NCBI GenBank assembly: GCA_027306995.1
Contig: DAHUXS010000013.1
Span: 310,001 to 374,000 of the forward strand
Direction: 5' to 3'
Source: Lysobacter sp.
Lineage (GTDB): Bacteria; Pseudomonadota; Gammaproteobacteria; Xanthomonadales; Xanthomonadaceae
Length of the DNA stretch: 64,000 bases
Position numbers and translations under genes: made by a program
Shown here: positions 1 to 64,000 of the stretch, piece by piece
How the letters are laid out: the number at the start of each line of letters is the position of its first letter
Numbering within the stretch: position 1 is the stretch's first letter
Notes under the pieces: generated by a model
What the model saw: the letters and a program-made list of their open reading frames with translations, nothing else
The model's database searches: none
Told to the model about the DNA's origin: nothing

Positions 1-1
1 G

Positions 2-94
2 ACCACCGGCGCCACGCTCGAGGCCGCGGCGATCGCGCTCAAGGCGATCGGCGTGCAGCGCGTCGATGCCTGGGTGTGCGCCCGGGTTCCCTAG
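2..94 (+). CDS. comF: ComF-family phosphoribosyltransferase-like protein, C-terminal end (partial)
   Basis: Only the last 30 codons are in the window, entering from the left edge and ending in TAG at 92-94. The residues [17 protein letters not shown] followed by a VDAW..AR tail match the PRPP-binding loop and C-terminus of ComF-family proteins, which are linked to DNA uptake in competent bacteria. The gene is convergent with ubiA, and the two stop codons overlap in the palindrome CTAG (91-94). The identification rests on a short but characteristic motif; the N-terminal part cannot be checked. Confidence 0.75.
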
Positions 95-1005
95 TTCCGC
101 CAGAAATCCAGCGCGATGCCGGCGAAGATCGCCAGCCCCACCCAGTTGTTGTGGCGGAACGCGCGGAAGCAGCCGTCGCGGTCGCGATCCTTCGCCATCC
201 GGAATTCCCATGCCACGAGCAGCGCGGCGAGCAGCAGCCCGCCCCAGTACCAGATGCCACGATGGGCATCGTGGCCGACCAGCGCCAGCGTCGCGAACAT
301 GCAGGCATACAGCACGCCCTGCGCGACCAGGTCGGCATCGCCGAACAGGATCGCCGTCGACTTCGCGCCCATGCGGATGTCGTCGTCACGATCGACCATC
401 GCATACCAGGTGTCGTAGGCCGTCGACCACAGGATGTTGGCGATGTAGATCAGCCACGCCAGCTTCGGCACGCCGCCGGTGATCGCCGCGAACGCCATCG
501 GGATGCCCCAGCCAAAGGCCATGCCGAGATAGACCTGCGGAAAATAGGTGTAGCGCTTGAGATAGGGATAACTCGCGGCCAGCACCACGCCGACCACGCT
601 CATCGCGATGGTCAGGCGATTTTGCGTCAGCACCAGCACGAATGCCGCCAGCATCAGCACCGCGAACAGCGCCAACGCCTCGCGCCCACTCACTTCGCCG
701 GTCGCCAGCGGTCGTCCACGCGTGCGCTCGACCGATCCGTCCAGCCAGCGATCGGCGTAATCGTTGATCACGCAGCCAGCCGCGCGCGTCAACCACACGC
801 CCAGCGTGAATATGATGAGAGGCTTCCACGCCGGCATGCCGTTCGCCGCGAACCACAAGCCCCACCACGTCGGCCACAGCAACAACAGCCAGCCGATCGG
901 CTTGTCGGCGCGCATCAAGCGCAGGTAGAGACGCAACTTGCGTCGCCATTCCGGTTCCGATGGTTGCACCCAGGCGTCGGGGATTTGCGGAGATGACATG
1001 CGCAT
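91..1005 (-). CDS. ubiA: 4-hydroxybenzoate octaprenyltransferase
   Basis: This integral membrane prenyltransferase attaches the polyprenyl tail to 4-hydroxybenzoate in ubiquinone synthesis. At 304 residues it has the usual length. Both aspartate-rich motifs of the UbiA family are present: [15 protein letters not shown] with the following RPLATG, and [17 protein letters not shown] in the second half. Several hydrophobic segments (for example [18 protein letters not shown] and [14 protein letters not shown]) give the expected multi-pass topology. The start at MRMSSPQ gives a short polar N-terminus. It is divergent from the GH29 gene, with only 64 bases between them. Confidence 0.97.
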
Positions 1006-1069
1006 AGCCTAGCAGCGCGGATGACCCTTACAGTAGCGGTGCACGCTCGCACGCCACGGGACCCCGCGA

Positions 1070-2758
1070 ATGAGGTTCGACCGCCGCATATTGTCCGCCT
1101 TCCTGCTTGCTGCCTCCCTGCTGCCGTCCGTGGCGATGCCGACACAGGTGCGCGACGCGGATGCCGAACGCATCGCACGCTGGCAGCGCCTGGGCTACGG
1201 CATGTTCGTGCACTGGGGCCTGTATTCGGAACTCGGCGGCGTGTGGCAGGACAAGCCGGTGACGAAGGGCTATTCCGAACAGATCCAGGGCTGGGCGAAT
1301 ATCCCGACGGACGATTACCTCAAGGTTGCGTCGCGCTTTTCCGCAGCGAAATTCGACGCCGACGCCATCTGCAAGCTGGCCAAGGAAGGTGGCGCCCGCT
1401 ACATCGTCGTCACCAGCAAGCACCACGACGGCTTCGCGATGTTCGATACGAAGTCCACCGACTACAACGTGGTCAAGCGCACGCCGTTTGCACGGGACCC
1501 GCTGAAGCTGTTGTCGACCGCATGCCGGAAGATCGGCGTCGGGTTCGGCGTGTACTTCTCGCTGGTCGATTGGAATGCTGGCCATTCGCCCGAGGTGCAG
1601 CACAACAGCAATCCGATTCCACCGACGATGGAACCCCTGATCGAACGGCAACTGACCGAGCTGATGTCGAACTACGGCCCGGTCACCGAAGTGTGGTTCG
1701 ACATGTCGGCGCCGACGGCAGAACAGAGCCGCAAGTTCGCCGCGATCGTGCGCAAGCTGCAGCCACAGGCTGCGATCAACGGGCGCATCTGGAACAATCG
1801 AGGCGATTTCGTCACCCTCGGCGACAACGAATTGCCGCCGGAAACGATGCAACCCCCGTTCGAAGTGCCGGCGTCGATCTATCACGCCACCTGGGGCTAT
1901 CGCAGCTGGCAACAACGCGACGACCTCGCCGGCAAGATCCGCGAGCTTGCCAATGGCCTGATGCAGACGCGCGCCGCGGGCGGCAACTACCTGCTCAACA
2001 TCGGACCCAAGGGCGATGGCAGCGTGGTGCCGTTCGAAGCCGACGTCATGCACGGCATCGGCGCGTGGGTGCGTCGTCATCCGGGACTGATCGATGCAAC
2101 GCCCAGCGGACTGCGGCGACAGCCATGGGGCGCGACCTTGCTGCACGGACGAACGCTCTATCTCGTCGTCCACGACTGGCATGCTGGCCCACTTCGTGTT
2201 TCCGGACTTGCGAATGATCCATCGAATGCCCGCATCGACGGTGGCCCTTCGTTGCCGTGGCATCGCGATGGTGGCGACGTGGTGATCGAGCTGCCCACGG
2301 CTGCGCCCGATGGCGTGTTGCCGGTACTGCAGCTTTCCTTGTACACGCCACTGCAAGCGATTCCTGCGCGCATCGCGACCGCGAACGCCGATGGCGGCTA
2401 TCGCATCGCTGCCGATGCCTGGCAACCACGCACCAGTTTCAGTTTCGGCGGCGGCTACCTCACCCAAGCCACGACCAGGGTCGCCCTGGATACCGCCATT
2501 GCATCGCCGCACGCGCAGAAAGTGATGCTGCGTTTCATCCATGCCCGTGCGCGTACGGATCGCAGCTATCGCGTCACCGTCGCTGGACAGTCTCTGGACA
2601 TTCCAGGCAGGATGCTCGCCGAGCGTAGCATCGGGCCGTTTGTACTTCCGGTGTCACCGGCAGCGCGCATCGAGGTTCGCCTCGCGAAACCTGCGTATCC
2701 CGCTGAGGATCTGGGCCTGTCGTTCGATTCTGTCGAAATTTCGCGCCAATTGCGGTGA
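1070..2758 (+). CDS. GH29 alpha-L-fucosidase, secreted (outlying copy)
   Basis: A 562-residue glycoside hydrolase family 29 enzyme, expected to remove terminal alpha-linked L-fucose in the periplasm or outside the cell. A signal peptide covers about residues 1-22 (MRFDRRILSAFLLAASLLP...). Family motifs follow in order: GMFVHWGLYSE near residue 45, SKHHDGFAMFDT near 123, and TEVWFDMS, whose Asp211 aligns with the catalytic nucleophile. About 200 residues after the barrel form a beta-rich C-terminal region typical of GH29. It stands apart from the fucose island, about 12 kb from the next related gene, and its 64-base upstream region lacks the TGGT-N3-ACCA motif seen there. Substrate linkage cannot be read from the sequence. 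Confidence 0.9.
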   Translation: MRFDRRILSAFLLAASLLPSVAMPTQVRDADAERIARWQRLGYGMFVHWGLYSELGGVWQDKPVTKGYSEQIQGWANIPTDDYLKVASRFSAAKFDADAICKLAKEGGARYIVVTSKHHDGFAMFDTKSTDYNVVKRTPFARDPLKLLSTACRKIGVGFGVYFSLVDWNAGHSPEVQHNSNPIPPTMEPLIERQLTELMSNYGPVTEVWFDMSAPTAEQSRKFAAIVRKLQPQAAINGRIWNNRGDFVTLGDNELPPETMQPPFEVPASIYHATWGYRSWQQRDDLAGKIRELANGLMQTRAAGGNYLLNIGPKGDGSVVPFEADVMHGIGAWVRRHPGLIDATPSGLRRQPWGATLLHGRTLYLVVHDWHAGPLRVSGLANDPSNARIDGGPSLPWHRDGGDVVIELPTAAPDGVLPVLQLSLYTPLQAIPARIATANADGGYRIAADAWQPRTSFSFGGGYLTQATTRVALDTAIASPHAQKVMLRFIHARARTDRSYRVTVAGQSLDIPGRMLAERSIGPFVLPVSPAARIEVRLAKPAYPAEDLGLSFDSVEISRQLR

Positions 2759-2763
2759 GCGGC

Positions 2764-2769
2764 TACAAT
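2764..2769 (+). promoter_or_regulatory. Likely -10 box of the tRNA-Arg promoter
   Basis: TACAAT lies 29 bases before the tRNA and just after the GH29 stop codon. A weak -35 (TTCGCG, 2740-2745) at 18 bases spacing sits inside the end of the GH29 gene. The GC-rich stretch after the -10 resembles the discriminator of stringently controlled stable-RNA promoters. This is inference from position and sequence. Confidence 0.45.
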
Positions 2770-2797
2770 GCCCGTTCCGCTGCGGCGGACACGGCAC

Positions 2798-2874
2798 GCG
2801 CCCGTAGCTCAGCCGGATAGAGTAGTGGCTTCCGAAGCCATTGGTCGGGGGTTCGAATCCCTCCGGGCGCGCCA
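2798..2874 (+). tRNA. tRNA-Arg (anticodon CCG)
   Basis: A complete 77-base cloverleaf. The acceptor stem is GCGCCCG (2798-2804) with CGGGCGC (2864-2870), followed by discriminator G and an encoded CCA (2872-2874). The D stem is GCTC/GAGT, the anticodon stem GTGGC/GCCAT holds loop TTCCGAA (anticodon CCG, reading CGG), and the T arm has GGGGG-TTCGAAT-CCCTC. It lies between the GH29 gene and the convergent methyltransferase gene. Confidence 0.97.
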
Positions 2875-2885
2875 ATTGATGCAAA

Positions 2886-3656
2886 TCAGAGCGGTTTGCG
2901 AAATTTAAGGACGAACTTGTCCGTGTGCCCCTTGATCTCCGGGGCGAAAATGAGCTTGTCATGGGCATCTTCCGGATTGCCCAAAAGGTCGCTGCGCGCT
3001 TCCAGCACGAACCCCGCCGCTTGCACTTGCTCAATCACCGTAGCCGGATCGATCCGGTGCAGCGTGCTGGCATCGCGCCCACCCGAATTCGGCTCCGCCG
3101 CATGATCGACCACCACGAAGACGCCACCGGGCTTCAAGGATTTGAAGGCCGCCGCATCGAGCTTGGCGGCTTCATCGGGGCCGCTATTGCCTTTGACCGC
3201 GAAGACGCTGACGGCACCGTAGATATCGTGATAATTCTGCGAGGTCCAGACCACGTCGAGCGATGACGGCGCACCAAGCTGGTCGTATGGCTCCACCATG
3301 AGACTGGTGTTGCCGTAGGTGACGGCCATCGCTTTGATCGGGTCCAGCGCCTTCGGCCTTGCCTCCGCCATGCTCTTCGGCACGACGGCATAGACATGTC
3401 CTTGTGGCCCGACCACCTTGCTGAAGATGCGCGTGAAATAACCCTCCCCCGGTATCAGGTCGATCACTTTGTCGCCCGGCTTGATACCGGCAAAGGCGAT
3501 CAGCTCGGCGGGCTTGCGGTCGGCATCACGTTGCGTATCCGCAGTTGGCCGTGCGCTATCGGCGACGGCGGCCGTTACATACGCCGGCACCGGCATGGCT
3601 GCATACGCCAGCGCCGTCGCAGCGGACAGTGCAAGGCCGAGCAAAGTTTTTTTCAT
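2886..3656 (-). CDS. Exported SAM-dependent methyltransferase-like protein
   Basis: This 256-residue protein begins with a clear signal peptide (MKKTLLGLALSAATALAYA), followed by a class I methyltransferase-like fold. KPGDKVIDLIPGEGYFTRIF near residues 58-77 resembles the SAM-binding motif I, and SLKPGGVFVVVDHAAEP the later strand region. It belongs to a family of predicted methyltransferases with signal peptides; their substrate is unknown, and SAM in the periplasm would be unusual. An AGGACTC stretch before the ATG gives a good ribosome-binding site. It is divergent from the LysR gene (113 bases between), so it is a likely target of that regulator. Confidence 0.75.
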   Translation of the reverse strand: MKKTLLGLALSAATALAYAAMPVPAYVTAAVADSARPTADTQRDADRKPAELIAFAGIKPGDKVIDLIPGEGYFTRIFSKVVGPQGHVYAVVPKSMAEARPKALDPIKAMAVTYGNTSLMVEPYDQLGAPSSLDVVWTSQNYHDIYGAVSVFAVKGNSGPDEAAKLDAAAFKSLKPGGVFVVVDHAAEPNSGGRDASTLHRIDPATVIEQVQAAGFVLEARSDLLGNPEDAHDKLIFAPEIKGHTDKFVLKFRKPL

Positions 3657-3769
3657 GAGTCCTGATACTCCGGAAGAGGATGCGTGCGAACCCAGCGTAG
3701 TCGACTACCATGTATTGATAAATCCCATCTATATATATTTCAGTCATTTCAAATCGCAATGAGTGGATC
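3657..3769. promoter_or_regulatory. AT-rich divergent promoter region, methyltransferase / LysR
   Basis: The 113 bases between two divergent genes are much more AT-rich than the surroundings, with a run of alternating A and T at 3729-3739 and TTGATA at 3715-3720. LysR-type regulators usually act from such divergent spacers. No clean operator could be defined. Confidence 0.4.
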
Positions 3770-4624
3770 ATGAAAGCCCTCGACCTCGATGCCGTGAAAG
3801 CCTTTGTTCTGACTGCCGATTTGAAAAGTTTCACCCGCGCCGCCGAGGTGCTGGATAGCACCCAATCCGCGATCAGTCTCAAATTGCGTCGATTGGAAGC
3901 ACAGTTGGGGCGACGGCTGCTGGAGCGCACGCCGCGGCAAGTGCGTTTATCCGCCGAAGGCGCAGCCTTTCTTGTTTCCGCACGCGACCTGGTTGGTGCA
4001 CACGATCGCGCCGTTGCTTCCTTCAGCGTGGAGCAGCGACGGCTGGTCATTGGCGTCAGCCACCAGATCGTCGGCAGTGAATTGCCTTCTCTGTTGCGCT
4101 ATATGAACGAGCACGACCCGCACTTGTTGATCGAATTGCGAGTCGCAGGTTCACGCGAAGTGACACAGGCCTACGATGAAGGCAAGTTGGATGCCGCCCT
4201 GGTGCTACAACCGGAAGACCGCCACCGCCATGGCGAAAAGCTGTTCAACGAAAGCTTTGCCTGGGTCGCGGCCGCCGACTGGCAGTGGCGTACTGGCCAG
4301 CCGTTGCCACTATCGACGCAGGGTGAGTCCTGCAGCATACGTGCGACCGCCGTACGTGCTCTTGACCAAGCCGGCATCGCGTGGACAGAAGTATTCATCG
4401 GCAGGGGAGCCGCCGTAGTTGGCGCGGCAGCAGCAGCAGGTATCGCCATTGCCGTACTCGCCCGGCGGAGCGCGCCTGCCGGTACGATCGATATCGGCCA
4501 GGCGCTAGCACTGCCGACCCTGCCGACCCAAGATGTCGTGCTCTATTCCGCGTTGAACGATCGCCGTTCGCGCAATGCGCTGCGCACTTTGGGCGCCGCA
4601 TTCAAGGGTCTCGTCAATGCCTAG
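3770..4624 (+). CDS. LysR-family transcriptional regulator
   Basis: A 284-residue LysR-type regulator. The winged helix-turn-helix occupies about residues 1-62: a first helix AVKAFVLTADLKSFTRAAEV is followed by LDSTQSAISLKLRRLE and GRRLLERTPRQVRLSAEG. The effector-binding domain follows from about residue 90. The length is a little short for the family (usually about 300). It is transcribed away from the exported methyltransferase-like gene and may control it, as is common for divergent LysR pairs. The effector is unknown. Confidence 0.9.
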   Translation: MKALDLDAVKAFVLTADLKSFTRAAEVLDSTQSAISLKLRRLEAQLGRRLLERTPRQVRLSAEGAAFLVSARDLVGAHDRAVASFSVEQRRLVIGVSHQIVGSELPSLLRYMNEHDPHLLIELRVAGSREVTQAYDEGKLDAALVLQPEDRHRHGEKLFNESFAWVAAADWQWRTGQPLPLSTQGESCSIRATAVRALDQAGIAWTEVFIGRGAAVVGAAAAAGIAIAVLARRSAPAGTIDIGQALALPTLPTQDVVLYSALNDRRSRNALRTLGAAFKGLVNA

Positions 4625-4817
4625 ATTAGGCCACATGCTTTGACTTCAACCTGCCCTGTATTAGGTCGCTAGTTGATGCCATATCGATGACAGCCTTCGC
4701 GCCGGACTGAAAATCCAATCCGTCCGCTTCCATCCCACCATCAGCCCAAATTGCCGCCGCACTACAGCGGCACGACGTTGGCCCTGTTCGAGAACGCGGC
4801 CGAGCTGCACGCCGGCG

Positions 4818-5525
4818 TCACGCGCGCCTGAATCGAAGTCCCACGCCCGGTTCGGTAATGATCCAGTGCGGCGATGCGGGATCGTCCCCGAGCTTGTGGC
4901 GAAGCTTGGCCAGCAGGATGCGCAGGTAATGCGTGTCCTCGGCATGGGTCGGTCCCCAGACCTCGCGCAGCAACTGCGGCTGGGTGACGACGCGATCGGC
5001 ATGTTGCACAAGCAGCGCCAGCAAGGCGTATTCCTTGCGGGTGAGCGCCAGCAGCTGGCCATCGAGCGCGACTTCGCGACGCGCCAGGTCGATCCGCAAT
5101 CGACCGTCGTCGTAGACGGGGGATTCCGCAGTCGCCGCAGGCGCGACGGCATCACGCAACAACGCGCGCACGCGCGCCATCAGTTCGGGAACGCCGAACG
5201 GCTTGGTGACGTAATCGTTGGCGCCGGCATCCAGTGCACGCACCTTGCCACCTTCGTCGGCGCGCACGGACAGCACCAGGACCGGCACCTTCGACCATTC
5301 GCGGATCGATCGCAGCACGTCATGGCCATCCATGTCGGGAAGACCGAGATCGAGGATGACGAGGTCGGCGCCGCCGGTCGCGAGCGCATCGAGTCCGCTG
5401 CGTCCGTCTTCGGCGAGCTGCACGACGTACCCCTGCGCACGCAGGCTGATGTCGAGGAACTTGCGGATCTGCGGCTCGTCATCGATGACGAGCACGCGGA
5501 TCGCCTGTCCGGTCACGGTGTTCAC
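4818..5525 (-). CDS. kdpE: KdpE response regulator
   Basis: OmpR-type response regulator of the potassium operon, 235 residues. The receiver domain has the acidic pair DD at 15-16, phosphoacceptor Asp59 in LVILDLGLPDMDG and the VTKPFG lysine near 108. The C-terminal winged helix carries LTRKEYALLALLVQHADRVV and THYLRILLAKLRHKLGDDP, typical of KdpE. It overlaps kdpD by 4 bases (5522-5525), so the two are translationally coupled. It is the last gene of the operon and should activate kdp transcription when potassium is low. Confidence 0.96.
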   Translation of the reverse strand: MNTVTGQAIRVLVIDDEPQIRKFLDISLRAQGYVVQLAEDGRSGLDALATGGADLVILDLGLPDMDGHDVLRSIREWSKVPVLVLSVRADEGGKVRALDAGANDYVTKPFGVPELMARVRALLRDAVAPAATAESPVYDDGRLRIDLARREVALDGQLLALTRKEYALLALLVQHADRVVTQPQLLREVWGPTHAEDTHYLRILLAKLRHKLGDDPASPHWIITEPGVGLRFRRA

Positions 5526-8176
5526 TGCGGTACTGCGTCCGGCATGGTTCGCGGCAGTGTGATGCGGATGCAGGTGCCGCGTCCATCCCGGCCCGGCAAC
5601 GCCGCGACCGCGCCGCCATGCGCGCCGATCATGCCCTGCGCAATGGTGAGTCCGAGCCCGGTGCCATGGCGTCCGCGATCGCCGCGCTCGACGCTGTAGA
5701 ACATGTCGAAGATACGGGCGCGATCGGCTTCTGGAATGCCCGGTCCCTCATCGACGATATCAACCTGCAGTGCGCCGTCGGGAAGATCCCCGGCGCGCAC
5801 GCGCACCGCTTCTCCGGGCGGCGAGAACTTGGCGGCATTCTCGATGATGTTGAACAACGCTTGCTCGACTAGCGCCGGATGCACCCACAGCGGCGCCAGC
5901 CCGGGCTCGACATCGGCTTCGACCAATGCACCAGGAACGAACTTGCGGATGCGCTCGACCGCGGCGCCCACCACTTCGTCGACGCCGATCCAGTCGCGGT
6001 TGAGTTTCAACCCACCGTGGCCCAACCGCGTCATGTCGAGCAGGTTCTGGATGTAGCGATCGAGCCGCTGCCCTTCCAGGCGGATGGTATCGAGCAGTTC
6101 GTCGCGATCATGCGCGTCCATCTGCGCGCCGTAATGCTGCAGGCTCGACGCCGAACCGATGATCGCCGCCAGCGGCGAGCGCAGGTCGTGCGACACCGAC
6201 GACAGCAGCGCCGAGCGCAGGCGTTCGGTCTCGCCAGTCATGCGCGCATCCTGCAGGTCGCCGACCAGTCGCGTGCGCAAGGCCGCCTGCGCGATGTCGT
6301 CTGCCATCGCCTCGGCCAGTCGCTGCTGTTCCGCCGTCAAGCGCGTCACCGATTCATCAGGGCGCAATCCGATCCAGCCAATGGTGCTGCCATTCCCGCG
6401 CAGCGGCAGGAACCACCACGGACAGGTCGACAAGGTTGCAGTGAAGCGTCCGGCCGGTTGGCCGTGCGCGATCACCCATTGCGCTGCCGCCCTTGCCTTG
6501 TCGTCGAATTCCTCGATGGCGAACGCGTCCGCGCCAAAATGGACGACGGCCTTGACGTCGAGCGCGCGCTTCAGGGCATTGCGGCCGGCACGCTCGACTT
6601 CCCCGGGGTCCGCGGCCGCGGCGAGATCGCGCGACAACGATTCCAGCGCAGTGGCGTGTGCGTTGGATGCGCGCAAGGCCACCACCTGCATGCGCAGGCG
6701 CGCCGCCAATCGTCCCGCCAGCAGGGCCGTCACCAGGAACAGCAACGCCGTGGTGACGCCACGCTGCGCCGAGATGTAGAGGGTGAAATACGGCGGGATG
6801 AAGAAGAAGTCGTAAGCGAAGAAGCACAGGACCGCCGCATACACCGCCGCAGCGACGCGCGTGCGCGTCGCGACCACCAGCACCGCGACGATGAAGATCA
6901 TCGACAGGTCGCTGATGTCGAGCCAGCGCTTGGCGATCGCGGCGATGCCGACGAATAGCGCCGAGATCAGCGTCGCCTGCCCGAAATCGCCCAATCGCAA
7001 GGCATTCCCGACGCCGTCGGCCACCCGCTTGCGCGATTCCGCGCGGGCTTCCGGCGTGCTGACGATGACGATCTCGAAATGCGCGCCGCGCTCGATCAGC
7101 TGCTGGGTGATGGTGCGATTGAACAGGCGCGCCAGTGGGCGATCTCGGGTGCGTCCGATCACGATGGAGGACGCACCAAGACGGTTGGCGTAATCGAGCA
7201 AGGCATCGACCACGCTGTCGCCATGCAGCACTTCGGTAGCGCCGCCAAGGCGTCGCGCCATCGCCAGCGCGCGATCGATTTCAAGCTGCACGTCGTGCGG
7301 CCATGTCCTGCCTTCGACGCTGACCACCGTCCACGGCGCATCACGGCGTTCGGCCAGGCGGCGGGCGACACGTACCAGGTATTCCGACTGGCCGCGCCCG
7401 TCGATGGCGACGATCACTTGCCGGCGCAAGGGCACGGCGGCGACGCCACGCGCGGTCTGGGCCTCGCGCAGGTCGGAATCGACGCGGTCGGCGGCGGTCT
7501 GCATCGCCAGTTCGCGCAGCGCCGCGAGATTCGAGGGCACGAAGAACGATTGCAGCGCCTGCGCCGCCTGTTCCGGCAGATAGACCTTGCCCTGGTGCAG
7601 GCGCTCGATCAACTCGCCCGGCGGCAAGTCGACCAGCACGATATCGCGCAGGCGGTCGAACACCGCATCGGGCACGGTTTCGGCGACGCGCACACCGGTG
7701 ATGCGATGGACGACGTCGTTGAGGCTTTCTAGATGCTGGATATTGATGGTGCTGTAGACATCGATGCCGGCGTCCAGCAGCTCCATCACGTCCTGCCAAC
7801 GCCGTTCGTGGCGACTACCGGGCGCGTTGCGATGCGCGAGCTCGTCGACCAGCGCGACTTCCGGTTTGCGTGCCAACAGGCGATCGAGGTCCATCTCCTC
7901 GACCGCATGCCCGCGATACGGGATCGCGAGGCGCGGCAATACTTCGAGGCCATCAACCAAGGCCGCGGTTTCGCCACGACCATGGGTTTCGACGATGGCG
8001 ATCACCACGTCGATACCGCGCCGATGCAATTCCTGGGCGCGGCCGAGCATGGCATACGTCTTGCCGACACCCGGCGCCGCGCCAAGGAACAGCGTCAGTC
8101 GCCCCTGGCGCTGGCGCTGGAGCTCACCAATGAGTGCATCAGCCTGGGCAGTGCGCGCGCGTTCGGGCATGGCCAC
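5522..8176 (-). CDS. kdpD: KdpD sensor histidine kinase
   Basis: An 884-residue membrane sensor kinase responding to potassium limitation. The order of domains is an N-terminal KdpD domain with Walker A (GAAPGVGKTYAML, about 32-44) and DELAHRNAPGSRH, a universal stress protein-like domain, four closely spaced membrane helices (DUF4118 region, about 395-490), a GAF-like region, then the HisKA motif SVSHDLRSPLAAIIGS with phosphoacceptor His663 and the ATPase boxes NIIENAAKFS and DEGPGIP. It starts 15 bases after kdpC and overlaps kdpE by 4. Length and architecture are canonical. Confidence 0.97.
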   Translation of the reverse strand: MAMPERARTAQADALIGELQRQRQGRLTLFLGAAPGVGKTYAMLGRAQELHRRGIDVVIAIVETHGRGETAALVDGLEVLPRLAIPYRGHAVEEMDLDRLLARKPEVALVDELAHRNAPGSRHERRWQDVMELLDAGIDVYSTINIQHLESLNDVVHRITGVRVAETVPDAVFDRLRDIVLVDLPPGELIERLHQGKVYLPEQAAQALQSFFVPSNLAALRELAMQTAADRVDSDLREAQTARGVAAVPLRRQVIVAIDGRGQSEYLVRVARRLAERRDAPWTVVSVEGRTWPHDVQLEIDRALAMARRLGGATEVLHGDSVVDALLDYANRLGASSIVIGRTRDRPLARLFNRTITQQLIERGAHFEIVIVSTPEARAESRKRVADGVGNALRLGDFGQATLISALFVGIAAIAKRWLDISDLSMIFIVAVLVVATRTRVAAAVYAAVLCFFAYDFFFIPPYFTLYISAQRGVTTALLFLVTALLAGRLAARLRMQVVALRASNAHATALESLSRDLAAAADPGEVERAGRNALKRALDVKAVVHFGADAFAIEEFDDKARAAAQWVIAHGQPAGRFTATLSTCPWWFLPLRGNGSTIGWIGLRPDESVTRLTAEQQRLAEAMADDIAQAALRTRLVGDLQDARMTGETERLRSALLSSVSHDLRSPLAAIIGSASSLQHYGAQMDAHDRDELLDTIRLEGQRLDRYIQNLLDMTRLGHGGLKLNRDWIGVDEVVGAAVERIRKFVPGALVEADVEPGLAPLWVHPALVEQALFNIIENAAKFSPPGEAVRVRAGDLPDGALQVDIVDEGPGIPEADRARIFDMFYSVERGDRGRHGTGLGLTIAQGMIGAHGGAVAALPGRDGRGTCIRITLPRTMPDAVPQ

Positions 8177-8191
8177 AGTATCCGCGCTCCG

Positions 8192-8791
8192 TCATCGCCG
8201 CGCATCCAGCGCGAGGTTGAGCCGCACCACGTTGACTCGCGCTGGCCCGAAGAATCCGAACTGTGGCGCAAGGGTGTTGGCATCGACCAGGCGCCGCACC
8301 TCGGCTTCCGGCAAACCGCGCGCGCGGGCAATACGCGCAACCTGCTGCATCGCGGCCTGCACGCTGATGTCGGGATCGACGCCGCTGCCGGATTGCGTCA
8401 ACAGATCGTCGGCGACCTGTGCCGGAGCGATTCCGTCGCGCCGCGCGATCTCGCCACGCAATCCCTCGACCTGCTTGCGCAAGTCCGGGTTGGTGCGGGC
8501 AAGATTGCTGCCGGCGGCATTCATCGGATCGTATTTCGCCGCCGACGGACGCGGATGGAAGTAGCCGGGTGCAGCGAATGGTTGCGCCACCAGTTCCGAC
8601 GCAACGGGCTTGCCATCGCGAATGACGATGCTGCCATTGGCGTGATACGGGAACAGCGCGCCATCGATCCCGGCGGAGAGCAGCGAATACGCGAAACCGA
8701 ACAAGCCGAGGGTGATCGCCATCAGCGCGATCGCCGCCCGCCATAGCGTGCCTGTTCCGATGGGTAGATCCTGTTGTTGTGCGATGTCCAT
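8192..8791 (-). CDS. kdpC: KdpC subunit of the potassium-transporting ATPase
   Basis: A 199-residue subunit that stabilises the KdpFABC complex and helps nucleotide binding by KdpB. It has one N-terminal membrane helix (about 14-35, ALMAITLGLFGFAYSLL) followed by a soluble domain with the conserved runs DLLTQSGSGVDPDISVQAA and ARARGLPEAEVRRLVD. It begins only 3 bases after the kdpB stop codon. Confidence 0.96.
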   Translation of the reverse strand: MDIAQQQDLPIGTGTLWRAAIALMAITLGLFGFAYSLLSAGIDGALFPYHANGSIVIRDGKPVASELVAQPFAAPGYFHPRPSAAKYDPMNAAGSNLARTNPDLRKQVEGLRGEIARRDGIAPAQVADDLLTQSGSGVDPDISVQAAMQQVARIARARGLPEAEVRRLVDANTLAPQFGFFGPARVNVVRLNLALDARR

Positions 8792-8794
8792 GGT

Positions 8795-10789
8795 TCAGAC
8801 TCCGAAAACCGCGAGGGCGAGATCGATCAACTTGATGGCGACGAACGGCAGCAGCACCCCGCCCAGGCCATAAATCAGCATGTTTCGCCGCAGCAGCGAC
8901 ACCGCGCTGGCCGGCTTGAAGCGCACGCCACGCAGCGCCAGCGGGATGAGCGCGGGAATGATCAGTGCGTTGAAGATCAGTGCCGACAGCACCGCCGAAC
9001 GCGGGCTGGACAGATGCATCACGTTGAGCACGGCCATCGACGGAATCGTCGCAGCGAACAAGGCGGGCAGGATGGCGAAGTACTTCGAGACGTCATTCGC
9101 CAGCGAGAAGGTGGTGAGTGCGCCGCGGGTGATCAACTGCTGCTTGCCGATCTCCACCACCGCCAGCAGCTTGGCCGGATCGGAATCGAGATCGACCATG
9201 TTCCCGGCTTCCTTGGCCGCCTGCGTGCCGGAATTCATCGCGAGGCCGATGTCGGCCTGGGCCAGCGCCGGCGCGTCATTGGTGCCGTCGCCGACCATCG
9301 CGACCAGGCGCCCATCGGCCTGCTCCTGGCGGATGCGCGCCAGCTTGTCCTCGGGCCGCGCCTCGGCGATGTAATCGTCCACGCCCGCTTCGGCGGCGAT
9401 CGCTGCGGCGGTCAACGGGTTGTCGCCGGTGATCATCACCGTGCGCACGCCCATTTCGCGCAGGCGGGCGAAACGCTCCTTGACGCCGTGCTTGACCACG
9501 TCACCGAGCTCGACGACGCCCAGCACATGCCGGCCTTCGGCGACGACCAGCGGCGTGGAGCCGCCGCGCGCGACTTCGCTGACGCGTGCCTGCAATTCCG
9601 GCGAAGCCACGCCACCCAGCGCTTCGACATGCTTGGCGATGGCGTCGCCAGCACCCTTGCGGATCGAGCGCTCGACATCGCCATTCGCATTCTTCAGATC
9701 GACGCCAGACATCCGCGTCTGCGCGGTGAACTGCACGAAGTGCGCGTGTTCCGGATCGACGCGTTGCGCGCCCTGCTCGATCGCCAATTGCACGATCGAC
9801 TTGCCTTCCGGCGTCGGATCGGCGAGCGACGACAGCATCGCGGCATCGCGCAGCTGCGCCGGGCTGACTCCGGCCAGCGGCCAGAAGTGCGTCGCCTGGC
9901 GATCGCCGAAGGTGATCGTGCCGGTCTTGTCCAGCAGCAGCACGTCGACGTCACCGGCGATTTCCACCGCCTTGCCGGACTTGGCCAGCACATTGGCGGA
10001 CAGCGCGCGGTTCATGCCGGAGATGCCAATCGCAGGCAGCAGGCCGCCGATGGTTGTCGGGATCAGGCAGACCAGCAACGCGATCAGCAGCAAAGGGTCG
10101 AGTTTCGCGCCGACGAAGCCGGCGATGAACGGCAGCGACACCACCACCATCAGGAAGGTCAGCGTCATGGCCGCCAGCAACATGTTCAACGCGATTTCGT
10201 TCGGCGTCTTCTGGCGGTTGGCGCCTTCGACCAGGGCGATCATGCGATCGAGGAAGCTGCCGCCCGGTTCTGCGCTGACCTCGACGATGATCTCGTCGCT
10301 CAACACCTTGGTGCCGCCGATCACGCCCGAGTGGTCGGTGCCGGCCTCGCGCAGCACCGGTGCCGATTCGCCGGTCACCGCCGCTTCGTTGATGCTGGCA
10401 AGGCCGTGGACGATTTCGCCGTCGGCGGGAATCAGTTCGCCTTCGGACACGATCACGCGATCGCCCTTGCGCAACTCCGTCGCCGCGATCCGGGTTTCGC
10501 TTCCGGAATCATCCAGTCGGCGCGCGACCAGATCCTTGCGCGCCGCGCGCAGGCTGGAGGCCTGGCCACGACCGCGCGCTTCCGCCACGGCATCGGCGAA
10601 ATTGCCGAACAACACCGTGATGAAGAGGATCGCCGACACCGCGAGCCCGTACCCGAGTGCTCCGGGAATCGCGAAGCTGGTGACGACCGACAGCAGCGTG
10701 CCGAGCAGCACGATCGCCATCACCGGGTTGTGGATGATCTTGCCCGGCGCGAGCTTGAGGAAGGCGTCGCGAATGGCTGGGGTGTTCAT
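8795..10789 (-). CDS. kdpB: KdpB, P-type ATPase catalytic subunit
   Basis: A 664-residue P-type ATPase that drives high-affinity potassium uptake. It carries the TGES loop ([10 protein letters not shown]), the phosphorylation motif [14 protein letters not shown] with Asp287, and the hinge motif [19 protein letters not shown]. The open frame extends further upstream, but the start was placed at 10789 ([13 protein letters not shown]): it gives the normal N-terminus and a 4-base ATGA overlap with kdpA (10786-10789), while the upstream extension lacks KdpB character. Confidence 0.97.
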
Positions 10790-12507
10790 CGAATCGCTCC
10801 TTGCGCGACCAGTTGCAGGTGGTCGGCGACCGGGCCGAGCACCAGTGCAGGCATGAATTGCAGGACAGTGAGGATCACCACGACCGACACCAGGGTCAGC
10901 GCGAACGTCGGTGTTTCCACATGCAGGGTGCCGGCGCCTTCCGGAGCGACGCGCTTCTTCGCCATGCTCGCGGCGATCGCCAGCGGAAAGATCAGGGCCG
11001 GCAGGCGTCCGCACAACAGCACGATGCTGCAGGTGACGTTCCACCACACGGTGTTGTCGCCCAATCCCTCGAAGCCCGAGCCGTTGTTGGCGAAGGCCGA
11101 CATGTATTCGTAAAGCACCTGGGAGATACCGTGGTGCGCCGGATTGGAATTCGCGGCCAGCGACGGCACTGCCAGCGCGATCGCGGCGAAGCCGAGGATC
11201 ACCAATGGCTGAATCAGGATCAGCCCGGCGAGCAGGCGCACCTCATGCGCTTCGATCTTGCGCCCGAACAGTTCCGGCATGCGTCCCGTCATCAATCCGG
11301 CGAGGAAAACCGCCAGCAGCACATAAACGAAGAACTGCAGCGCACCGCAGCCGATGCCGCCCCAGATCCCGTTGATCAGCATGTTCACCATTTCCACGCC
11401 GCCGGACAGCGGTGCGTAGGAGTCATGCATGCCGATCACCGAACCATTCGAGGTTTGGGTGGTGAGTGCACCATAGACCGCCGAAGCATCGACGCCGAGG
11501 CGCACTTCCTTGCCTTCCATCACCAGTGGTCCAGCGCTGGCCGCGGTATGGCTTTCCAGCGCCAGCATCGCCGCGCTGGATGCCAACGACATGCCGAGCA
11601 TCGTCGCGAACACGAAGATCGACAGGCGCTTGCGTCCGGTGAAGGGACCGATCATCGCCACGCAGCCGATCGGGATCAGGATGAGAAAGACGGTATTGAA
11701 GAAACTGGAGAACGGTGTCGGGTTTTCCAGCGCCATTGCGCCATTCGGGCCATACCAGCCACCGCCATTGGTGCCGAGCTGCTTGGCCGCGACCATCGGC
11801 GCCACCGGACCCACTGGAATGTGTTGGGTTGCCATGCCGGCACTGGCGTCGATCGGCACGACATCGGCGCCGCGCGTCAGCGTCGCCGGCACGCCCTGCC
11901 AGGTCATCATCAACGATGCGACCAGGCACAGCGGCAACATCACCCGCGTCGTGGCGCGCACGACGTCCTGCCAGAAATTGCCGACGTCGCGATCGCGGCC
12001 TTCGATGCCGGGTTCGCCGCGCTCGAGAACTTCACGTCCGCCGAAGAACGCGCGCAGCGTCGCCACCAGCATCGCCAATCCGAACATCGGCGTCACCACC
12101 TGCAGGCCGACGATGGCGACCATCTGCGACAACCACGACAACTGCGATTGCCCGGAATAGTGCTGCTGGTTGGTATTGGTGAGGAACGACACCATGGTGT
12201 GCAGCGCGAGATGCCAGCTCATGCCCGGTGCGTTGTCGGGGTTGAGCGGCAAGCGGTCCTGGACCATGAACTGCAGCCAGCACGCCAACCCCACAACCAG
12301 ATTGGCGGCGAGGAACGACAACGCGTAGGTTTTCCAGCGCATGCGCAGGGACGACGCCGGGCCGATCAACGCATACAGCAGTTTTTCGATGGGCAGGAAC
12401 ACCCTGTCGAGCGGCGCCTTGCCGCCACGCATCACCTTCGCCATGTACAGGCCGAGCGGCCAGCCGAGGACGATGGCGACGCCCATGACGAGAACGAGAT
12501 TGATCAT
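10786..12507 (-). CDS. kdpA: KdpA, potassium-binding channel-like subunit
   Basis: A 573-residue membrane subunit that binds and passes potassium. Selectivity-filter-like repeats are present, such as [36 protein letters not shown] and [17 protein letters not shown]. The N-terminal helix includes [19 protein letters not shown]. It lies 9 bases after kdpF and overlaps kdpB by 4 bases. Confidence 0.97.
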
Positions 12508-12516
12508 GTCGATGCC

Positions 12517-12609
12517 TCAGAAGCGCTCGGGACGCAGGATCACGAGCACGAGATAGATCGCGGCGGAAAATGCCGCGAGCAGGGAAACGATGGCGAGCCA
12601 GGTGGGCAT
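12517..12609 (-). CDS. kdpF: KdpF small membrane subunit
   Basis: A 30-residue protein: one hydrophobic helix (WLAIVSLLAAFSAAIYLVLV) ending in the characteristic ILRPERF. It sits exactly where kdpF belongs, 9 bases before kdpA, and has a good GGAG ribosome-binding site. KdpF is a lipid-like stabiliser of the Kdp complex. Confidence 0.92.
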   Translation of the reverse strand: MPTWLAIVSLLAAFSAAIYLVLVILRPERF

Positions 12610-12619
12610 GGCGATCTCC

Positions 12620-13354
12620 TCAGAACGTGGTTTGCAACGCGGCTTCGAGCCGCGAGCCGGCGTTGTCGTCGCCGAAGCGACGACGCGCGGCGGCATCGGT
12701 GGCGTGCGCGGTGATGCGCAATTCCAGCGGCTTCTTCACCGTCCAGATCGCGCTGGCCGAAGCCCGGTTGTAATCGCCCAAACCATCGCGCAAGGCGTAA
12801 TGCGCGGCGTCGAACTCGAAGCGCAGGCGCTCGCCGGCCGGAATGCGCACGCCGGCGTAGCCATAGGCGCCGAAGTGGCGCGTCGCCATCGCGTTGCTGC
12901 TGGCGGCGACACCGAACCAGGCGCGATCACGCCACCCCATCGACACGTTGACTTCGTTCCAGTCGATGCCGACCTGCGTGCGCGGATAGTTGTAACGCAC
13001 CGCGCTGGCGTCGATCGACCAGTCCTTGCCGATGGCGTGGCTCCAGCCGAGCGTGGTGTCGACCTCGAGATTTGCACCGATGGCGGGGCCGAAATCGACA
13101 TTCGAGCCCCAAGCCGATGCATAGAAGCCATTGGCCGTCGTGACCTTGAGGCCACCCTGCACCGCCGGCTTGCCCAGGGTCTGGGTGCTGCCACGCCAGA
13201 CGTCATCGCTGGTGAAGGAGACATTGCCGCTCAGGTCGGCGGCATGCGCCCGTCCAGCCAACAGCATGGAGGCGGCAACGGAAAGGACGGCGACCGTGAA
13301 AGGAAGGCGTCCTTCAAGAACGTGGAAGCGTATCGAGTGGTGCATGGGCGGCAT
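12620..13354 (-). CDS. TorF-family putative porin heading the kdp operon
   Basis: A 244-residue outer-membrane beta-barrel protein of the TorF/Gcw_chp family. The signal peptide ends near LLAGRAHA, followed by ADLSGNVSFTSDDVWRG, a typical start of this family, then alternating polar/hydrophobic strands and a terminal Phe (LQTTF), the usual barrel-assembly signal. It ends 10 bases before kdpF, so it is probably the first gene of the kdp operon and may let potassium or other small solutes through the outer membrane. That role is inferred from position. Two in-frame ATGs (13354 and 13345) are possible starts and neither has a clear ribosome-binding site. Confidence 0.82.
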   Translation of the reverse strand: MPPMHHSIRFHVLEGRLPFTVAVLSVAASMLLAGRAHAADLSGNVSFTSDDVWRGSTQTLGKPAVQGGLKVTTANGFYASAWGSNVDFGPAIGANLEVDTTLGWSHAIGKDWSIDASAVRYNYPRTQVGIDWNEVNVSMGWRDRAWFGVAASSNAMATRHFGAYGYAGVRIPAGERLRFEFDAAHYALRDGLGDYNRASASAIWTVKKPLELRITAHATDAAARRRFGDDNAGSRLEAALQTTF

Positions 13355-13430
13355 CGAGCCAGTCGTGGAAAACGGCCGTCATCGTCGCGCCAGGACGCGT
13401 AAAGGCTCTACATTTCCCAACCGGGATCCG

Positions 13431-13443
13431 CGCAAAATTTGCG
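13431..13443. promoter_or_regulatory. Palindrome upstream of the porin-kdp operon
   Basis: CGCAAA-A-TTTGCG is a perfect 6+6 inverted repeat about 77 bases before the porin start, beside another AT-rich block (13444-13450). Its place between the receptor terminator and the kdp operon fits an operator or KdpE-region element. No known consensus was matched with certainty. Confidence 0.3.
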
Positions 13444-13482
13444 TAAATTTCCAAAGCACATGCCGCGCGGCATCCGCAACAA

Positions 13483-13522
13483 ACGAAAACGCCCGCTGCA
13501 TGCAGCAGCGGGCGCTTCGTTT
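13483..13522. terminator. Bidirectional intrinsic terminator
   Basis: A 10-bp stem (CGCCCGCTGC at 13490-13499 with GCAGCGGGCG at 13505-13514, loop ATGCA) is flanked by A-rich sequence on the left and a T-rich run on the right. On the minus strand it ends in TTTTCGTTT, so it should end transcription of the TonB-dependent receptor gene that stops at 13540 and insulate the kdp operon. Confidence 0.8.
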
Positions 13523-13539
13523 CCGTCCTGGCAAATCGA

Positions 13540-16527
13540 TCAGAAGTGGTAGACCACCTCCGCCGACAACTCGCGGCCCACCGGATCGTCGACGCAGTAG
13601 GCGAAGTCGCCGCACCAGTTGTCGCGATAGATCTTGTTGAGCAGGTTGGCGCCGTAGACGTTGATCTTCAGGTTGTCGTTGAACTGATACCCCAGGCTGC
13701 CGTTGAAATAGCGACGGGCCGGCCGGTGTTCCTTGTGGAGGGCGGTCCACTGGCCATAAGTCGGACTGCTCGGGTCCGAGTCGTAGCAATTCAAATTGCT
13801 GCTCGGGACATAGCCGTCCGCGAACGGCATGCAGCCGCCGTAACGATTGTCGCGTCCGCCCGCCTTCTGGAACATCGCCAGCGTCGCATTCCAGCGGTTG
13901 TAATTCCAGTTGATGGTACCGGTGAACTTGTAATGCGTCTGGTACTCGGTCGAGTTCTCCATCACATCGGTCGGGAACTGACGCGTCTCGTAGGTGATCT
14001 GGTTGGTCAGGCTGGCCCCGAGGCGGAACGTGCCGATTCGCGTCTTCGGCAATGCATAGTTCATGTGGATGTCGATGCCGCGCACGTGGGTATCGGCGCG
14101 GTTGATCGGCTGCACATCGATCTGGGTGATGTTGCCCGCCAAGCTGCCACCGGGCACGACCGGCGCACGGTGGATGCGCTTGGCAACGTCAGCGCAATAC
14201 GCTGCGCTTGGCGGCGAGGCCAGGGCAACGCCGTCCTGCGTCCATCCGCCGTATTTGCAGGCCGCTTCATCGCGCAGCAACCTGCCTTCGTCGATGTCGT
14301 CGATCAGGTTCTTGATCTTGATGTCCCAAAGATCGGCGCTGACCGAGAAGTTCTTGAAGGCATCCCAGACGAAGCCGTAGGAGATCGACTTGCCGGTTTC
14401 GTAACGCAGGTCAGGCGAACCCGAACGCGAGATCACGATGTTGCTGGCTTTGAAGTCGTCGAAATTGCACTGGCGGTTCGGCCAGCCGGCCAGATAGCAC
14501 CAGCTCGGATCGGTCAGGCTGCGGAAGTCGGAGCTCGGCGCACGGTAGATGAAGTTCATGTCCGGCGCGCGGAAACTTGTGCCGTAGGTGCCACGGAACA
14601 GCAGCGTGCTGGTCGGACGGAATTCCAGACCAATCTGGTAGGTCGGCTTGCCGGCGTTCTGCGTGGCCTGGAATTTGTCGTAACGCGTGGCGATGTTGGC
14701 GGTCAGCATTTTCAGCAACGGGACCTTGAACTCAACCGCGGCGCCGTAATGGCTGCGGGTGCCACCACCCTGCTGGACATTGCCGAACGGCGTGTACCAG
14801 CCATCGGGATCGTTGCTGTCGAGCGTCTTCGGATCAGGCGTCAGGTGATAGCCCTGCTGGCCGTATTCGAGCGCGCCGGCAAAACCGATCGGGCCGGCCC
14901 AGCCCTTGAACAGTTCACCGCTGATCGTAGCCTGCGCCTGGTTCAGGAAAGAGATCGCCCTGTTCTCGCCACGCTTGCTGAAGGCCGCAGTCGCCGAAGC
15001 TGGCACCGGGTTCCACAACTTGTTGTAATCGGGAGCATAGATAGGGGTGCCGTTATGGGTGCCCAACTGCGGCCCCATGTAGTAATCGAACATCTGGCCC
15101 TGGTTGAGGGTCGGGAAGCTTTCGTGGTCCGAATACGTGGCACGACCTGCCATCAATTCCCAATCGAAGCGATCATTGAAAATGCGGCCTTTGAGCCCGG
15201 CATTGATTTCGGCCGAGGTTTCGCGCGACAGGGTCAGGACGTTCTTTTCGCCGCCGAGTTCGCCCGGTGACTGGAACTTGAGGAAGTTGCGATTGCCGCC
15301 CGTTCCGTTGTTGGCACGCTGATCCCAATAGACGGGGCTGCTGAAGCCGTCGAGGAAGGTATTGAACTGGCCCGTGGTCTTCCACACGCCGACCGAAGCC
15401 CAGGCCTGCAGGTTGTCAGTGATGTCGTAGGTTCCGTACAAATAACCGGAATCGTTCTTGCTGCCGGTGCGCAACGACCAGTTTCCGAACACGCGCTGTG
15501 CGCAGTACTGGCCGCCATTGCCCGCGGTCTTGGAGTTGCGGTCATAGCTGAGGCGGCTGGCGAGGTAGTACAAGTCGCCATATTGGTCGCAGGCGCCGGC
15601 CGGCGGCGCGATGTAGGTGCGGCCTGTCGGATTCGACGCCGCATCACGATCGCGCAGGTACAGGCCGGGATACGGCGTTAGCGCGCCGACGTTGAAGTAG
15701 CGCTGGCCCGGACCCCAGTCCTGGTACGGCACGTCGTCTTCGGCATCCATGAAGGGACGATCCTTGGCCAGCAGCTGCCCGCGGTTGAAGTGCTGCAGGT
15801 CGTAGACCAGGTTCCACTTCTTGCCGCTGAATCCGCCGGATGCCTCGAGATCCAGATCGCGGCGCCCACCGCGGGTCGCTTCGCCCCACTTGGCGCGCAC
15901 GGTATGACCATCGGCATTTTGTTTGAGGATGACGTTGACCACGCCGCCCATCGCGTCCGAACCATAGATGGCCGAGGCGCTGCCGGTCAGCACTTCGATG
16001 CGGTCGACGATGCCGGTCGGGATGTTGTTGAAGTTGGCGACATTGCCCTTGCCCGCGTAGGGCAGCGGGTAATCCGCGACGCGATGGCCGTTGATCAGCA
16101 ACAGGCTGCGGCCGGGGCCGAGGTTGCGCAGGTTGAGCGGCTTGACGTTGACCGCGGACTGGCCCCAGTCGTAATCGTTCTGCACGTTGCCGACCGCCTC
16201 GGTGAGGCTGCGCACCGCTTCATACACCGTCGCAAAGCCCTGCTTCTTCAACTGTTCGCCGGTCAGAACGGTCACCGGCGCCGGTCCTTCAGCCTGGGAG
16301 CGCGCGATGCGCGAACCGGTCACCACGACCTTGTCGAGTTCCTTCTTGTCCTTGGCCGCATCGTCTTTTTTCGGCTGCGCCGTTTGCGCCTGCCCCTGAT
16401 CCTGGGCAGCGGCGGGAGCAGCCGGGGCGGCAGGTGTCTCTTCCGCCTGCACGACAAGTGGTGCGTACAACGCCAGCGACAACGCGCCGCATAACGCGGT
16501 GCACCGGAACGACTTGGAACGGGTCAT
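13540..16527 (-). CDS. TonB-dependent outer-membrane receptor (fucose arm)
   Basis: A 995-residue receptor for energised import through the outer membrane. The signal peptide (about 1-28, SLALYAPLVVQA) is followed by an Ala/Pro/Gln/Lys-rich linker, a TonB-box-like DKVVVTGSRI, the plug domain (LKPLNLRNLG-type sequence, DRIEVLTGSASAIYGSDAMGG) and a beta barrel ending in EVVYHF. It is divergent from the GH29/PNGase operon across a 315-base regulatory region with a FadR-type operator at 16584-16594, 57 bases before its ATG. A substrate such as a fucosylated glycan is inferred from shared regulation. Confidence 0.92.
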   Translation of the reverse strand: MTRSKSFRCTALCGALSLALYAPLVVQAEETPAAPAAPAAAQDQGQAQTAQPKKDDAAKDKKELDKVVVTGSRIARSQAEGPAPVTVLTGEQLKKQGFATVYEAVRSLTEAVGNVQNDYDWGQSAVNVKPLNLRNLGPGRSLLLINGHRVADYPLPYAGKGNVANFNNIPTGIVDRIEVLTGSASAIYGSDAMGGVVNVILKQNADGHTVRAKWGEATRGGRRDLDLEASGGFSGKKWNLVYDLQHFNRGQLLAKDRPFMDAEDDVPYQDWGPGQRYFNVGALTPYPGLYLRDRDAASNPTGRTYIAPPAGACDQYGDLYYLASRLSYDRNSKTAGNGGQYCAQRVFGNWSLRTGSKNDSGYLYGTYDITDNLQAWASVGVWKTTGQFNTFLDGFSSPVYWDQRANNGTGGNRNFLKFQSPGELGGEKNVLTLSRETSAEINAGLKGRIFNDRFDWELMAGRATYSDHESFPTLNQGQMFDYYMGPQLGTHNGTPIYAPDYNKLWNPVPASATAAFSKRGENRAISFLNQAQATISGELFKGWAGPIGFAGALEYGQQGYHLTPDPKTLDSNDPDGWYTPFGNVQQGGGTRSHYGAAVEFKVPLLKMLTANIATRYDKFQATQNAGKPTYQIGLEFRPTSTLLFRGTYGTSFRAPDMNFIYRAPSSDFRSLTDPSWCYLAGWPNRQCNFDDFKASNIVISRSGSPDLRYETGKSISYGFVWDAFKNFSVSADLWDIKIKNLIDDIDEGRLLRDEAACKYGGWTQDGVALASPPSAAYCADVAKRIHRAPVVPGGSLAGNITQIDVQPINRADTHVRGIDIHMNYALPKTRIGTFRLGASLTNQITYETRQFPTDVMENSTEYQTHYKFTGTINWNYNRWNATLAMFQKAGGRDNRYGGCMPFADGYVPSSNLNCYDSDPSSPTYGQWTALHKEHRPARRYFNGSLGYQFNDNLKINVYGANLLNKIYRDNWCGDFAYCVDDPVGRELSAEVVYHF

Positions 16528-16583
16528 GCGGGGTTCTCCTGAAAGGTGAGGCGCGAATGGCGGCGGACGGTGAGTTGGCCCAA

Positions 16584-16594
16584 TGGTCCAACCA
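16584..16594. promoter_or_regulatory. FadR-type (GntR) operator before the TonB receptor
   Basis: TGGTCCAACCA matches TGGT-N3-ACCA, the core recognised by FadR-subfamily GntR regulators. On the minus strand it follows a TAAGAAT -10-like element (16602-16596) after a single base, so a bound protein would cover the transcription start of the receptor gene. The likely binder is the GntR protein encoded at 34169-34930. Confidence 0.72.
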
Positions 16595-16663
16595 GATTCT
16601 TATCCCGAATCCTGCGTCGATACACATTCCCGCACGAAAAAAGCGGTTACGAAAATGTATATT

Positions 16664-16679
16664 TGTGACAAATGTCACC
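16664..16679. promoter_or_regulatory. CRP/Clp-like binding site
   Basis: TGTGA-CAAATG-TCACC differs from the CRP consensus TGTGA-N6-TCACA at the last base only. Xanthomonads carry the CRP homologue Clp, which uses this consensus. The position between two divergent promoters fits a shared activator site. Confidence 0.6.
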
Positions 16680-16713
16680 TTTTATTTCGATCCAAATCGT
16701 GAATTTCGAATAT

Positions 16714-16725
16714 GAATACGTATTC
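16714..16725. promoter_or_regulatory. Perfect 12-bp palindrome, possible operator
   Basis: GAATACGTATTC is a perfect palindrome in the divergent regulatory region. It matches neither the FadR-type nor the ATCGAT-centred motif of this island, so a third regulator is possible. It could also be chance in an AT-rich tract. Confidence 0.35.
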
Positions 16726-16815
16726 GCATGTCAACCGTTGGCGAATCGGTTGCAGCAGCTCGTCGCCAGAAGCGATCGATTTTTGTTCCCACGAAGGCAA
16801 TGACCACGCTAGGAT

Positions 16816-16826
16816 TGGTCCAACCA
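16816..16826. promoter_or_regulatory. FadR-type (GntR) operator before the GH29/PNGase operon
   Basis: TGGTCCAACCA lies inside the perfect extension ATTGGT-CCA-ACCAAT, 16 bases before the ATG of the first GH29 gene. It directly abuts a -10-like TAGGAT (16810-16815), with TTCCCA (16786-16791) as a possible -35. Binding here should block initiation. Confidence 0.75.
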
Positions 16827-16842
16827 ATTTGATGATCCAGCC

Positions 16843-18228
16843 ATGGCTCGACCTTCTCGCCTCCATCGTCGGCCACTGATCGCATCGCTGCTCGCGCTCG
16901 CCCTGGTCGCCCCCTTCGTGCAGGCGCAAAGCAAAGCAGCAACCGTGGTGCCACAGGAAACCGCCGCGCAGAAAGCCCAGCGCATGCAGTGGTTCGCCGA
17001 CGCCAAGCTCGGGATCTTCATCCACTGGGGCATCTACGCCGTCGATGGCATCGATGAATCGTGGTCGTTCTTCAACGGCAAGATTTCGCATGCCGATTAC
17101 ATGAAGCAGCTCGCGGGCTTCAATGCACGCGCCTACGATCCGCAGGCCTGGGCCGACGCGATCAAGCGCAGCGGTGCGCGCTATTCGGTGCTGACCACGC
17201 GCCACCATGACGGCGTCGCGTTGTGGGATTCGAAGCAGGGCATCAACGTGGTGCGCGACTCGCCCGCGAAACGCGATCTTGTCGGCCCCTTCGTCAAGGC
17301 ATTGCGCAAGGACGGCCTGAAGGTTGGCCTGTACTACTCATTGCCGGATTGGTCGTATGGCGACTACGACGTCTTCACCCGCAAGGAGAAGCGTTACGAC
17401 AGCAAGCAGGATCCGGCGCGCTGGCAGCGTTATCTCACCTATTACCAGGGCCAGATCGCGGACCTGCAGCATCGCTACAACCCGGATCTGATCTGGTTCG
17501 ACGGCGACTGGGAACATTCCGCCAGCGAATGGCAGTCACCGAAGCTGCGCACCGACATGCTCGCGCGCAATCCGAAGATGATCATCAATTCGCGCCTCAA
17601 CGAATACGGCGATTACGCCACGCCCGAACTCGGGCTTCCGGTCGTCAAGCCGACGCAGCCCTATTGGGAACTGTGTCTGACGATGAACCGGTCCTGGGGT
17701 TACCAACCGCGCGACAACGACTACAAGACGCCGAACCAGGTGTTGCAGATTTTCGCGCAGACGATTTCCATGGGCGGCAACCTGTTGCTCGACATCGGCC
17801 CCAAGCCCGACGGCAGCATCGACGCGCGCCAGATGGACATCCTCGACGCGCTCGGACGGTGGACCGGCAAGCACGGCGAAGCGATCTACGGCACCACCGC
17901 CGGCATCGGCCTCGATCATTACGCCGGCGCCAGCACGCTGTCGAAGGATCGCAAGACGATCTATCTGTTCGTCGATGGCCAGCCCAATGGCGATCTGCTG
18001 GTGAAGGGGCTGGTCAACAAGGTGGTCCGTGCGCGCGTGGTCGGTGGCGGGCAATCCGTTGCAGCGAAGGTGGTCGGCAAGTACGACTGGGCGAAGCAGC
18101 CGGGCTTGCTGTTCCTCACGGTGCCACGCGATGCCGTCGATCGTGACATCACCGTGGTCGCGCTGGAACTGGACGCGCCGGTCCAGCTGTACCAGGAAGA
18201 ATCGAAACCGATCGAGAGCAACGGATGA
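16843..18228 (+). CDS. GH29 alpha-L-fucosidase, secreted
   Basis: A 461-residue fucosidase, first gene of a four-gene operon. The signal peptide ends near residue 28 (LALALVAPFVQA). Family motifs are LGIFIHWGIYAVDG, TTRHHDGVALWDS and DLIWFDGDWEHS, with Asp220 at the nucleophile position. The sequence around the barrel is of the GH29-A type, generally less linkage-specific; this subclass call is tentative. The stop codon overlaps the next GH29 gene by 4 bases. The FadR-type operator just upstream places it in the fucose regulon. Confidence 0.93.
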   Translation: MARPSRLHRRPLIASLLALALVAPFVQAQSKAATVVPQETAAQKAQRMQWFADAKLGIFIHWGIYAVDGIDESWSFFNGKISHADYMKQLAGFNARAYDPQAWADAIKRSGARYSVLTTRHHDGVALWDSKQGINVVRDSPAKRDLVGPFVKALRKDGLKVGLYYSLPDWSYGDYDVFTRKEKRYDSKQDPARWQRYLTYYQGQIADLQHRYNPDLIWFDGDWEHSASEWQSPKLRTDMLARNPKMIINSRLNEYGDYATPELGLPVVKPTQPYWELCLTMNRSWGYQPRDNDYKTPNQVLQIFAQTISMGGNLLLDIGPKPDGSIDARQMDILDALGRWTGKHGEAIYGTTAGIGLDHYAGASTLSKDRKTIYLFVDGQPNGDLLVKGLVNKVVRARVVGGGQSVAAKVVGKYDWAKQPGLLFLTVPRDAVDRDITVVALELDAPVQLYQEESKPIESNG

Positions 18229-19739
18229 TGAAGCCAACCACCGTCCTGGCCCGCATGAAGGCCACTACCCTCGCCGTCCTGTTGCTTGCCGCATTGCCGC
18301 TGTCGGTGCATGCCGATGACGACTACGCAGTCGGCAGTTACGTCCCCGAAACCGATCCGCTGGTCGTGCGCAAGCTCGAGCAATGGCAGGACTGGAAATT
18401 CGGTTTCATGATGCACTGGGGCGCGTACAGCCAATGGGGCGTGGTCGAATCGTGGTCGATCTGCTCCGAAGACGTCGACTGGTGCGGTCCGCCCAAGCAC
18501 AACGCGTTCACCGCGAAATACGCCAACGATTACGTCGGCTACAAGCAGGCCTACGAGAAGCTGCCCACGACCTTCAACCCGGTGAAATTCGACCCGGGCA
18601 AGTGGGCAAGCATCGCCAAGGATGCCGGCACGAAATACGTCGTGTTCACCACCAAGCACCACGACGGCTTCTCGATGTTCGATACCCGGCAGAGCGACTA
18701 CAAGATCACCGCCGCCAACGTGCCTTTCCACGCCAATCCCCGCGCCAACGTGGTGAAGGAAGTCTTCGGCGCGTTCCGCAAGCAGGGTTTCGGCATCGGC
18801 GCCTATTTCTCCAAGGCCGACTGGCACAATCCGTATTACTGGTGGCCGCGTTTCGCCACGCCCAATCGCTACGCCAATTACGACACCCGCAAATATCCGC
18901 AACGCTGGCAGGAATTCGTCAAATTCACCCATGCCCAGATCGACGAACTGACCGGTGGCGCCTATGGTCCGATCGACATCCTGTGGCTGGATGCCGGCTG
19001 GGTGCGCGCACCACGTCCCGACGACAACAAGAATCTCACCGGGATCGACGGATTCCGCCAGGGCCCGGAAGACATCGACATGCCGGGACTGGCGAAGATC
19101 GCGCGCGACAACCAGCCGGGGCTGATCGTCGTCGATCGCGCGGTCGGCGGCCGCTACGAGAACTACCGCACGCCCGAACAGAAAGTTCCGGACAAGCCGC
19201 TGCCGTATCCGTGGGAAACCTGCATGACGCTGGGCGATTCCTGGTCGTTCGCGGCGCACGACAACTACAAGAGCGCACGCAAGGTCGTGCACTTGCTGGT
19301 GGATGTCGTCGCCAAGGGCGGCAACTTCCTGCTCAACGTCGGCCCCGACGGCAATGGCGAACTGCCGCCGGAAGCGGTGAAACGCCTGCATCAGATTGGC
19401 CAATGGATGCACGTCAACGGCGAGGCGATCTACGCCAGTCGTGCGGTCGCGCCCTATAGCAGCGGCAAGTTCCGCTATACACGCCTGCGCGACGGCAGCG
19501 CCTATGCGATCTATCTGCCCGACGACGACGAACAACAACTCCCCGCGACGTTGAAGATTCCTGGTCCGTCGCCGGCAGCTGGCGCACAAGTGCGCTTGCT
19601 CGGCAGCACTGCCTCCCTGGCGTGGACGCGCGATGGCGATGCCACCGTCGTCGCCGTTCCCGAGGAGGTGCGGACTAAAACTTCAGGCGCGTATGCCTGG
19701 GCATTCCGCCTGCCCGGCGCAGCAACGCAATCCCATTGA
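18225..19739 (+). CDS. GH29 alpha-L-fucosidase, secreted (second of operon)
   Basis: A 504-residue GH29 enzyme with a signal peptide (AVLLLAALPLSVHA, about 14-30). Motifs include KFGFMMHWGAYSQWG, TTKHHDGFSMFDT and IDILWLDAGWVRA, where Asp256 should be the nucleophile; the usual Phe before it is Leu. An insertion rich in Trp, Cys and Tyr (EDVDWCGPPKHNAF) near residue 87 is absent from the preceding paralogue and may shape substrate choice. Translation may begin at either of two adjacent ATGs (18225 or 18228). It is coupled to both neighbours. Confidence 0.93.
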   Translation: MMKPTTVLARMKATTLAVLLLAALPLSVHADDDYAVGSYVPETDPLVVRKLEQWQDWKFGFMMHWGAYSQWGVVESWSICSEDVDWCGPPKHNAFTAKYANDYVGYKQAYEKLPTTFNPVKFDPGKWASIAKDAGTKYVVFTTKHHDGFSMFDTRQSDYKITAANVPFHANPRANVVKEVFGAFRKQGFGIGAYFSKADWHNPYYWWPRFATPNRYANYDTRKYPQRWQEFVKFTHAQIDELTGGAYGPIDILWLDAGWVRAPRPDDNKNLTGIDGFRQGPEDIDMPGLAKIARDNQPGLIVVDRAVGGRYENYRTPEQKVPDKPLPYPWETCMTLGDSWSFAAHDNYKSARKVVHLLVDVVAKGGNFLLNVGPDGNGELPPEAVKRLHQIGQWMHVNGEAIYASRAVAPYSSGKFRYTRLRDGSAYAIYLPDDDEQQLPATLKIPGPSPAAGAQVRLLGSTASLAWTRDGDATVVAVPEEVRTKTSGAYAWAFRLPGAATQSH

Positions 19740-21391
19740 TGACGACGACGATGCGAACCCCTCTCCTCTCCGGCGCCGTGCTATGCGTCGTCTTGGCGGC
19801 ATCCGCACTGGCCGCCGACGCGCCGGCGCGTTTCAACGACGGCCACGACGATCCGCGCACCTCCTATCCGGTGCTCAGCCGCGACGGCGACGGCGCCTGC
19901 ACGGTCGAAGTCCTCCAGCATGGCTTCGACAGTTTCGATCCCGCGCGCGCCACGCTGGATGCGTCGCGCCAGTGCCCGGGGCCGTGGTCGAAAGTGGTGC
20001 TCGTGCTGGACGGCAAGGTCAAGGGGCGCCAGTACGACCGCATCGGCGACATCGAGATCGGCGGCGTCACCGTGCTGCGCACCAGTACGCCGGAACCGTC
20101 ACGACAGGGCATCGCCTGGCAGGTGCAGAAGGACGTCAGCGATTACGCGCCATTGTTCACGCGCGTCCAACCGGTGGAGATGCATCTCGGCAACGTCGTC
20201 AACGCCACCTATACCGGTGTCTTCGACGTGCGCGTCGCGCTGAAGTTCTATCCCGTCGCAGCCAACCATCCGGCAATCGCCAGCGCCGACATGGTGATGC
20301 CGCTCGACGGCCTGCACGAGGATGGTCGCGACACCGTCGGCAACTTCGTGCTGCCGGGCAATGCCGAACGACTGGTCGCCGAGGTCTACGCGACCGGCTC
20401 GGGTGGCGGCTGCGAGGAATTCTGGTACTACGCGACACCGGTGAAGAAGGATTATTTCTGCCGCGCCGAACAGGGTCCGTATCGCGAGGTGCAGGTCTTG
20501 CTCGATGGTCGCCTGGTCGGCGTCGCCGCGCCTTATCCGCACATCTATACCGGCGGCTGGAGCAATCCCTATCTGTGGTACGCGATTCCGTCGCCGCGCG
20601 CCTTCGACATCCACCCGCTGCGCTATGAACTGACCCCGTTCATCGCGCTGGCCAATGACGGCAAACCGCATGCATTGCGCCTGCAGGTCGCCGGCCTCAC
20701 CGAAGGTCGCGAGGGTTGGAAGCTGCTGCCCAGCCTGCATGTCTGGCGCGATGCCGGCAGTACGCGCACACGCGGCGAGCTGGTCACGCTTGAAGCCGGC
20801 CAGGCGACGCTGAAGAACGATGTCGACGAACGCGACGAGAATGCGCAAACGCTGCAGTCGCGTTGGCAGCATCGGTTCCTCGCACGCGGTCGCGTCATCA
20901 CTTCGCATGGCGTGGTGGAAACAACGGTCGAACGCACGCTCGAGGGACGCGTCGGCCATCGCTGGACCAAGGTCGAGGATGGCGACGACCATCTCGACGC
21001 CGATTGGCGTGATCGAGAAACGATCACCCGCTTGCAACGCGGGAGAAAGGACAGCGATACGAACGACCAGCGCTTCGGACTGGTCGGTGGCATCGGTACC
21101 CGCGATGTCGGCGGCCAGCCGCGCCTGACCACGATCATTTCCATCCACGATGATGCCGATCGCGAAACACGGCATGGCGCGATGACCAGCACGCGCCAGA
21201 CCCGCGATCGTTTCGAGGGCAACGCCGGCTACTTCACCAAGCTCGCACGCGACCAGCGCGATGCGACGGCCAGCACCCGCCAGGACTATCGTGCTGCGAA
21301 CAGCGACGGCAGCTGTTTCCAGCGCACCCTGGTGAGTCGCAATGGTCGCTTCACCAGGGATGACAGCGCGGACTGTACAAAGACGCATTGA
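19739..21391 (+). CDS. Plant PNGase A-like peptide-N4-(N-acetylglucosaminyl)asparagine amidase
   Basis: A protein of about 550 residues with a signal peptide (LLSGAVLCVVLAASALA). It resembles the peptide-N-glycosidase A family first described in plants and also known as acid-active PNGases of some Acidobacteria and Xanthomonadales. Supporting stretches are CTVEVLQHGFDSF, GPWSKVVLVLDGKVKGRQYDR with IGGVTVLRTSTPEPS, and HIYTGGWSNPYLWYAIPSP. Such enzymes cut intact N-glycans from asparagine, and unlike PNGase F they tolerate core alpha-1,3-fucose. The start ATG overlaps the previous stop; ATG 19751 is an alternative. Placement among fucosidases supports a plant N-glycan role. No catalytic residues were assigned. 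Confidence 0.82.
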   Translation: MTTTMRTPLLSGAVLCVVLAASALAADAPARFNDGHDDPRTSYPVLSRDGDGACTVEVLQHGFDSFDPARATLDASRQCPGPWSKVVLVLDGKVKGRQYDRIGDIEIGGVTVLRTSTPEPSRQGIAWQVQKDVSDYAPLFTRVQPVEMHLGNVVNATYTGVFDVRVALKFYPVAANHPAIASADMVMPLDGLHEDGRDTVGNFVLPGNAERLVAEVYATGSGGGCEEFWYYATPVKKDYFCRAEQGPYREVQVLLDGRLVGVAAPYPHIYTGGWSNPYLWYAIPSPRAFDIHPLRYELTPFIALANDGKPHALRLQVAGLTEGREGWKLLPSLHVWRDAGSTRTRGELVTLEAGQATLKNDVDERDENAQTLQSRWQHRFLARGRVITSHGVVETTVERTLEGRVGHRWTKVEDGDDHLDADWRDRETITRLQRGRKDSDTNDQRFGLVGGIGTRDVGGQPRLTTIISIHDDADRETRHGAMTSTRQTRDRFEGNAGYFTKLARDQRDATASTRQDYRAANSDGSCFQRTLVSRNGRFTRDDSADCTKTH

Positions 21392-21401
21392 CGGAGCCGC
21401 C

Positions 21402-22829
21402 ATGAACGCTCGCGGATTCACTCGCCGGAATTTCCTCGCTTCCCTCGGGGCAGGCGGACTGGTGGCCGCACTGCCGACGCACGCCAAGGGTACTATCGCT
21501 TCGGCAATGCGTCCGCGCCCGACCGCATCGCAACTGGCATGGCAGCGCGAGGAACTGGCGATGTTCGTGCACTTCGGCATGAACACCTTCAGCGATCGCG
21601 AATGGGGCGATGGTCGCGAAGACCCGCGCACGTTCGCGCCGGCGCAACTGGATGCCCGGCAATGGGCACGGACGGCGAAACAGGCCGGTTTCCGCAGCAT
21701 GATCCTCACGGCAAAACACCACGACGGCTTCTGCCTGTGGCCGAGCGCAACGACATCACATACGGTGGCGGCGAGCCCGTGGCGCGATGGCCGCGGCGAC
21801 CTGGTGCGCGAGTTCACCGACGCCTGTCGCGCGGAAGGCTTGCGTGCCGGGGTCTACCTGTCGCCGTGGGATCGCAATCATCCGGCGTATGGCCAGGGAC
21901 AGGCCTACAACGACATCTATATCGCCCAGCTCACGGAACTGCTGACGCACTACGGCCCGCTGTTCGAGCTGTGGTTCGACGGCGCCAATGGCGAAGGCCC
22001 GAACGGTCGTCACCAGCAGTACGACTGGGCGCGTATCCACGCCACCGTACGCAAGCTGCAACCCGATGCGGTGATGTTCTCCGATGCCGGTCCCGACCTG
22101 CGCTGGGTCGGAAACGAGAGCGGCAGCGCCGGCGTCGTCAACTGGAGCACGGTCGATCCCGCGCGCGTGCCTGCACCCGGCGCCAACGATCCGTGGACCA
22201 CCGAAGCGCTGCAGCAAGGCGATCCCGACGGCGCGATCTGGCGTCCGGCGGAAACCGACGTCTCGATCCGGCCCGGCTGGTTCTGGCATGCGAACGAAGC
22301 GGCCAAGGTGCGCTCACCCGACAACCTGCTCGGGCTGTATTTCAGTTCGGTCGGCCGCAACAGCAAGCTATTGCTTAATGTCCCGCCGAATCGCGAGGGA
22401 CTGATCGACGCGCCCGATCTCGCCGCGCTCGAGGGTTTTCGCGCCCGCCGCGATGGAATATTCGCGCACGACCTGATGCGCGGCGCCAAGATCGCCACGC
22501 AGATGCAAGCGCACGACGGCCGCTTGGAATTCGAGCTGCCTTCCTCCGTGGAATTCGACGTGATCCGCCTGGAAGAAGACATCGCGCATGGGCAGGCGAT
22601 CGCCGGCTACCGCCTGCAAGCCCACGACGGCGGCGCTTGGCGCACGCTCCACTGGGGCGGCACCATCGGCAATGCGCGGTTGGCACGCATCGCGCCGACC
22701 CGTGCGCGGAGACTGCGCCTGCTGATCGATTTCGCCTACGCCAGTCCGCGCATCGCGCGGGTCGCGTTGTTCCGCGATCCGCGTACCTCTGGCATGGGAC
22801 GACGCGTCGACGACCACGGCGCGGACTGA
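21402..22829 (+). CDS. GH29-B-type alpha-L-fucosidase with Tat signal
   Basis: A 475-residue fucosidase. Its N-terminus RRNFLASLGAGGL is a twin-arginine export signal, unlike the Sec signals of its paralogues. The motifs FVHFGMNTFSDREWGDG, AKHHDGFCLWPS, YLSPWDRNHP and LFELWFDGANGEGP are those of subfamily GH29-B, which prefers alpha-1,3/1,4 linkages; Asp193 is the expected nucleophile. A beta-rich C-terminal domain follows (about 370-475). The start was placed at 21402, after ACGGAGCC, because it gives the Tat signal at the N-terminus. Removal of the core alpha-1,3-fucose of plant N-glycans is a reasonable inference. The gene is convergent with GH3. Confidence 0.9.
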   Translation: MNARGFTRRNFLASLGAGGLVAALPTHAKGTIASAMRPRPTASQLAWQREELAMFVHFGMNTFSDREWGDGREDPRTFAPAQLDARQWARTAKQAGFRSMILTAKHHDGFCLWPSATTSHTVAASPWRDGRGDLVREFTDACRAEGLRAGVYLSPWDRNHPAYGQGQAYNDIYIAQLTELLTHYGPLFELWFDGANGEGPNGRHQQYDWARIHATVRKLQPDAVMFSDAGPDLRWVGNESGSAGVVNWSTVDPARVPAPGANDPWTTEALQQGDPDGAIWRPAETDVSIRPGWFWHANEAAKVRSPDNLLGLYFSSVGRNSKLLLNVPPNREGLIDAPDLAALEGFRARRDGIFAHDLMRGAKIATQMQAHDGRLEFELPSSVEFDVIRLEEDIAHGQAIAGYRLQAHDGGAWRTLHWGGTIGNARLARIAPTRARRLRLLIDFAYASPRIARVALFRDPRTSGMGRRVDDHGAD

Positions 22830-22836
22830 GCGCCGT

Positions 22837-25296
22837 TCATTCGACGATTTCGAATTCTCCCTGCTGGCGAATATCGTCCGAGGCCGAACCGACCATCACC
22901 CGGAACATGCCGGGTTCGACCACCCGCTGCATCTTTCGGTTCAACAGCGCAAGATCAGTCGGCTTCAGGGTGAAACGGATCGTGCGCGTTTCGCCCGGCG
23001 CCAGGTGCACGCGCTCGAAGCCGCGCAGGTTCTTTTCGTAGGTGGTGACCGAACTCACCACGTCGCGCGTGTACAGCTGCACCACTTCGTCGCCGGCGCG
23101 CGCGCCGCTGTTGCGCACGTCAACCACCACGTCGACATTGCCGCCATTGCGTTGCTTCGCCGGCGTGATCCGCAAATTGTCGTAGGCGAAGGTGGTGTAG
23201 CTCAGGCCATGGCCGAAGTTGTAGAGCGCGCCGTTGACGCGCGAACGCTCGCCCTCCCATTGCGCATTCGGCTTGGTCGGGAAGTTGAAGGGAATCTGTC
23301 CCGCAGTCTTGGGGAATGTCACCGTCAGCTTGCCGCCCGGGTTGTAATCGCCGAACAGGGCATCGGCCACCGCGGTGCCGCCCTGGTTGCCCGGGAACCA
23401 CGCCTCGAGGATCGCCGGCACATGCGCGTCGGCCCAGTTCACCGACATCGGCCGGCCATTGATCAACACCAGCACCACCGGTGTTCCGGTCGCGGCCACC
23501 GCTTCAAGCAAGGCTTCCTGGCGTCCGGGCAGGTCCAGGCTGGTACGGCTGCGGCTTTCGCCGACCGTGCGGCGACCATCGCCCAGCACCACGACCGCGA
23601 CATCCGCGCCTTTCGCCGCGCGCACCGCCTCGTCGATGCCGGCCTGCTCTTCCGCCGTCAACGGTTCCGGCAGGATTTCGATCGAAGGCCAGTTCTTGCC
23701 GGCGATCTCCACGCCTTTCGCATACCGCACATCGACACCTGGACCGAGTTTCGTGGCGATGCCTTCGCGCACGCTGATGGCATGCCCGCCCGAGGGACCG
23801 TACTGGCGATGCGCATAACTCGCGTCGTCGGCATTGGGCCCAATCACCGCGATCGTCTTCAAGCCCTTGCGCAGCGGTAGTGCGCCGTCCTTGTTCTTGA
23901 GCAGCACCAGGCTTTCGCGCGCGGCGCGCAATGCCAGCGCGCGATCCTCCTCGGTGTCGACCTTTGCCCGCGCGGCCTTCGCATCGCCGATATAGGGATG
24001 ATCGAACAGGCCGAGCATGAACTTCACCCGCAGCACGTCGCGCACGCGCGTATCGATCGTGGCCATCGGCAACTTGCCTTCACGCACCAACGCGCGCAAC
24101 GGCGTCAGGTAAACCTCCGGCGGAGTGAAGGTCGTGCGCACATTCAATCCAGCATCCACCGCCTGGCGCACCGCTTCCTTGTAATCGCCGGCGACCGCGT
24201 GCTTGCTGTGCAGGAACTCGACCGCGTCGCTGTCCGAGACCACATAGCCGCGGAAGCCGAACTCCTTGCGCAGGCGATCGCTGAGCCAGTACTTGCTCCC
24301 GGTGATCGGCACCCCGTCGTAATCGTTGTACGAGCTCATCACCCCGAGCAGTCCGGCCTCGCGGATCGCGGCCTCGAACGGCGGCAGCAACACGTCCTCG
24401 ACCTCTCGTGGCGCGACCTGCGGATCGGTGCGGGCGTCGCCTTCGCGCGCGCCCTTGTTGGCGCTGTACACGGCGAAGTGCTTGGCCGTCGAAGCGATCC
24501 GGTGGTCGCGCTGCATGCCCTGCACCATCGCCACGCCCATGCGCGATGCGAGGAAAGGATCCTCGCCATACGATTCTTCGGTGCGTCCCCAACGCTGGTC
24601 GCGCACCACGTCGAGTACCGGCGCGTAGATGTTGGTGTAGCCAAGTGCGCGCGCTTCGATCGCCATCACCCCGCCGATGCGTCCGGCCAGCTCCGGATCC
24701 CAGGTATGGCCGACGCCGAGTTCCGACGGAAAGTTGGTACTGAATGCCGACGGTACGCCACGCAGGCCTTCGTTGGTGAAATCGGCGGGAATGCCCAGTC
24801 GCGTCTGCTCGATGAAGAAGCGCTGGACTTGGTCCATCGCCCACACGTGCTTATCGAAATCGAGGGCGTACTGCGACTTCGCGCCATCGCCGTGTTCGTT
24901 GCCGTCGCCGAAGGCATTGAGGTGCTCGTCGATGTTGGCGATGCCGTCCTTCCACGGCTGCTGTTTCCAGCGCAGGGTCGGCAGCTCGTCGTCGAGTACG
25001 CGCCCGTAGCCGTACAGCGTGACCATTTGCGCGGTCTTCTCGTCCACCGTCATCCGCGCGAGCAGGTCGTCGATGCGGGCGTCGATCGGTGCGGCCGGAT
25101 CCTCGTACACGTCCTTGCGACCGTTCTTGTCGAGGTCGATCCAGCCCGGGTGGTACAACTCCGGGCGTGGCGCGAACGCGACTGGCCCCGGAGTCTGGGC
25201 CGAGGCGGCGACAGCACCGACCAATGCTGTAACCAAGGCGGTGATCCGCAGAGCGGAATTCGAGCAATTCAGGGGGAGACAGGGATTCATCGGCAT
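22837..25296 (-). CDS. GH3 glycosidase, secreted; candidate core beta-1,2-xylosidase
   Basis: An 819-residue family 3 enzyme: signal peptide (about 1-33), an N-terminal barrel with LGIPADFTNEGLRG, KHFAVYSANKGAREG and YVVSDSDAVEFL (nucleophile Asp355), an alpha/beta sandwich with VVVLGDGRRTVGESRSR, and a fibronectin III-like C-terminus (NFGHGLSYTTFAYDNL...). GH3 covers beta-glucosidases, beta-xylosidases and hexosaminidases. In Xanthomonas and gut Bacteroides, GH3 beta-1,2-xylosidases occur in plant N-glycan loci. The FadR-type operator 33 bases before its ATG and the PNGase and fucosidase neighbours favour that role here, but a beta-glucosidase cannot be excluded. Confidence 0.88.
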   Translation of the reverse strand: MPMNPCLPLNCSNSALRITALVTALVGAVAASAQTPGPVAFAPRPELYHPGWIDLDKNGRKDVYEDPAAPIDARIDDLLARMTVDEKTAQMVTLYGYGRVLDDELPTLRWKQQPWKDGIANIDEHLNAFGDGNEHGDGAKSQYALDFDKHVWAMDQVQRFFIEQTRLGIPADFTNEGLRGVPSAFSTNFPSELGVGHTWDPELAGRIGGVMAIEARALGYTNIYAPVLDVVRDQRWGRTEESYGEDPFLASRMGVAMVQGMQRDHRIASTAKHFAVYSANKGAREGDARTDPQVAPREVEDVLLPPFEAAIREAGLLGVMSSYNDYDGVPITGSKYWLSDRLRKEFGFRGYVVSDSDAVEFLHSKHAVAGDYKEAVRQAVDAGLNVRTTFTPPEVYLTPLRALVREGKLPMATIDTRVRDVLRVKFMLGLFDHPYIGDAKAARAKVDTEEDRALALRAARESLVLLKNKDGALPLRKGLKTIAVIGPNADDASYAHRQYGPSGGHAISVREGIATKLGPGVDVRYAKGVEIAGKNWPSIEILPEPLTAEEQAGIDEAVRAAKGADVAVVVLGDGRRTVGESRSRTSLDLPGRQEALLEAVAATGTPVVLVLINGRPMSVNWADAHVPAILEAWFPGNQGGTAVADALFGDYNPGGKLTVTFPKTAGQIPFNFPTKPNAQWEGERSRVNGALYNFGHGLSYTTFAYDNLRITPAKQRNGGNVDVVVDVRNSGARAGDEVVQLYTRDVVSSVTTYEKNLRGFERVHLAPGETRTIRFTLKPTDLALLNRKMQRVVEPGMFRVMVGSASDDIRQQGEFEIVE

Positions 25297-25329
25297 CCGG
25301 AACGCTGGGACTTACTCAACCTTAACATT

Positions 25330-25340
25330 TGGTCCAACCA
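25330..25340. promoter_or_regulatory. FadR-type (GntR) operator before GH3
   Basis: TGGTCCAACCA, read as TGGTTGGACCA on the minus strand, directly follows a -10-like TAAAAT (25346-25341) facing GH3. The layout is the same as at 16810-16826. The distance to the GH3 ATG is 33 bases. Confidence 0.75.
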
Positions 25341-25420
25341 ATTTTAGGGCTGCAGGCCCTGGAAACGCTGATTTCCCCATCCGAAGCATTGTGGATTCGC
25401 CCGAATTACTATAGGTTCAT

Positions 25421-25431
25421 TGGTTGGACCT
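25421..25431. promoter_or_regulatory. FadR-type (GntR) operator before the fucose operon, one mismatch
   Basis: TGGTTGGACCT matches TGGT-N3-ACCA except for the last base. It lies between a possible promoter (TTGTGG at 25389-25394; TACTAT at 25407-25412) and the start codon of the first fucose-catabolism gene 12 bases later. Confidence 0.65.
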
Positions 25432-25443
25432 TTTGGAATGCAT

Positions 25444-26211
25444 ATGCGACTTCGAGGCAAACGGGCACTGGTGACCGCGGCGGGCCAGGGCATCGGCCGG
25501 GCGACCGCCCTCGCCTTCATCCGCGAAGGTGCCCAGGTGATCGCCGCCGACATCAACCAGGACGCGCTGAACGCACTGGCGGCGGAGGCCGGTCCGGCGC
25601 TCACCCCGCTGTGGCTGGACGTGACCGATATCGAAGCGATCGCCGCGTTCGCCGCCAAGCACGCCGACGCGACCTCCGCGCTGGACGTGTTGTGCAATGG
25701 CGCCGGCTTCGTCCACAGCGGCAGCATCCTCGACGCCAGCGACGACGAGTGGAACTTCGCGTGGCGGCTCAACGTCGATGCGATGTTCCACCTCATCCGC
25801 GCCTTGCTCCCCGGCATGCTGGCCCGCGGCAGCGGCTCGATCATCAACGTCGCCTCGGTCGCGTCCAGCATCAAGGGCGTGCCCAATCGCTTCATCTACG
25901 GCACCACCAAGGCGGCGGTGATCGGTTTGACCAAGGCGGTCGCGGCGGATTTCGTTGGTCGCGGCATCCGCTGCAACGCGATCTGCCCGGGCACGGTGGA
26001 ATCGCCGTCGTTGCAGCAACGCATCGCCGAACAGGCGCAGGCCCAGGGTGCGACCACCGGCGCGGTGCACGCCGCGTTCGTCGCGCGCCAGCCAATGGGA
26101 CGCCTTGGCACGCCGGAGGAAATCGCCGCGCTCGCGGTCTATCTTGCCAGCGACGAATCGGCGTTCACCACCGGCACCACGCACGTGATCGACGGCGGCT
26201 GGATCAATTGA
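25444..26211 (+). CDS. SDR oxidoreductase, probable 2-keto-3-deoxy-L-fuconate dehydrogenase
   Basis: A 255-residue short-chain dehydrogenase with cofactor motif TAAGQGIG (about 10-17), CNGAGF and the catalytic pair Tyr152/Lys156 (YGTTK). The C-terminal half (RCNAICPGTVESPSLQQRI, RLGTPEEIAALAVYLASDES) closely resembles the Xanthomonas enzyme that oxidises 2-keto-3-deoxy-L-fuconate to 2,4-diketo-3-deoxy-L-fuconate with NAD+. It is first in the nine-gene fucose operon. The start was set at the ATG with GGAATG before it; ATG 25438, two codons upstream, is equally possible. Confidence 0.85.
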   Translation: MRLRGKRALVTAAGQGIGRATALAFIREGAQVIAADINQDALNALAAEAGPALTPLWLDVTDIEAIAAFAAKHADATSALDVLCNGAGFVHSGSILDASDDEWNFAWRLNVDAMFHLIRALLPGMLARGSGSIINVASVASSIKGVPNRFIYGTTKAAVIGLTKAVAADFVGRGIRCNAICPGTVESPSLQQRIAEQAQAQGATTGAVHAAFVARQPMGRLGTPEEIAALAVYLASDESAFTTGTTHVIDGGWIN

Positions 26212-26234
26212 TTGCTGGCATTACGGGGGTTCGT

Positions 26235-27578
26235 ATGCGCATAAAGATCCGTCATGTTTTCCTACTTGCAGCACTGTGTGCGCTGACGCCCGCATTTGCA
26301 GCGACACCACCCGCGGAAACGGCACAAGAGAAAGCCACGCGCATGCAATGGTGGAGCGATGCGCGTTTCGGCATGTTCATCCATTGGGGCCTGTACGCCG
26401 TTCCCGCCGGCGAATGGAAGGATCGCAAGGATCTCGCGGAGTGGTACATGGAAGAAACCGGCATGCCCCGCGCCGAATACGCGCAGTTTGCCAAGCGCTT
26501 CAATCCCACCCAATACGATCCGGATCAATGGGTGCGCGTCGCCAAGGACGCAGGCATGAAATACATCGTGATCACCTCCAAGCATCACGAGGGATTCGCG
26601 ATGTGGGACACGAAGGGCACCGACTACAACATCGTCAAGCGCACCCCGTACGCCAAAGGCGTGCTCAAGCCGCTTGCCGACGCGGCGCATCGGGCCGGCC
26701 TGCATTTCGGCACGTACTACTCGATCATGGACTGGCACGATCCGTCGCAGCACGGTGCAAAGCAAGGGCATTACAACCCGACAGCAATCGATCCCGCCCG
26801 CAAACGCGCATACATCGATGCGATGAAGATCGAGCTCAGGGAACTCGTGCAGGACGTCGGCACGGAAGTGCTGTGGTTCGACGGCGAATGGCTTGACTGG
26901 TGGGACACCCGGGATGGGCAGGAGATCTACGACTATCTCAAGTCGCTCAATCCGAAGCTGATCATCAACAATCGCGTGGCCAATTCGCGCAAAGGCGCGA
27001 TGTCCGGGATGGGCACGGGCGCCAGCGTCGGCGATTTCGGCACCCCCGAACAGCAGATTCCGGCCAGGGGCTTCGCCCCCGGCGTGTACTGGGAATCGTG
27101 CATGACGCTCAACGACCACTGGGGATACAACAAGCACGACAACCACTGGAAAACGCCGCAGACCGTGATTCGCAACCTGATCGACATCGCGAGCAAAGGC
27201 GGCAACTATCTGCTCAATGTCGGACCGACCGCAGAGGGGACCTTCCCGTCAGGCGCCGTCGCCAACCTCGAGCAGGTCGGTGCATGGATGAAGGTCAACG
27301 GCGAAGCGATCTACGCGACATCGGCGAGCCCGTTCTCAGAAGCGTTGCCGTGGGGGCGCGCCACGCAGAAGGGAAATCGCCTGTACCTCGAGGTGTTCGA
27401 CTGGCCGAGCGACGGCGCTTTGCAGGTACCGCTGCACAAGGCCGTCAGCAAGGCTTATCTCCTCGCATCGCCAGGCAAGGCGCTGGAAATGCAACCCGAT
27501 CAAAACGGCATCAAGATCCGTTTGCCCGCGACGGCGCCGGATCCGATCGCAAGTGTCGTCGTACTGATCCTGGAATGA
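26235..27578 (+). CDS. GH29 alpha-L-fucosidase inside the fucose catabolic operon
   Basis: A 447-residue fucosidase with a signal peptide (VFLLAALCALTPAFA). Motifs are RFGMFIHWGLYAVPAGEW, TSKHHEGFAMWDT (Glu where the paralogues have Asp) and TEVLWFDGEWLDWW, with Asp216 as nucleophile. It is of the GH29-A type. A GGGGG ribosome-binding site 7 bases before ATG 26235 decides the start although the frame is open far upstream. Its location between cytoplasmic fucose-pathway genes means fucose release and catabolism are expressed together. Confidence 0.93.
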   Translation: MRIKIRHVFLLAALCALTPAFAATPPAETAQEKATRMQWWSDARFGMFIHWGLYAVPAGEWKDRKDLAEWYMEETGMPRAEYAQFAKRFNPTQYDPDQWVRVAKDAGMKYIVITSKHHEGFAMWDTKGTDYNIVKRTPYAKGVLKPLADAAHRAGLHFGTYYSIMDWHDPSQHGAKQGHYNPTAIDPARKRAYIDAMKIELRELVQDVGTEVLWFDGEWLDWWDTRDGQEIYDYLKSLNPKLIINNRVANSRKGAMSGMGTGASVGDFGTPEQQIPARGFAPGVYWESCMTLNDHWGYNKHDNHWKTPQTVIRNLIDIASKGGNYLLNVGPTAEGTFPSGAVANLEQVGAWMKVNGEAIYATSASPFSEALPWGRATQKGNRLYLEVFDWPSDGALQVPLHKAVSKAYLLASPGKALEMQPDQNGIKIRLPATAPDPIASVVVLILE

Positions 27579-27592
27579 CCTGAAGGCATGAA

Positions 27593-28438
27593 ATGAAATT
27601 GCTGCGCTACGGCGACAAGGGCCGGGAAAAACCCGGAATGCTCGATCGCGAGGGACGCCTCCGCGATCTCTCGGGAATCGTCGACGACATTGCCGGCGAC
27701 ACGCTGACGCCAGAAGGTTTGCAGCGCCTGCGCGCGCTCGATCCGGAAACGCTGCCGCCCGTGACCGGCGGACCACGCATCGGCGCCTGCGTCGGCAAGA
27801 TCGGCAAGTTCGTCTGCATCGGCCTCAACTACGCCGACCATGCCGCCGAAACCGGGGTGGAACCGCCGAAGGAACCGGTGATCTTCAACAAATGGACTAG
27901 CGCGGTCTGTGGTCCAGACGACGAGATCGAGATCCCGCGCGGCGCGCGCAAGACCGACTGGGAAGTGGAGCTCGGCGTGGTGATCGGGCGCGGCGGTCGT
28001 TACATCGCCGAAGCCGATGCGATAGCGCACGTCGCCGGCTACTGCGTGATCAACGACGTGTCCGAACGCGAATTCCAGCTCGAAGGCACCGGCACCTGGG
28101 ACAAGGGCAAGGGTTGCGACACCTTCGGGCCGATCGGCCCGTGGCTGGTGACCGCCGACGAAATTTCCGATCCCCACGCGCTGGGCTTGTGGCTGGAAGT
28201 CGACGGCCATCGCTACCAGGATGGCAACACCCGCACGATGATCTTCCACATCCCGTTCCTGATCAGCTATCTCAGCCGTTTCATGAGCCTGCAACCGGGC
28301 GACGTGATTTCCACCGGCACGCCGCCGGGCGTCGGTCTCGGGCAGAAACCGCAGCCGGTATACCTGCGTGCGGGACAGACGATGCGACTGGGCATCGACG
28401 GACTTGGCCAACAGCGGCAACAGGTGGTGCAGGCATGA
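27593..28438 (+). CDS. FAH-family hydrolase, probable 2,4-diketo-3-deoxy-L-fuconate hydrolase
   Basis: A 281-residue fumarylacetoacetate hydrolase-fold protein that should split 2,4-diketo-3-deoxy-L-fuconate into pyruvate and L-lactate, the last step of the Xanthomonas-type L-fucose pathway. Conserved FAH features are CIGLNYADHAAETG, EPVIFNKWTSAVCGP, the metal-binding stretch DWEVELGVVIG, and RFMSLQPGDVISTGTPPGVG. It overlaps the dehydratase gene by 4 bases. FAH members vary in substrate, so the assignment depends on the operon. Confidence 0.85.
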   Translation: MKLLRYGDKGREKPGMLDREGRLRDLSGIVDDIAGDTLTPEGLQRLRALDPETLPPVTGGPRIGACVGKIGKFVCIGLNYADHAAETGVEPPKEPVIFNKWTSAVCGPDDEIEIPRGARKTDWEVELGVVIGRGGRYIAEADAIAHVAGYCVINDVSEREFQLEGTGTWDKGKGCDTFGPIGPWLVTADEISDPHALGLWLEVDGHRYQDGNTRTMIFHIPFLISYLSRFMSLQPGDVISTGTPPGVGLGQKPQPVYLRAGQTMRLGIDGLGQQRQQVVQA

Positions 28439-29736
28439 GTGCAAGCGTGCGGATCACGGGAATGCGCGTCGAGGACTTGCGCTTCCCGACCTCGCAACAC
28501 CTCGACGGATCGGACGCGATGAATCCCGATCCCGATTATTCCGCCGCCTACGTGATCCTGGAAACGTCGCGCGATGGGCTGGAAGGCCACGGCCTCACCT
28601 TCACCATTGGACGTGGCAACGAAGTGTGCTGCGCGGCGATCGAAGCCCTGCGCCACCTGGTGGTCGGGCTCGACCTTGACTGGATCGCCGCGGACATGGG
28701 CCGTTTCTGGCGCCACATCACCGGCGACAGCCAGCTGCGCTGGATCGGCCCCGACAAGGGCGCGATGCATCTGGCGATCGGCGCGGTGGTCAACGCAGTG
28801 TGGGACCTGTGGGCGAAGTCGGAAAACAAGCCGGTGTGGCGACTGGTCGCCGAGATGACGCCGGAAGAGCTGGTGCGCTGCGTCGACTTCCGCTACCTCA
28901 CCGACGCGATCACGCCCGACGAAGCGCTGGTGCTGCTGCGCGAACGCGCCGGCGGCAAGGCCGAACGCATCGCCACCCTCGAACGCGAAGGCTATCCCTG
29001 CTACACCACGTCGGCCGGCTGGCTCGGTTATTCCGACGACAAGCTGCGTCGTCTGTGCCAGCAGGCGATCGATGCCGGCTTCGATCACGTCAAGCTCAAG
29101 GTCGGGCGCGATCTCGATGACGACATCCGCCGCGTGCGCATCGCCCGCGAGGTGATCGGCCCGCAGCGCAAGCTGATGATCGACGCCAACCAGATCTGGG
29201 AAGTCGACCAGGCGATCGACTGGGTGCAGCAACTCGCGTTCGCATCGCCGTGGTTCATCGAGGAGCCGACTAGCCCCGACGACATCGCCGGCCATCGCGC
29301 CATCCGCGCCGGCGTCGCGCCGATCAAGGTCGCGACCGGCGAGATGTGCCAGAACCGCATCATGTGGAAGCAGTTCATCGCCGGCGGCGCGGTCGACGTG
29401 GTGCAGATCGATGCCTGCCGCGTCGGCGGCGTCAACGAAGTGCTGGCCATCCTGCTGCTGGCGGCGAAATACGGCCTGCCGGTATGTCCGCACGCCGGTG
29501 GCGTCGGCCTCTGCGAATACGTGCAGCATCTGGCGATGCTCGATTTCGTCTGCATCGCCGGCACCCGCGAAGGTCGCGTGGTCGAATACGTCGACCATCT
29601 GCACGAGCATTTCGTCGATCCCTGCGTGATTCGCGATGCCGCCTACATGCCGCCAAGCGCACCGGGCTTCTCGATCACGATGCTGCCGCAGACGCTGCGC
29701 GGGTATCGTCATCCTCCCGTCGCCCAGGTCGCCTGA
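28435..29736 (+). CDS. fucD: L-fuconate dehydratase (enolase superfamily)
   Basis: A 433-residue enzyme that dehydrates L-fuconate to 2-keto-3-deoxy-L-fuconate. Active-site residues known for the X. campestris enzyme can be placed with an offset of two: the KxK pair Lys220/Lys222 (HVKLKVGRD), metal ligand Asp250 (MIDANQIWEVDQA), Glu residues in FIEEPTSPDD and KVATGEMCQNR, and the general acid/base dyad Asp326 (QIDACRVGG) and His353 (CPHAGGVGLCEYVQH). The start codon overlaps the previous stop (ATGA). Confidence 0.94.
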   Translation: MSASVRITGMRVEDLRFPTSQHLDGSDAMNPDPDYSAAYVILETSRDGLEGHGLTFTIGRGNEVCCAAIEALRHLVVGLDLDWIAADMGRFWRHITGDSQLRWIGPDKGAMHLAIGAVVNAVWDLWAKSENKPVWRLVAEMTPEELVRCVDFRYLTDAITPDEALVLLRERAGGKAERIATLEREGYPCYTTSAGWLGYSDDKLRRLCQQAIDAGFDHVKLKVGRDLDDDIRRVRIAREVIGPQRKLMIDANQIWEVDQAIDWVQQLAFASPWFIEEPTSPDDIAGHRAIRAGVAPIKVATGEMCQNRIMWKQFIAGGAVDVVQIDACRVGGVNEVLAILLLAAKYGLPVCPHAGGVGLCEYVQHLAMLDFVCIAGTREGRVVEYVDHLHEHFVDPCVIRDAAYMPPSAPGFSITMLPQTLRGYRHPPVAQVA

Positions 29737-29747
29737 GCCCCGACACG

Positions 29748-30590
29748 ATGATGCGGATCGACGCCCATCAGCATTTCTGGCGCTATGCCGCGGAAGCCTA
29801 TCCGTGGATCGGCGACGGCATGCCGGCGTTGAAGCGCGATCGCCTGCCGCAGGACCTCAAGCCCGCACTAGCCGCGGCACGCATCGACGGTTGCATCGCC
29901 GTGCAAGCCCGCGCCGACGAAGCGGAAAACGCCTTCCTGCTCGAACTCGCGGCTGCGCATCCATGGATCGTCGCGGTGGTCGGCTGGATCGACCTGTTTG
30001 CCGTTGATGCCAGCGCGCGTCTCGATCATTGGTGCGCGCATCCGGAATTCCGCGGCGTGCGCCATCTGTTGCAGGACGACCCCGACGTTGTCGCGACGCT
30101 CGCCGACCCGCGCTTCAACGCCGGCATCGATGACATCCAGCGACGCCGGCTGGTTTACGACGTGCTGGTCCGCGGACCGGCACAACTGGCGACAGCCGTC
30201 CCGTTCTGTGCCCGTCATGATCGCCACTGGCTGGTCCTGGATCATCTCGGCAAGCCGGTGATCGGCGCGACGATCGATCCCGACTGGCACAAGGCCATTG
30301 CTGCGCTCGGCGCATTGCCGCATGTGCTGTGCAAATTGTCCGGGCTGGTAACCGAACTGGCGACGCCCGCGATCGATGCCGACGCGATCCACCGCCACCT
30401 CGACGTGGTGCTGGCGGCGTTCGGTGCGGAACGACTGATGTTCGGCTCCGACTGGCCGGTGTGCGAGTTGCGCGCCGGCTACGCGGAGGTCGCCGCGATC
30501 GTGCGCGATTGGGCCGGACGCCTGTCCGCGAACGAGCAAGCGCAATTGTGGGGCGGCAGCGCGGCGCGCTGCTATGGTTTCACGGCCTGA
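29748..30590 (+). CDS. Amidohydrolase-family L-fuconolactonase
   Basis: A 280-residue TIM-barrel hydrolase beginning with the metal-binding motif RIDAHQHFW (HxH) and containing LVLDHLGKP, VLCKLSGLVTE and FGSDWPVC, the pattern of the sugar-lactonase branch of the amidohydrolase superfamily. In this operon it should open L-fucono-lactone made by L-fucose dehydrogenase to L-fuconate. Two adjacent ATGs (29748 and 29751) can serve as start; a longer open frame upstream overlaps the dehydratase gene and was not used. Confidence 0.88.
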   Translation: MMRIDAHQHFWRYAAEAYPWIGDGMPALKRDRLPQDLKPALAAARIDGCIAVQARADEAENAFLLELAAAHPWIVAVVGWIDLFAVDASARLDHWCAHPEFRGVRHLLQDDPDVVATLADPRFNAGIDDIQRRRLVYDVLVRGPAQLATAVPFCARHDRHWLVLDHLGKPVIGATIDPDWHKAIAALGALPHVLCKLSGLVTELATPAIDADAIHRHLDVVLAAFGAERLMFGSDWPVCELRAGYAEVAAIVRDWAGRLSANEQAQLWGGSAARCYGFTA

Positions 30591-31381
<791 letters not shown>

Positions 31382-31382
<1 letters not shown>

Positions 31383-31729
31383 TGCGCCATTGCCTCGCCC
31401 TCGACCTCCACGACGATCCCGCGCTGATCGCGGAATACGAACGCCATCACCGCAACGTCTGGCCGGAAGTGCTCGCGCATCTGCGCGATCACGGCGTGAC
31501 CGAACTGGAAATCTTCCGACTTGGTACACGCCTGGTGATGGTGATGGACACCGACAATGCCCGCTTCGACGCCGCGGCGATGTCCGCTGCCGAGCGCGAC
31601 GATCCGCGCCTGATCGCCTGGGAAACCCTCATGTGGACTTTCCAGAAGGCGACGCCATGGACGCCGGCCGGCAGCAAATGGACGCCGATGCCGTCGATCT
31701 TCCGTCTTTCCGACACCACTTCCGACTGA
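31382..31729 (+). CDS. L-rhamnose/L-fucose mutarotase-family protein
   Basis: A 115-residue protein of the RhaM-like mutarotase family, which interconverts anomers of 6-deoxy-sugars. Typical features are the start HCLALDLHDDPALIAEYERHH, NVWPEVLAHLRDHGVTELEIFRLG and the C-terminal WETLMWTFQKATPW. Between the L-fucose dehydrogenase and transporter genes it most likely supplies the right fucose anomer to the dehydrogenase. The start is set by overlap with the previous stop (TGATG). Confidence 0.9.
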
Positions 31730-31750
31730 GCGTACGCCGGGGATTCCGCC

Positions 31751-32983
31751 ATGCAGACAGCACCGACCCGCGACAATGCCGCACTCCCCGCCGCTTCCGG
31801 CAGCAATGTCCGCCTCGCCTTCGTGCTGGTGACCAGCCTGTTCTTCCTCTGGGGGCTGTCCTACGGATTGCTCGACGTCCTCAACAAGCATTTCCAGGAA
31901 TCGTTGCACGTCAGCCGCGCACGCTCCGGCCTGCTGCAGATGGCCTACTTCGGCGCCTATTTCCTGATGGCCTTGCCGGCGGCATGGCTGATGCAACGAC
32001 GCGGCTACAAGTTCGGCATCCTGTTCGGGCTGCTGCTGTTTGCAACCGGCGCATTGCTGTTCATCCCGGCGACCGCGTTGCTCGATTTCAACGTTTTCCT
32101 GTTCGCGCTGTTCGTCATCGCCTGCGGCGCGGCCTGCCTGGAAACCGCCGCCAATCCCTATGTGACCGTGCTCGGCGATCCCGTCAACGGCGCGCGCCGG
32201 CTCAACTTCGCGCAATCATTCAATGGCCTCGCTTCGTTCATCGGTCCGCTGATTGGCGGCGCGCTGTTCTTCAAGGGCAGCAGCGGACAGGCCGCGCAAG
32301 CCGGTTTCTCCGGCGTGCAGGGAACATACGTGGTGATCGCCGCGGTGGTCGTCGCGCTGGGCGTGCTGATCGCTCGTACGCCCATGCCCGACGTCCGCGA
32401 AACCGACGCTTCCGGCAGTACCGGCCACGACGGCTCGCTGTGGTCGAACCGCCATTTCACCGGCGCGGTGATCGCGCAGTTCTTCTACGTCGCGGCGCAG
32501 GTCGGGGTCAACGCCTACTTCATCAACTACGTCACCGAACAGGTCGGCGTGAGTTCGCAGGCCGGCGCCTTCCTGTTGTCGATGCCGATGCTGTGCTTCG
32601 TGGCCGGTCGTTTCGCCGGCACCGCGGTGATGGGCAAATTCGGACCGGTGCGACTGCTGACCTGGTACGCCCTGGTCAACATCGCGCTGGCGCTGGTGGT
32701 GGTTGCCGGCGCCGGCTGGTTGTCGGTCGCGGCGCTGGTGGCGATCTCGTTCTTCATGTCGATCATGTTCCCGACTATCTTCGCGCTCGGTGTCGAAGGC
32801 CTGGGCGCGCAAACCAAGCGCGGCGCCTCCTTCATCGTGATGGCAGTGGTCGGTGGCGCCATCGCGCCGCCCATCATGGGCTGGATCGCCGATCACTCCG
32901 GCACCCACATCGCCTATCTCGTTCCCGTCGCCTGTTTCGTGGTGGTGGCGTGGTACGGCCGCCTCGCGGCATCGCGTGCCTGA
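31751..32983 (+). CDS. fucP: L-fucose:H+ symporter, major facilitator superfamily
   Basis: A 410-residue inner-membrane carrier with about twelve hydrophobic helices. The first helix region LVTSLFFLWGLSYGLLDVLNKHFQESL and the stretch ACGAACLETAANPYVTVLGDP are characteristic of the FucP/GluP branch. It should bring free L-fucose, released by the exported GH29 enzymes, into the cytoplasm. Downstream it is 12 bases from the lactate dehydrogenase gene. Confidence 0.92.
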   Translation: MQTAPTRDNAALPAASGSNVRLAFVLVTSLFFLWGLSYGLLDVLNKHFQESLHVSRARSGLLQMAYFGAYFLMALPAAWLMQRRGYKFGILFGLLLFATGALLFIPATALLDFNVFLFALFVIACGAACLETAANPYVTVLGDPVNGARRLNFAQSFNGLASFIGPLIGGALFFKGSSGQAAQAGFSGVQGTYVVIAAVVVALGVLIARTPMPDVRETDASGSTGHDGSLWSNRHFTGAVIAQFFYVAAQVGVNAYFINYVTEQVGVSSQAGAFLLSMPMLCFVAGRFAGTAVMGKFGPVRLLTWYALVNIALALVVVAGAGWLSVAALVAISFFMSIMFPTIFALGVEGLGAQTKRGASFIVMAVVGGAIAPPIMGWIADHSGTHIAYLVPVACFVVVAWYGRLAASRA

Positions 32984-32995
32984 GGGACACAGGCG

Positions 32996-34147
32996 ATGGC
33001 TGCCCCGATCACCTGCAACGAGGACCTGCGCCTGCTGGCGAAGCGCCGCGCCCCGCGCGCGATCTTCGACTACGTCGATCGCGGCAGCTACGACGAAGCG
33101 ACCCTGCGTTCCAACCGCGCCGCCTTCGACGCATTGAAGCTGCGCCAGCGGGTGATGATCGACGTCGACCAGCGATCGACCGCAACCACCATGATCGGCC
33201 AGGCCGTGGCGATGCCGGTCGCGATCGCGCCGACCGGGCTAACCGGCATCCTCCATCCCGACGGCGAGATCCACGGAGCGCGCGCCGCGCAGAAGTTCGG
33301 CGTGCCGTTCACCCTCAGCACGGTATCGATCTGCTCGATCGAGGACATCCGCGCGGCGACCAACCACCCTTTCTGGTTCCAGCTCTACGTAATGCGCGAT
33401 CGCGGCTTCGCCGCATCGCTGATCGAACGCGCCAAGGCCGCGCAATGCTCGGCGCTGATGCTCACCGCCGACCTGCAGATCCAGGGCCAGCGCCATCGCG
33501 ACATCAAGAACGGACTCACCGTTCCGCCCAAGCTCACGCTTGCCAACGCGATCGACGTGATGACGAAGCCGCGCTGGGCCTTCGGCATGCTGGCGACGCC
33601 ACGGCGCAATTTCGGCAATCTCGCCGGCTTCATTCCCGGCGGCGGCAAGGGCCTGACCACGCTGTCGCAATGGATCGGCAGCCAGTTCGATCCGACGCTG
33701 AGCTGGAAGGACGTCGAATGGGTGCGTTCGTTGTGGCCGGGCAAGCTGATCGTCAAGGGCATCCTCGATCCCGAGGACGCGCGCCATGCCGTCGACGCCG
33801 GCGCCGATGCCGTGGTGGTGTCGAACCATGGCGGTCGCCAGCTGGATGGCGCGCCTTCATCGCTCGAGGTGCTGCCGCGAATCGTCGACGCCATCGGTGG
33901 ACGCAGCGAGCTGTGGCTGGACAGTGGAGTGCGCAGCGGCCAGGACGTGCTCAAGGCGCTCGCGCTCGGTGCGCACGCGACGCTGATCGGGAAGGCGTTT
34001 CTCTACGGGCTGGGCGCGATGGGCGAGCGCGGCGTCACCACCGCGCTGGAACTCATCCGCAAGGAACTCGACGTGAGCATGGCGCTGACCGGCACCCGTG
34101 ACGTCCGCGACATCGACCGCCAGTCGTTGTGGAATCCGCCGGCATGA
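32996..34147 (+). CDS. lldD: FMN-dependent L-lactate dehydrogenase
   Basis: A 383-residue alpha-hydroxy acid dehydrogenase. Hallmarks are AIAPTGLTG, HPFWFQLYVMRDR, LTADLQIQGQRHRDIKNG, IVKGILDPEDARHAVDAGAD and SNHGGRQLDGAPSS with catalytic His278. Such enzymes oxidise L-lactate to pyruvate and pass electrons to the respiratory chain. As last gene of the fucose operon it would use the L-lactate made when diketo-deoxyfuconate is split. Closely related hydroxy acid oxidases cannot be excluded by sequence alone. Confidence 0.9.
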   Translation: MAAPITCNEDLRLLAKRRAPRAIFDYVDRGSYDEATLRSNRAAFDALKLRQRVMIDVDQRSTATTMIGQAVAMPVAIAPTGLTGILHPDGEIHGARAAQKFGVPFTLSTVSICSIEDIRAATNHPFWFQLYVMRDRGFAASLIERAKAAQCSALMLTADLQIQGQRHRDIKNGLTVPPKLTLANAIDVMTKPRWAFGMLATPRRNFGNLAGFIPGGGKGLTTLSQWIGSQFDPTLSWKDVEWVRSLWPGKLIVKGILDPEDARHAVDAGADAVVVSNHGGRQLDGAPSSLEVLPRIVDAIGGRSELWLDSGVRSGQDVLKALALGAHATLIGKAFLYGLGAMGERGVTTALELIRKELDVSMALTGTRDVRDIDRQSLWNPPA

Positions 34148-34168
34148 CGGCGGGGATGCGCCCGGGAA

Positions 34169-34930
34169 TCAGGTCTTGAGCCGCGAGAAGATCCGGATCA
34201 CCGAATCGAGATGCGCGCGCATCGCCTTGCGCGCGGCCGCCGCATCGCGCGCGCTGATCGCCTCGACGATCAGGCGGTGCTCGTGCTCCGAGCGGTGCGG
34301 CATGTCCTTGGTGGAATACAGCCGCTGCAGATGCTGGAACATGGAGCCGTACTTGTGACCGAGCAGGTGGCGGATCAGCAAGGCATAGGCGGGATTGCCG
34401 CTGGCGTCGGCGATGCGCATGTGAAGCAGGCGGTCGCCAGGATGCGTGGTCGAACCCGCCATGTTGTCGCTGATGTTCTGCTGGTAGGCCTCGCGGATGC
34501 CGGCCAATTCCTCTTCGCTGGCGTTTTCCGCGGCCAGCGCCGCCGCTTCCGGCTCGACCAGGCGTCGCGCCTGCAGCAACGAGAACGGCGGCACTTCGGC
34601 GCCGAAATCCGGCTCCACCGAAAGCTCGGGATCAAGTTCCCACGGTCGCGAATGCGCCGCCTGTTCGATCACGCCACCGCCGTTGGCGACCGCAGGCTTG
34701 ACGTCCAGCACCTGGACGCCGTCGCCGACGCGCACCCGCACGCGCCCGATCACCTCGAGTGCGATCAAGGCCTCGCGCAACGACGTGCGGCTCACGCCGA
34801 ACTGCTGCGACAACTCGCGTTCCGGCGGCAGGTAACTGCCCGGCGGGTATTCGCCGCGATCGATCATGCCGCGCAACTGATCGGCGATCTGCTGATAGAG
34901 GCGGCGATTCTGGATGCTCTTGACCGGCAT
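34169..34930 (-). CDS. FadR-subfamily GntR regulator, probable fucose-arm repressor
   Basis: A 253-residue regulator with an N-terminal winged helix (RLYQQIADQLRGMIDRGEYP, PPERELSQQFGVSRTSLREA) and a C-terminal FCD ligand-binding domain. FadR-type proteins bind TGGT-N3-ACCA, and exactly this motif lies before the fucose-arm genes. It is convergent with the fucose operon, 21 bases after lldD. The start was placed at 34930 because a TATACT -10-like element lies six bases upstream, which would make the transcript leaderless; an alternative in-frame ATG lies further upstream. The effector is probably L-fucose or a pathway intermediate. Confidence 0.88.
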   Translation of the reverse strand: MPVKSIQNRRLYQQIADQLRGMIDRGEYPPGSYLPPERELSQQFGVSRTSLREALIALEVIGRVRVRVGDGVQVLDVKPAVANGGGVIEQAAHSRPWELDPELSVEPDFGAEVPPFSLLQARRLVEPEAAALAAENASEEELAGIREAYQQNISDNMAGSTTHPGDRLLHMRIADASGNPAYALLIRHLLGHKYGSMFQHLQRLYSTKDMPHRSEHEHRLIVEAISARDAAAARKAMRAHLDSVIRIFSRLKT

Positions 34931-34948
34931 CTGGCCAGTATAGGCCAG
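34931..34948. promoter_or_regulatory. Inverted repeat with embedded -10 box at the GntR start codon
   Basis: CTGGCC-AGTATA-GGCCAG is a perfect 6+6 inverted repeat directly before the GntR start codon. Read on the minus strand its centre is TATACT, a good -10 element seven bases before the A of the ATG. This suggests a leaderless mRNA and possible autoregulation, though the half-sites differ from TGGT-N3-ACCA. Confidence 0.45.
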
Positions 34949-34992
34949 CCTCCTTCCCCCACGCATTGCCACCATCACGGGATGTCCACCCC

Positions 34993-37311
34993 ATGAAATC
35001 CGCCTATCGCACATCGTCGTTGTCGCGTCTTGTCGCCTGCACCCTCGCACTGCTGCTTCCCGCCGCCACGCTGCACGCCAGCGACACCACGGGCGTGCCC
35101 GCACTGATGCCGCTGCCCGCCTCGGTCACGGCGCAGGAAGGCCGCTTCGTGCCCAAGGGCACGCTGCGCATCGCCTTCACCGGCGCCACGCCGGACCGCG
35201 CTGCCCTGCTGAAACTGGCCGGTGACACGTTGCGCCAAGCCTGGCACCGTCCTGTCGTCGTTGTCGGCGCGCATGCGCATGCCGATGTTCGCATCACGCT
35301 CGCGCAGGACGGAACCAACCCCGAGGGGTATGCACTCGACGTCGCGCGCGACGGCATCGCGCTGCGTGCATCCGGCGATGCCGGCCTGTTTTACGGACTG
35401 CAGACGCTGCGACAACTGGCCCCGCCCGACAGCGACCCGAAGCTGGGCATCGCCGCCGTTCGCATCAACGATCAGCCGCGCTTCGGCTATCGCGGCGTGA
35501 TGCTCGACTCGGCGCGCCACATGCAATCTGTCGCCAGCATCCACCAGCTGATCGATCTGATGGCGCGCTACAAGTTCAACACCTTGCACTGGCACATCAC
35601 CGACGACCAGGGCTGGCGTCTCGAGATCAAGCGTTACCCCGAACTGACCAGCATCGGCGGCTGGCGCAAGGAAACCGTCGGCTACAACCGCGAACAGAAG
35701 ACATTCGTCGGTGACGGCACACCGTATGGCGGTTTCTACACGCAGGCGCAGGCGCGTGAAATTGTTGCCTATGCCAAGGCGCGCCACATCCAGGTGATTC
35801 CGGAAATCGACATGCCCGGACACATGGTCGCGGCGATCACCGCCTATCCCCAGCTCGCCTGCACACCAGGCCCGTTCGAAGTGCGCACGACCTGGGGCGT
35901 GGCCGACGACATCCTGTGTCCGAGCGAACAGACCTTCGACTTCCTCAAGAATGTGTTGAGCGAAGTCATGGCGATCTTCCCCGCACGCGAAATCCATCTC
36001 GGTGGCGATGAAGCGCCGACCACGCGCTGGAAGCAGAGCGCGCTGGTGCAGGACATCATCCACCGCGAAGGCCTGAAGGACGAGCATGCAGTGCAGGGCT
36101 GGTTCCTGCGCCGCGTCGAGAATTTCGTGGAATCGCACGGTCGCCGCATCATCGGCTGGGACGAAATCCTCGATGGCGATCCCTCGCGCAGCGCGATCGT
36201 GATGTCCTGGCGTGGCGAAAGCGGCGGCATCCGCGCGGCGCAGCGCGGCCAGGACGTGATCATGTCGCCGACCGGATATTCGTATTTCGATTACTGCCAG
36301 GCACGCGGCGGCGATGAACCCTACTGCCCGGGCAGCCTGCCACTGAAGCAGGTCTATCGCTTCGAGCCGGTGCCCAGAGAACTGACGCCGGCGGAGGCCA
36401 CCCACATCCTCGGCGGCCAGGCCAACCTGTGGACCGAGCACATTTCCAACGACGCAAGCGTGCAATACATGCTGTGGCCGCGCCTGCTGGCCATGAGCGA
36501 AGCGGTGTGGTCGCCGCGCGACGCCCGCGATTGGACCGATTTCAATCGCCGCCTCGGTCCGCAACTGGCGCAGCTCGATCGACTGAACGTGAATTACCGC
36601 ATTCCCGACGTCGAGGGCCTCGATGGCCCGGTCGCCACGCTGGATGCGCAGACGACGCTCGCGCTGACGGCGCCGGCGATTCCCGGCGCCCACATCGTCT
36701 ACACCACCGATGGCAACGTCCCGGATGCGCGCTCGACGGTGTATTCGCAGCCATTGACGCTGTCTCCCACCGCCACGCCAACGCAGGTCGGCGCGCGCCT
36801 GCTGCTCGCCGATGGCCGCCTCGGACCCGTGCGTCGCAGCAGCATCGTCCGCACCGAACTGATGCCGGCGCAGGCCATCGATGCGGCATCCCTGTCTCCC
36901 GGACTGCAGCGCGCGTATTTCGAACTGGCGATGGAACGCACCACACCGTTGCTGTCCGCCACACCGCTGCGCAGCGACATCGCCAATGTCATCGAGATTC
37001 CGACAGACGCACGCGCGGAGCAATTCGGATTGCGCTACCAGGGCGACCTGGTCGTTCCCGCCAACGATGTCTATCGCTTCGTGCTCGGCTCCGACGACGG
37101 CGCGCAGCTCTACATCGACGGCAAGCTGGTGGTCGATCGCGACGGCCTGCAATCACCCGGCGACACCAGCGCCGATGTCGCCCTGGCCCGCGGCGTGCAC
37201 CGCATCGACCTGCGCTATTTCCAGGGCGGCGGCGATCGCCTGTTGCAACTGAAACTGGGCCGCACCGGGCAAACGCCGGCAGTCATCCCGCCGGCGTGGC
37301 TGCGTCATTGA
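34993..37311 (+). CDS. GH20 beta-N-acetylhexosaminidase with C-terminal PA14 domain
   Basis: A 772-residue secreted enzyme: signal peptide (ACTLALLLPAATLHA, to about 29), an N-terminal GH20b domain, the GH20 barrel with YRGVMLDSARHMQ, TLHWHITDDQGWRLEIKRYP and HLGGDEAPTTRWK (catalytic pair Asp339/Glu340), a chitobiase-type C-terminal region (VYTTDGNVPDARSTVYSQPL) and a PA14-like domain (VYRFVLGSDDGAQLYIDGKL, about 660-770). It should trim terminal beta-GlcNAc from N-glycan antennae. No copy of either palindrome was seen in its 62-base upstream spacer. It is convergent with GH92. Confidence 0.93.
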   Translation: MKSAYRTSSLSRLVACTLALLLPAATLHASDTTGVPALMPLPASVTAQEGRFVPKGTLRIAFTGATPDRAALLKLAGDTLRQAWHRPVVVVGAHAHADVRITLAQDGTNPEGYALDVARDGIALRASGDAGLFYGLQTLRQLAPPDSDPKLGIAAVRINDQPRFGYRGVMLDSARHMQSVASIHQLIDLMARYKFNTLHWHITDDQGWRLEIKRYPELTSIGGWRKETVGYNREQKTFVGDGTPYGGFYTQAQAREIVAYAKARHIQVIPEIDMPGHMVAAITAYPQLACTPGPFEVRTTWGVADDILCPSEQTFDFLKNVLSEVMAIFPAREIHLGGDEAPTTRWKQSALVQDIIHREGLKDEHAVQGWFLRRVENFVESHGRRIIGWDEILDGDPSRSAIVMSWRGESGGIRAAQRGQDVIMSPTGYSYFDYCQARGGDEPYCPGSLPLKQVYRFEPVPRELTPAEATHILGGQANLWTEHISNDASVQYMLWPRLLAMSEAVWSPRDARDWTDFNRRLGPQLAQLDRLNVNYRIPDVEGLDGPVATLDAQTTLALTAPAIPGAHIVYTTDGNVPDARSTVYSQPLTLSPTATPTQVGARLLLADGRLGPVRRSSIVRTELMPAQAIDAASLSPGLQRAYFELAMERTTPLLSATPLRSDIANVIEIPTDARAEQFGLRYQGDLVVPANDVYRFVLGSDDGAQLYIDGKLVVDRDGLQSPGDTSADVALARGVHRIDLRYFQGGGDRLLQLKLGRTGQTPAVIPPAWLRH

Positions 37312-37322
37312 GCCTCAGTGCA

Positions 37323-39776
37323 TCAATGCGTCGCGACCGGACACGCCGGTGCCGGCGCATCCTGCACCCGGGTGCCCCAGCCATTCGGATCGGGCGTGTC
37401 GCTCAGCGTGTATTGCAGCGTGCCGCCGCGGCGCAGCGCGTCGACGCCCAGCCACACGTTGCTCACCGGCTTGCCATCGAACTTCACGGACGACACGACA
37501 TTCGCCGCGCCCGGTTTGGCCGTCGGCGCTTCGACGCGCAACATGCGGCCTTCGCCGAGATCGATGGTGATGCGCGGATAGCGCGGCGGCAACAGCAGCA
37601 TTTCGCCGGTGCCCGACATCAACGGCGAGAAGCCGAGCGTGCTGAACAGGTACCAGGCCGACATGGTGCCGAGGTCGTCGTTGCCGGTCACGCCGTTGGG
37701 TGCGTTGGTGAACAACGTCTGCGCCGCACGCAACACGCCCGCGGTCTTCCATGGCTGGCCGATCAGGCTGTACAGGCTCGGCACCAACATGGTCGGTTCG
37801 TTGTTGGGATTGAAGCGGTACTGGCCGTAATAGTCGTAGGCGCCACCGACCCAGGTCTTGCGCGCGGCCTGCGGATCGGCGCCGATGGCGTCCCAGGCGA
37901 AGAAGGCATCGAGGCGCTTGCCCATTTGTTCGCGCCCGCCCATCGCGGCCGCCAGCGCCGGCACGTCCTGCGGCACCATCCACTGGTACTGCCATGCCGT
38001 GCCTTCATGGAATCCGTAATGCGAGCGCGGGCTGTACTGGCCGCTCGGCGGCGTGAACCAATCGCCACCTTCCAGCTTCGGGTGCGGGAAGCCGACGAAC
38101 GCCGACTCCGGTTCGCTCAGCTTCGCGTCCCACAAGTTGCGCCAGTTGCCGGCACGCGACTGCAGCGCCTTGGCGTCATCGCCATGCCCCAGCGCCTGCG
38201 CCATCTGCGCAAGGGAACAATCGGCCGCGGCGTATTCGAACGTGGCGGAACCCCCGTTGCCGGGATCGACATCCATGCCCTTGGCCGGGAAGGTGCGATC
38301 GAACATCACGAACCCATGCGCGAGATAGTTGGCATTGCCGGCACGGCCTTCGCTGCGCGAGGTCAGCGGCGGCACTTCCCAAGTATTCTTGCGCAACGCC
38401 GTCCACGCTTCGTTTTCCATACCTTTCAGCGCACCGTAACGCCAGAGATCGACGAGGAACGGCGTCACCGGATCACCGGTCATGGTGTTGGTGTCGAAAT
38501 CGGCATAGCCCCACTTTGGCAGCCAACCGTTTTGCGCATCGATCGCGATCAGCGTGCGTCCGATGTCGCGCGCACGCTGCGGTTGCAGCAACGCCAGCAA
38601 CTGGTTCTGCGCGCGATAGGTGTCCCACAGCGAGAAGTACTCGTAGTAGGTCCAGCCATCGGCGCGATGGATCTTGTCGTCGTAGCCGCGATAGCGGCCA
38701 TCGGCATCGTTGCCGGTCATCGGCTGCAGGAAGGCGTGGTAGAGCGCGGTGTAGAACACGCTGCGATCGTCGGCGGAGCTGCCATCGATCTTCACCTTCG
38801 CCAGTTCCTTCTCCCAGTCGCGTTGCACCGATGCGCGCATCGCGTCGAAGCCGATCAGCTTGCCGCCCTGCATGCCTTCGGCGCGGAGGTTGTTGCGCGC
38901 GCCCTCGATGTCGACATGCGAGATCGCGGTGGTCGCGGTGACGCTGCGACCGCCCTTCAGCCCGAAGCTCACCCACGCGCCGTTCAACGGTTCGTATTCG
39001 CTCTCCATGCTGTAGCGCGCGCCGGGCGTGCCGCCGGCCTGGCCCCAGACGCCGAAGGCGGTGAACGGGCGATCGAATTCGATGCGGAACCAGGTCGAAT
39101 ACTGGTGTCCGCCGCAGAAACTCAACGTGGTGATCTTGCCTTCCACCGCACGATCGCCGACCACGCGCACTTCGCTGCCGATCACACGGTGCTTGGCATT
39201 GGCCTGCGAAACGTTGACCAGCACGTGGCCGGTGTCGACGTTCGCGGCCCAGGTGTAGCGTTCGGCGGAGGCACGCGGCATCGCGGTAGTCTCGACATCG
39301 ATGCCACCGTAATCGGTCAAGCGTGCCTTGAAGTAACCAGCCTCGTGGGCGCCGCCTTCCAGCGTGTAGCGCGCGCCGTAGGTTTTCTGGTCGAAGGCCT
39401 TGCTGGTTTTGGTATCGAAGCTGCCGCCCGGCGCGATGGTGCCGGTCACCGGCAGCACCGACACCTGGCCGCCCTGCTCCCAGCAGCCTGCGCCGGACAG
39501 GAAGGAGTGACCGATGCCGAGGATCTTTTCGTCGCCATAGCGCCAGCCGGCGTAATGCGAACCGATCGGGCTGGCCTGGATCATCCCAAACGGCGCCGAT
39601 GCGCCGGGGAAGGTATTGCCCTCGTCCTGGGTTCCGATCAAGGTGTTGACGGTCGCGGCGAGCGACGTGCGCGACTGCGTCGCAGCGGTCATGCTTGCCG
39701 GAATCGTCAACACCAGGGCGGCAACGAACGTTGCCAGCGGACGGGAGGGGAAATGCAATCGGGACAGGTTGGGCAT
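37323..39776 (-). CDS. GH92 alpha-mannosidase, secreted
   Basis: An 817-residue family 92 exo-alpha-mannosidase with an N-terminal signal sequence. Family signatures are NTLIGTQDEGNTFPGASAPFGM near the start of the mature protein, HYGFHEGTAWQYQW (Glu591, the expected catalytic acid), and GNDDLGTMSAWYLFSTLGF holding the acidic pair thought to activate water. GH92 enzymes are calcium-dependent and cut alpha-1,2, -1,3 or -1,6 mannose; linkage cannot be read here. It is divergent from the LacI gene, and the ATCGAT-centred operator lies between them. Confidence 0.93.
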   Translation of the reverse strand: MPNLSRLHFPSRPLATFVAALVLTIPASMTAATQSRTSLAATVNTLIGTQDEGNTFPGASAPFGMIQASPIGSHYAGWRYGDEKILGIGHSFLSGAGCWEQGGQVSVLPVTGTIAPGGSFDTKTSKAFDQKTYGARYTLEGGAHEAGYFKARLTDYGGIDVETTAMPRASAERYTWAANVDTGHVLVNVSQANAKHRVIGSEVRVVGDRAVEGKITTLSFCGGHQYSTWFRIEFDRPFTAFGVWGQAGGTPGARYSMESEYEPLNGAWVSFGLKGGRSVTATTAISHVDIEGARNNLRAEGMQGGKLIGFDAMRASVQRDWEKELAKVKIDGSSADDRSVFYTALYHAFLQPMTGNDADGRYRGYDDKIHRADGWTYYEYFSLWDTYRAQNQLLALLQPQRARDIGRTLIAIDAQNGWLPKWGYADFDTNTMTGDPVTPFLVDLWRYGALKGMENEAWTALRKNTWEVPPLTSRSEGRAGNANYLAHGFVMFDRTFPAKGMDVDPGNGGSATFEYAAADCSLAQMAQALGHGDDAKALQSRAGNWRNLWDAKLSEPESAFVGFPHPKLEGGDWFTPPSGQYSPRSHYGFHEGTAWQYQWMVPQDVPALAAAMGGREQMGKRLDAFFAWDAIGADPQAARKTWVGGAYDYYGQYRFNPNNEPTMLVPSLYSLIGQPWKTAGVLRAAQTLFTNAPNGVTGNDDLGTMSAWYLFSTLGFSPLMSGTGEMLLLPPRYPRITIDLGEGRMLRVEAPTAKPGAANVVSSVKFDGKPVSNVWLGVDALRRGGTLQYTLSDTPDPNGWGTRVQDAPAPACPVATH

Positions 39777-39827
39777 GCGGGCCTCGGGACTGTACGAACA
39801 CGGGTCGTTCGGGATGATATGCTCGAT

Positions 39828-39841
39828 TTGAATCGATTTAA
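39828..39841. promoter_or_regulatory. LacI-type operator, GH92 / lacI-like divergent spacer
   Basis: TTGAATCGATTTAA is a near-perfect palindrome (one mismatched pair) centred on CG, as LacI-family operators usually are. It lies in the 80-base spacer, 15 bases before the LacI ATG, and shares ATCGAT with the sites at 41937 and 42043. Confidence 0.7.
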
Positions 39842-39856
39842 AAGCCCGATCCCGTC

Positions 39857-40894
39857 ATGAGTGCCCGGCAACGCGTCACCGTCGAAGACATCGCCCGTGC
39901 TTGCGGCGTTTCCCGCGCCACCGTGTCGCTGGTGCTGCGCGGCAGCCCGCTGGTGCATCGCGACACCCGCCAGCGCGTCGAAGAGGAAATGAAGCGCCAG
40001 GGCTACGTCTACAACCGCGCGGCGGCCAACCTGCGCCGTCGCGTGTCCAACAGCGTCGCCCTGGTGATCAACGATCTCTCCAACCCGTTCTTCGCCGAAT
40101 TCGCGACCGGCGTCGATGAAGCATTGGGCGGCAAGGGCTACGTCACCCTGCTTGGCTGCAGCAACGAATCACCGCAACGCCAGCTGCAAGTGCTCAATTC
40201 GCTGATGGAGCACCACCCCGCCGCGATCATCCTGTCCCCGGCGGAAAACACCGATGCCCGCGACATCGCGCGCGTGGTCGGCAATACCCCGCTAGTGGTG
40301 TTCAACCGCATGCTCGACCACGACGACGAAGGTTTCGACCACGATTTCCTCGGCCTCGACAATCGCGGCGGCGCCATGCAGGCAACCGCGCACCTGATCG
40401 AACGCGGCCATCGCGACATCGCCTTCTTCGGCGGCCACGCCCATTCCAGCTCGTGCCAGGAACGTCGCGAAGGCTATCGCGATGCCCTGAAAAAAGCCGG
40501 CTTGCGCGTGCGCAACGAATGGATGATCGAATCGGCGCCAACGCGCGTCGATGCCTGCGCGCGCAGCGAAGCGCTGTTTTCCGGCAAGGCCAAGCCGACC
40601 GCCGCGGTCTGCTACAACGATGCCGTCGCGCTCGGCCTGATGCTCGGCCTCGCACATCATGGCCTGCGCCCCGGCTTCGATTTCGCCGTCACCGGATTCG
40701 ACGACATCCCCGAGGCGGCGATGAGCATGCCGGCGCTCACCACGCTCGTTGCCGATCCGCGCGCACGCGGCCGCCAGGCCGCCGACATGGTCCTGCGCCG
40801 TGTCGAACACGCGACGCCCGTATCGCCCCCCAACATCGTGCCGGTGCGGCTGGTCGAACGCACCAGCAGTCCACAACCAGGATCCATCCCTTGA
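39857..40894 (+). CDS. LacI-family repressor, probable mannose-arm regulator
   Basis: A 345-residue LacI-type regulator. The DNA-binding region VTVEDIARACGVSRATVSLVLRG is followed by a hinge (VYNRAAANLRRRVSNSVALV) and a periplasmic-binding-protein-like effector domain (LVINDLSNPFFAEFATGVDE, FAVTGFDDIPEAAMSMPALT). It is divergent from GH92 and coupled to the fructokinase gene. The shared ATCGAT-centred palindromes are its likely targets. A product of mannose or fructose metabolism is a plausible inducer, by inference. Confidence 0.92.
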   Translation: MSARQRVTVEDIARACGVSRATVSLVLRGSPLVHRDTRQRVEEEMKRQGYVYNRAAANLRRRVSNSVALVINDLSNPFFAEFATGVDEALGGKGYVTLLGCSNESPQRQLQVLNSLMEHHPAAIILSPAENTDARDIARVVGNTPLVVFNRMLDHDDEGFDHDFLGLDNRGGAMQATAHLIERGHRDIAFFGGHAHSSSCQERREGYRDALKKAGLRVRNEWMIESAPTRVDACARSEALFSGKAKPTAAVCYNDAVALGLMLGLAHHGLRPGFDFAVTGFDDIPEAAMSMPALTTLVADPRARGRQAADMVLRRVEHATPVSPPNIVPVRLVERTSSPQPGSIP

Positions 40895-41859
40895 GCACCA
40901 TCGTCTGTTTCGGCGAAGCCCTGATCGATTTCCTCGCCGCGCCCGAAGGCGGACAAGGCCGCGTGTTCCGTCAATTCGCCGGTGGTGCACCGGCCAATGC
41001 CGCGGTCGCGATCGCGCGCCTCGGCGGCACCTGCGAATTCGTCGGCATGCTCGGCCGCGACATGTTCGGCGACTTCCTGCTCGACAGCCTGCGCGAATCG
41101 GGCGTCGGCACGCATTACGTGCGCCGCACCGATCGCGCCAACACCGCGTTGGCCTTCGTCTCGCTCGATGCCCGCGGCGAACGCAGTTTCAGCTTCTATC
41201 GTCCGCCCGCGGCCGACCTGTTGTTCACGCATAACGACTTCGACCATGCCTGCTTCCGCGATCTCGGCATCTTCCATGTTTGCAGCAACAGCATGACCGA
41301 TGCGCAAATCGCCGAGACCACCTTGTCCGGCCTGCAACGCGCGCGCGCCGCCGGCGCGCTCACCAGCATCGACGTCAACCTGCGCCCGGCGTTGTGGCCG
41401 GAAGGCAAGCCGGTGATCAAACGCCTGTGGCAGGCATTGGCACTGGCCGACATGGTCAAGCTTGCGCGCGAGGAACTGGAATTCCTGGAGCAGGGCACGA
41501 CATCCGCGGATGCCGTGATCGAACGCCTGCTGCGCGATGCGCGCCTTGTCCTCGTCACCGACGGCGGCGAACCGATCCGCTGGCATACCCGCGGCGCGAA
41601 TGGCGTGTTGCCGACGCAATCGGTGACCGCGATCGACACCACCGCCGCCGGCGACGCCTTCATCGGCGGATTGCTGTGCGGATTGCAGCGCGACGACATC
41701 GATACCACGCGCTTCGATGCGTTCCTCGCCGATACCGAAACGCTGCAACACGCGCTGCGTTATGCCGCCGCCTGTGGTGCATTCGCGGTGACCCGCCATG
41801 GTTCGTTCGCGTCGTTGCCGACGCACCAGGAAGCCCTGGCCCTGCTCGCCGCCGGTTGA
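40891..41859 (+). CDS. PfkB-family fructokinase
   Basis: A 322-residue sugar kinase of the PfkB/ribokinase family. It shows the N-terminal CFGEALIDFLA, the GGAPANAAVAIARLGG glycine-rich stretch, LTSIDVNLRPALWP and the C-terminal signature IDTTAAGDAFIGGLL with the catalytic Asp. The pattern is that of bacterial fructokinases. The start is a TTG overlapping the LacI stop (TTGA, 40891-40894); longer upstream frames overlap the LacI gene and were rejected. With the AGE-family isomerase of this island it would turn mannose-derived fructose into fructose-6-phosphate. Confidence 0.88.
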   Translation: MSTIVCFGEALIDFLAAPEGGQGRVFRQFAGGAPANAAVAIARLGGTCEFVGMLGRDMFGDFLLDSLRESGVGTHYVRRTDRANTALAFVSLDARGERSFSFYRPPAADLLFTHNDFDHACFRDLGIFHVCSNSMTDAQIAETTLSGLQRARAAGALTSIDVNLRPALWPEGKPVIKRLWQALALADMVKLAREELEFLEQGTTSADAVIERLLRDARLVLVTDGGEPIRWHTRGANGVLPTQSVTAIDTTAAGDAFIGGLLCGLQRDDIDTTRFDAFLADTETLQHALRYAAACGAFAVTRHGSFASLPTHQEALALLAAG

Positions 41860-41936
41860 TTTTTCTGAATGCGGGAAGTGTTGCGGGGCAGCATGCATCC
41901 GCTTCGCACCCGTGTTATTAATCCGTTGCCGTGACA

Positions 41937-41950
41937 TTAGATCGATCTAA
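41937..41950. promoter_or_regulatory. LacI-type operator 1 before the second TonB receptor
   Basis: TTAGATCGATCTAA is a perfect 14-bp palindrome, directly followed by a second half-site (TAAATCGATCA to 41958). TTGCCG (41926-41931) and CTAAAT (41947-41952) could form a promoter, in which case the operator overlaps its spacer and -10. Confidence 0.72.
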
Positions 41951-42042
41951 ATCGATCACGCACGGCTGCAGGGAAGGGTCTGAAGTCTGACGGCGGGGCG
42001 GCTGCGGCAATCCAGGGCAGTCGAAGCGGTTTCCCCACGATT

Positions 42043-42054
42043 TGGATCGATCCA
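42043..42054. promoter_or_regulatory. LacI-type operator 2 before the second TonB receptor
   Basis: TGGATCGATCCA is a perfect 12-bp palindrome 48 bases before the receptor ATG and 106 bases (about ten helical turns) from the centre of operator 1. Two helically phased sites would allow a DNA loop with a tetrameric or paired repressor. Confidence 0.65.
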
Positions 42055-42102
42055 TATCCTCCCCGCGCTCGCCGCCGATCCAATCCCAGCAGAGAGAACG
42101 GA

Positions 42103-45100
42103 ATGAAACTGTCCACCCGCCCGCAGCACCGGAACCCGCTGTCCGCCGCAATCGCCATCGTCCTCGCCACCGCCACGGTGTCGCCGGCCATCGCCTTCGC
42201 CCAACAGGCGACTGCCCCCACCGACAGCGCCGCGACCAGCGCGCAGGCGGACCAGAAAAAAGCCAACGAACTCGACAAGGTCACGGTGACCGGCTACCGC
42301 TATTCGATCGAGAAGAGCCTCGACCAGAAGCGCGACGCCAACGCAATCGTCGACGTGATCACCGCGGAAGACGTCGGCAAGTTCCCGGACAAGAACGTCG
42401 CCGATGCGCTGCAACGCGTACCGGGCGTGATCATTTCCCGCGACGGCGGCGAAGGCAAGAATGTCAGCGTGCGCGGCCTGGCCTCGGATCTGACCCTGAC
42501 CGAATTGAACGGCAACTACGTCGCCACTGCCGAATCCAACGGTGATCCGACGCGTTCGTTCAACTACACGCTGATGCCGTCGAACATGCTGTCCAGCGCC
42601 GAACTGTTCAAGACGCCGGAAGCGCGCATCGACGAAGGCGGCATTGGCGGCACGGTGATCCTGCACACGCGCCGCCCACTGAGCGTGAAGTCCAACAGCG
42701 GCTTCGTCAACGTCGAAGGCTCGATGGCTGACAACCGCGTGCACGACAAGATCAATCCATCCGTGTCTGCACAGTATTCCTGGCACGACAAGTCCAACCG
42801 CTTTGGCGTCCTGATCGGCTACACCCGCCAGAAACGTGAAGCGCGCACCATGGGCACGAGCACGGAAGACTACAACTGGTACGGCCGGGACGAAGGCGGC
42901 GAGGCAGTCGATGTCAATGGCAGGCCCACCCCCGGGGCACCGCACAACTACTGGGGTGGCACCGGTTTCCATGACCAGAACGGCGGCTATTACACCCACT
43001 TCGCGATGCCGACTTCGGTCGACATGAGCATCACGAACGAACAGCGAGAGCGCAAGGGCGGGCAGCTGACCGCGCAGTTCAAGCCGACAAACGAACTGAC
43101 CTTCACCGCCAACTACTTCCGCTTCGATCTGTCGCAGAACTCGCAGACCAACACGCTCAAGATTCCGGAATGGAGCCTGGCGCGCTTCAGCGGCGACGGC
43201 AACTGGCTTACCGGTCGCATGCTCGACGGCATGACCTTCGATCCCAGTCACACCATCGTCACCGGCGCGAGCTACAGCGCGCATCCGGGAACGACTTATC
43301 CCTGCAATGAGACGCAAGCCGCTGCGCTCGGATACCAGCCGGGCGGATGGGGCTCGGACAGCTGCGCCCTCCCGACGCCACAGATCACCGGCAGCTACAA
43401 CCTCCAGAAGGCGCGGTCGCAAACGTTCGACCTCTCTGTCGAATGGCACCACGGTCCGTTTGATGCCGAGATCAAGGGCGGCCACACCTGGGCGGAAGGC
43501 GGCCCATCGCTGCAATTCACCTTGCCAATCAAGCCGCGCAAACTGATCAGCGGTGCCGGCACGACCAGCGAAACCTGGGCGCTCGCAAACCACCTCAGCG
43601 CCTGGAGTCTGGCCGGCACGCCGTCGATGACGTTCTCGCCGGATCTGATGAAGAACCTGCAGAACGGCATATTGGAGCCCGATCTTGGTTCGACCGGATC
43701 GTCCTTCACCAGGAACAGCAACCACCAGAACTACGTGCAGGCCGATTTCACCTGGCACAGCCAGAGCAGCTGGCTGCAGTCGATTCAGTTCGGCGCCAAG
43801 TACCGCGACGGCGGCATCAGCCGCAATACCGGCAACACCTACTGGGCGTGTCCGGGCACCGATCCGAGCAACTATGCCAATCGCTTCGGCCAGTCCGGAA
43901 ACCCCTGCCCCACCTTGGCCAACCAGTTCCCGGCGTATCTCCTGTACTCGCCGAACAACACCAACAGCGGCGCTTTCAACTCCAATCTGTTTCCGGCGAT
44001 CAACTATCCGGCGTACATCCAGTATCTGAATTCGACCTTCGGGCCCATGCAGACCCGCAACGAACCGAACTTCATTTACAACGTGAACGAGAAGATCTCC
44101 TCGGCTTATGCACAGGCCAACTTCTCGACCGAGCGCCTGCGCGGCAACATCGGTGTCCGCTTGGTACGTACCCAGCAGCATGCCGACTCGACGGATCAAG
44201 TCGACTACTACAACGCCTACTTCTGGCGCGTGGGCGGCGCCTTGCAGCCTTGCAGTGGCGCCCCGGCTACCGGTGCACCGACCGGCTCGGGTTGTCAGGG
44301 TGGCTTCACCACGTTGCCGGATGACAACAGCAACCCGGCAAGCGGCCATACGCAGTCTTTCGTGATCAGCTCGCTCAACCGCAGCTACAACGATGTCCTG
44401 CCGAGCCTCAACGTTGCCTACGACATCACCAAAGACCTGGTGCTGCGTGGCGCGGCCTCCAAGGTGATCTCGCGCCCGGGTTACGGCGATATCGCCTCCC
44501 CGGGTGGCTTGAACTACTGCAGCGCGCAGTACGTCGCCGACCACCAGATCATCGGTGGCGGGTGCCAGCAGGGCTGGACCGGTTCCGGCAGCAACAAGAA
44601 CCTGGAACCGTACAAGGCCACCCAGTTCGATCTCGGCCTGGAATGGTATTTCCATCCGGGCTCGATCCTGGGCGGCGATCTGTTCCGCAAGAACGTCAGC
44701 AACTTCACGGTACCGGTGGTGCAGGACGTGTCGATGAACGTTGGCGGACAAACCGTCACGGTGCAGAACTACTCGACCACCGCCGGCGGCCGCAACGGCG
44801 TCTCCGAAGGTGTCGAACTCTACGCGCAACACACGCTGGATTTCGGACTTGGCTTCCAGGTCAACTACACCTACAACAGGACCAACGAAGCAGCGATCAC
44901 TCTCCAGGACGGCACTTCCCTCGGCAAGTCCCCGCTCGTTGGCAGCGCCAGGAACCAGGCCAACTTCACCGTGTTCTACGAAACGCGCAAGCTGATGCTG
45001 CGCGCGTCATACAACCGGCGCGGCGAAGTGGTCGACGGCCTGGTCAACAAGATGAATGTCTATGAAGAGCCGTATCAGCAGATCGATCTGAATGCTGCAT

Positions 45101-45255
45101 ACAACTTCAACGATGCGTTCAGCATCAGCGCTTCGGTGCTGAACCTGACCCAGGAAACAGCGCGCTCGCATCTGGGCAGTGACACCAAGGACCGTTTCTA
45201 TTCCAATAGCTACTCCGGTCGCACCATGTATCTTGGCGCCACCTACAAGTTCTGA
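42103..45255 (+). CDS. TonB-dependent receptor, Xanthomonas/Caulobacter carbohydrate type
   Basis: A 1050-residue outer-membrane receptor. After the signal peptide come the TonB-box-like KVTVTGYRYSIEKSLDQKR, a plug with ITAEDVGKFPDKNVADALQR and VPGVIISRDGGEGKNVSVRG, and a large barrel ending in TMYLGATYKF. This plug pattern defines the long receptors of carbohydrate-utilisation loci in Xanthomonas and Caulobacter. The two LacI-type operators upstream and the mannosidase genes downstream suggest uptake of mannose-containing N-glycan fragments. A strong terminator follows at 45302-45340. Confidence 0.94.
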   Translation: MKLSTRPQHRNPLSAAIAIVLATATVSPAIAFAQQATAPTDSAATSAQADQKKANELDKVTVTGYRYSIEKSLDQKRDANAIVDVITAEDVGKFPDKNVADALQRVPGVIISRDGGEGKNVSVRGLASDLTLTELNGNYVATAESNGDPTRSFNYTLMPSNMLSSAELFKTPEARIDEGGIGGTVILHTRRPLSVKSNSGFVNVEGSMADNRVHDKINPSVSAQYSWHDKSNRFGVLIGYTRQKREARTMGTSTEDYNWYGRDEGGEAVDVNGRPTPGAPHNYWGGTGFHDQNGGYYTHFAMPTSVDMSITNEQRERKGGQLTAQFKPTNELTFTANYFRFDLSQNSQTNTLKIPEWSLARFSGDGNWLTGRMLDGMTFDPSHTIVTGASYSAHPGTTYPCNETQAAALGYQPGGWGSDSCALPTPQITGSYNLQKARSQTFDLSVEWHHGPFDAEIKGGHTWAEGGPSLQFTLPIKPRKLISGAGTTSETWALANHLSAWSLAGTPSMTFSPDLMKNLQNGILEPDLGSTGSSFTRNSNHQNYVQADFTWHSQSSWLQSIQFGAKYRDGGISRNTGNTYWACPGTDPSNYANRFGQSGNPCPTLANQFPAYLLYSPNNTNSGAFNSNLFPAINYPAYIQYLNSTFGPMQTRNEPNFIYNVNEKISSAYAQANFSTERLRGNIGVRLVRTQQHADSTDQVDYYNAYFWRVGGALQPCSGAPATGAPTGSGCQGGFTTLPDDNSNPASGHTQSFVISSLNRSYNDVLPSLNVAYDITKDLVLRGAASKVISRPGYGDIASPGGLNYCSAQYVADHQIIGGGCQQGWTGSGSNKNLEPYKATQFDLGLEWYFHPGSILGGDLFRKNVSNFTVPVVQDVSMNVGGQTVTVQNYSTTAGGRNGVSEGVELYAQHTLDFGLGFQVNYTYNRTNEAAITLQDGTSLGKSPLVGSARNQANFTVFYETRKLMLRASYNRRGEVVDGLVNKMNVYEEPYQQIDLNAAYNFNDAFSISASVLNLTQETARSHLGSDTKDRFYSNSYSGRTMYLGATYKF

Positions 45256-45301
45256 CCTCCCGCCGCCCCGCGTCGCGCATGGCGATGCGGGGCACTCCGG
45301 T

Positions 45302-45340
45302 GCCGGCAGCCTGCCCCCCGGGCTGCCGGCTTTTTCTTTT
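45302..45340 (+). terminator. Intrinsic terminator/attenuator between receptor and halogenase-like gene
   Basis: A perfect 10-bp GC-rich stem (GCCGGCAGCC 45302-45311; GGCTGCCGGC 45321-45330) with a 9-base loop is followed by TTTTTCTTTT. The next ATG is only 15 bases beyond. It probably lowers, rather than abolishes, transcription of the downstream enzyme genes relative to the receptor. Confidence 0.88.
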
Positions 45341-45354
45341 AGAAGGAATGCACG

Positions 45355-46875
45355 ATGACGACCACCGACAACCGGATCAGGAAGGTCGTCGTCGTCGGTG
45401 GTGGCAGCGCGGGTTGGATGGCGGCCGCAGCGCTGGTCACCTATCTCGACAAGTCGGTGTCGGTGCGCCTGGTCGAATCCGAAGAGATCGGCATCGTCGG
45501 CGTCGGCGAATCCACCGTTCCCTTCATGAAGACCTTCAATACCCAGATGCTGGGCATCGATGAAGCCGACTTCATCCGCGAGACCGAAGGGACGTTCAAG
45601 CTCGGCATCCAGTTCAACGACTGGGCGCGCATCGGCGACAGCTACGTCCACGGCTTCGGCACCATCGGCCGTTCACTGGGGCCGCTGCCCTTCCATCAAT
45701 ACTGGTTGAAACTGTTCCTGGCCGGCCGCGCACCGGAGATCGGCGCGTATTCGCTGCCGACGGTCGCCGCGCCGCTCGACAAGTTCGCGATCAGCTCACC
45801 CGATGCATCATCGGGTTCGTCGTTGGCGGACATCGCCTACGGTTACCAGTTCGATGCCGGCCTGTATGCGCGCTACCTGCGCGGCCTGGCGGAGCACCGC
45901 GGCGTGCAACGCACCGAAGGCAAGGTCGTCGATGTCGTCCAGCGCGGCGAAGACGGGTTCATCGAAGCGATCGTCATGGAAAATGGCGAGCGCATCGAAG
46001 GCGAGCTGTTCATCGATTGCTCGGGCTTCCGCGGCCTGCTAATCGAGCAGACACTCAAGACCGGTTACGAAGCCTGGACCCGGTGGTTGCCCTGCGATCG
46101 CGCGATGGTCGCGCCCAGCGCAAGCGCCGGACCGTTGACGCCGTACACGCGCGTGAGCGCGCGCCCGGCGGGCTGGCAATGGCGAATCCCGACACAGTCG
46201 CGTGTCGGCAACGGTTACGTCTATTCCAGCGGTCACATCAGCGACGACGAGGCCGCCGCGACCCTGCTCGCGCACCTCGATGGCGCCGCGCTGGCCGACC
46301 CGCGCCCGTTGCGCTTCACGCCCGGTCGCCGCAAGCAGTTCTGGAACAGGAACGTGGTCGCCGTCGGCCTGGCCGGCGGCTTCATGGAGCCGCTGGAATC
46401 CACCGCGATCTACCTGGCGCAGTCGGGCGTCCAGCGCCTGCTCGGCCTGTTCCCGGATCGCGGCTGCGATCCCCTGCTGCGCGACCGCTTCAATCGCGAA
46501 TCGGCGTTCGAACACGAGCGCGTCCGCGATTTCCTCGTCCTCCACTACAACGCCACCGAACGCGACGACACGCCGTTCTGGAACCACTGCCGGACGATGG
46601 CGATTCCGGATCCGTTGCGGGAAACAATCGACCTGTTCCGCCTCGACGGCCGCTATTTCCGCAACGCCGAGGATTTCTTCGCGTTGCCGAGCTGGGTGCA
46701 GGTGATGCTGGGCCAGCGCATCGTCCCGCATGGCTATCATCCGATCGTGGACACGTTGCCCGCGGACCGGCTGGAACAATTCGTCGATCGCACGCGCCAG
46801 GAAGTCGCGCGCGCCGTCAACGCGATGCCCGACCACCAGGTCTTCATCGATCACTACTGCAAGGCGATGCCGTGA
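45355..46875 (+). CDS. Tryptophan 7-halogenase-family flavoprotein
   Basis: A 506-residue protein of the flavin-dependent tryptophan halogenase family. It has the FAD motif VVVVGGGSAGWMAAA (about 11-25), GVGESTVPFMKTF, the lysine equivalent to the halogenase catalytic Lys (Lys82 in EGTFKLGIQF), the diagnostic WQWRIP, and GGFMEPLESTAIYLAQ with the conserved Glu-Ser. AGAAGGA precedes the ATG. It is coupled to the GH2 gene by a TGATG overlap. Members of this family often sit beside TonB receptors in xanthomonads and caulobacters, and their reaction there is not established. Halogenation of free tryptophan would be odd in this context. Confidence 0.88.
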   Translation: MTTTDNRIRKVVVVGGGSAGWMAAAALVTYLDKSVSVRLVESEEIGIVGVGESTVPFMKTFNTQMLGIDEADFIRETEGTFKLGIQFNDWARIGDSYVHGFGTIGRSLGPLPFHQYWLKLFLAGRAPEIGAYSLPTVAAPLDKFAISSPDASSGSSLADIAYGYQFDAGLYARYLRGLAEHRGVQRTEGKVVDVVQRGEDGFIEAIVMENGERIEGELFIDCSGFRGLLIEQTLKTGYEAWTRWLPCDRAMVAPSASAGPLTPYTRVSARPAGWQWRIPTQSRVGNGYVYSSGHISDDEAAATLLAHLDGAALADPRPLRFTPGRRKQFWNRNVVAVGLAGGFMEPLESTAIYLAQSGVQRLLGLFPDRGCDPLLRDRFNRESAFEHERVRDFLVLHYNATERDDTPFWNHCRTMAIPDPLRETIDLFRLDGRYFRNAEDFFALPSWVQVMLGQRIVPHGYHPIVDTLPADRLEQFVDRTRQEVARAVNAMPDHQVFIDHYCKAMP

Positions 46876-49526
46876 TGACACTGCGCAATTGGCTCGGGTT
46901 GGCGCTCACGACGACGTTGTCCCTTTCCGCGCACGCGCAAAGTGCAGCGAACGGCGTATCGATCCAGCATCTCGACGGTGCGTGGTCGTTCCGCTTGCAA
47001 CCCGACGACAAGCAGGCCGCCAACCATCGCGCGATGACGGCATGGCGGCGCGCGACAGTGCCGGGGACGGTGCATACCGATCTCCTCGGCAACCACCAGA
47101 TTCCCGATCCCTACGTCGGCGCGCCCGAGGCGGGATTGCAGTGGATCGGCCTGGCTGGCTGGGAATATCACCGCAGCTTTGATGTCGATGCCGCGGCCTT
47201 GCGCGCGCGTCGCAACGACCTGGTCTTCGCGGGCCTCGATACCCTTGCCGATGTCTGGCTCAACGGCGAACGCATCCTCTCCGCCGACAACAGTTTCCGC
47301 ACCTGGCGCGTGCCGGTGCATGGCCGGTTGAAGGCGCACGGCAACGAACTGCGCGTGGTCTTCCATTCCCCGATCGCCACCTTGCTGCCGCAGGTGCAGG
47401 CGATGCCGCACAAGATCGCCGGCAATTACACCTCGCCCTATGGCGACGAACCGAAGGACGCGATGACCGCGAACTTCGTGCGCAAGCCCGGCTACCACTA
47501 CGGTTGGGATTGGGGTCCGCGCTACGTCACCGCCGGCATCTGGCAGCCGGTGTCGCTGCAAAGCTGGAGCGGCGCGCGCATCGACGACCTGCAGATTCGC
47601 CAGGACCGTGTCGACAGCGAACGTGCCGACCTCACCGCGCGCGTACGCATCGTTCCCGCAGCATCCGCGCACTATCGCGTGCGCCTGTGGCAGGTCGCGC
47701 CGGACGGCAGGCGTTCCGCGGCCGGCGATCGCGAGGTCGATGCCGCGGCAATGACGACCGTCGAGATCCCGGTGCACATCGAACGCCCGCAGCGCTGGTA
47801 TCCGAACGGCTATGGCGCCCAGCCGCTGTATCGTTTCGAAGCGGAAGTGCTAGCGAATGGTCGCGTGAGCGATCGCTTCTCTCGCCGCACCGGATTGCGC
47901 AGCGTCGAATTGCGTCGCGAGAAGGATGCCTCCGGCCGCAGCTTCGAATTCGTGGTCAACGGCATCCCGGTGTTCGCCAAGGGCGCGAATTCGATTCCCT
48001 TCGACATGTTCGCACCGCGTCCCAGCGATGCGCAGATCCGTCGCATCCTGCAGTCGGCGCGCGACGCCAACATGAACATGTTGCGCAGCTGGGGCGGCGG
48101 CTACTACGAACGCGATGCCTTCTTCGATGCCGCCGACGAACTCGGTCTGATGGTGTGGCAGGACTTCATGTTCGGCGGCGGCATGCAGCCGGCCTACGAT
48201 CCCGCCTTCCGCGCCAATGTCGTCGCCGAAGCGCGCGACCAGCTGGAGCGCCTGCGCAACCACCCCAGCATCGTCCTGTGGTGCGGCAACAACGAGGAAG
48301 AGATTGCCTGGAAATACTGGGGCCACGGCAAGGAACTGACCGCCGCCGATCCGGCATTCGCGAAGAAAGTCTGGGACGGCTGGCAGCAACTGTTCGATCA
48401 CGATTTGCGCGACGTGGTGCAACAGGAAAGCGGCAGCATCGCCTACTGGCCGAGCAGCCCGAGCGCCGACGATCTCGCTGGCAAGGCCGACATCAACGAC
48501 TCCGGCGATCGCCATTACTGGGAAGTCTGGGGCGGCCCGGCCCATCCCTATGAAAAGTATCTGGAGATCACGCCGCGCTTCATGTCGGAATACGGTCTGC
48601 AGGCGTGGCCGGAGATGCGCACGATCCGCGCCTTCGCCGGCAAGCAGGCGTTGTCGATCGACAGTCCGGTGGTGACCGCGCACCAGAAGTTCATGGCTGG
48701 CAAGGGCAACGAACGCCTGATGCATTACATCACCATGGAATATGGCACGCCACGCGATTTCGCCGATTTCGTCTACCTGAGCCAGGTGATGCAGATGGAC
48801 GGGATTTCGCTGGCGGCGCTGCACCACCGCGCCAGCCGCCCGGTGACGATGGGATCGCTGTACTGGCAGCTCAACGATGTCTGGCCGGGGGCGTCGTGGT
48901 CGAGCATCGACTGGTTCGGCCGCTGGAAGCCACTGAACTACGCCGCACGTCGCTTCTACGCGCCGGTGGCGGTAGCCGCGCTGCGCCAGAACGGACGCAC
49001 CACGGTGACCCTGCTGTCGGATCGCACCACGCAGCGCCAGGGCCAGTTGCGCACGCGCCTGTTCGATCTCGACGGCAAACTGCTCCGTGACGAGACCACG
49101 AATGTGACGTTGCCGCCGCTGAATGCCTCGGCAGCATTGACGCTGGACGATGCACAACTGCTGCGCGGCATCGATGCGAAGCGAACAGTCGCCGCCTTCG
49201 ATCTCGCCGTCGCTGGCGAACCGGCCTCGCGCGGCCTGGTGTATTTCGCGCATGCCAAGGACATCGCCTGGCCCGATCCCGGCCTGCACCGCGAATGGTC
49301 GCGCGATGGCAAGACGCTACGCCTGACCGCCACGCGTCTCGCCCGCAGCATCTGGCTGGATTTCGGCGACCTCGACGCCACGCCTTCCGACAACGCATTC
49401 ACCCTGTTGCCGGGCGAAACGGTCACGCTGCGGATCCGCGGCAATGCCTCGTCCAAACAGTTGCAGGCCGCGCTGCACATCCGCAGCCTCGCCGACGCGC
49501 TTTCCTCAACGCCTCCATCGAATTGA
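46875..49526 (+). CDS. GH2 beta-mannosidase, secreted
   Basis: An 883-residue family 2 enzyme of the beta-mannosidase type. The signal peptide (LALTTTLSLSAHA) is followed by a jelly-roll domain (LDGAWSFRLQPDD..., ADVWLNGERIL), immunoglobulin-like domains, and the barrel with LWCGNNEEEIAWKYWG (acid/base Glu474) and RFMSEYGLQAWPEM (nucleophile Glu572). ALHHRASRPVTMGSLYWQLND is also typical of beta-mannosidases. It should cut the Man-beta-1,4-GlcNAc bond at the N-glycan core. The start shares a base with the previous stop; the frame is open upstream over the halogenase-like gene and was rejected. Confidence 0.93.
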   Translation: MTLRNWLGLALTTTLSLSAHAQSAANGVSIQHLDGAWSFRLQPDDKQAANHRAMTAWRRATVPGTVHTDLLGNHQIPDPYVGAPEAGLQWIGLAGWEYHRSFDVDAAALRARRNDLVFAGLDTLADVWLNGERILSADNSFRTWRVPVHGRLKAHGNELRVVFHSPIATLLPQVQAMPHKIAGNYTSPYGDEPKDAMTANFVRKPGYHYGWDWGPRYVTAGIWQPVSLQSWSGARIDDLQIRQDRVDSERADLTARVRIVPAASAHYRVRLWQVAPDGRRSAAGDREVDAAAMTTVEIPVHIERPQRWYPNGYGAQPLYRFEAEVLANGRVSDRFSRRTGLRSVELRREKDASGRSFEFVVNGIPVFAKGANSIPFDMFAPRPSDAQIRRILQSARDANMNMLRSWGGGYYERDAFFDAADELGLMVWQDFMFGGGMQPAYDPAFRANVVAEARDQLERLRNHPSIVLWCGNNEEEIAWKYWGHGKELTAADPAFAKKVWDGWQQLFDHDLRDVVQQESGSIAYWPSSPSADDLAGKADINDSGDRHYWEVWGGPAHPYEKYLEITPRFMSEYGLQAWPEMRTIRAFAGKQALSIDSPVVTAHQKFMAGKGNERLMHYITMEYGTPRDFADFVYLSQVMQMDGISLAALHHRASRPVTMGSLYWQLNDVWPGASWSSIDWFGRWKPLNYAARRFYAPVAVAALRQNGRTTVTLLSDRTTQRQGQLRTRLFDLDGKLLRDETTNVTLPPLNASAALTLDDAQLLRGIDAKRTVAAFDLAVAGEPASRGLVYFAHAKDIAWPDPGLHREWSRDGKTLRLTATRLARSIWLDFGDLDATPSDNAFTLLPGETVTLRIRGNASSKQLQAALHIRSLADALSSTPPSN

Positions 49527-49530
49527 TGCC

Positions 49531-50820
49531 ATGAACATGTCCGAACACGCCATTCCGCCCCTGCCCGACTTCCGCGATCCGGAGGCCCTGCGCGCGCACA
49601 TCCGCCAGACGATGGCCTTCTACCATCCGCATTGCATCGACCCCGACGGCGGTTTCTTCCACTACTACATGGACGATGGCACGATCTACGATCGCAGCCA
49701 TCGCCACCTGGTCAGCAGCACCCGCTTCGTCTTCAATTACGCGATGGCCGCCAACGAATTCCGCGACGACGTAGCGCGGCGCCAGCAGTATCTCGATGCT
49801 GTCCACCACGGCCTGCGCTATCTGCGCGAAGCGCATTTCGATCCGCAAAGCGGCGGCTACGCCTGGACGATCCGCGACGGCAAGCCGGAAGACCTGAGCC
49901 AGCAATGCTATGGCGCGGCGTTCGTGCTGCTGGCCTACAGCTGCGGCCTGAAGGCCGGCGTGGAGGAAGCGCGGGCGTGGATGGGTGATGTCTGGGATCT
50001 GCTGGAACAACGCTATTGGGAAGCCGGCCCCGGTCTCTACCGCGACGAGGCGACCCGCGATTGGACGTTCTCCGACTATCGCGGCCAGAACGCCAACATG
50101 CACATGTGCGAGGCGATGCTGGCGGCGTACGAGGCCAGTGGCGAACAACGCTATCTCGATCGCGCGTTGCTGCTCGCCGACCACATGACGCGCCGCCAGG
50201 CCGACAAGGCCGATGGCCTGGTGTGGGAACACTACGACAAGGATTGGAACGTCGACTGGGATTTCCATCGCGACGATCCCAAGCACCTGTTCAAGCCGTG
50301 GGGATTCCAGCCCGGCCACCAGACCGAATGGGCCAAGCTGCTGATGATCCTGCACGCGCATCTGTCGAAACATGGCGCTGCGCCGGAATGGCTGGTTCCC
50401 AAGGCGCGCTTCCTGTTCGACGAAGCGATTCGCAAATCCTGGGACGATGAATTCGGCGGCATGGTCTACGGCTTCGCGCCGGACAAGCTGCGCGCGCCCG
50501 GCGTCGAAGGTCGTTTGCTCGCCGACGGCGAAACCTTCGTCTGCGACGAGGACAAATACTTCTGGGTGCAGGCGGAATCAATCGCCACCGCGGCGCGCCT
50601 CGCTGCCGTGACCGGCGATGCGCGTTACTGGGATTGGTACGCCAAGCTCTGGCAGTACGCCTGGCAGCACATGATCGACCATCGCTACGGCGCCTGGTAT
50701 CGCATCCTTGATCGCGAGAACCGCAAGTACAACGACGAGAAGAGCCCGGCCGGCAAGACCGATTACCACACCATGGGCGCCTGCCACGACGTGCTGTCGG
50801 TGCTGCGCACGCACGGATAA
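49531..50820 (+). CDS. AGE-family sugar isomerase, probable D-mannose isomerase
   Basis: A 429-residue cytoplasmic protein of the N-acylglucosamine 2-epimerase superfamily, an alpha/alpha-barrel fold. Conserved features are HRHLVSSTRFVFNYAMAA, FSDYRGQNANMHMCEAMLAA, GFQPGHQTEWAKLL and DYHTMGACHDVLS with the catalytic-type histidines. Members include N-acetylglucosamine 2-epimerase, cellobiose 2-epimerase and YihS-like mannose isomerase. The mannosidase neighbours and the fructokinase gene in the same regulon favour mannose-to-fructose isomerisation. It has no signal peptide and starts 4 bases after the GH2 stop. Confidence 0.82.
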   Translation: MNMSEHAIPPLPDFRDPEALRAHIRQTMAFYHPHCIDPDGGFFHYYMDDGTIYDRSHRHLVSSTRFVFNYAMAANEFRDDVARRQQYLDAVHHGLRYLREAHFDPQSGGYAWTIRDGKPEDLSQQCYGAAFVLLAYSCGLKAGVEEARAWMGDVWDLLEQRYWEAGPGLYRDEATRDWTFSDYRGQNANMHMCEAMLAAYEASGEQRYLDRALLLADHMTRRQADKADGLVWEHYDKDWNVDWDFHRDDPKHLFKPWGFQPGHQTEWAKLLMILHAHLSKHGAAPEWLVPKARFLFDEAIRKSWDDEFGGMVYGFAPDKLRAPGVEGRLLADGETFVCDEDKYFWVQAESIATAARLAAVTGDARYWDWYAKLWQYAWQHMIDHRYGAWYRILDRENRKYNDEKSPAGKTDYHTMGACHDVLSVLRTHG

Positions 50821-50831
50821 GGACGAACGAC

Positions 50832-53800
50832 ATGGCGATGCGCGCACGAACACTTTCCGTCTTCATTCTCGCCGCGCTCGCCGCCCATGCCGGCGCGCAA
50901 TCGCGTCCGGCGCCGGCATTCGCGAGTTCGTTCGAATCGAATGATCCGCAGCCGCAGCTCAAGACGGGTGGCGGCATCGCGCTCGCCATCGGCAACGGAC
51001 CGGAGTCGCCTTACAACGCTAAGGCCAAGGTCGGCTACGGCGGGCTGCATGCATTGCACTACCAAGGGCGGGGCGCTGGTGGCCGCACGCGATTGTTCGC
51101 GGTCGATATTCCGGTCGACGCCGATACCGCGTTGTCGTGGCTGGTGCTTCCTGAAATCACTGGTGGCATCGTCGATGGCGATACCGTCGCCTCGACTGGC
51201 GTCAGCATCGACCTAGTGTTCGACGATGGTCGTCGCCTGTCGCAACTCGATGCCCGTGACCAGCACGGCGCCGGCATCACCGCGGCAGGGCAAGCCGCAT
51301 CGAAAACGCTGTACCCGCAACAGTGGGCACGCAAGCAGGTGCGCGTGGGAGATATCGCTTCGTTGCACGGCCACCGCATTCGTGCGATCGAACTGGAACT
51401 GCAGCCGGTGGGCGGCGCAACAGCGCAAGGCTGGATCGACGACATCGCGATCACATCGTCGCCACGCACAGCCAGCACCCACCCTTCCGACGACGTGCTG
51501 ACCACGCGCGGCACCCAGTCGAACGGCACCTTCTCGCGCGGCAACAATTTTCCCGCGACCGCGCTGCCGCACGGCTTCAATTTCTGGACACCGGTGACCG
51601 ATGCCGGAACGCTCGGTTGGCTGTATCGCTGGAACGAAGGCAACGACGGCGACAACCATCCGCGCCTGCAGGCGTTGGCGCTGAGCCATGAGCCGAGTCC
51701 GTGGATGGGCGATCGCCAGACCTTCCAGGTGATGCCGTCACTGGCGACGGGCGAACCGGAAGCCGATCGCAAGAAGCGTGCGATGTCGTTCAACCACGAC
51801 GACGAAACCGCGCGCCCCTATCTCTACGGCGTGCGCTTCGACAATGGCATCGCCGCCGAGATCGCCCCCACCGATCATGCCGCGCTGTTCCGCTTCCGTT
51901 TTCCGGCCAACGACGGCAAGAGCGGCAGCACGCTGCTGTTCGACAACGTCGATGCCCGTGGCGGATTGACGTTGGATCCTGCCACGCAAACGTTGAGCGG
52001 TTACACCGATATCCGCAGCGGCCTGTCGAGCGGCGCCGGGCGGATGTATGTCTATGCGCGCTTCGACCAACCATGGCAGGGCAGCGGCGCGATCAAGACC
52101 GGTCGCCCGACTGGCTACGTCAACTTCGCGGTCGGCGCCGATCGCGAAGTGCGGATGCGCATCGCGACGTCGCTGATCTCCGTCGAACAGGCGAAGCACA
52201 ATCTTGAACTGGAAATCGGCAGCGCCACGTTCGACACCATCCGCGATCGCGGACAGGCCGCATGGGATGCGGTGCTGGGTCGCGTCCGCATCGCCGGCGC
52301 CAGCGACGACCAGCGCACGACCACGTATTCCAATCTCTATCGACTCTTCCTCTATCCCAACAGCGCGCACGAGAACATCGGCAGCAATGCGCAGCCGCGT
52401 TGGGTGCATGCCGACCAGAGCACCTGGACCAAGGACAATGCCGGTGGCGACGCGCAGCGCACGTCCGCACGCGTTCTGCCCGGCAAGCTCTACGTCAACA
52501 ACGGCTTCTGGGACACCTACCGCACCGCCTGGCCGGCCTATGCGTTGATCGCGCCGAAACAGGCCGGCGAGATGGTCGATGGATTCCTCCAGCAATACCG
52601 CGACGGTGGCTGGGTCGCGCGCTGGTCCTCGCCCGGTTATGCCGACCTGATGGTGGGCACCAGTTCCGATGTCGCTTTCGCCGATGCCTGGTTGAAAGGC
52701 GTGCGCGGCTTCGATCCGCGCGAGGCCTATGCCGCGGCACTGCGCAACGCGACCACGATCGCGCCGGCGCCGAACGTCGGCCGCAAGGGCATGGCGACAT
52801 CGCCCTATCGCGGCTATATCGACACTGGCGTTGGTGAAGGATTGTCGTGGAGCCTGGAAGGCGGTCCCAACGATTTCGGCATCGCCCAGCTGGCCGAAGC
52901 GCTGGCCAAGACGTCGCGCAATCCCACGGAAGCGCGCCGTTACAACGATGAAGCTGCCTACTTCCGTGGTCGTGCGCTCGACTACGCGCATTTGTTCGAT
53001 CCGGCGACGGGTTTCTTCCGCGGCCGCCAGGCCGATGGTAGCTGGCAAAAGCCGGCGAATGCATTCGATCCCCGCGTCTGGGGCGGCGACTACACCGAGG
53101 GCAACGCCTGGACCTACGCTTTCCCGGCGGTCTATGACAGCCATGGCCTGGCCGCGTTGTACGGCGGCCGCGACGGCTTGGCGAGAAAGCTCGACACCCT
53201 GTTCTCGACACCGGAAACCGCAGGCAAGGAATTCTCCGGCAGTTATGGCGAAGTGATCCACGAAATGACCGAGGCGCGCGACGTGCGACTGGGCATGTAT
53301 GCGCACAGCAACCAGCCGTCGCATCACCTCGCCTGGTTGTACGACAGCATTGGCCAGCCATGGAAGACCCAGGCATTGACGCGCGAGATCCAGCGCCGGC
53401 TCTATCTCGGCAGCGAGATCGGCCAGGGCTATCCCGGCGACGAGGACAATGGCGAGATGTCGGCGTGGTACGTGTTCGCGATGCTCGGCTTGTACCCGTT
53501 GCGGATGGGCGCACCGGAATACGCGATCGGTTCGCCGGCGTTCGATCGCGTCGATGTCACCATGGACAACGGCCGCACCCTGCACGTGATCGCGCGCGGC
53601 AACAGCCTGCAGAACGTCTACGTGCAGTCGCTGAAGGTCAACGGCAAGCCATGGACGAAGGCTTGGCTGCCGCACGCGGCGATCGCCAACGGCGGCACGC
53701 TGGAGTTCGCCATGGGCCCGAAACCCTCGCGCTGGGGCAGCGGCGAACGCGATCTCGCGCCATCGCTGACGAAGACCGGACAAGCGCCGAAGCCGCTGTG

Positions 53801-54215
53801 CGATCTCGCATCGCAGTTGGCGTCTTCCACGTTCGCGAACGGGGCCTCCGCGAAAGCGCTGGTCGATGGCGATGCGATGGTCGGCGCGGCGATTGCCGGT
53901 GAAAATCGCGACGTGCGCCTGCGCTTCGATCGACCGCAGAAAATCGATTTCTACACCCTGACGACCGGTGAGCATGCCGATGCGCTCGCACTCGGATGGA
54001 CGCTGCAGGGTCGCAACGATGCAGGCGCCTGGCACGAGATCGACCGTCGCACGGGAGAGACCTTCCCGTGGTCGCGGCAGTTGCGTCCGTTCCGCATCAC
54101 GCATCCGCAGGCGTGGCGTGAGTTGCGATTGCGCTTCGATGGCGGCGCGTCGTTCGATCTGGCGGAAGTAGGGTTGATGCAGAACCGGCGCTTCGATGTT
54201 GCTTGTTCGAAGTAA
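50832..54215 (+). CDS. Large GH92 alpha-mannosidase with accessory domains
   Basis: An 1127-residue secreted GH92 enzyme, about 300 residues longer than its paralogue at 37323. The signal peptide (VFILAALAAHAGA) is followed by an N-terminal beta-sandwich (about 28-215), the GH92 region (SNGTFSRGNNFPATALPHGFNF..., TEGNAWTYAF with Glu756 as likely acid, GDEDNGEMSAWYVFAMLGLYP) and a C-terminal discoidin-like domain (about 985-1127, VRLRFDRPQKIDFYTLTTG). In the EGxxWxY motif Thr replaces the Gln seen in the other GH92, which may mark another linkage preference. It is last of the cluster. Confidence 0.92.
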   Translation: MAMRARTLSVFILAALAAHAGAQSRPAPAFASSFESNDPQPQLKTGGGIALAIGNGPESPYNAKAKVGYGGLHALHYQGRGAGGRTRLFAVDIPVDADTALSWLVLPEITGGIVDGDTVASTGVSIDLVFDDGRRLSQLDARDQHGAGITAAGQAASKTLYPQQWARKQVRVGDIASLHGHRIRAIELELQPVGGATAQGWIDDIAITSSPRTASTHPSDDVLTTRGTQSNGTFSRGNNFPATALPHGFNFWTPVTDAGTLGWLYRWNEGNDGDNHPRLQALALSHEPSPWMGDRQTFQVMPSLATGEPEADRKKRAMSFNHDDETARPYLYGVRFDNGIAAEIAPTDHAALFRFRFPANDGKSGSTLLFDNVDARGGLTLDPATQTLSGYTDIRSGLSSGAGRMYVYARFDQPWQGSGAIKTGRPTGYVNFAVGADREVRMRIATSLISVEQAKHNLELEIGSATFDTIRDRGQAAWDAVLGRVRIAGASDDQRTTTYSNLYRLFLYPNSAHENIGSNAQPRWVHADQSTWTKDNAGGDAQRTSARVLPGKLYVNNGFWDTYRTAWPAYALIAPKQAGEMVDGFLQQYRDGGWVARWSSPGYADLMVGTSSDVAFADAWLKGVRGFDPREAYAAALRNATTIAPAPNVGRKGMATSPYRGYIDTGVGEGLSWSLEGGPNDFGIAQLAEALAKTSRNPTEARRYNDEAAYFRGRALDYAHLFDPATGFFRGRQADGSWQKPANAFDPRVWGGDYTEGNAWTYAFPAVYDSHGLAALYGGRDGLARKLDTLFSTPETAGKEFSGSYGEVIHEMTEARDVRLGMYAHSNQPSHHLAWLYDSIGQPWKTQALTREIQRRLYLGSEIGQGYPGDEDNGEMSAWYVFAMLGLYPLRMGAPEYAIGSPAFDRVDVTMDNGRTLHVIARGNSLQNVYVQSLKVNGKPWTKAWLPHAAIANGGTLEFAMGPKPSRWGSGERDLAPSLTKTGQAPKPLCDLASQLASSTFANGASAKALVDGDAMVGAAIAGENRDVRLRFDRPQKIDFYTLTTGEHADALALGWTLQGRNDAGAWHEIDRRTGETFPWSRQLRPFRITHPQAWRELRLRFDGGASFDLAEVGLMQNRRFDVACSK

Positions 54216-54256
54216 GTCTTGAGAAGCATCGCCCGGCGTAGCGCCTTGCGTCGGTT

Positions 54257-54337
54257 GTCCGTATGGCCGACACGCCGTGAACCCATCCATGGGGGCTCGA
54301 CTCGGCATCCATGCCTCGTATGGTCGGCCACACGGAC
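54257..54337 (-). repeat. Short interspersed repeat copy 1, bounded by 15-bp inverted repeats
   Basis: GTCCGTATGGCCGAC (54257-54271) and GTCGGCCACACGGAC (54323-54337) are inverted repeats with one mismatch. Between them, on the minus strand, lies a core reading GCATGGATGCC...GAGCC...CATGGATG...TTCACGGCGT. The same core recurs in the opposite orientation at 54442-54489. Confidence 0.7.
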
Positions 54338-54437
54338 GAACCGCGCCGGCGCTGCCGGTGGCGAGCTTTTCGCTTCTCCTCCATAAAGCAACAACACGCG
54401 CGCGGAAGTGGGTGCACCAGTCCGGTGCGCGGGCATT

Positions 54438-54489
54438 GCGCCGCATGGATGCGGCGCATGAGCCTACATGGACGTATTCACGGCGTCCC
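54438..54489 (+). repeat. Short interspersed repeat copy 2
   Basis: This copy carries the same core as copy 1 (GCATGGATGC...GAGCC...CATGGA...TTCACGGCGT) on the plus strand. It begins with a perfect hairpin, GCGCCGCAT/ATGCGGCGC (54438-54457, two bases between the arms). Elements of this look are widespread between genes in xanthomonads and pseudomonads; that is recalled, not tested. Confidence 0.68.
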
Positions 54490-54533
54490 GCGCAACGGAG
54501 CTGGTCACCCACGCACCAGCGCGTGCGATGTTG

Positions 54534-57500
54534 TTACTTCTCTTTCCGCCAATTCACCGAAGCACGATTCTCCACCGTGCTCGATTCGATCTGGATATCG
54601 AAGCCCTTGCGCAGCAGGTATTTCAGCATCAGCACCTGGCCGGTGCCGAGCAGCGACACGCCGTAGCCAACGTACATCTTCGGCGACAGATACTTGCCGA
54701 CGCCAAGCACGCTGCCACCCAGCGCGCGCGACTGCATCACGCCGGCATCGTCGAGGCCGATCTTCGATCCCAGCTGCGAGGCCAGCAGGCCTTCGCCGGC
54801 GCTCAGCGCCGCCGACATCGCGCTCACTTCGCTCTGTGCGTTGCTGTCGAGCCCGGACAGCGAATGACCGGTCACCAGCAGTGCCAGCGCATCGTCCTGG
54901 CTGCTGGCGGGATCACTCCACACGTCCGCCTGCGGCCGTGACGCGCGACCGCTCACCGAAATGCCGGCGGTGACATCGCCGAGCGCGCGTTCGGCACGTA
55001 CGTCCAGCACCGGATTGCCGACCGGATCGTTTGACCACACCAGGCGTCCGCGGGTGATGGTCAGGTTCTGCCCATAGGCGCGGTAGCGCCCGCTGACATC
55101 GAGCGTGCCGGTCGCAAGCGTGTCGCGGCCGGGCCGCGCGCGCACGCGCAGGCTGCCGCCGAGCTGGCCCTTCAGTCCGAAGCCGTTGATGTTGACGTTG
55201 TCGCCGAGCGCGAGCTTGAGGTCGAGATCGAGCGGCAGGCCGGAACTGGTCCGTTCGGGATCGACCGGATCGAGGATCACCACGTCGCTGGATCGCGTCG
55301 CGCCACCGCTCAGGCGTTCGAGATCGATGGTCGCCGACGGCAGGCCGACGGTGCCGGTGACCGTCAACGGCTGGCCGGCGCGGAACTTCACCAGCACGTC
55401 GGGATCGGCGACCGCTTTGAGTTCGCGCGTATCCGACACCAGGACGTTGCGACCCTTCACCGACAACTGCAGCGGCGTGTCCTGGCCCAGCCAACCCAGC
55501 GTGCCGTCGACGTTCAAGGTGCCTTCGCCGGAACGCAGGTTGCCGCTGATGCGCGCATTGCCATCGGCCTGCGCTTCCATCTTGATCGTGCCGTTGTCGA
55601 TCACCAGGCCGAGCGCCGGCAGGTCGGTGCGGAATTCGCTGAGCACGGCGTTGCCGCCGATGCGTGGTGCGGCGCGCGAACCCGCCAGCAGGATGTGGCC
55701 GGCAAGATGCCCCTGCGGATCGACGATGTCGGGCGAGAACAACTCAATCAGGGTGAGGTCGCGGGTATCGACATCGATGCTGCCGGTGAGCGGCGCGTGT
55801 TCGTCCCAGCCGGTCGAGACATCCGCAATGATGTGGCCGTTGCCGTTGTAGCCGGCGTTCAATTTCCCTTGCAGGCGGTTGGGATCGAAGGTCGCATCGA
55901 GCGTCAGGTTCTGCCACTCGAACGCGGTCGTATGCCGTTGCACCGGAACGCGTACGCCACCGCGCGGCGATGTCAGGTGCACGTTGCCGCGCCAGCTGCC
56001 GCCCATCGGCTGCACCGCGCCGGTCAATGCGATCTCGCCCTCGAGATCCCACGGCTTGCCGTCCTTGCGCGGCGGCAGATACGGCAACGCCAGCGCCAGC
56101 GGCAAGCCATGTCCGTCGACCTGCACGCCACGGCGCGGCCATTCGGCATTCGCGCACAGGCTGCCGCCGGCAGTGGAACTGAAACAGCTCTGCGACAGCG
56201 TCCAGTTGCTGCCGTGCTGCGCGAACTGCGCGGGTGATTGCAACTGCCACGCCGCTCCCTTCACCGGGGCCAGATGCAGCGACGACAAGGTGCCGCGCCA
56301 GTCATTGCCCTGTTTCAAGGCATTGCCTGTAACCGAGAGTTGGCCCATGCCGCCGCTGGCGTTCGCGGTGAGCGCGAGATGCTCCATCGCGCCGGTCGCG
56401 TGCGCTTCGAGGCGATCGAAGGTCATGCCCGCTTCGATGCCGCTGCCGATGATCGCGAGATTGCCGTTGCCGTTCTGCCACGGCAGACGTCCGCGCGCAC
56501 TCAAGGTCGCCGCGCGATAACCGCCGTAGCGCAGGCCGGTTCCGTTGAGATCGGCGTCGATGTCGGGACCATTGCGCGGTCCGGTGATCTTCAGCGTTCC
56601 CGCCAGCGTGCCGGCGGCGTTCGGCAACAGATCGTCGAGACGCAGCGGTGCGAGGTTGGCATCGACATTGAAGGCGCGATCGACGCGACCCTTGGCATCG
56701 ATACGGCTGCCGCCGAGCGTGAGCGCGACATCACCGCCGAACTCCATCACGTCCTTGGAGGTCGCTGCCGTGCGCAATTCCATCTTGGCGCGCCCGGCGA
56801 TGGCGCGATCGCGCAGCTTGCCGCCGAGCTGCTGCGCGTCGACCACGATGTCCATGCGGCGATCGTTGCGCGTCGTCCCGATGGTCGCGATGCGACCGTT
56901 CAACGCACCCTTCCACTCCGGCAGGAAATAGCCGGGATCGAATCCCGACAGCGTGGCGTCGGCCTTCCAGTTCAGGCTCGGCGCCCAGGCGACGCGACCG
57001 CGCGCATCCAGCCGTCCCTGCGGCATCGTCGCGCGCAGCGAATTGAAGTTCACGCCTTCGCCATCGCCGATGCCGTCGAACGCAACCTGGGCACTGTCCT
57101 TGCCGCGCACCGCGGCACCGGTCCCGGTCGCGTTCCACTTGCTGGTGACGCCCGAGAAACGGAAGTCGGCGCTGGCGCCGATCACATCCGCATCCTTGCC
57201 CCAGCGCAGTCCGCGGGCGACGACCGCGAAATCGAATTGCCCGTTTTTGGCAGGGCTGAAATCGCCATGCCCGGTCGCGGCGATGCGCCCGCCGAAGATA
57301 TCGACGACCACGGGCTTGAGTTCCAGCACCTGGTTGGCGAGCCGCACCTTCGATGGCTGGATCACCGCATGCAGGTCACCACGATCGAATTTCCCATGCA
57401 ACGTCGCCTCGTAATCTTTGCCATCGCCCTGCAGGTCGAAACTCAGCGGCGTCGTGGGTTCCGACGTGCCGGCAAGCAGGCCGGGATCGAGCGATTCGGC

Positions 57501-58451
57501 GTTCGCGCGCAGGCTCCACACCGGATTGCGTTCGCCGTCCTTCAGGGTGAGGTGCGCATACAGCGGCGCCGGCACGTTGCCGGACAACGCGATGTCCATG
57601 CGATCGAGATCGCCACGCGCGGCCAAACCGATCACCGGGCGCGTACGCCCCAGCGGCGCCGGCATCAGCGCGGAGGCCGTCAGCGCCATGCGGTAGCGAT
57701 CGGCCGGCGCATAATCGCCCTGCACCTTGAAGTCGCCGCGATCGGTTTCCGCGACCAGGTGGTCGGCGTGCAGCCGTCCCTCCTCCACTTCCAGCGCGCC
57801 ACGCACGCTGCGGATGTCGACCAGCGGCACGCCGACGCGTGTCACCGCGAGGTTGTCGATGGCGATGGCATCGAAACGGATCGGCAACGGCGTGCCGATC
57901 TGCGGCAGCGATTGCGGCCAGCGCGGCAATTCGAACGGCTTCTCGCTGTGCGGAAGATCGAGCGTGGCGTCGGTGATCGCGATCGAATCCAGGCGCAGCT
58001 TGCGACCGAGCAAGGGCTGCAACATCGGCCTGATCGTCACCGTATTCGCGTTGAAGGTGGTGACCAGGGGCGTCTTGCACGCCGGATACGTCACCGGCTT
58101 GCCATCCTGATCGGGACAGCCGCGATAGACGACGTGGACGCCATGCAGCGTCATCGGGCCCGACACCGGGCCTTCGGCGCTCTTCCAGCTCAGCTCGGTG
58201 CCGGTCGGCAACAGGCCGCGGATGCGCGCAAGCAGGAAGTCGCGACCGGCGATCGTGGTCAGTAACCAGTACAGGCCGGCGACCGCGAGCACGGCCAGCA
58301 GCAGCATGCCCAATCCGCTGCGCCAGGCGATCTTGCGCGCGCGCCTGCGGCGCAGGCCGCGCAATTCCGCGATGCGCGCTTCGCGCTGTTCCGGCGTCGC
58401 GTCGTCCGGCAACGGTTCCAGCCCGTAGCGTTTTTCGAGATCGCGACTCAC
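54534..58451 (-). CDS. tamB: TamB, translocation and assembly module inner-membrane-anchored protein
   Basis: A 1305-residue AsmA/TamB-type protein spanning the periplasm. One N-terminal membrane helix (about 42-62, GMLLLAVLAVAGLYWLL) is followed by long stretches of repetitive beta-strand sequence and the C-terminal TamB domain (GNPVLDVRAERALGDVTAGI, DDALALLVTGHSLSGL, SPKMYVGYGVSLLGTG...). It works with TamA in outer-membrane protein or lipid transport. The start is a GTG at 58451 overlapping the tamA stop by 4 bases; an extended frame with ATG upstream lies within tamA and was rejected. Confidence 0.93.
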   Translation of the reverse strand: MSRDLEKRYGLEPLPDDATPEQREARIAELRGLRRRRARKIAWRSGLGMLLLAVLAVAGLYWLLTTIAGRDFLLARIRGLLPTGTELSWKSAEGPVSGPMTLHGVHVVYRGCPDQDGKPVTYPACKTPLVTTFNANTVTIRPMLQPLLGRKLRLDSIAITDATLDLPHSEKPFELPRWPQSLPQIGTPLPIRFDAIAIDNLAVTRVGVPLVDIRSVRGALEVEEGRLHADHLVAETDRGDFKVQGDYAPADRYRMALTASALMPAPLGRTRPVIGLAARGDLDRMDIALSGNVPAPLYAHLTLKDGERNPVWSLRANAESLDPGLLAGTSEPTTPLSFDLQGDGKDYEATLHGKFDRGDLHAVIQPSKVRLANQVLELKPVVVDIFGGRIAATGHGDFSPAKNGQFDFAVVARGLRWGKDADVIGASADFRFSGVTSKWNATGTGAAVRGKDSAQVAFDGIGDGEGVNFNSLRATMPQGRLDARGRVAWAPSLNWKADATLSGFDPGYFLPEWKGALNGRIATIGTTRNDRRMDIVVDAQQLGGKLRDRAIAGRAKMELRTAATSKDVMEFGGDVALTLGGSRIDAKGRVDRAFNVDANLAPLRLDDLLPNAAGTLAGTLKITGPRNGPDIDADLNGTGLRYGGYRAATLSARGRLPWQNGNGNLAIIGSGIEAGMTFDRLEAHATGAMEHLALTANASGGMGQLSVTGNALKQGNDWRGTLSSLHLAPVKGAAWQLQSPAQFAQHGSNWTLSQSCFSSTAGGSLCANAEWPRRGVQVDGHGLPLALALPYLPPRKDGKPWDLEGEIALTGAVQPMGGSWRGNVHLTSPRGGVRVPVQRHTTAFEWQNLTLDATFDPNRLQGKLNAGYNGNGHIIADVSTGWDEHAPLTGSIDVDTRDLTLIELFSPDIVDPQGHLAGHILLAGSRAAPRIGGNAVLSEFRTDLPALGLVIDNGTIKMEAQADGNARISGNLRSGEGTLNVDGTLGWLGQDTPLQLSVKGRNVLVSDTRELKAVADPDVLVKFRAGQPLTVTGTVGLPSATIDLERLSGGATRSSDVVILDPVDPERTSSGLPLDLDLKLALGDNVNINGFGLKGQLGGSLRVRARPGRDTLATGTLDVSGRYRAYGQNLTITRGRLVWSNDPVGNPVLDVRAERALGDVTAGISVSGRASRPQADVWSDPASSQDDALALLVTGHSLSGLDSNAQSEVSAMSAALSAGEGLLASQLGSKIGLDDAGVMQSRALGGSVLGVGKYLSPKMYVGYGVSLLGTGQVLMLKYLLRKGFDIQIESSTVENRASVNWRKEK

Positions 58452-60211
58452 AGGTCGGCGCCGATGTTGAGGTGGAGCGTGAACGGCGAATCGGGGTGCT
58501 TGAGGCCGCGCGCAATGTCGATGCGCACCGGGCCGACCGGCGAACGCCAACGCACGCCGAGGCCGACGCCGGTATGCCAGTCGAGCTTGCGGTCATCGAA
58601 GGCGCTGCCGCCATCGACGAATGCCGCGGCGCCCCAGCTGGCGTTGAAGTAGCGCTCGTATTCGACACTGCTGGTCACGACGTTCTTGGCGCCATAGGCG
58701 AACAGGTAGCGGCCTTTCGGATCCACCAGGCGCGGACCGACTTCGCGCCAGTTGTAACCACGGATGCTGCGATCGCCACCGGCGAAGAAACGCAGCGACG
58801 GCGGCAATGCCAGCGCGTCCTTGGCGGCGGTGTAACCGAGTTCGCCGCGCAGGATCAGGCGATCCTGCGGACCCAGGCCATGGAACCACTGCGCGCGCGC
58901 ATGGCCCTGGAGGAATCCCCCGCCTGCCCCGGCCGAACCACCGCGCAAGGTGAAATTCGCGCCGATGCCGCGCCGCGGATACAGGCGATCGTCGACGCTG
59001 ACGTAGTGCATGTCGAGTTGCGGGAAGCTCAGGCTGGCGGTCTGGTACGGCGTCTTCAGCGTGCCGTCGGTATAGGCCCAGCGTTCGCGCAGCACGTGCA
59101 GCGAGATCGCGGCGTCGAGCTTGGTGTTGATCTGCCCGGTCCGGCTGAACACCAGCTCCGTGCGACGGTTGTCGATGTAGCGGCTCTGTTCATCGCCGAA
59201 CTGCAGGCCGGCGGTATACCAGCCATCCAGCCATTTAAAGGCTGGCACGCGATATTGCAGCGTCGCCACCTTGCGCTTCTGGGCGTAATCGACCTGCGCC
59301 AGCGCCTTGTGGCCGCGCTTGTTGAGATAGCGACGCTCCAGTCCGAAACGCGCGCCGGGACCGCTGTCGGTGCCGTAGCTCACGCCGGCGGTATAGATGC
59401 TGCGCTTGGCCGGTTCCAGCGTCACCTGCACTGGCACGCGCAGGTCCTTGGCATCACCGGGCAGCGGTTCGATGTCAACGCGACTGAAGTAGTCGAGCGA
59501 GGTCAGCGATTTGCGCAGGCGATCGAGGCGGCCCTGGTGGTAGTAATCGCCTTCGTTCCAGTACACCAGGCGTTCCAGCAATTTCTGGTTGATGATCTCG
59601 TTCGGCGTCTGCTCGAACGTGATCGCCCCCATTTTGTAACGTTCGCCGCTGGTCCAGCGCAGGTCGACATCAGCGGCGTGCGCGGCGCGCGTCACCTCGA
59701 CCTTGTGGCTGATGAAATCGGAATCGAAGTAGCCACGCTGGGCCAGGCGTTGGGTGATCGCGGTCTTGCCGGCTTCATAGGCGCTCTGGTCGAACACGCT
59801 CCCCGGCACCGGCTGCACCTTCTGGATGTCCTGCGTCAGGTATTGGTCTTCGGCGCCCGGGCCTTCGATGCCGTAGGCGACCTTGCGCACGATCACCGGA
59901 TCGCCGCGCTGGACGTCGATGACGACGACCAGCGCGTTGCGATCGTTCGACGGCGTCACCTTGATCTGCGGCGAGTAATAGCCATACGGTTCCAGCGCAT
60001 TGCGCGTTTCCGTCTCGGCTTCGTCGAGCAGGTAATCGAGGCGGCGATCCGACACCTGCTTGCCGATCGCATCCTCCAGCGACAGCGCCGCGCGAACGTC
60101 GTTCGCCATCGCCCCGTCGATGCCGCGGACCTCCACGCGCTTCACTTGCGCCGCTTGGGCGCTGGCGCAGGACAGGCAGAACAACACCGGCAGGAGTCGA
60201 GGGAAGCGCAT
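58448..60211 (-). CDS. tamA: TamA, Omp85-family outer-membrane protein
   Basis: A 587-residue Omp85 protein: signal peptide (about 1-20), three N-terminal POTRA-like domains (for example VKRVEVRGIDGAMANDVRAAL; YKMGAITFEQTPNEIINQKL) and a C-terminal beta barrel with the loop motif FFAGGDRSIRGYNWREVGPR, a variant of the conserved (V/I)RG(F/Y) sequence. The final strand ends FTLHLNIGADL. It forms the outer-membrane part of the TAM complex and is coupled to tamB. Confidence 0.94.
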   Translation of the reverse strand: MRFPRLLPVLFCLSCASAQAAQVKRVEVRGIDGAMANDVRAALSLEDAIGKQVSDRRLDYLLDEAETETRNALEPYGYYSPQIKVTPSNDRNALVVVIDVQRGDPVIVRKVAYGIEGPGAEDQYLTQDIQKVQPVPGSVFDQSAYEAGKTAITQRLAQRGYFDSDFISHKVEVTRAAHAADVDLRWTSGERYKMGAITFEQTPNEIINQKLLERLVYWNEGDYYHQGRLDRLRKSLTSLDYFSRVDIEPLPGDAKDLRVPVQVTLEPAKRSIYTAGVSYGTDSGPGARFGLERRYLNKRGHKALAQVDYAQKRKVATLQYRVPAFKWLDGWYTAGLQFGDEQSRYIDNRRTELVFSRTGQINTKLDAAISLHVLRERWAYTDGTLKTPYQTASLSFPQLDMHYVSVDDRLYPRRGIGANFTLRGGSAGAGGGFLQGHARAQWFHGLGPQDRLILRGELGYTAAKDALALPPSLRFFAGGDRSIRGYNWREVGPRLVDPKGRYLFAYGAKNVVTSSVEYERYFNASWGAAAFVDGGSAFDDRKLDWHTGVGLGVRWRSPVGPVRIDIARGLKHPDSPFTLHLNIGADL

Positions 60212-60230
60212 CGCCCACAGGATACCGTCC

Positions 60231-60257
60231 GGGATGCGTCGGGCGTTAACGCATCCC
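60231..60257. repeat. Hairpin between the ABC transporter permease gene and tamA
   Basis: GGGATGCGT (60231-60239) and ACGCATCCC (60249-60257) form a perfect 9-bp stem with a 9-base loop. It lies after the yadH-like stop and 20 bases before the tamA ATG on the same strand. There is no T-tract, so intrinsic termination is doubtful; it may influence processing or readthrough. Confidence 0.4.
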
Positions 60258-60277
60258 CCACATTCGCCGGACTTCCG

Positions 60278-61054
60278 TCAGCTGCGCATGCCGACGCCGC
60301 GCTTGAGCAACCACAGCGCGAGCGTGGTCAGGCCGATGACGAACAGCAGCATCAAGCCGAAGGCCGCGCCCATCGCCACGTCGCTCTGTCCGAGCAGGCC
60401 ATAGCGGAACGCATTCACCATGTAGAAGATCGGATTGAGATGGGTCAGCGTCTGGGCCCATTCCGGCAGGAGCTTGACCGAATAGAACACGCCGCCGAGA
60501 TAGGTCAGCGGGGTGAGGATGAAGGTCGGCACGATGGCGACGTCATCGAACTTCTTGGCGTAGACCGCGTTGATGAAGCCGGCCAGCGAGAAGATGGTCG
60601 CGCCCAGCAGCACCGATGCGATCGTCACCAGGGGATGCGGTACCCGTACATGGGTGAAGAACATCGCGATCACCAGCACGATTGCGCCGACCATCAGGCC
60701 GCGCAGCACCGCGCCGGCGACGTAGCCGGCCAGCATCACCCAGTTCGGCATCGGCGAGACCAGCAGTTCCTCGATGTGGCGGCCGAACTTGGCGCCGAAG
60801 AAACTCGAGCTGATGTTGCCGTAGCTGTTCTGGATGATCGACATCATCACCAGACCCGGCACGATGAAGTCCATGTAGCGGATGCCGTCCATGGTACCGA
60901 CGCGCGAACCGATGAGCCCGCCGAAAATCAGGAAGTAGAGCGTCATGGTGATCGCCGGCGGCATCAGGGTCTGGCCCCAGATGCGCAGGATGCGCATGAC
61001 CTCGCGCCGCGCGACGGTAAAGAAGGCGACCAGATTCGGGTTCGCGCCACTCAT
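60278..61054 (-). CDS. ABC-2-type transporter permease, YadH-like
   Basis: A 258-residue inner-membrane permease with six hydrophobic segments. The sequence follows E. coli YadH closely: RIWGQTLMPPAITMTLYFLIFGGLIGSR, SSSFFGAKFGRHIEELLVSPMP and PTFILTPLTYLGGVFYSVKLLPEW. Its start overlaps the ATPase stop by 4 bases (61051-61054). The exported substrate of YadGH-type pairs is not established. Confidence 0.92.
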   Translation of the reverse strand: MSGANPNLVAFFTVARREVMRILRIWGQTLMPPAITMTLYFLIFGGLIGSRVGTMDGIRYMDFIVPGLVMMSIIQNSYGNISSSFFGAKFGRHIEELLVSPMPNWVMLAGYVAGAVLRGLMVGAIVLVIAMFFTHVRVPHPLVTIASVLLGATIFSLAGFINAVYAKKFDDVAIVPTFILTPLTYLGGVFYSVKLLPEWAQTLTHLNPIFYMVNAFRYGLLGQSDVAMGAAFGLMLLFVIGLTTLALWLLKRGVGMRS

Positions 61055-61998
61055 GCCTGGGCCTCCTTGGGATCGGCAACCATGCGCACGAACAATTCCT
61101 CCAGTCGATTCGATTTGGTGCGCATCGAGCGCACGCGGATGCCGGCGTCGGCGAAGGCGGCGAACACCCGGTTGAGATCCATTGCGCGCGGCATCTCAAG
61201 ATCGATGGTGTGGCCGTCGAGCGCGACCAGGGTGGTGCCCTCGATCTGCGGCAACTGTGTCGGCAGTTCGCCGTCAATGTCGAACAGGAAGCCCTCGACA
61301 TCGAGCTTGGCCAGCAACGTCTTCATCGGTCCTTCGGCGACGATCTGGCCGCGGTTGATGATGGCAAGGTTGCGGCACAGGCTTTCCGCTTCCTCCAGAT
61401 AATGCGTGGTGAGGATGATGGTGGTGCCGGCGGCGTTGATCCGCTTCAGGGTTTCCCACATGCCGCGACGGATCTCGATGTCGACGCCGGCGGTCGGCTC
61501 GTCGAGGATCAGCAGGCGCGGTTCGGTCATCAGCGCGCGCGCGATCATCAGGCGGCGCTTCATGCCACCCGACAGCGTGCGGCTCATCTTGTCGTGCTTG
61601 TCCCACAGCAGCGCGTCCTTCAGCACCGCCTCGGCGCGCGGCAGCGCGACTTCGCGCGGAATGCCGTAGAACCCCGCGTAGTTCACGCAGATGTCGAGCG
61701 GCTTCTCGAACATGTTGAAGTTGAGTTCCTGCGGCACCAGCCCGATCAGGCGCATCGCCTCGTCGCGATGGCGATCGATATCGACGCCGAACACCTCGGC
61801 GCTGCCCGAGGTCTTGTTGACCAGCGAACTGATGATGCCGATCAGGGTCGACTTGCCGGCGCCATTGGGGCCGAGCAATGCGTAGAAATCACCGGGTTGA
61901 ACGTCCAGCGAGATGCCCTTGAGGGCTTCGACGCCATTGTCGTAGGTCTTGCGGAGGTCATGCACGCTCAGGGCGGGCACGGAGGCGGAATCCGTCAT
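61051..61998 (-). CDS. ABC transporter ATP-binding protein, YadG-like
   Basis: A 315-residue ATPase with Walker A GPNGAGKST, signature LSGGMKRRLMIARAL, Walker B RLLILDEPTAGVDIE and the H-loop TTHYLEEAE. The C-terminal segment SMRTKSNRLEELFVRMV is shared with E. coli YadG. The start was placed at ATG 61998 rather than a TTG at 62016. On the minus strand a perfect TATAAT (62036-62031) lies about 32 bases upstream and may be its -10 box. Confidence 0.93.
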   Translation of the reverse strand: MTDSASVPALSVHDLRKTYDNGVEALKGISLDVQPGDFYALLGPNGAGKSTLIGIISSLVNKTSGSAEVFGVDIDRHRDEAMRLIGLVPQELNFNMFEKPLDICVNYAGFYGIPREVALPRAEAVLKDALLWDKHDKMSRTLSGGMKRRLMIARALMTEPRLLILDEPTAGVDIEIRRGMWETLKRINAAGTTIILTTHYLEEAESLCRNLAIINRGQIVAEGPMKTLLAKLDVEGFLFDIDGELPTQLPQIEGTTLVALDGHTIDLEMPRAMDLNRVFAAFADAGIRVRSMRTKSNRLEELFVRMVADPKEAQA

Positions 61999-62030
61999 TG
62001 CAGCGAGGGATCGCAAAGGAGAGACCCGTT

Positions 62031-62036
62031 ATTATA
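62031..62036 (-). promoter_or_regulatory. Candidate -10 box of the ABC transporter operon
   Basis: Read on the minus strand these six bases are TATAAT, facing the ATPase gene. A TTGGGA (62063-62058) could be the -35, but the spacer of 21 bases is long. The same bases border the ribosome-binding site of the divergent reductase gene. Confidence 0.4.
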
Positions 62037-62044
62037 GGAGTCTT

Positions 62045-62815
62045 ATGTCGAAGTTCTTCCCAATCCGGCTGCTCGAACGTCGGCAGATCGCCGCCTCCGT
62101 CCTCCATCTCGCCTTCGTCCGCGACGACGGCGAAGCGCTGGACTACACCCCCGGGCAGTTCATCCAGATCCATTTCCCGCTGGCCGATGGCAGCACCGCG
62201 CGCCGCAGCTATTCCTGCGCCACCCGCCACGACCATCGCATCGCCTGCGGCGAGGCGGTGGAGTTCGTCGCCAGCATCGTGCCTGGCGGCGCCGCCACCG
62301 CGCTGTTCCAGGGCATGGACATCGGCGACCACCTGCAGGCCAGCGGCCCGCTCGGCCTGTTCACCCTCAAGCCGGACGACGCCAACCGCCGCTACCTGCT
62401 GATCGCCACCGGCACCGGCGTCGCCAGCTATCGCTCGATGCTGCCGCAGCTCGACGCATTGATCCGCGAACGCGGGATCGAAGTCGTGCTGGTCCACGGC
62501 GCCCGCGTGCCCTCGGAACTGCTGTTCGCCGACGAATTCCTGGCGATGGTCGACAAGCATCCGGGCAAGTTCCGCTACCTGCCCTGCCTGTCGCGGGAAG
62601 CGTTGAGTGGCGATGATGTCGCCGCCTTCGCCCATGCCGAACCCGCGCACGGCTACGTGCAGAATCGCCTGGCCGAACTCGCGCCGACCGCCGGGGACGA
62701 CATCGCCTACATGTGTGGCAATCCCAACATGGTCGATGCGGTGGTCGCCGCGCTGAAGGAACACGGCCTGCCGATGAAGGACATCCGCCGCGAGAAGTAC
62801 ATCAGCCTGAAGTGA
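62045..62815 (+). CDS. fpr: Ferredoxin--NADP+ reductase
   Basis: A 256-residue FAD enzyme that moves electrons between NADPH and ferredoxin or flavodoxin. It has the FAD-binding ARRSYSCAT (RxYS), the NADP-binding LIATGTGVASYRSML and YMCGNPNMVDAVVAAL. An AGGAG ribosome-binding site (62036-62040) precedes the ATG closely. It is divergent from the ABC transporter and convergent with the MocR-type gene. Confidence 0.93.
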   Translation: MSKFFPIRLLERRQIAASVLHLAFVRDDGEALDYTPGQFIQIHFPLADGSTARRSYSCATRHDHRIACGEAVEFVASIVPGGAATALFQGMDIGDHLQASGPLGLFTLKPDDANRRYLLIATGTGVASYRSMLPQLDALIRERGIEVVLVHGARVPSELLFADEFLAMVDKHPGKFRYLPCLSREALSGDDVAAFAHAEPAHGYVQNRLAELAPTAGDDIAYMCGNPNMVDAVVAALKEHGLPMKDIRREKYISLK

Positions 62816-62821
62816 CCGGCC

Positions 62822-64000
62822 CTATTTGACGAGCCGCTTCAACGGAACCACGTTCGCGGAATTCGCCCCGTTGTGTTCCGCCTGCTGCAGCAATGGCGAC
62901 AGGACGCGCTCGAGAACGGCCATGCCTTCGCGGATATCGGACACGGTCATCGACGAGAAGCCGAGGATCAGGCCCAATGCTTCCGGCGGCTGCACATAGC
63001 AGGGATCGACCGTATAGAGCGCGAGTCCTTCCTGATGGCCGCGCCTGACCAGCATCGCGCCCGCATCCGCTCCGAGGCTCTTGAACGTCGCCAGCAGGTG
63101 CATCCCCGATCTGGGCAGGGCGAAACTCGCGGTCGTGCCGAAACGTGCCATCAGTTCGGACGCGAGCGCGGTGCGTCGGCTCAGCAACTCTTCCGACACC
63201 CAGCGCAGATGCCGGGCGTAGGCGCCGCTCTGGATCAATCCGGCCAAGGCCATTTGCTCGAGCGTGGGCGAGCCGAAATCGAGCGTCCATTTCGCTGCCA
63301 GAAGATCCTGCTGCAATGCCGGCGGCGCCACGATGTAGCCCAGGCGAATTCCGGCGGAGAACGATTTCGACAGCGTGCCGACATAGATCGTGCGTCCGTT
63401 GCGATCGGACGCATGCAACGAGAGCAGCGCCGGGCCGTTGATCCTGAATTCGCCGTCGTAATCGTCTTCGATCACCCAGGCACCGCTGCGTTGCGCATAG
63501 TCCAGCAGCGCCGTTCGCCGAGCTTCCGACAACACCGCGCCGGTCGGGAACTGGTGCGACGGCGTGGTGTAGACCAGTTGCACGCCCGGTGGAATCTCGT
63601 CCACCACCATGCCGTCGCGATCGACCGGCACCGGAACGATTTTGGCGCCCGCGATCTGGAACAGCTTGCGCGCGCTGAAGTATCCCGGTTCCTCGAACGC
63701 CACGGTATCACCGGCATTCAACAGCGCCTGGATGCAGACCTGGATCGCCTGCTGAACGCCCGCCACGATCAGGATGTCGTCGGCATCGCAGACGATGCCG
63801 CGGCTGCGCTCGATATGGTGCGCCAGCGCGCTCCGGAGCTCCGGGTTCCCCTGCACCCGCGGGTAGCGGTTGGCCGCGCGCGGGATCGCCTTGCGGATCT
63901 CCTTCGCCCACAGCGCGTCCATGTTCTTGTTGCGGATGGGTTGCCCGTACTCGAATGCATGCCGGATTCCATCCGGCCGGCGCCCCGGCATGTTCTTGAG
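62822..64000 (-). CDS. MocR-type GntR/aminotransferase regulator (partial)
   Basis: Only the aminotransferase-like part is in the window, and the frame stays open to the right edge, where the winged-helix domain should follow. The fold-type I PLP domain shows GNPELRSALAHHIERSRGI, IVAGVQQAIQ, YTTPSHQFPTGAVLS, VIEDDYDGEFR and the lysine motif VGTLSKSFSAGIRLGY. MocR regulators use PLP-bound sensing, for example PdxR in vitamin B6 control or GabR in GABA use. The target cannot be named here. Confidence 0.88.
   Translation of the reverse strand, partial: LKNMPGRRPDGIRHAFEYGQPIRNKNMDALWAKEIRKAIPRAANRYPRVQGNPELRSALAHHIERSRGIVCDADDILIVAGVQQAIQVCIQALLNAGDTVAFEEPGYFSARKLFQIAGAKIVPVPVDRDGMVVDEIPPGVQLVYTTPSHQFPTGAVLSEARRTALLDYAQRSGAWVIEDDYDGEFRINGPALLSLHASDRNGRTIYVGTLSKSFSAGIRLGYIVAPPALQQDLLAAKWTLDFGSPTLEQMALAGLIQSGAYARHLRWVSEELLSRRTALASELMARFGTTASFALPRSGMHLLATFKSLGADAGAMLVRRGHQEGLALYTVDPCYVQPPEALGLILGFSSMTVSDIREGMAVLERVLSPLLQQAEHNGANSANVVPLKRLVK

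Follow-up and report, generated by a model that had tools for sequence, protein, structure and literature searches.

The island that we describe here, within a 64,000-nucleotide stretch of DNA (the window), probably encodes a utilization system for plant-type, or closely similar, N-glycans that is organised as two transcriptional modules. Its host is, by genome, a sibling of Lysobacter silvestris. Module F, with a GntR regulator, contains a TonB receptor, GH29 fucosidases, a PNGase A-type amidase, a GH3 enzyme and an L-fucose operon; module M, with a LacI regulator, contains a GH92 enzyme, a fructokinase, TonB receptor 2, a halogenase, a beta-mannosidase, a mannose isomerase and another GH92 enzyme. 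Gene content, family membership, conservation of linkage and two operator-like palindromes at fitting promoters are read directly from the sequence. Because homologous clusters recur in other genera, the clustering is more than chance. The first-pass annotation regarded the combination as undescribed as one system, and we saw no such description among the open-access papers screened by title and abstract opening. However, the parts have each been published already (nix-type loci, Bacteroides pathways, bacterial PNGase A homologues, the fucose route), and the combination is shared with other genomes; compared with the kit known from Xanthomonas, this one seems to be a separate version.

Gene content of the two modules

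Every enzyme class previously named was recovered with Pfam: PNGase A, four GH29, GH3, GH20, two GH92, GH2 and two TonB receptors. The four GH29 were confirmed, but a fifth (GH29e), inside the same ubiA-tamB interval, had been overlooked. The receptor and the predicted glycan-releasing, fucosidase and xylosidase genes of module F are listed with it:

1070..2758, +, GH29e, alpha-L-fucosidase, between ubiA and tRNA-Arg (Pfam E 6.6e-62)
13540..16527, -, TonB-dependent receptor 1 (Pfam)
16843..18228, +, GH29a fucosidase (Pfam 1.6e-90; best solved match 6gn6; N-terminus exported-looking)
18225..19739, +, GH29b fucosidase (Pfam 9.5e-95)
19739..21391, +, PNGase A-type peptide-N-glycanase (PF12222 E 1.5e-64; Sec-like N-terminus)
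21402..22829, +, GH29c fucosidase (Pfam 4.4e-36; Tat-like N-terminus, TRRNFLASL)
22837..25296, -, GH3, beta-xylosidase-like (Pfam)
26235..27578, +, GH29d fucosidase (Pfam 1.8e-93 over residues 330-659 of a longer ORF)

The amidase scored 218.3 bits against a curated Pfam cut-off of 25.3 and was the sole PF12222 match in the whole genome. From its family we infer that it releases core alpha-1,3-fucosylated N-glycans. The T. roseus PNGase A homologue is reported to free such glycans (PMC4231336) and that of D. japonica to deglycosylate horseradish peroxidase (PMC7348039); a Lysobacter enzymogenes homologue had negligible activity among the candidates reported in the latter source. The best NCBIfam model for GH3 was beta-xylosidase/alpha-L-arabinosidase (581 bits, under its cut-off of 1050). 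The GH29c ORF opens at 21342, its start and signal being judged by eye, and GH29d begins near 26235 within a 749-aa ORF (25329-27578) that also overlaps the fucF frame. The GH29e homologue sits inside the fucose operon, between fucC and fucB, in four relatives (G046, G174, G091 and G016). In the window, this operon is as follows:

25444..26211, +, FucF, L-2-keto-3-deoxyfuconate (KDF) 4-dehydrogenase, SDR (best solved matches 8y4j/8xwk, E 1.3e-92)
27593..28438, +, FucG, 2,4-diketo-3-deoxyfuconate hydrolase, FAH family (Pfam 6.2e-71; best NCBIfam model 425.6, below cut-off 500)
28435..29736, +, FucC, L-fuconate dehydratase (top solved match 4ip4, named by superfamily only; next the L-fuconate dehydratase 1yey, E 3.5e-173)
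29751..30590, +, FucB, L-fucono-1,5-lactonase (NCBIfam NF052480 over cut-off)
30606..31382, +, FucA, L-fucose dehydrogenase (NCBIfam NF052481 over cut-off)
31382..31729, +, FucM, RhaM-family mutarotase (Pfam 3.5e-28; NCBIfam model below cut-off)
31751..32983, +, FucP-type L-fucose symporter (NCBIfam TIGR00885 over cut-off)
32996..34147, +, FMN-dependent L-lactate dehydrogenase-like protein (NCBIfam: above the cut-off of subfamily NF008398, under that of the LldD model)

The full L-fucose pathway announced by the first-pass annotation was thus borne out: FucM, A, B, C, F and G of the non-phosphorylating route 3 to pyruvate and lactate are all encoded, FucG and FucM scoring under their NCBIfam cut-offs. 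The pathway is complete only because of the second SDR, FucF. This protein keeps every residue that PMC11199699 names for type 1 KDF dehydrogenases: the ligands Arg148, Thr183, Arg192 and Arg214, as well as Trp252 and Asp41-Ile42, all numbered as in H. huttiense. Of the offsets between the two numberings that were tried (3-7), 7 alone fitted all seven letters. The enzymes and receptor of module M, with the adjoining GH20, are:

34993..37311, +, GH20 beta-hexosaminidase with PA14 domain (Pfam 2.8e-117)
37323..39776, -, GH92a alpha-mannosidase (best solved match 7zgm)
40891..41859, +, fructokinase-like PfkB kinase (Pfam 2.3e-56)
42103..45255, +, TonB-dependent receptor 2, Xanthomonas/Caulobacter type (NCBIfam TIGR01782 over cut-off)
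45355..46875, +, predicted flavin-dependent halogenase, Trp_halogenase family (Pfam 3.2e-187)
46875..49526, +, GH2 beta-mannosidase (solved beta-mannosidases 6byc/6bye, E about 1e-271)
49531..50820, +, AGE-family mannose isomerase-like protein (Pfam 1e-114; NCBIfam below cut-off)
50832..54215, +, GH92b alpha-mannosidase (Pfam 1e-145; best solved match 7nsn)

The GH2 protein carries beta-mannosidase Ig domains (Pfam). The suggested mannose isomerase/fructokinase pair is present in module M, but the two genes are not adjacent and both proteins fall below the NCBIfam equivalog cut-offs (219.5 of 600 for the isomerase, 226.9 of 450 for the fructokinase). The toolkit had been called nearly complete, and all named classes were found, yet no galactosidase or GlcNAc catabolism was recognised within the island: the nag genes are located elsewhere in the genome and, no beta-galactosidase being recognised in the island, a GH35 sits on another contig. 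No SusD-type match was obtained among the scanned island proteins (Pfam), hence no SusC/SusD pair as in Bacteroidetes-type PULs.

Regulators and operator-like palindromes

Module F and module M promoters are marked by different palindromes, located as follows with the two regulators:

34169..34930, -, GntR/FCD regulator of module F (Pfam; operator by association)
39857..40894, +, LacI-family regulator of module M (Pfam)
16583..16595, no strand, predicted GntR-type operator ATGGTCCAACCAG, about 60 bp upstream of TonB receptor 1
16815..16827, no strand, predicted GntR-type operator TTGGTCCAACCAA, about 20 bp upstream of GH29a; same place in G046
25329..25341, no strand, predicted GntR-type operator TTGGTCCAACCAA, between GH3 and fucF
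25420..25432, no strand, predicted GntR-type operator TTGGTTGGACCTT, 18 bp upstream of fucF
39828..39841, no strand, predicted LacI-type operator TTGAATCGATTTAA, between GH92a and lacI; identical in G046
41937..41950, no strand, predicted LacI-type operator TTAGATCGATCTAA, upstream of TonB receptor 2
42042..42055, no strand, second predicted LacI-type operator TTGGATCGATCCAT, one mismatch

The GntR box was found 18-109 bp upstream of fucF in all eight genomes with the operon type of the window (window counted) and in none of the three with the Xanthomonas type. The LacI box, with at most one mismatch, preceded module M genes in 7/7 genomes scanned, all the sites of G174 being mismatched copies. 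For both putative regulons, a shared box thus stands at the predicted target promoters and is conserved in relatives, which supports the earlier proposal of a two-regulator control at the sequence level, binding being presumed. We infer the pairing of each regulator with its box as well as repression, the inducers possibly being an acid intermediate of fucose for GntR and mannose or fructose for LacI. The genome holds just three exact copies of the LacI box, two within the island, and the exact GntR box has two further copies outside the island. Genome-wide, neither the loose GntR pattern TTGGTNNNACC (37 matches versus 51 for the reversed control) nor TGGTCCAACCA with one mismatch (29 versus 91 control matches) was enriched. 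Upstream of GH20, neither box was found in the window.

Linkage, known systems and competing readings

L. silvestris, Lysobacter sp. Root494 and P. helianthi share with the window the linkage of the PNGase A-type gene to the GH29s, the fucose operon, GntR and the mannose genes. One could nonetheless imagine two independent loci adjoining by accident, a general fucoside-use locus (GntR) carrying the amidase gene as a passenger and an N-glycan mannose locus (LacI). The operators indeed differ between the halves, which lie on different contigs in two draft genomes (G091 and G070), and the amidase gene is not tied to the clusters since it is on a separate contig in four relatives (G008, G091, G016 and G144). 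However, the modules are joined in the window, G046, G174 and G074 and about 35 kb or less apart in G008; moreover, in G074 and G008 both boxes share one intergenic stretch before lacI, so that the switches are not fully separate. We consider an accidental neighbourhood unlikely. We also give little credence to a different fucosylated substrate, such as xyloglucan, arabinogalactan protein, or insect or nematode N-glycans, although the window encodes as many as five GH29 fucosidases, their linkage is not readable from the sequence here, and insect N-glycans are described as likewise bearing core alpha-1,3-fucose (PMC9522356). The last point weakens the plant origin of the substrate in the proposed plant-type toolkit; the nearest solved relative of GH92a, by contrast, is a plant N-glycan alpha-1,3-mannosidase (7zgm) and, together with the GH2 beta-mannosidase, GH20 and GH3, it fits an N-glycan core with xylose.

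The X. campestris nix cluster is described as a TonB receptor with N-glycan hydrolases, including a fucosidase and a beta-galactosidase, the GlcNAc genes forming a separate nag cluster (PMC5700972). The island resembles it in grouping a TonB receptor with GH2, GH3, GH20, GH29 and GH92, with GlcNAc genes elsewhere, but it has neither the same gene set and order nor close homologues in the three g18 loci compared (G330, G353 and G384). Despite the shared families, the counterparts are just 27-49% identical, and these 40-kb stretches gave no match at E 1e-15 to the LacI, kinase, isomerase, halogenase or PNGase A-type proteins. In G330, the one of these genomes checked on this point, the fucose operon is 1.9 Mb away and of another type. 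It is thus highly improbable that the island is merely a rearranged orthologue of nix; it would work like nix but is not classed as nix.

Other systems share parts of the predicted N-glycan kit. The Bacteroides massiliensis plant N-glycan pathway has a PNGase accepting core alpha-1,3-fucose, a GH92 alpha-1,3-mannosidase, a GH3 beta-xylosidase and GH29 fucosidases, but its PNGase is apparently of the PNGase F kind (7zgn) and its genes are scattered across several loci with SusC/D, the accessible part of the source making no mention of a fucose operon (PMC9522356). Fucose route 3, as presented in PMC11199699, has the same FucM, A, B, C, F and G leading to pyruvate and L-lactate and the same type 1 ligands, whereas the fucose genes of the island lie inside a fucosidase/amidase cluster and are followed by the L-lactate dehydrogenase-like gene. 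PNGase H+ and Dj are, like the island amidase by sequence, plant PNGase A homologues; both are reported active on horseradish peroxidase and were studied as tools, gene context going unmentioned in the accessible text (PMC4231336, PMC7348039).

Proposed route and the halogenase

Enzyme activities, linkages, cell location and the order of steps are proposed here from family membership. The amidase of module F, under a GntR/FCD repressor, would release the glycan, several GH29 enzymes would take off fucose and GH3 xylose. In the cytoplasm, FucP, M, A, B, C, F and G would turn fucose into pyruvate and L-lactate, which the FMN enzyme may oxidise to pyruvate. The core would be imported through TonB receptor 2 of module M, under a LacI repressor; the two GH92 enzymes would trim mannose and the GH2 beta-mannosidase split the Man-beta-1,4-GlcNAc bond. 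Mannose would enter glycolysis via the isomerase and the fructokinase, and GlcNAc, removed by GH20, would pass to the nag genes. If true, this would make the island a compact and testable example of how a bacterium reads two sugars of one glycan as separate signals, with deglycosylation tied directly to fucose breakdown. The island would also offer candidate enzymes for stripping core fucose and xylose from plant glycoproteins, and the relatives a natural comparison of joined versus separate modules.

Beyond the window, a pair of LacI boxes stands ahead of an unclassified protein that bears a GH18-like motif. As a tentative and rather unlikely extension, the LacI regulon may include a secreted enzyme (C16:471885-473939) that would belong to an undescribed family and cut high-mannose N-glycans inside the chitobiose core. 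LacI would then govern an endoglycosidase line (high-mannose) and GntR the PNGase line (core-fucosylated), the halogenase of the receptor operon modifying something receptor-linked.

The halogenase gene (45355-46875) was absent from the first-pass annotation. Its product has both the GGGSAG (GxGxxG-type) and WQWRIP (WxWxIP) motifs; a fixed-spacing search for Fx.Px.Sx.G gave no match, and by eye we read FMEPLESTA, with Ala in the Gly position. BrvH and three X. campestris halogenases are reported without known native substrates (PMC7336383). Here the receptor and beta-mannosidase genes supply a gene context for a predicted flavin-dependent halogenase.

Gene content of the island and its fucose route

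Genes of the window were chosen by GC and assigned to families by Pfam scans, with start codons and signal peptides assigned by eye. All enzyme classes that the first-pass annotation had named within 13540-54215 were recovered there in these scans. From left to right, the island holds TonB receptor 1 (- strand), GH29a, GH29b, the PNGase A-type amidase (PF12222) and GH29c (+), and GH3 (-), then fucF, GH29d, fucG, fucC, fucB, fucA, fucM, fucP and an L-lactate dehydrogenase-like gene (+) with gntR (-), and at its right GH20 (+), GH92a (-) and the run lacI, fructokinase-like gene, TonB receptor 2, halogenase, GH2, isomerase and GH92b (+), which is followed by tamB. We designate the GntR-linked half (TonB receptor 1, GH29s, amidase, GH3 and fucose operon) module F and the LacI-linked half (GH92a to GH92b) module M. 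The gene set is confirmed and the two-module system is well supported; from the sequences we infer a function in the breakdown of plant N-glycans.

In the PDB search, the nearest solved match of GH92a was 7zgm, a plant N-glycan alpha-1,3-mannosidase of B. massiliensis (deposited with PMC9522356); the nearest matches of GH2 were the beta-mannosidases 6byc and 6bye, and that of GH92b was 7nsn. The top NCBIfam model for GH3 was a beta-xylosidase, with a score far below the cut-off, and the N-terminus of GH29c looked Tat-like by eye. One GH35 gene lies outside the island, on contig 11, and removal of galactose would require an enzyme from outside the island. The nag genes (nagA, SIS-domain, GntR-UTRA, LacI, MFS and TonB receptor) are found on the same contig, some 110 kb right of the island.

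The full L-fucose pathway claimed for the island was borne out. FucA (L-fucose dehydrogenase), FucB (lactonase), FucP and the L-lactate dehydrogenase subfamily passed their NCBIfam cut-offs, and FucG, at 425.6 bits, fell short of its cut-off (500). FucC had 4ip4 as best solved match, followed by solved L-fuconate dehydratases, and was 60% identical to the 1yey chain. A pathway without a second dehydrogenase was rejected, since the 2-keto-3-deoxyfuconate (KDF) 4-dehydrogenase step is supplied by an SDR at 25444-26211, whose best solved matches were the H. huttiense enzyme and which keeps all the substrate and NAD binding residues named in the accessible text of PMC11199699. With these genes present, including the KDF 4-dehydrogenase, fucose would yield pyruvate and L-lactate, and the L-lactate would be oxidised by the product of the operon's last gene. 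XCC4067 of X. campestris had already been given as KDF 4-dehydrogenase (PMC11199699), so the fucose route itself is known. The family holds two versions of it: Luteimonas panaciterrae (G144; L143) and a further genome, G070 (L139), carry a Xanthomonas-type operon instead of the SDR-type operon of the window.

Several systems related to the island have been described, namely the nix and nag clusters of X. campestris, with a TonB receptor and nine nix genes (PMC5700972), the GH92 and GH29 enzymes of X. campestris that act on plant N-glycans (cited in the review PMC10154615), plant N-glycan breakdown in Bacteroides (PMC9522356) and bacterial PNGase A homologues (PMC4231336; PMC7348039). In the panel given in the accessible text of PMC7348039, the Xt, Ac and Ka enzymes equalled that of T. 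roseus, those of Ft and Dj were superior to it, and the remaining homologues, including the L. enzymogenes one, had negligible activity. The island would work like nix of X. campestris but would be a different locus, its identity with the Xanthomonas nix locus having been rejected after comparison with three loci of a genus (g18) that we read as Xanthomonas. Judged by titles and abstract openings among the matches listed, no description of a combined amidase and fucose-catabolism locus was recognised in the literature.

Distribution among relatives and the ubiA-tamB interval

The g18 genomes were read as Xanthomonas because their fuconate dehydratases share 94-96% identity with the 1yey chain, whose source we take to be X. 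campestris. PF12222 was matched in 23 of 198 family genomes, our own included (E below 1e-50 in 16), and none of the eight g18 genomes listed in both family searches was among these 23. X. theicola possesses a PNGase A homologue (PMC7348039), and Xanthomonas is therefore not wholly devoid of PNGase A-type genes. The search for fuconate dehydratase gave matches in 73 of 395 family genomes and, among the 17 genomes listed for the window's genus, in G000 and G046 (read as Lysobacter silvestris AM20-91) only.

The amidase, GH29s, fucose operon, GntR, LacI and mannose genes occurred together in the window, L. silvestris (newer genus name Solilutibacter), Pseudoxanthomonas helianthi (G174) and Lysobacter sp. 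Root494 (G074). The island proteins were 62-92% identical between the window and L. silvestris, not counting an additional receptor match at 39%. GH3, GH2, TonB receptor 2 and the halogenase were unmatched in the Root494 stretch, and the lactate dehydrogenase match of P. helianthi was weak (38%). Other relatives carried the parts in other arrangements: both modules within about 35 kb and the amidase on a different contig in Lysobacter sp. CFH 32150 (G008); the two modules and the amidase on three different contigs in P. sp. z9 (G091); the amidase and the fucose module on different contigs in P. beigongshangi (G016). In G070 one contig carried the amidase together with GH29a-c, GH3, GH20 and gntR, a second the mannose genes and a third the fucose operon, and another genome, G012, had the fucose module with no amidase match in the PF12222 family search. 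The amidase of Luteimonas panaciterrae had no other island match in the surrounding 60 kb. These relatives were chosen for their matches and not at random, and their contigs are drafts, so that genes on separate contigs may still be near each other.

A general linkage of PNGase A-type genes to island genes was rejected: GH29 was nearby in only 4 of 80 named loci (L050, L051, L052 and L056), each covering at most 10 kb per side and some less, so that linked genes may lie further out. Further TonB receptors, which share 37-39% identity with receptor 1, were seen beside the modules at G046:C1:397557-400343, G070:C33:199528-202452 and G174:C1:855577-858366. The gene of the flavin-dependent halogenase (45355-46875) lies in the TonB receptor 2 operon, and its homologue adjoins the receptor and GH2 in L. 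silvestris and P. helianthi, at 83-88% identity; a literature search on halogenase-receptor association found none.

The island is flanked by ubiA (91-1005) and tamB (end 54534) in the window, and the same gene set is flanked by ubiA and tamB in L. silvestris. On its left side the window's interval also holds the kdp operon and tRNA-Arg(ccg). A search of 80 kb in L. silvestris left kdpA, kdpB and kdpC unmatched, and the weak kdpD and kdpE matches there were apparent paralogues; the tRNA-Arg(ccg) of L. silvestris lies between the fucose and mannose halves. Since kdp and tRNA placement differ between the two, the interval is variable in the genus. A fifth GH29 (GH29e, 1070-2758) was found by Pfam scan in the window's interval, and its homologue is located within the fucose operon of L. 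silvestris, P. helianthi, P. sp. z9 and P. beigongshangi; GH29e thus belongs to the interval, which the differing GH29 and tRNA positions in L. silvestris indicate to be rearranged. The kdp potassium-transport operon, with kdpDE, spans 4818-12507, and GH29e adjoins tRNA-Arg(ccg) (1070-2874). A close relative (G106) matched neither PNGase A nor fuconate dehydratase, and was rejected as an empty site because its contig stops 153 bp past tamB, leaving the site unreadable. In two genomes likewise without these matches, about 11 kb (G166) and 13 kb (G079) separate ubiA from tamB, and other ORFs occupy the space.

Putative GntR and LacI boxes of the two modules

The putative GntR box, TTGGTCCAACCAA or a close variant, occurs at four sites, upstream of TonB receptor 1, upstream of GH29a and between GH3 and fucF. 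TGGTNNNACCA had three copies in the window against 0.42 expected (at least three in 1 of 100 shuffles) and the core GGTCCAACC four against 0.60 under a first-order model. Allowing two mismatches and one perfect half gave 14 window sites, the majority inside genes, so only close copies are informative. Genome-wide, neither the loose TTGGTNNNACC (37 matches, 51 for the reversed pattern) nor TGGTCCAACCA at one mismatch or fewer (29 matches, 91 in the control) was enriched; the exact 11-mer occurred five times, three in the island, one within a contig 3 ORF and one between two genes of contig 15. In all eight genomes with SDR-type operons (window, G046, G174, G074, G008, G091, G016 and G012), fucF has a GntR box at an upstream distance of 18 to 109 bp; the copies of G174 and G012 carry two mismatches. 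None of the three Xanthomonas-type operons examined (G144, G330 and G070) has one upstream of fucF, the one weak site at the G070 operon being inside fucF; gntR itself is preceded by a GntR box in G070 and G144. An inverted repeat unlike the proposed operator, CTGGCCAGTATAGGCCAG (34931-34948), was seen by eye directly before the gntR start.

The putative LacI box, TTNRATCGATYNAA, is exact at only three sites of the genome: ahead of GH92a/lacI, ahead of TonB receptor 2, and at C16:471767, which has a one-mismatch copy 20 bases further on; its reversed control had no exact match in the genome. With at most one mismatch, the window gave three matches against 0.41 expected (three reached in 0 of 100 shuffles), counts that are partly circular since the box was derived from the window's own sites, which makes the copies in relatives and the scarcity of the box genome-wide better evidence. 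In the relatives' stretches, scanned at the same threshold, boxes precede GH92a/lacI and TonB receptor 2 in L. silvestris, lacI and the isomerase in Root494, lacI and a TonB receptor in CFH 32150, and GH92a and a TonB receptor in G070; a box pair lies ahead of the receptor opening the cluster in P. sp. z9, and P. helianthi has mismatched copies only, including one that precedes TonB receptor 2. Module M genes are thus preceded by the box in seven of seven genomes, window included, several stretches holding additional copies of unassigned position. The absence of the box at lacI in P. helianthi, P. sp. z9 and G070 was rejected: GH92a and lacI are co-directional there, so a scan of the gap between them alone showed no box, and the whole-stretch scan gave copies before the first cluster gene or a receptor, which strengthens the regulator claim. 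Since the boxes sort with the modules, each regulator would bind the box of its own module.

A distant protein preceded by a putative LacI box pair

The LacI box pair C16:471767-471800 lies 85-118 bp before the gene of a protein outside the window:

L165:6885-8939 (C16:471885-473939), 684-aa protein with an exported-looking N-terminus

Nothing in Pfam matched it better than E 0.28, and PDB searches gave one match at E 0.13 in one search and none in another. Matches were found in 3 of 17 genomes, our own included. The protein carries DAIDMDDE, presumably resembling EndoH-type motifs, and its homologues in Luteimonas panaciterrae (40%) and G070 (33%) carry DAVNFDDE; D163, D168, D169 and E170 are invariant in the three. 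Counting against an endoglycosidase are the Asn at the fourth motif position of the homologues, the lack of any LacI-type box with at most three mismatches in the loci of both, and the lack of a match in L. silvestris. A GH47 gene lies directly ahead of each homologue and, in G070, comes after the GH92a-lacI-receptor-GH2 cluster. On the basis of the motif, the position of the homologues behind GH47 genes and this cluster neighbourhood, we consider the protein, as a lead only, a candidate endoglycosidase with a GH18-like motif.
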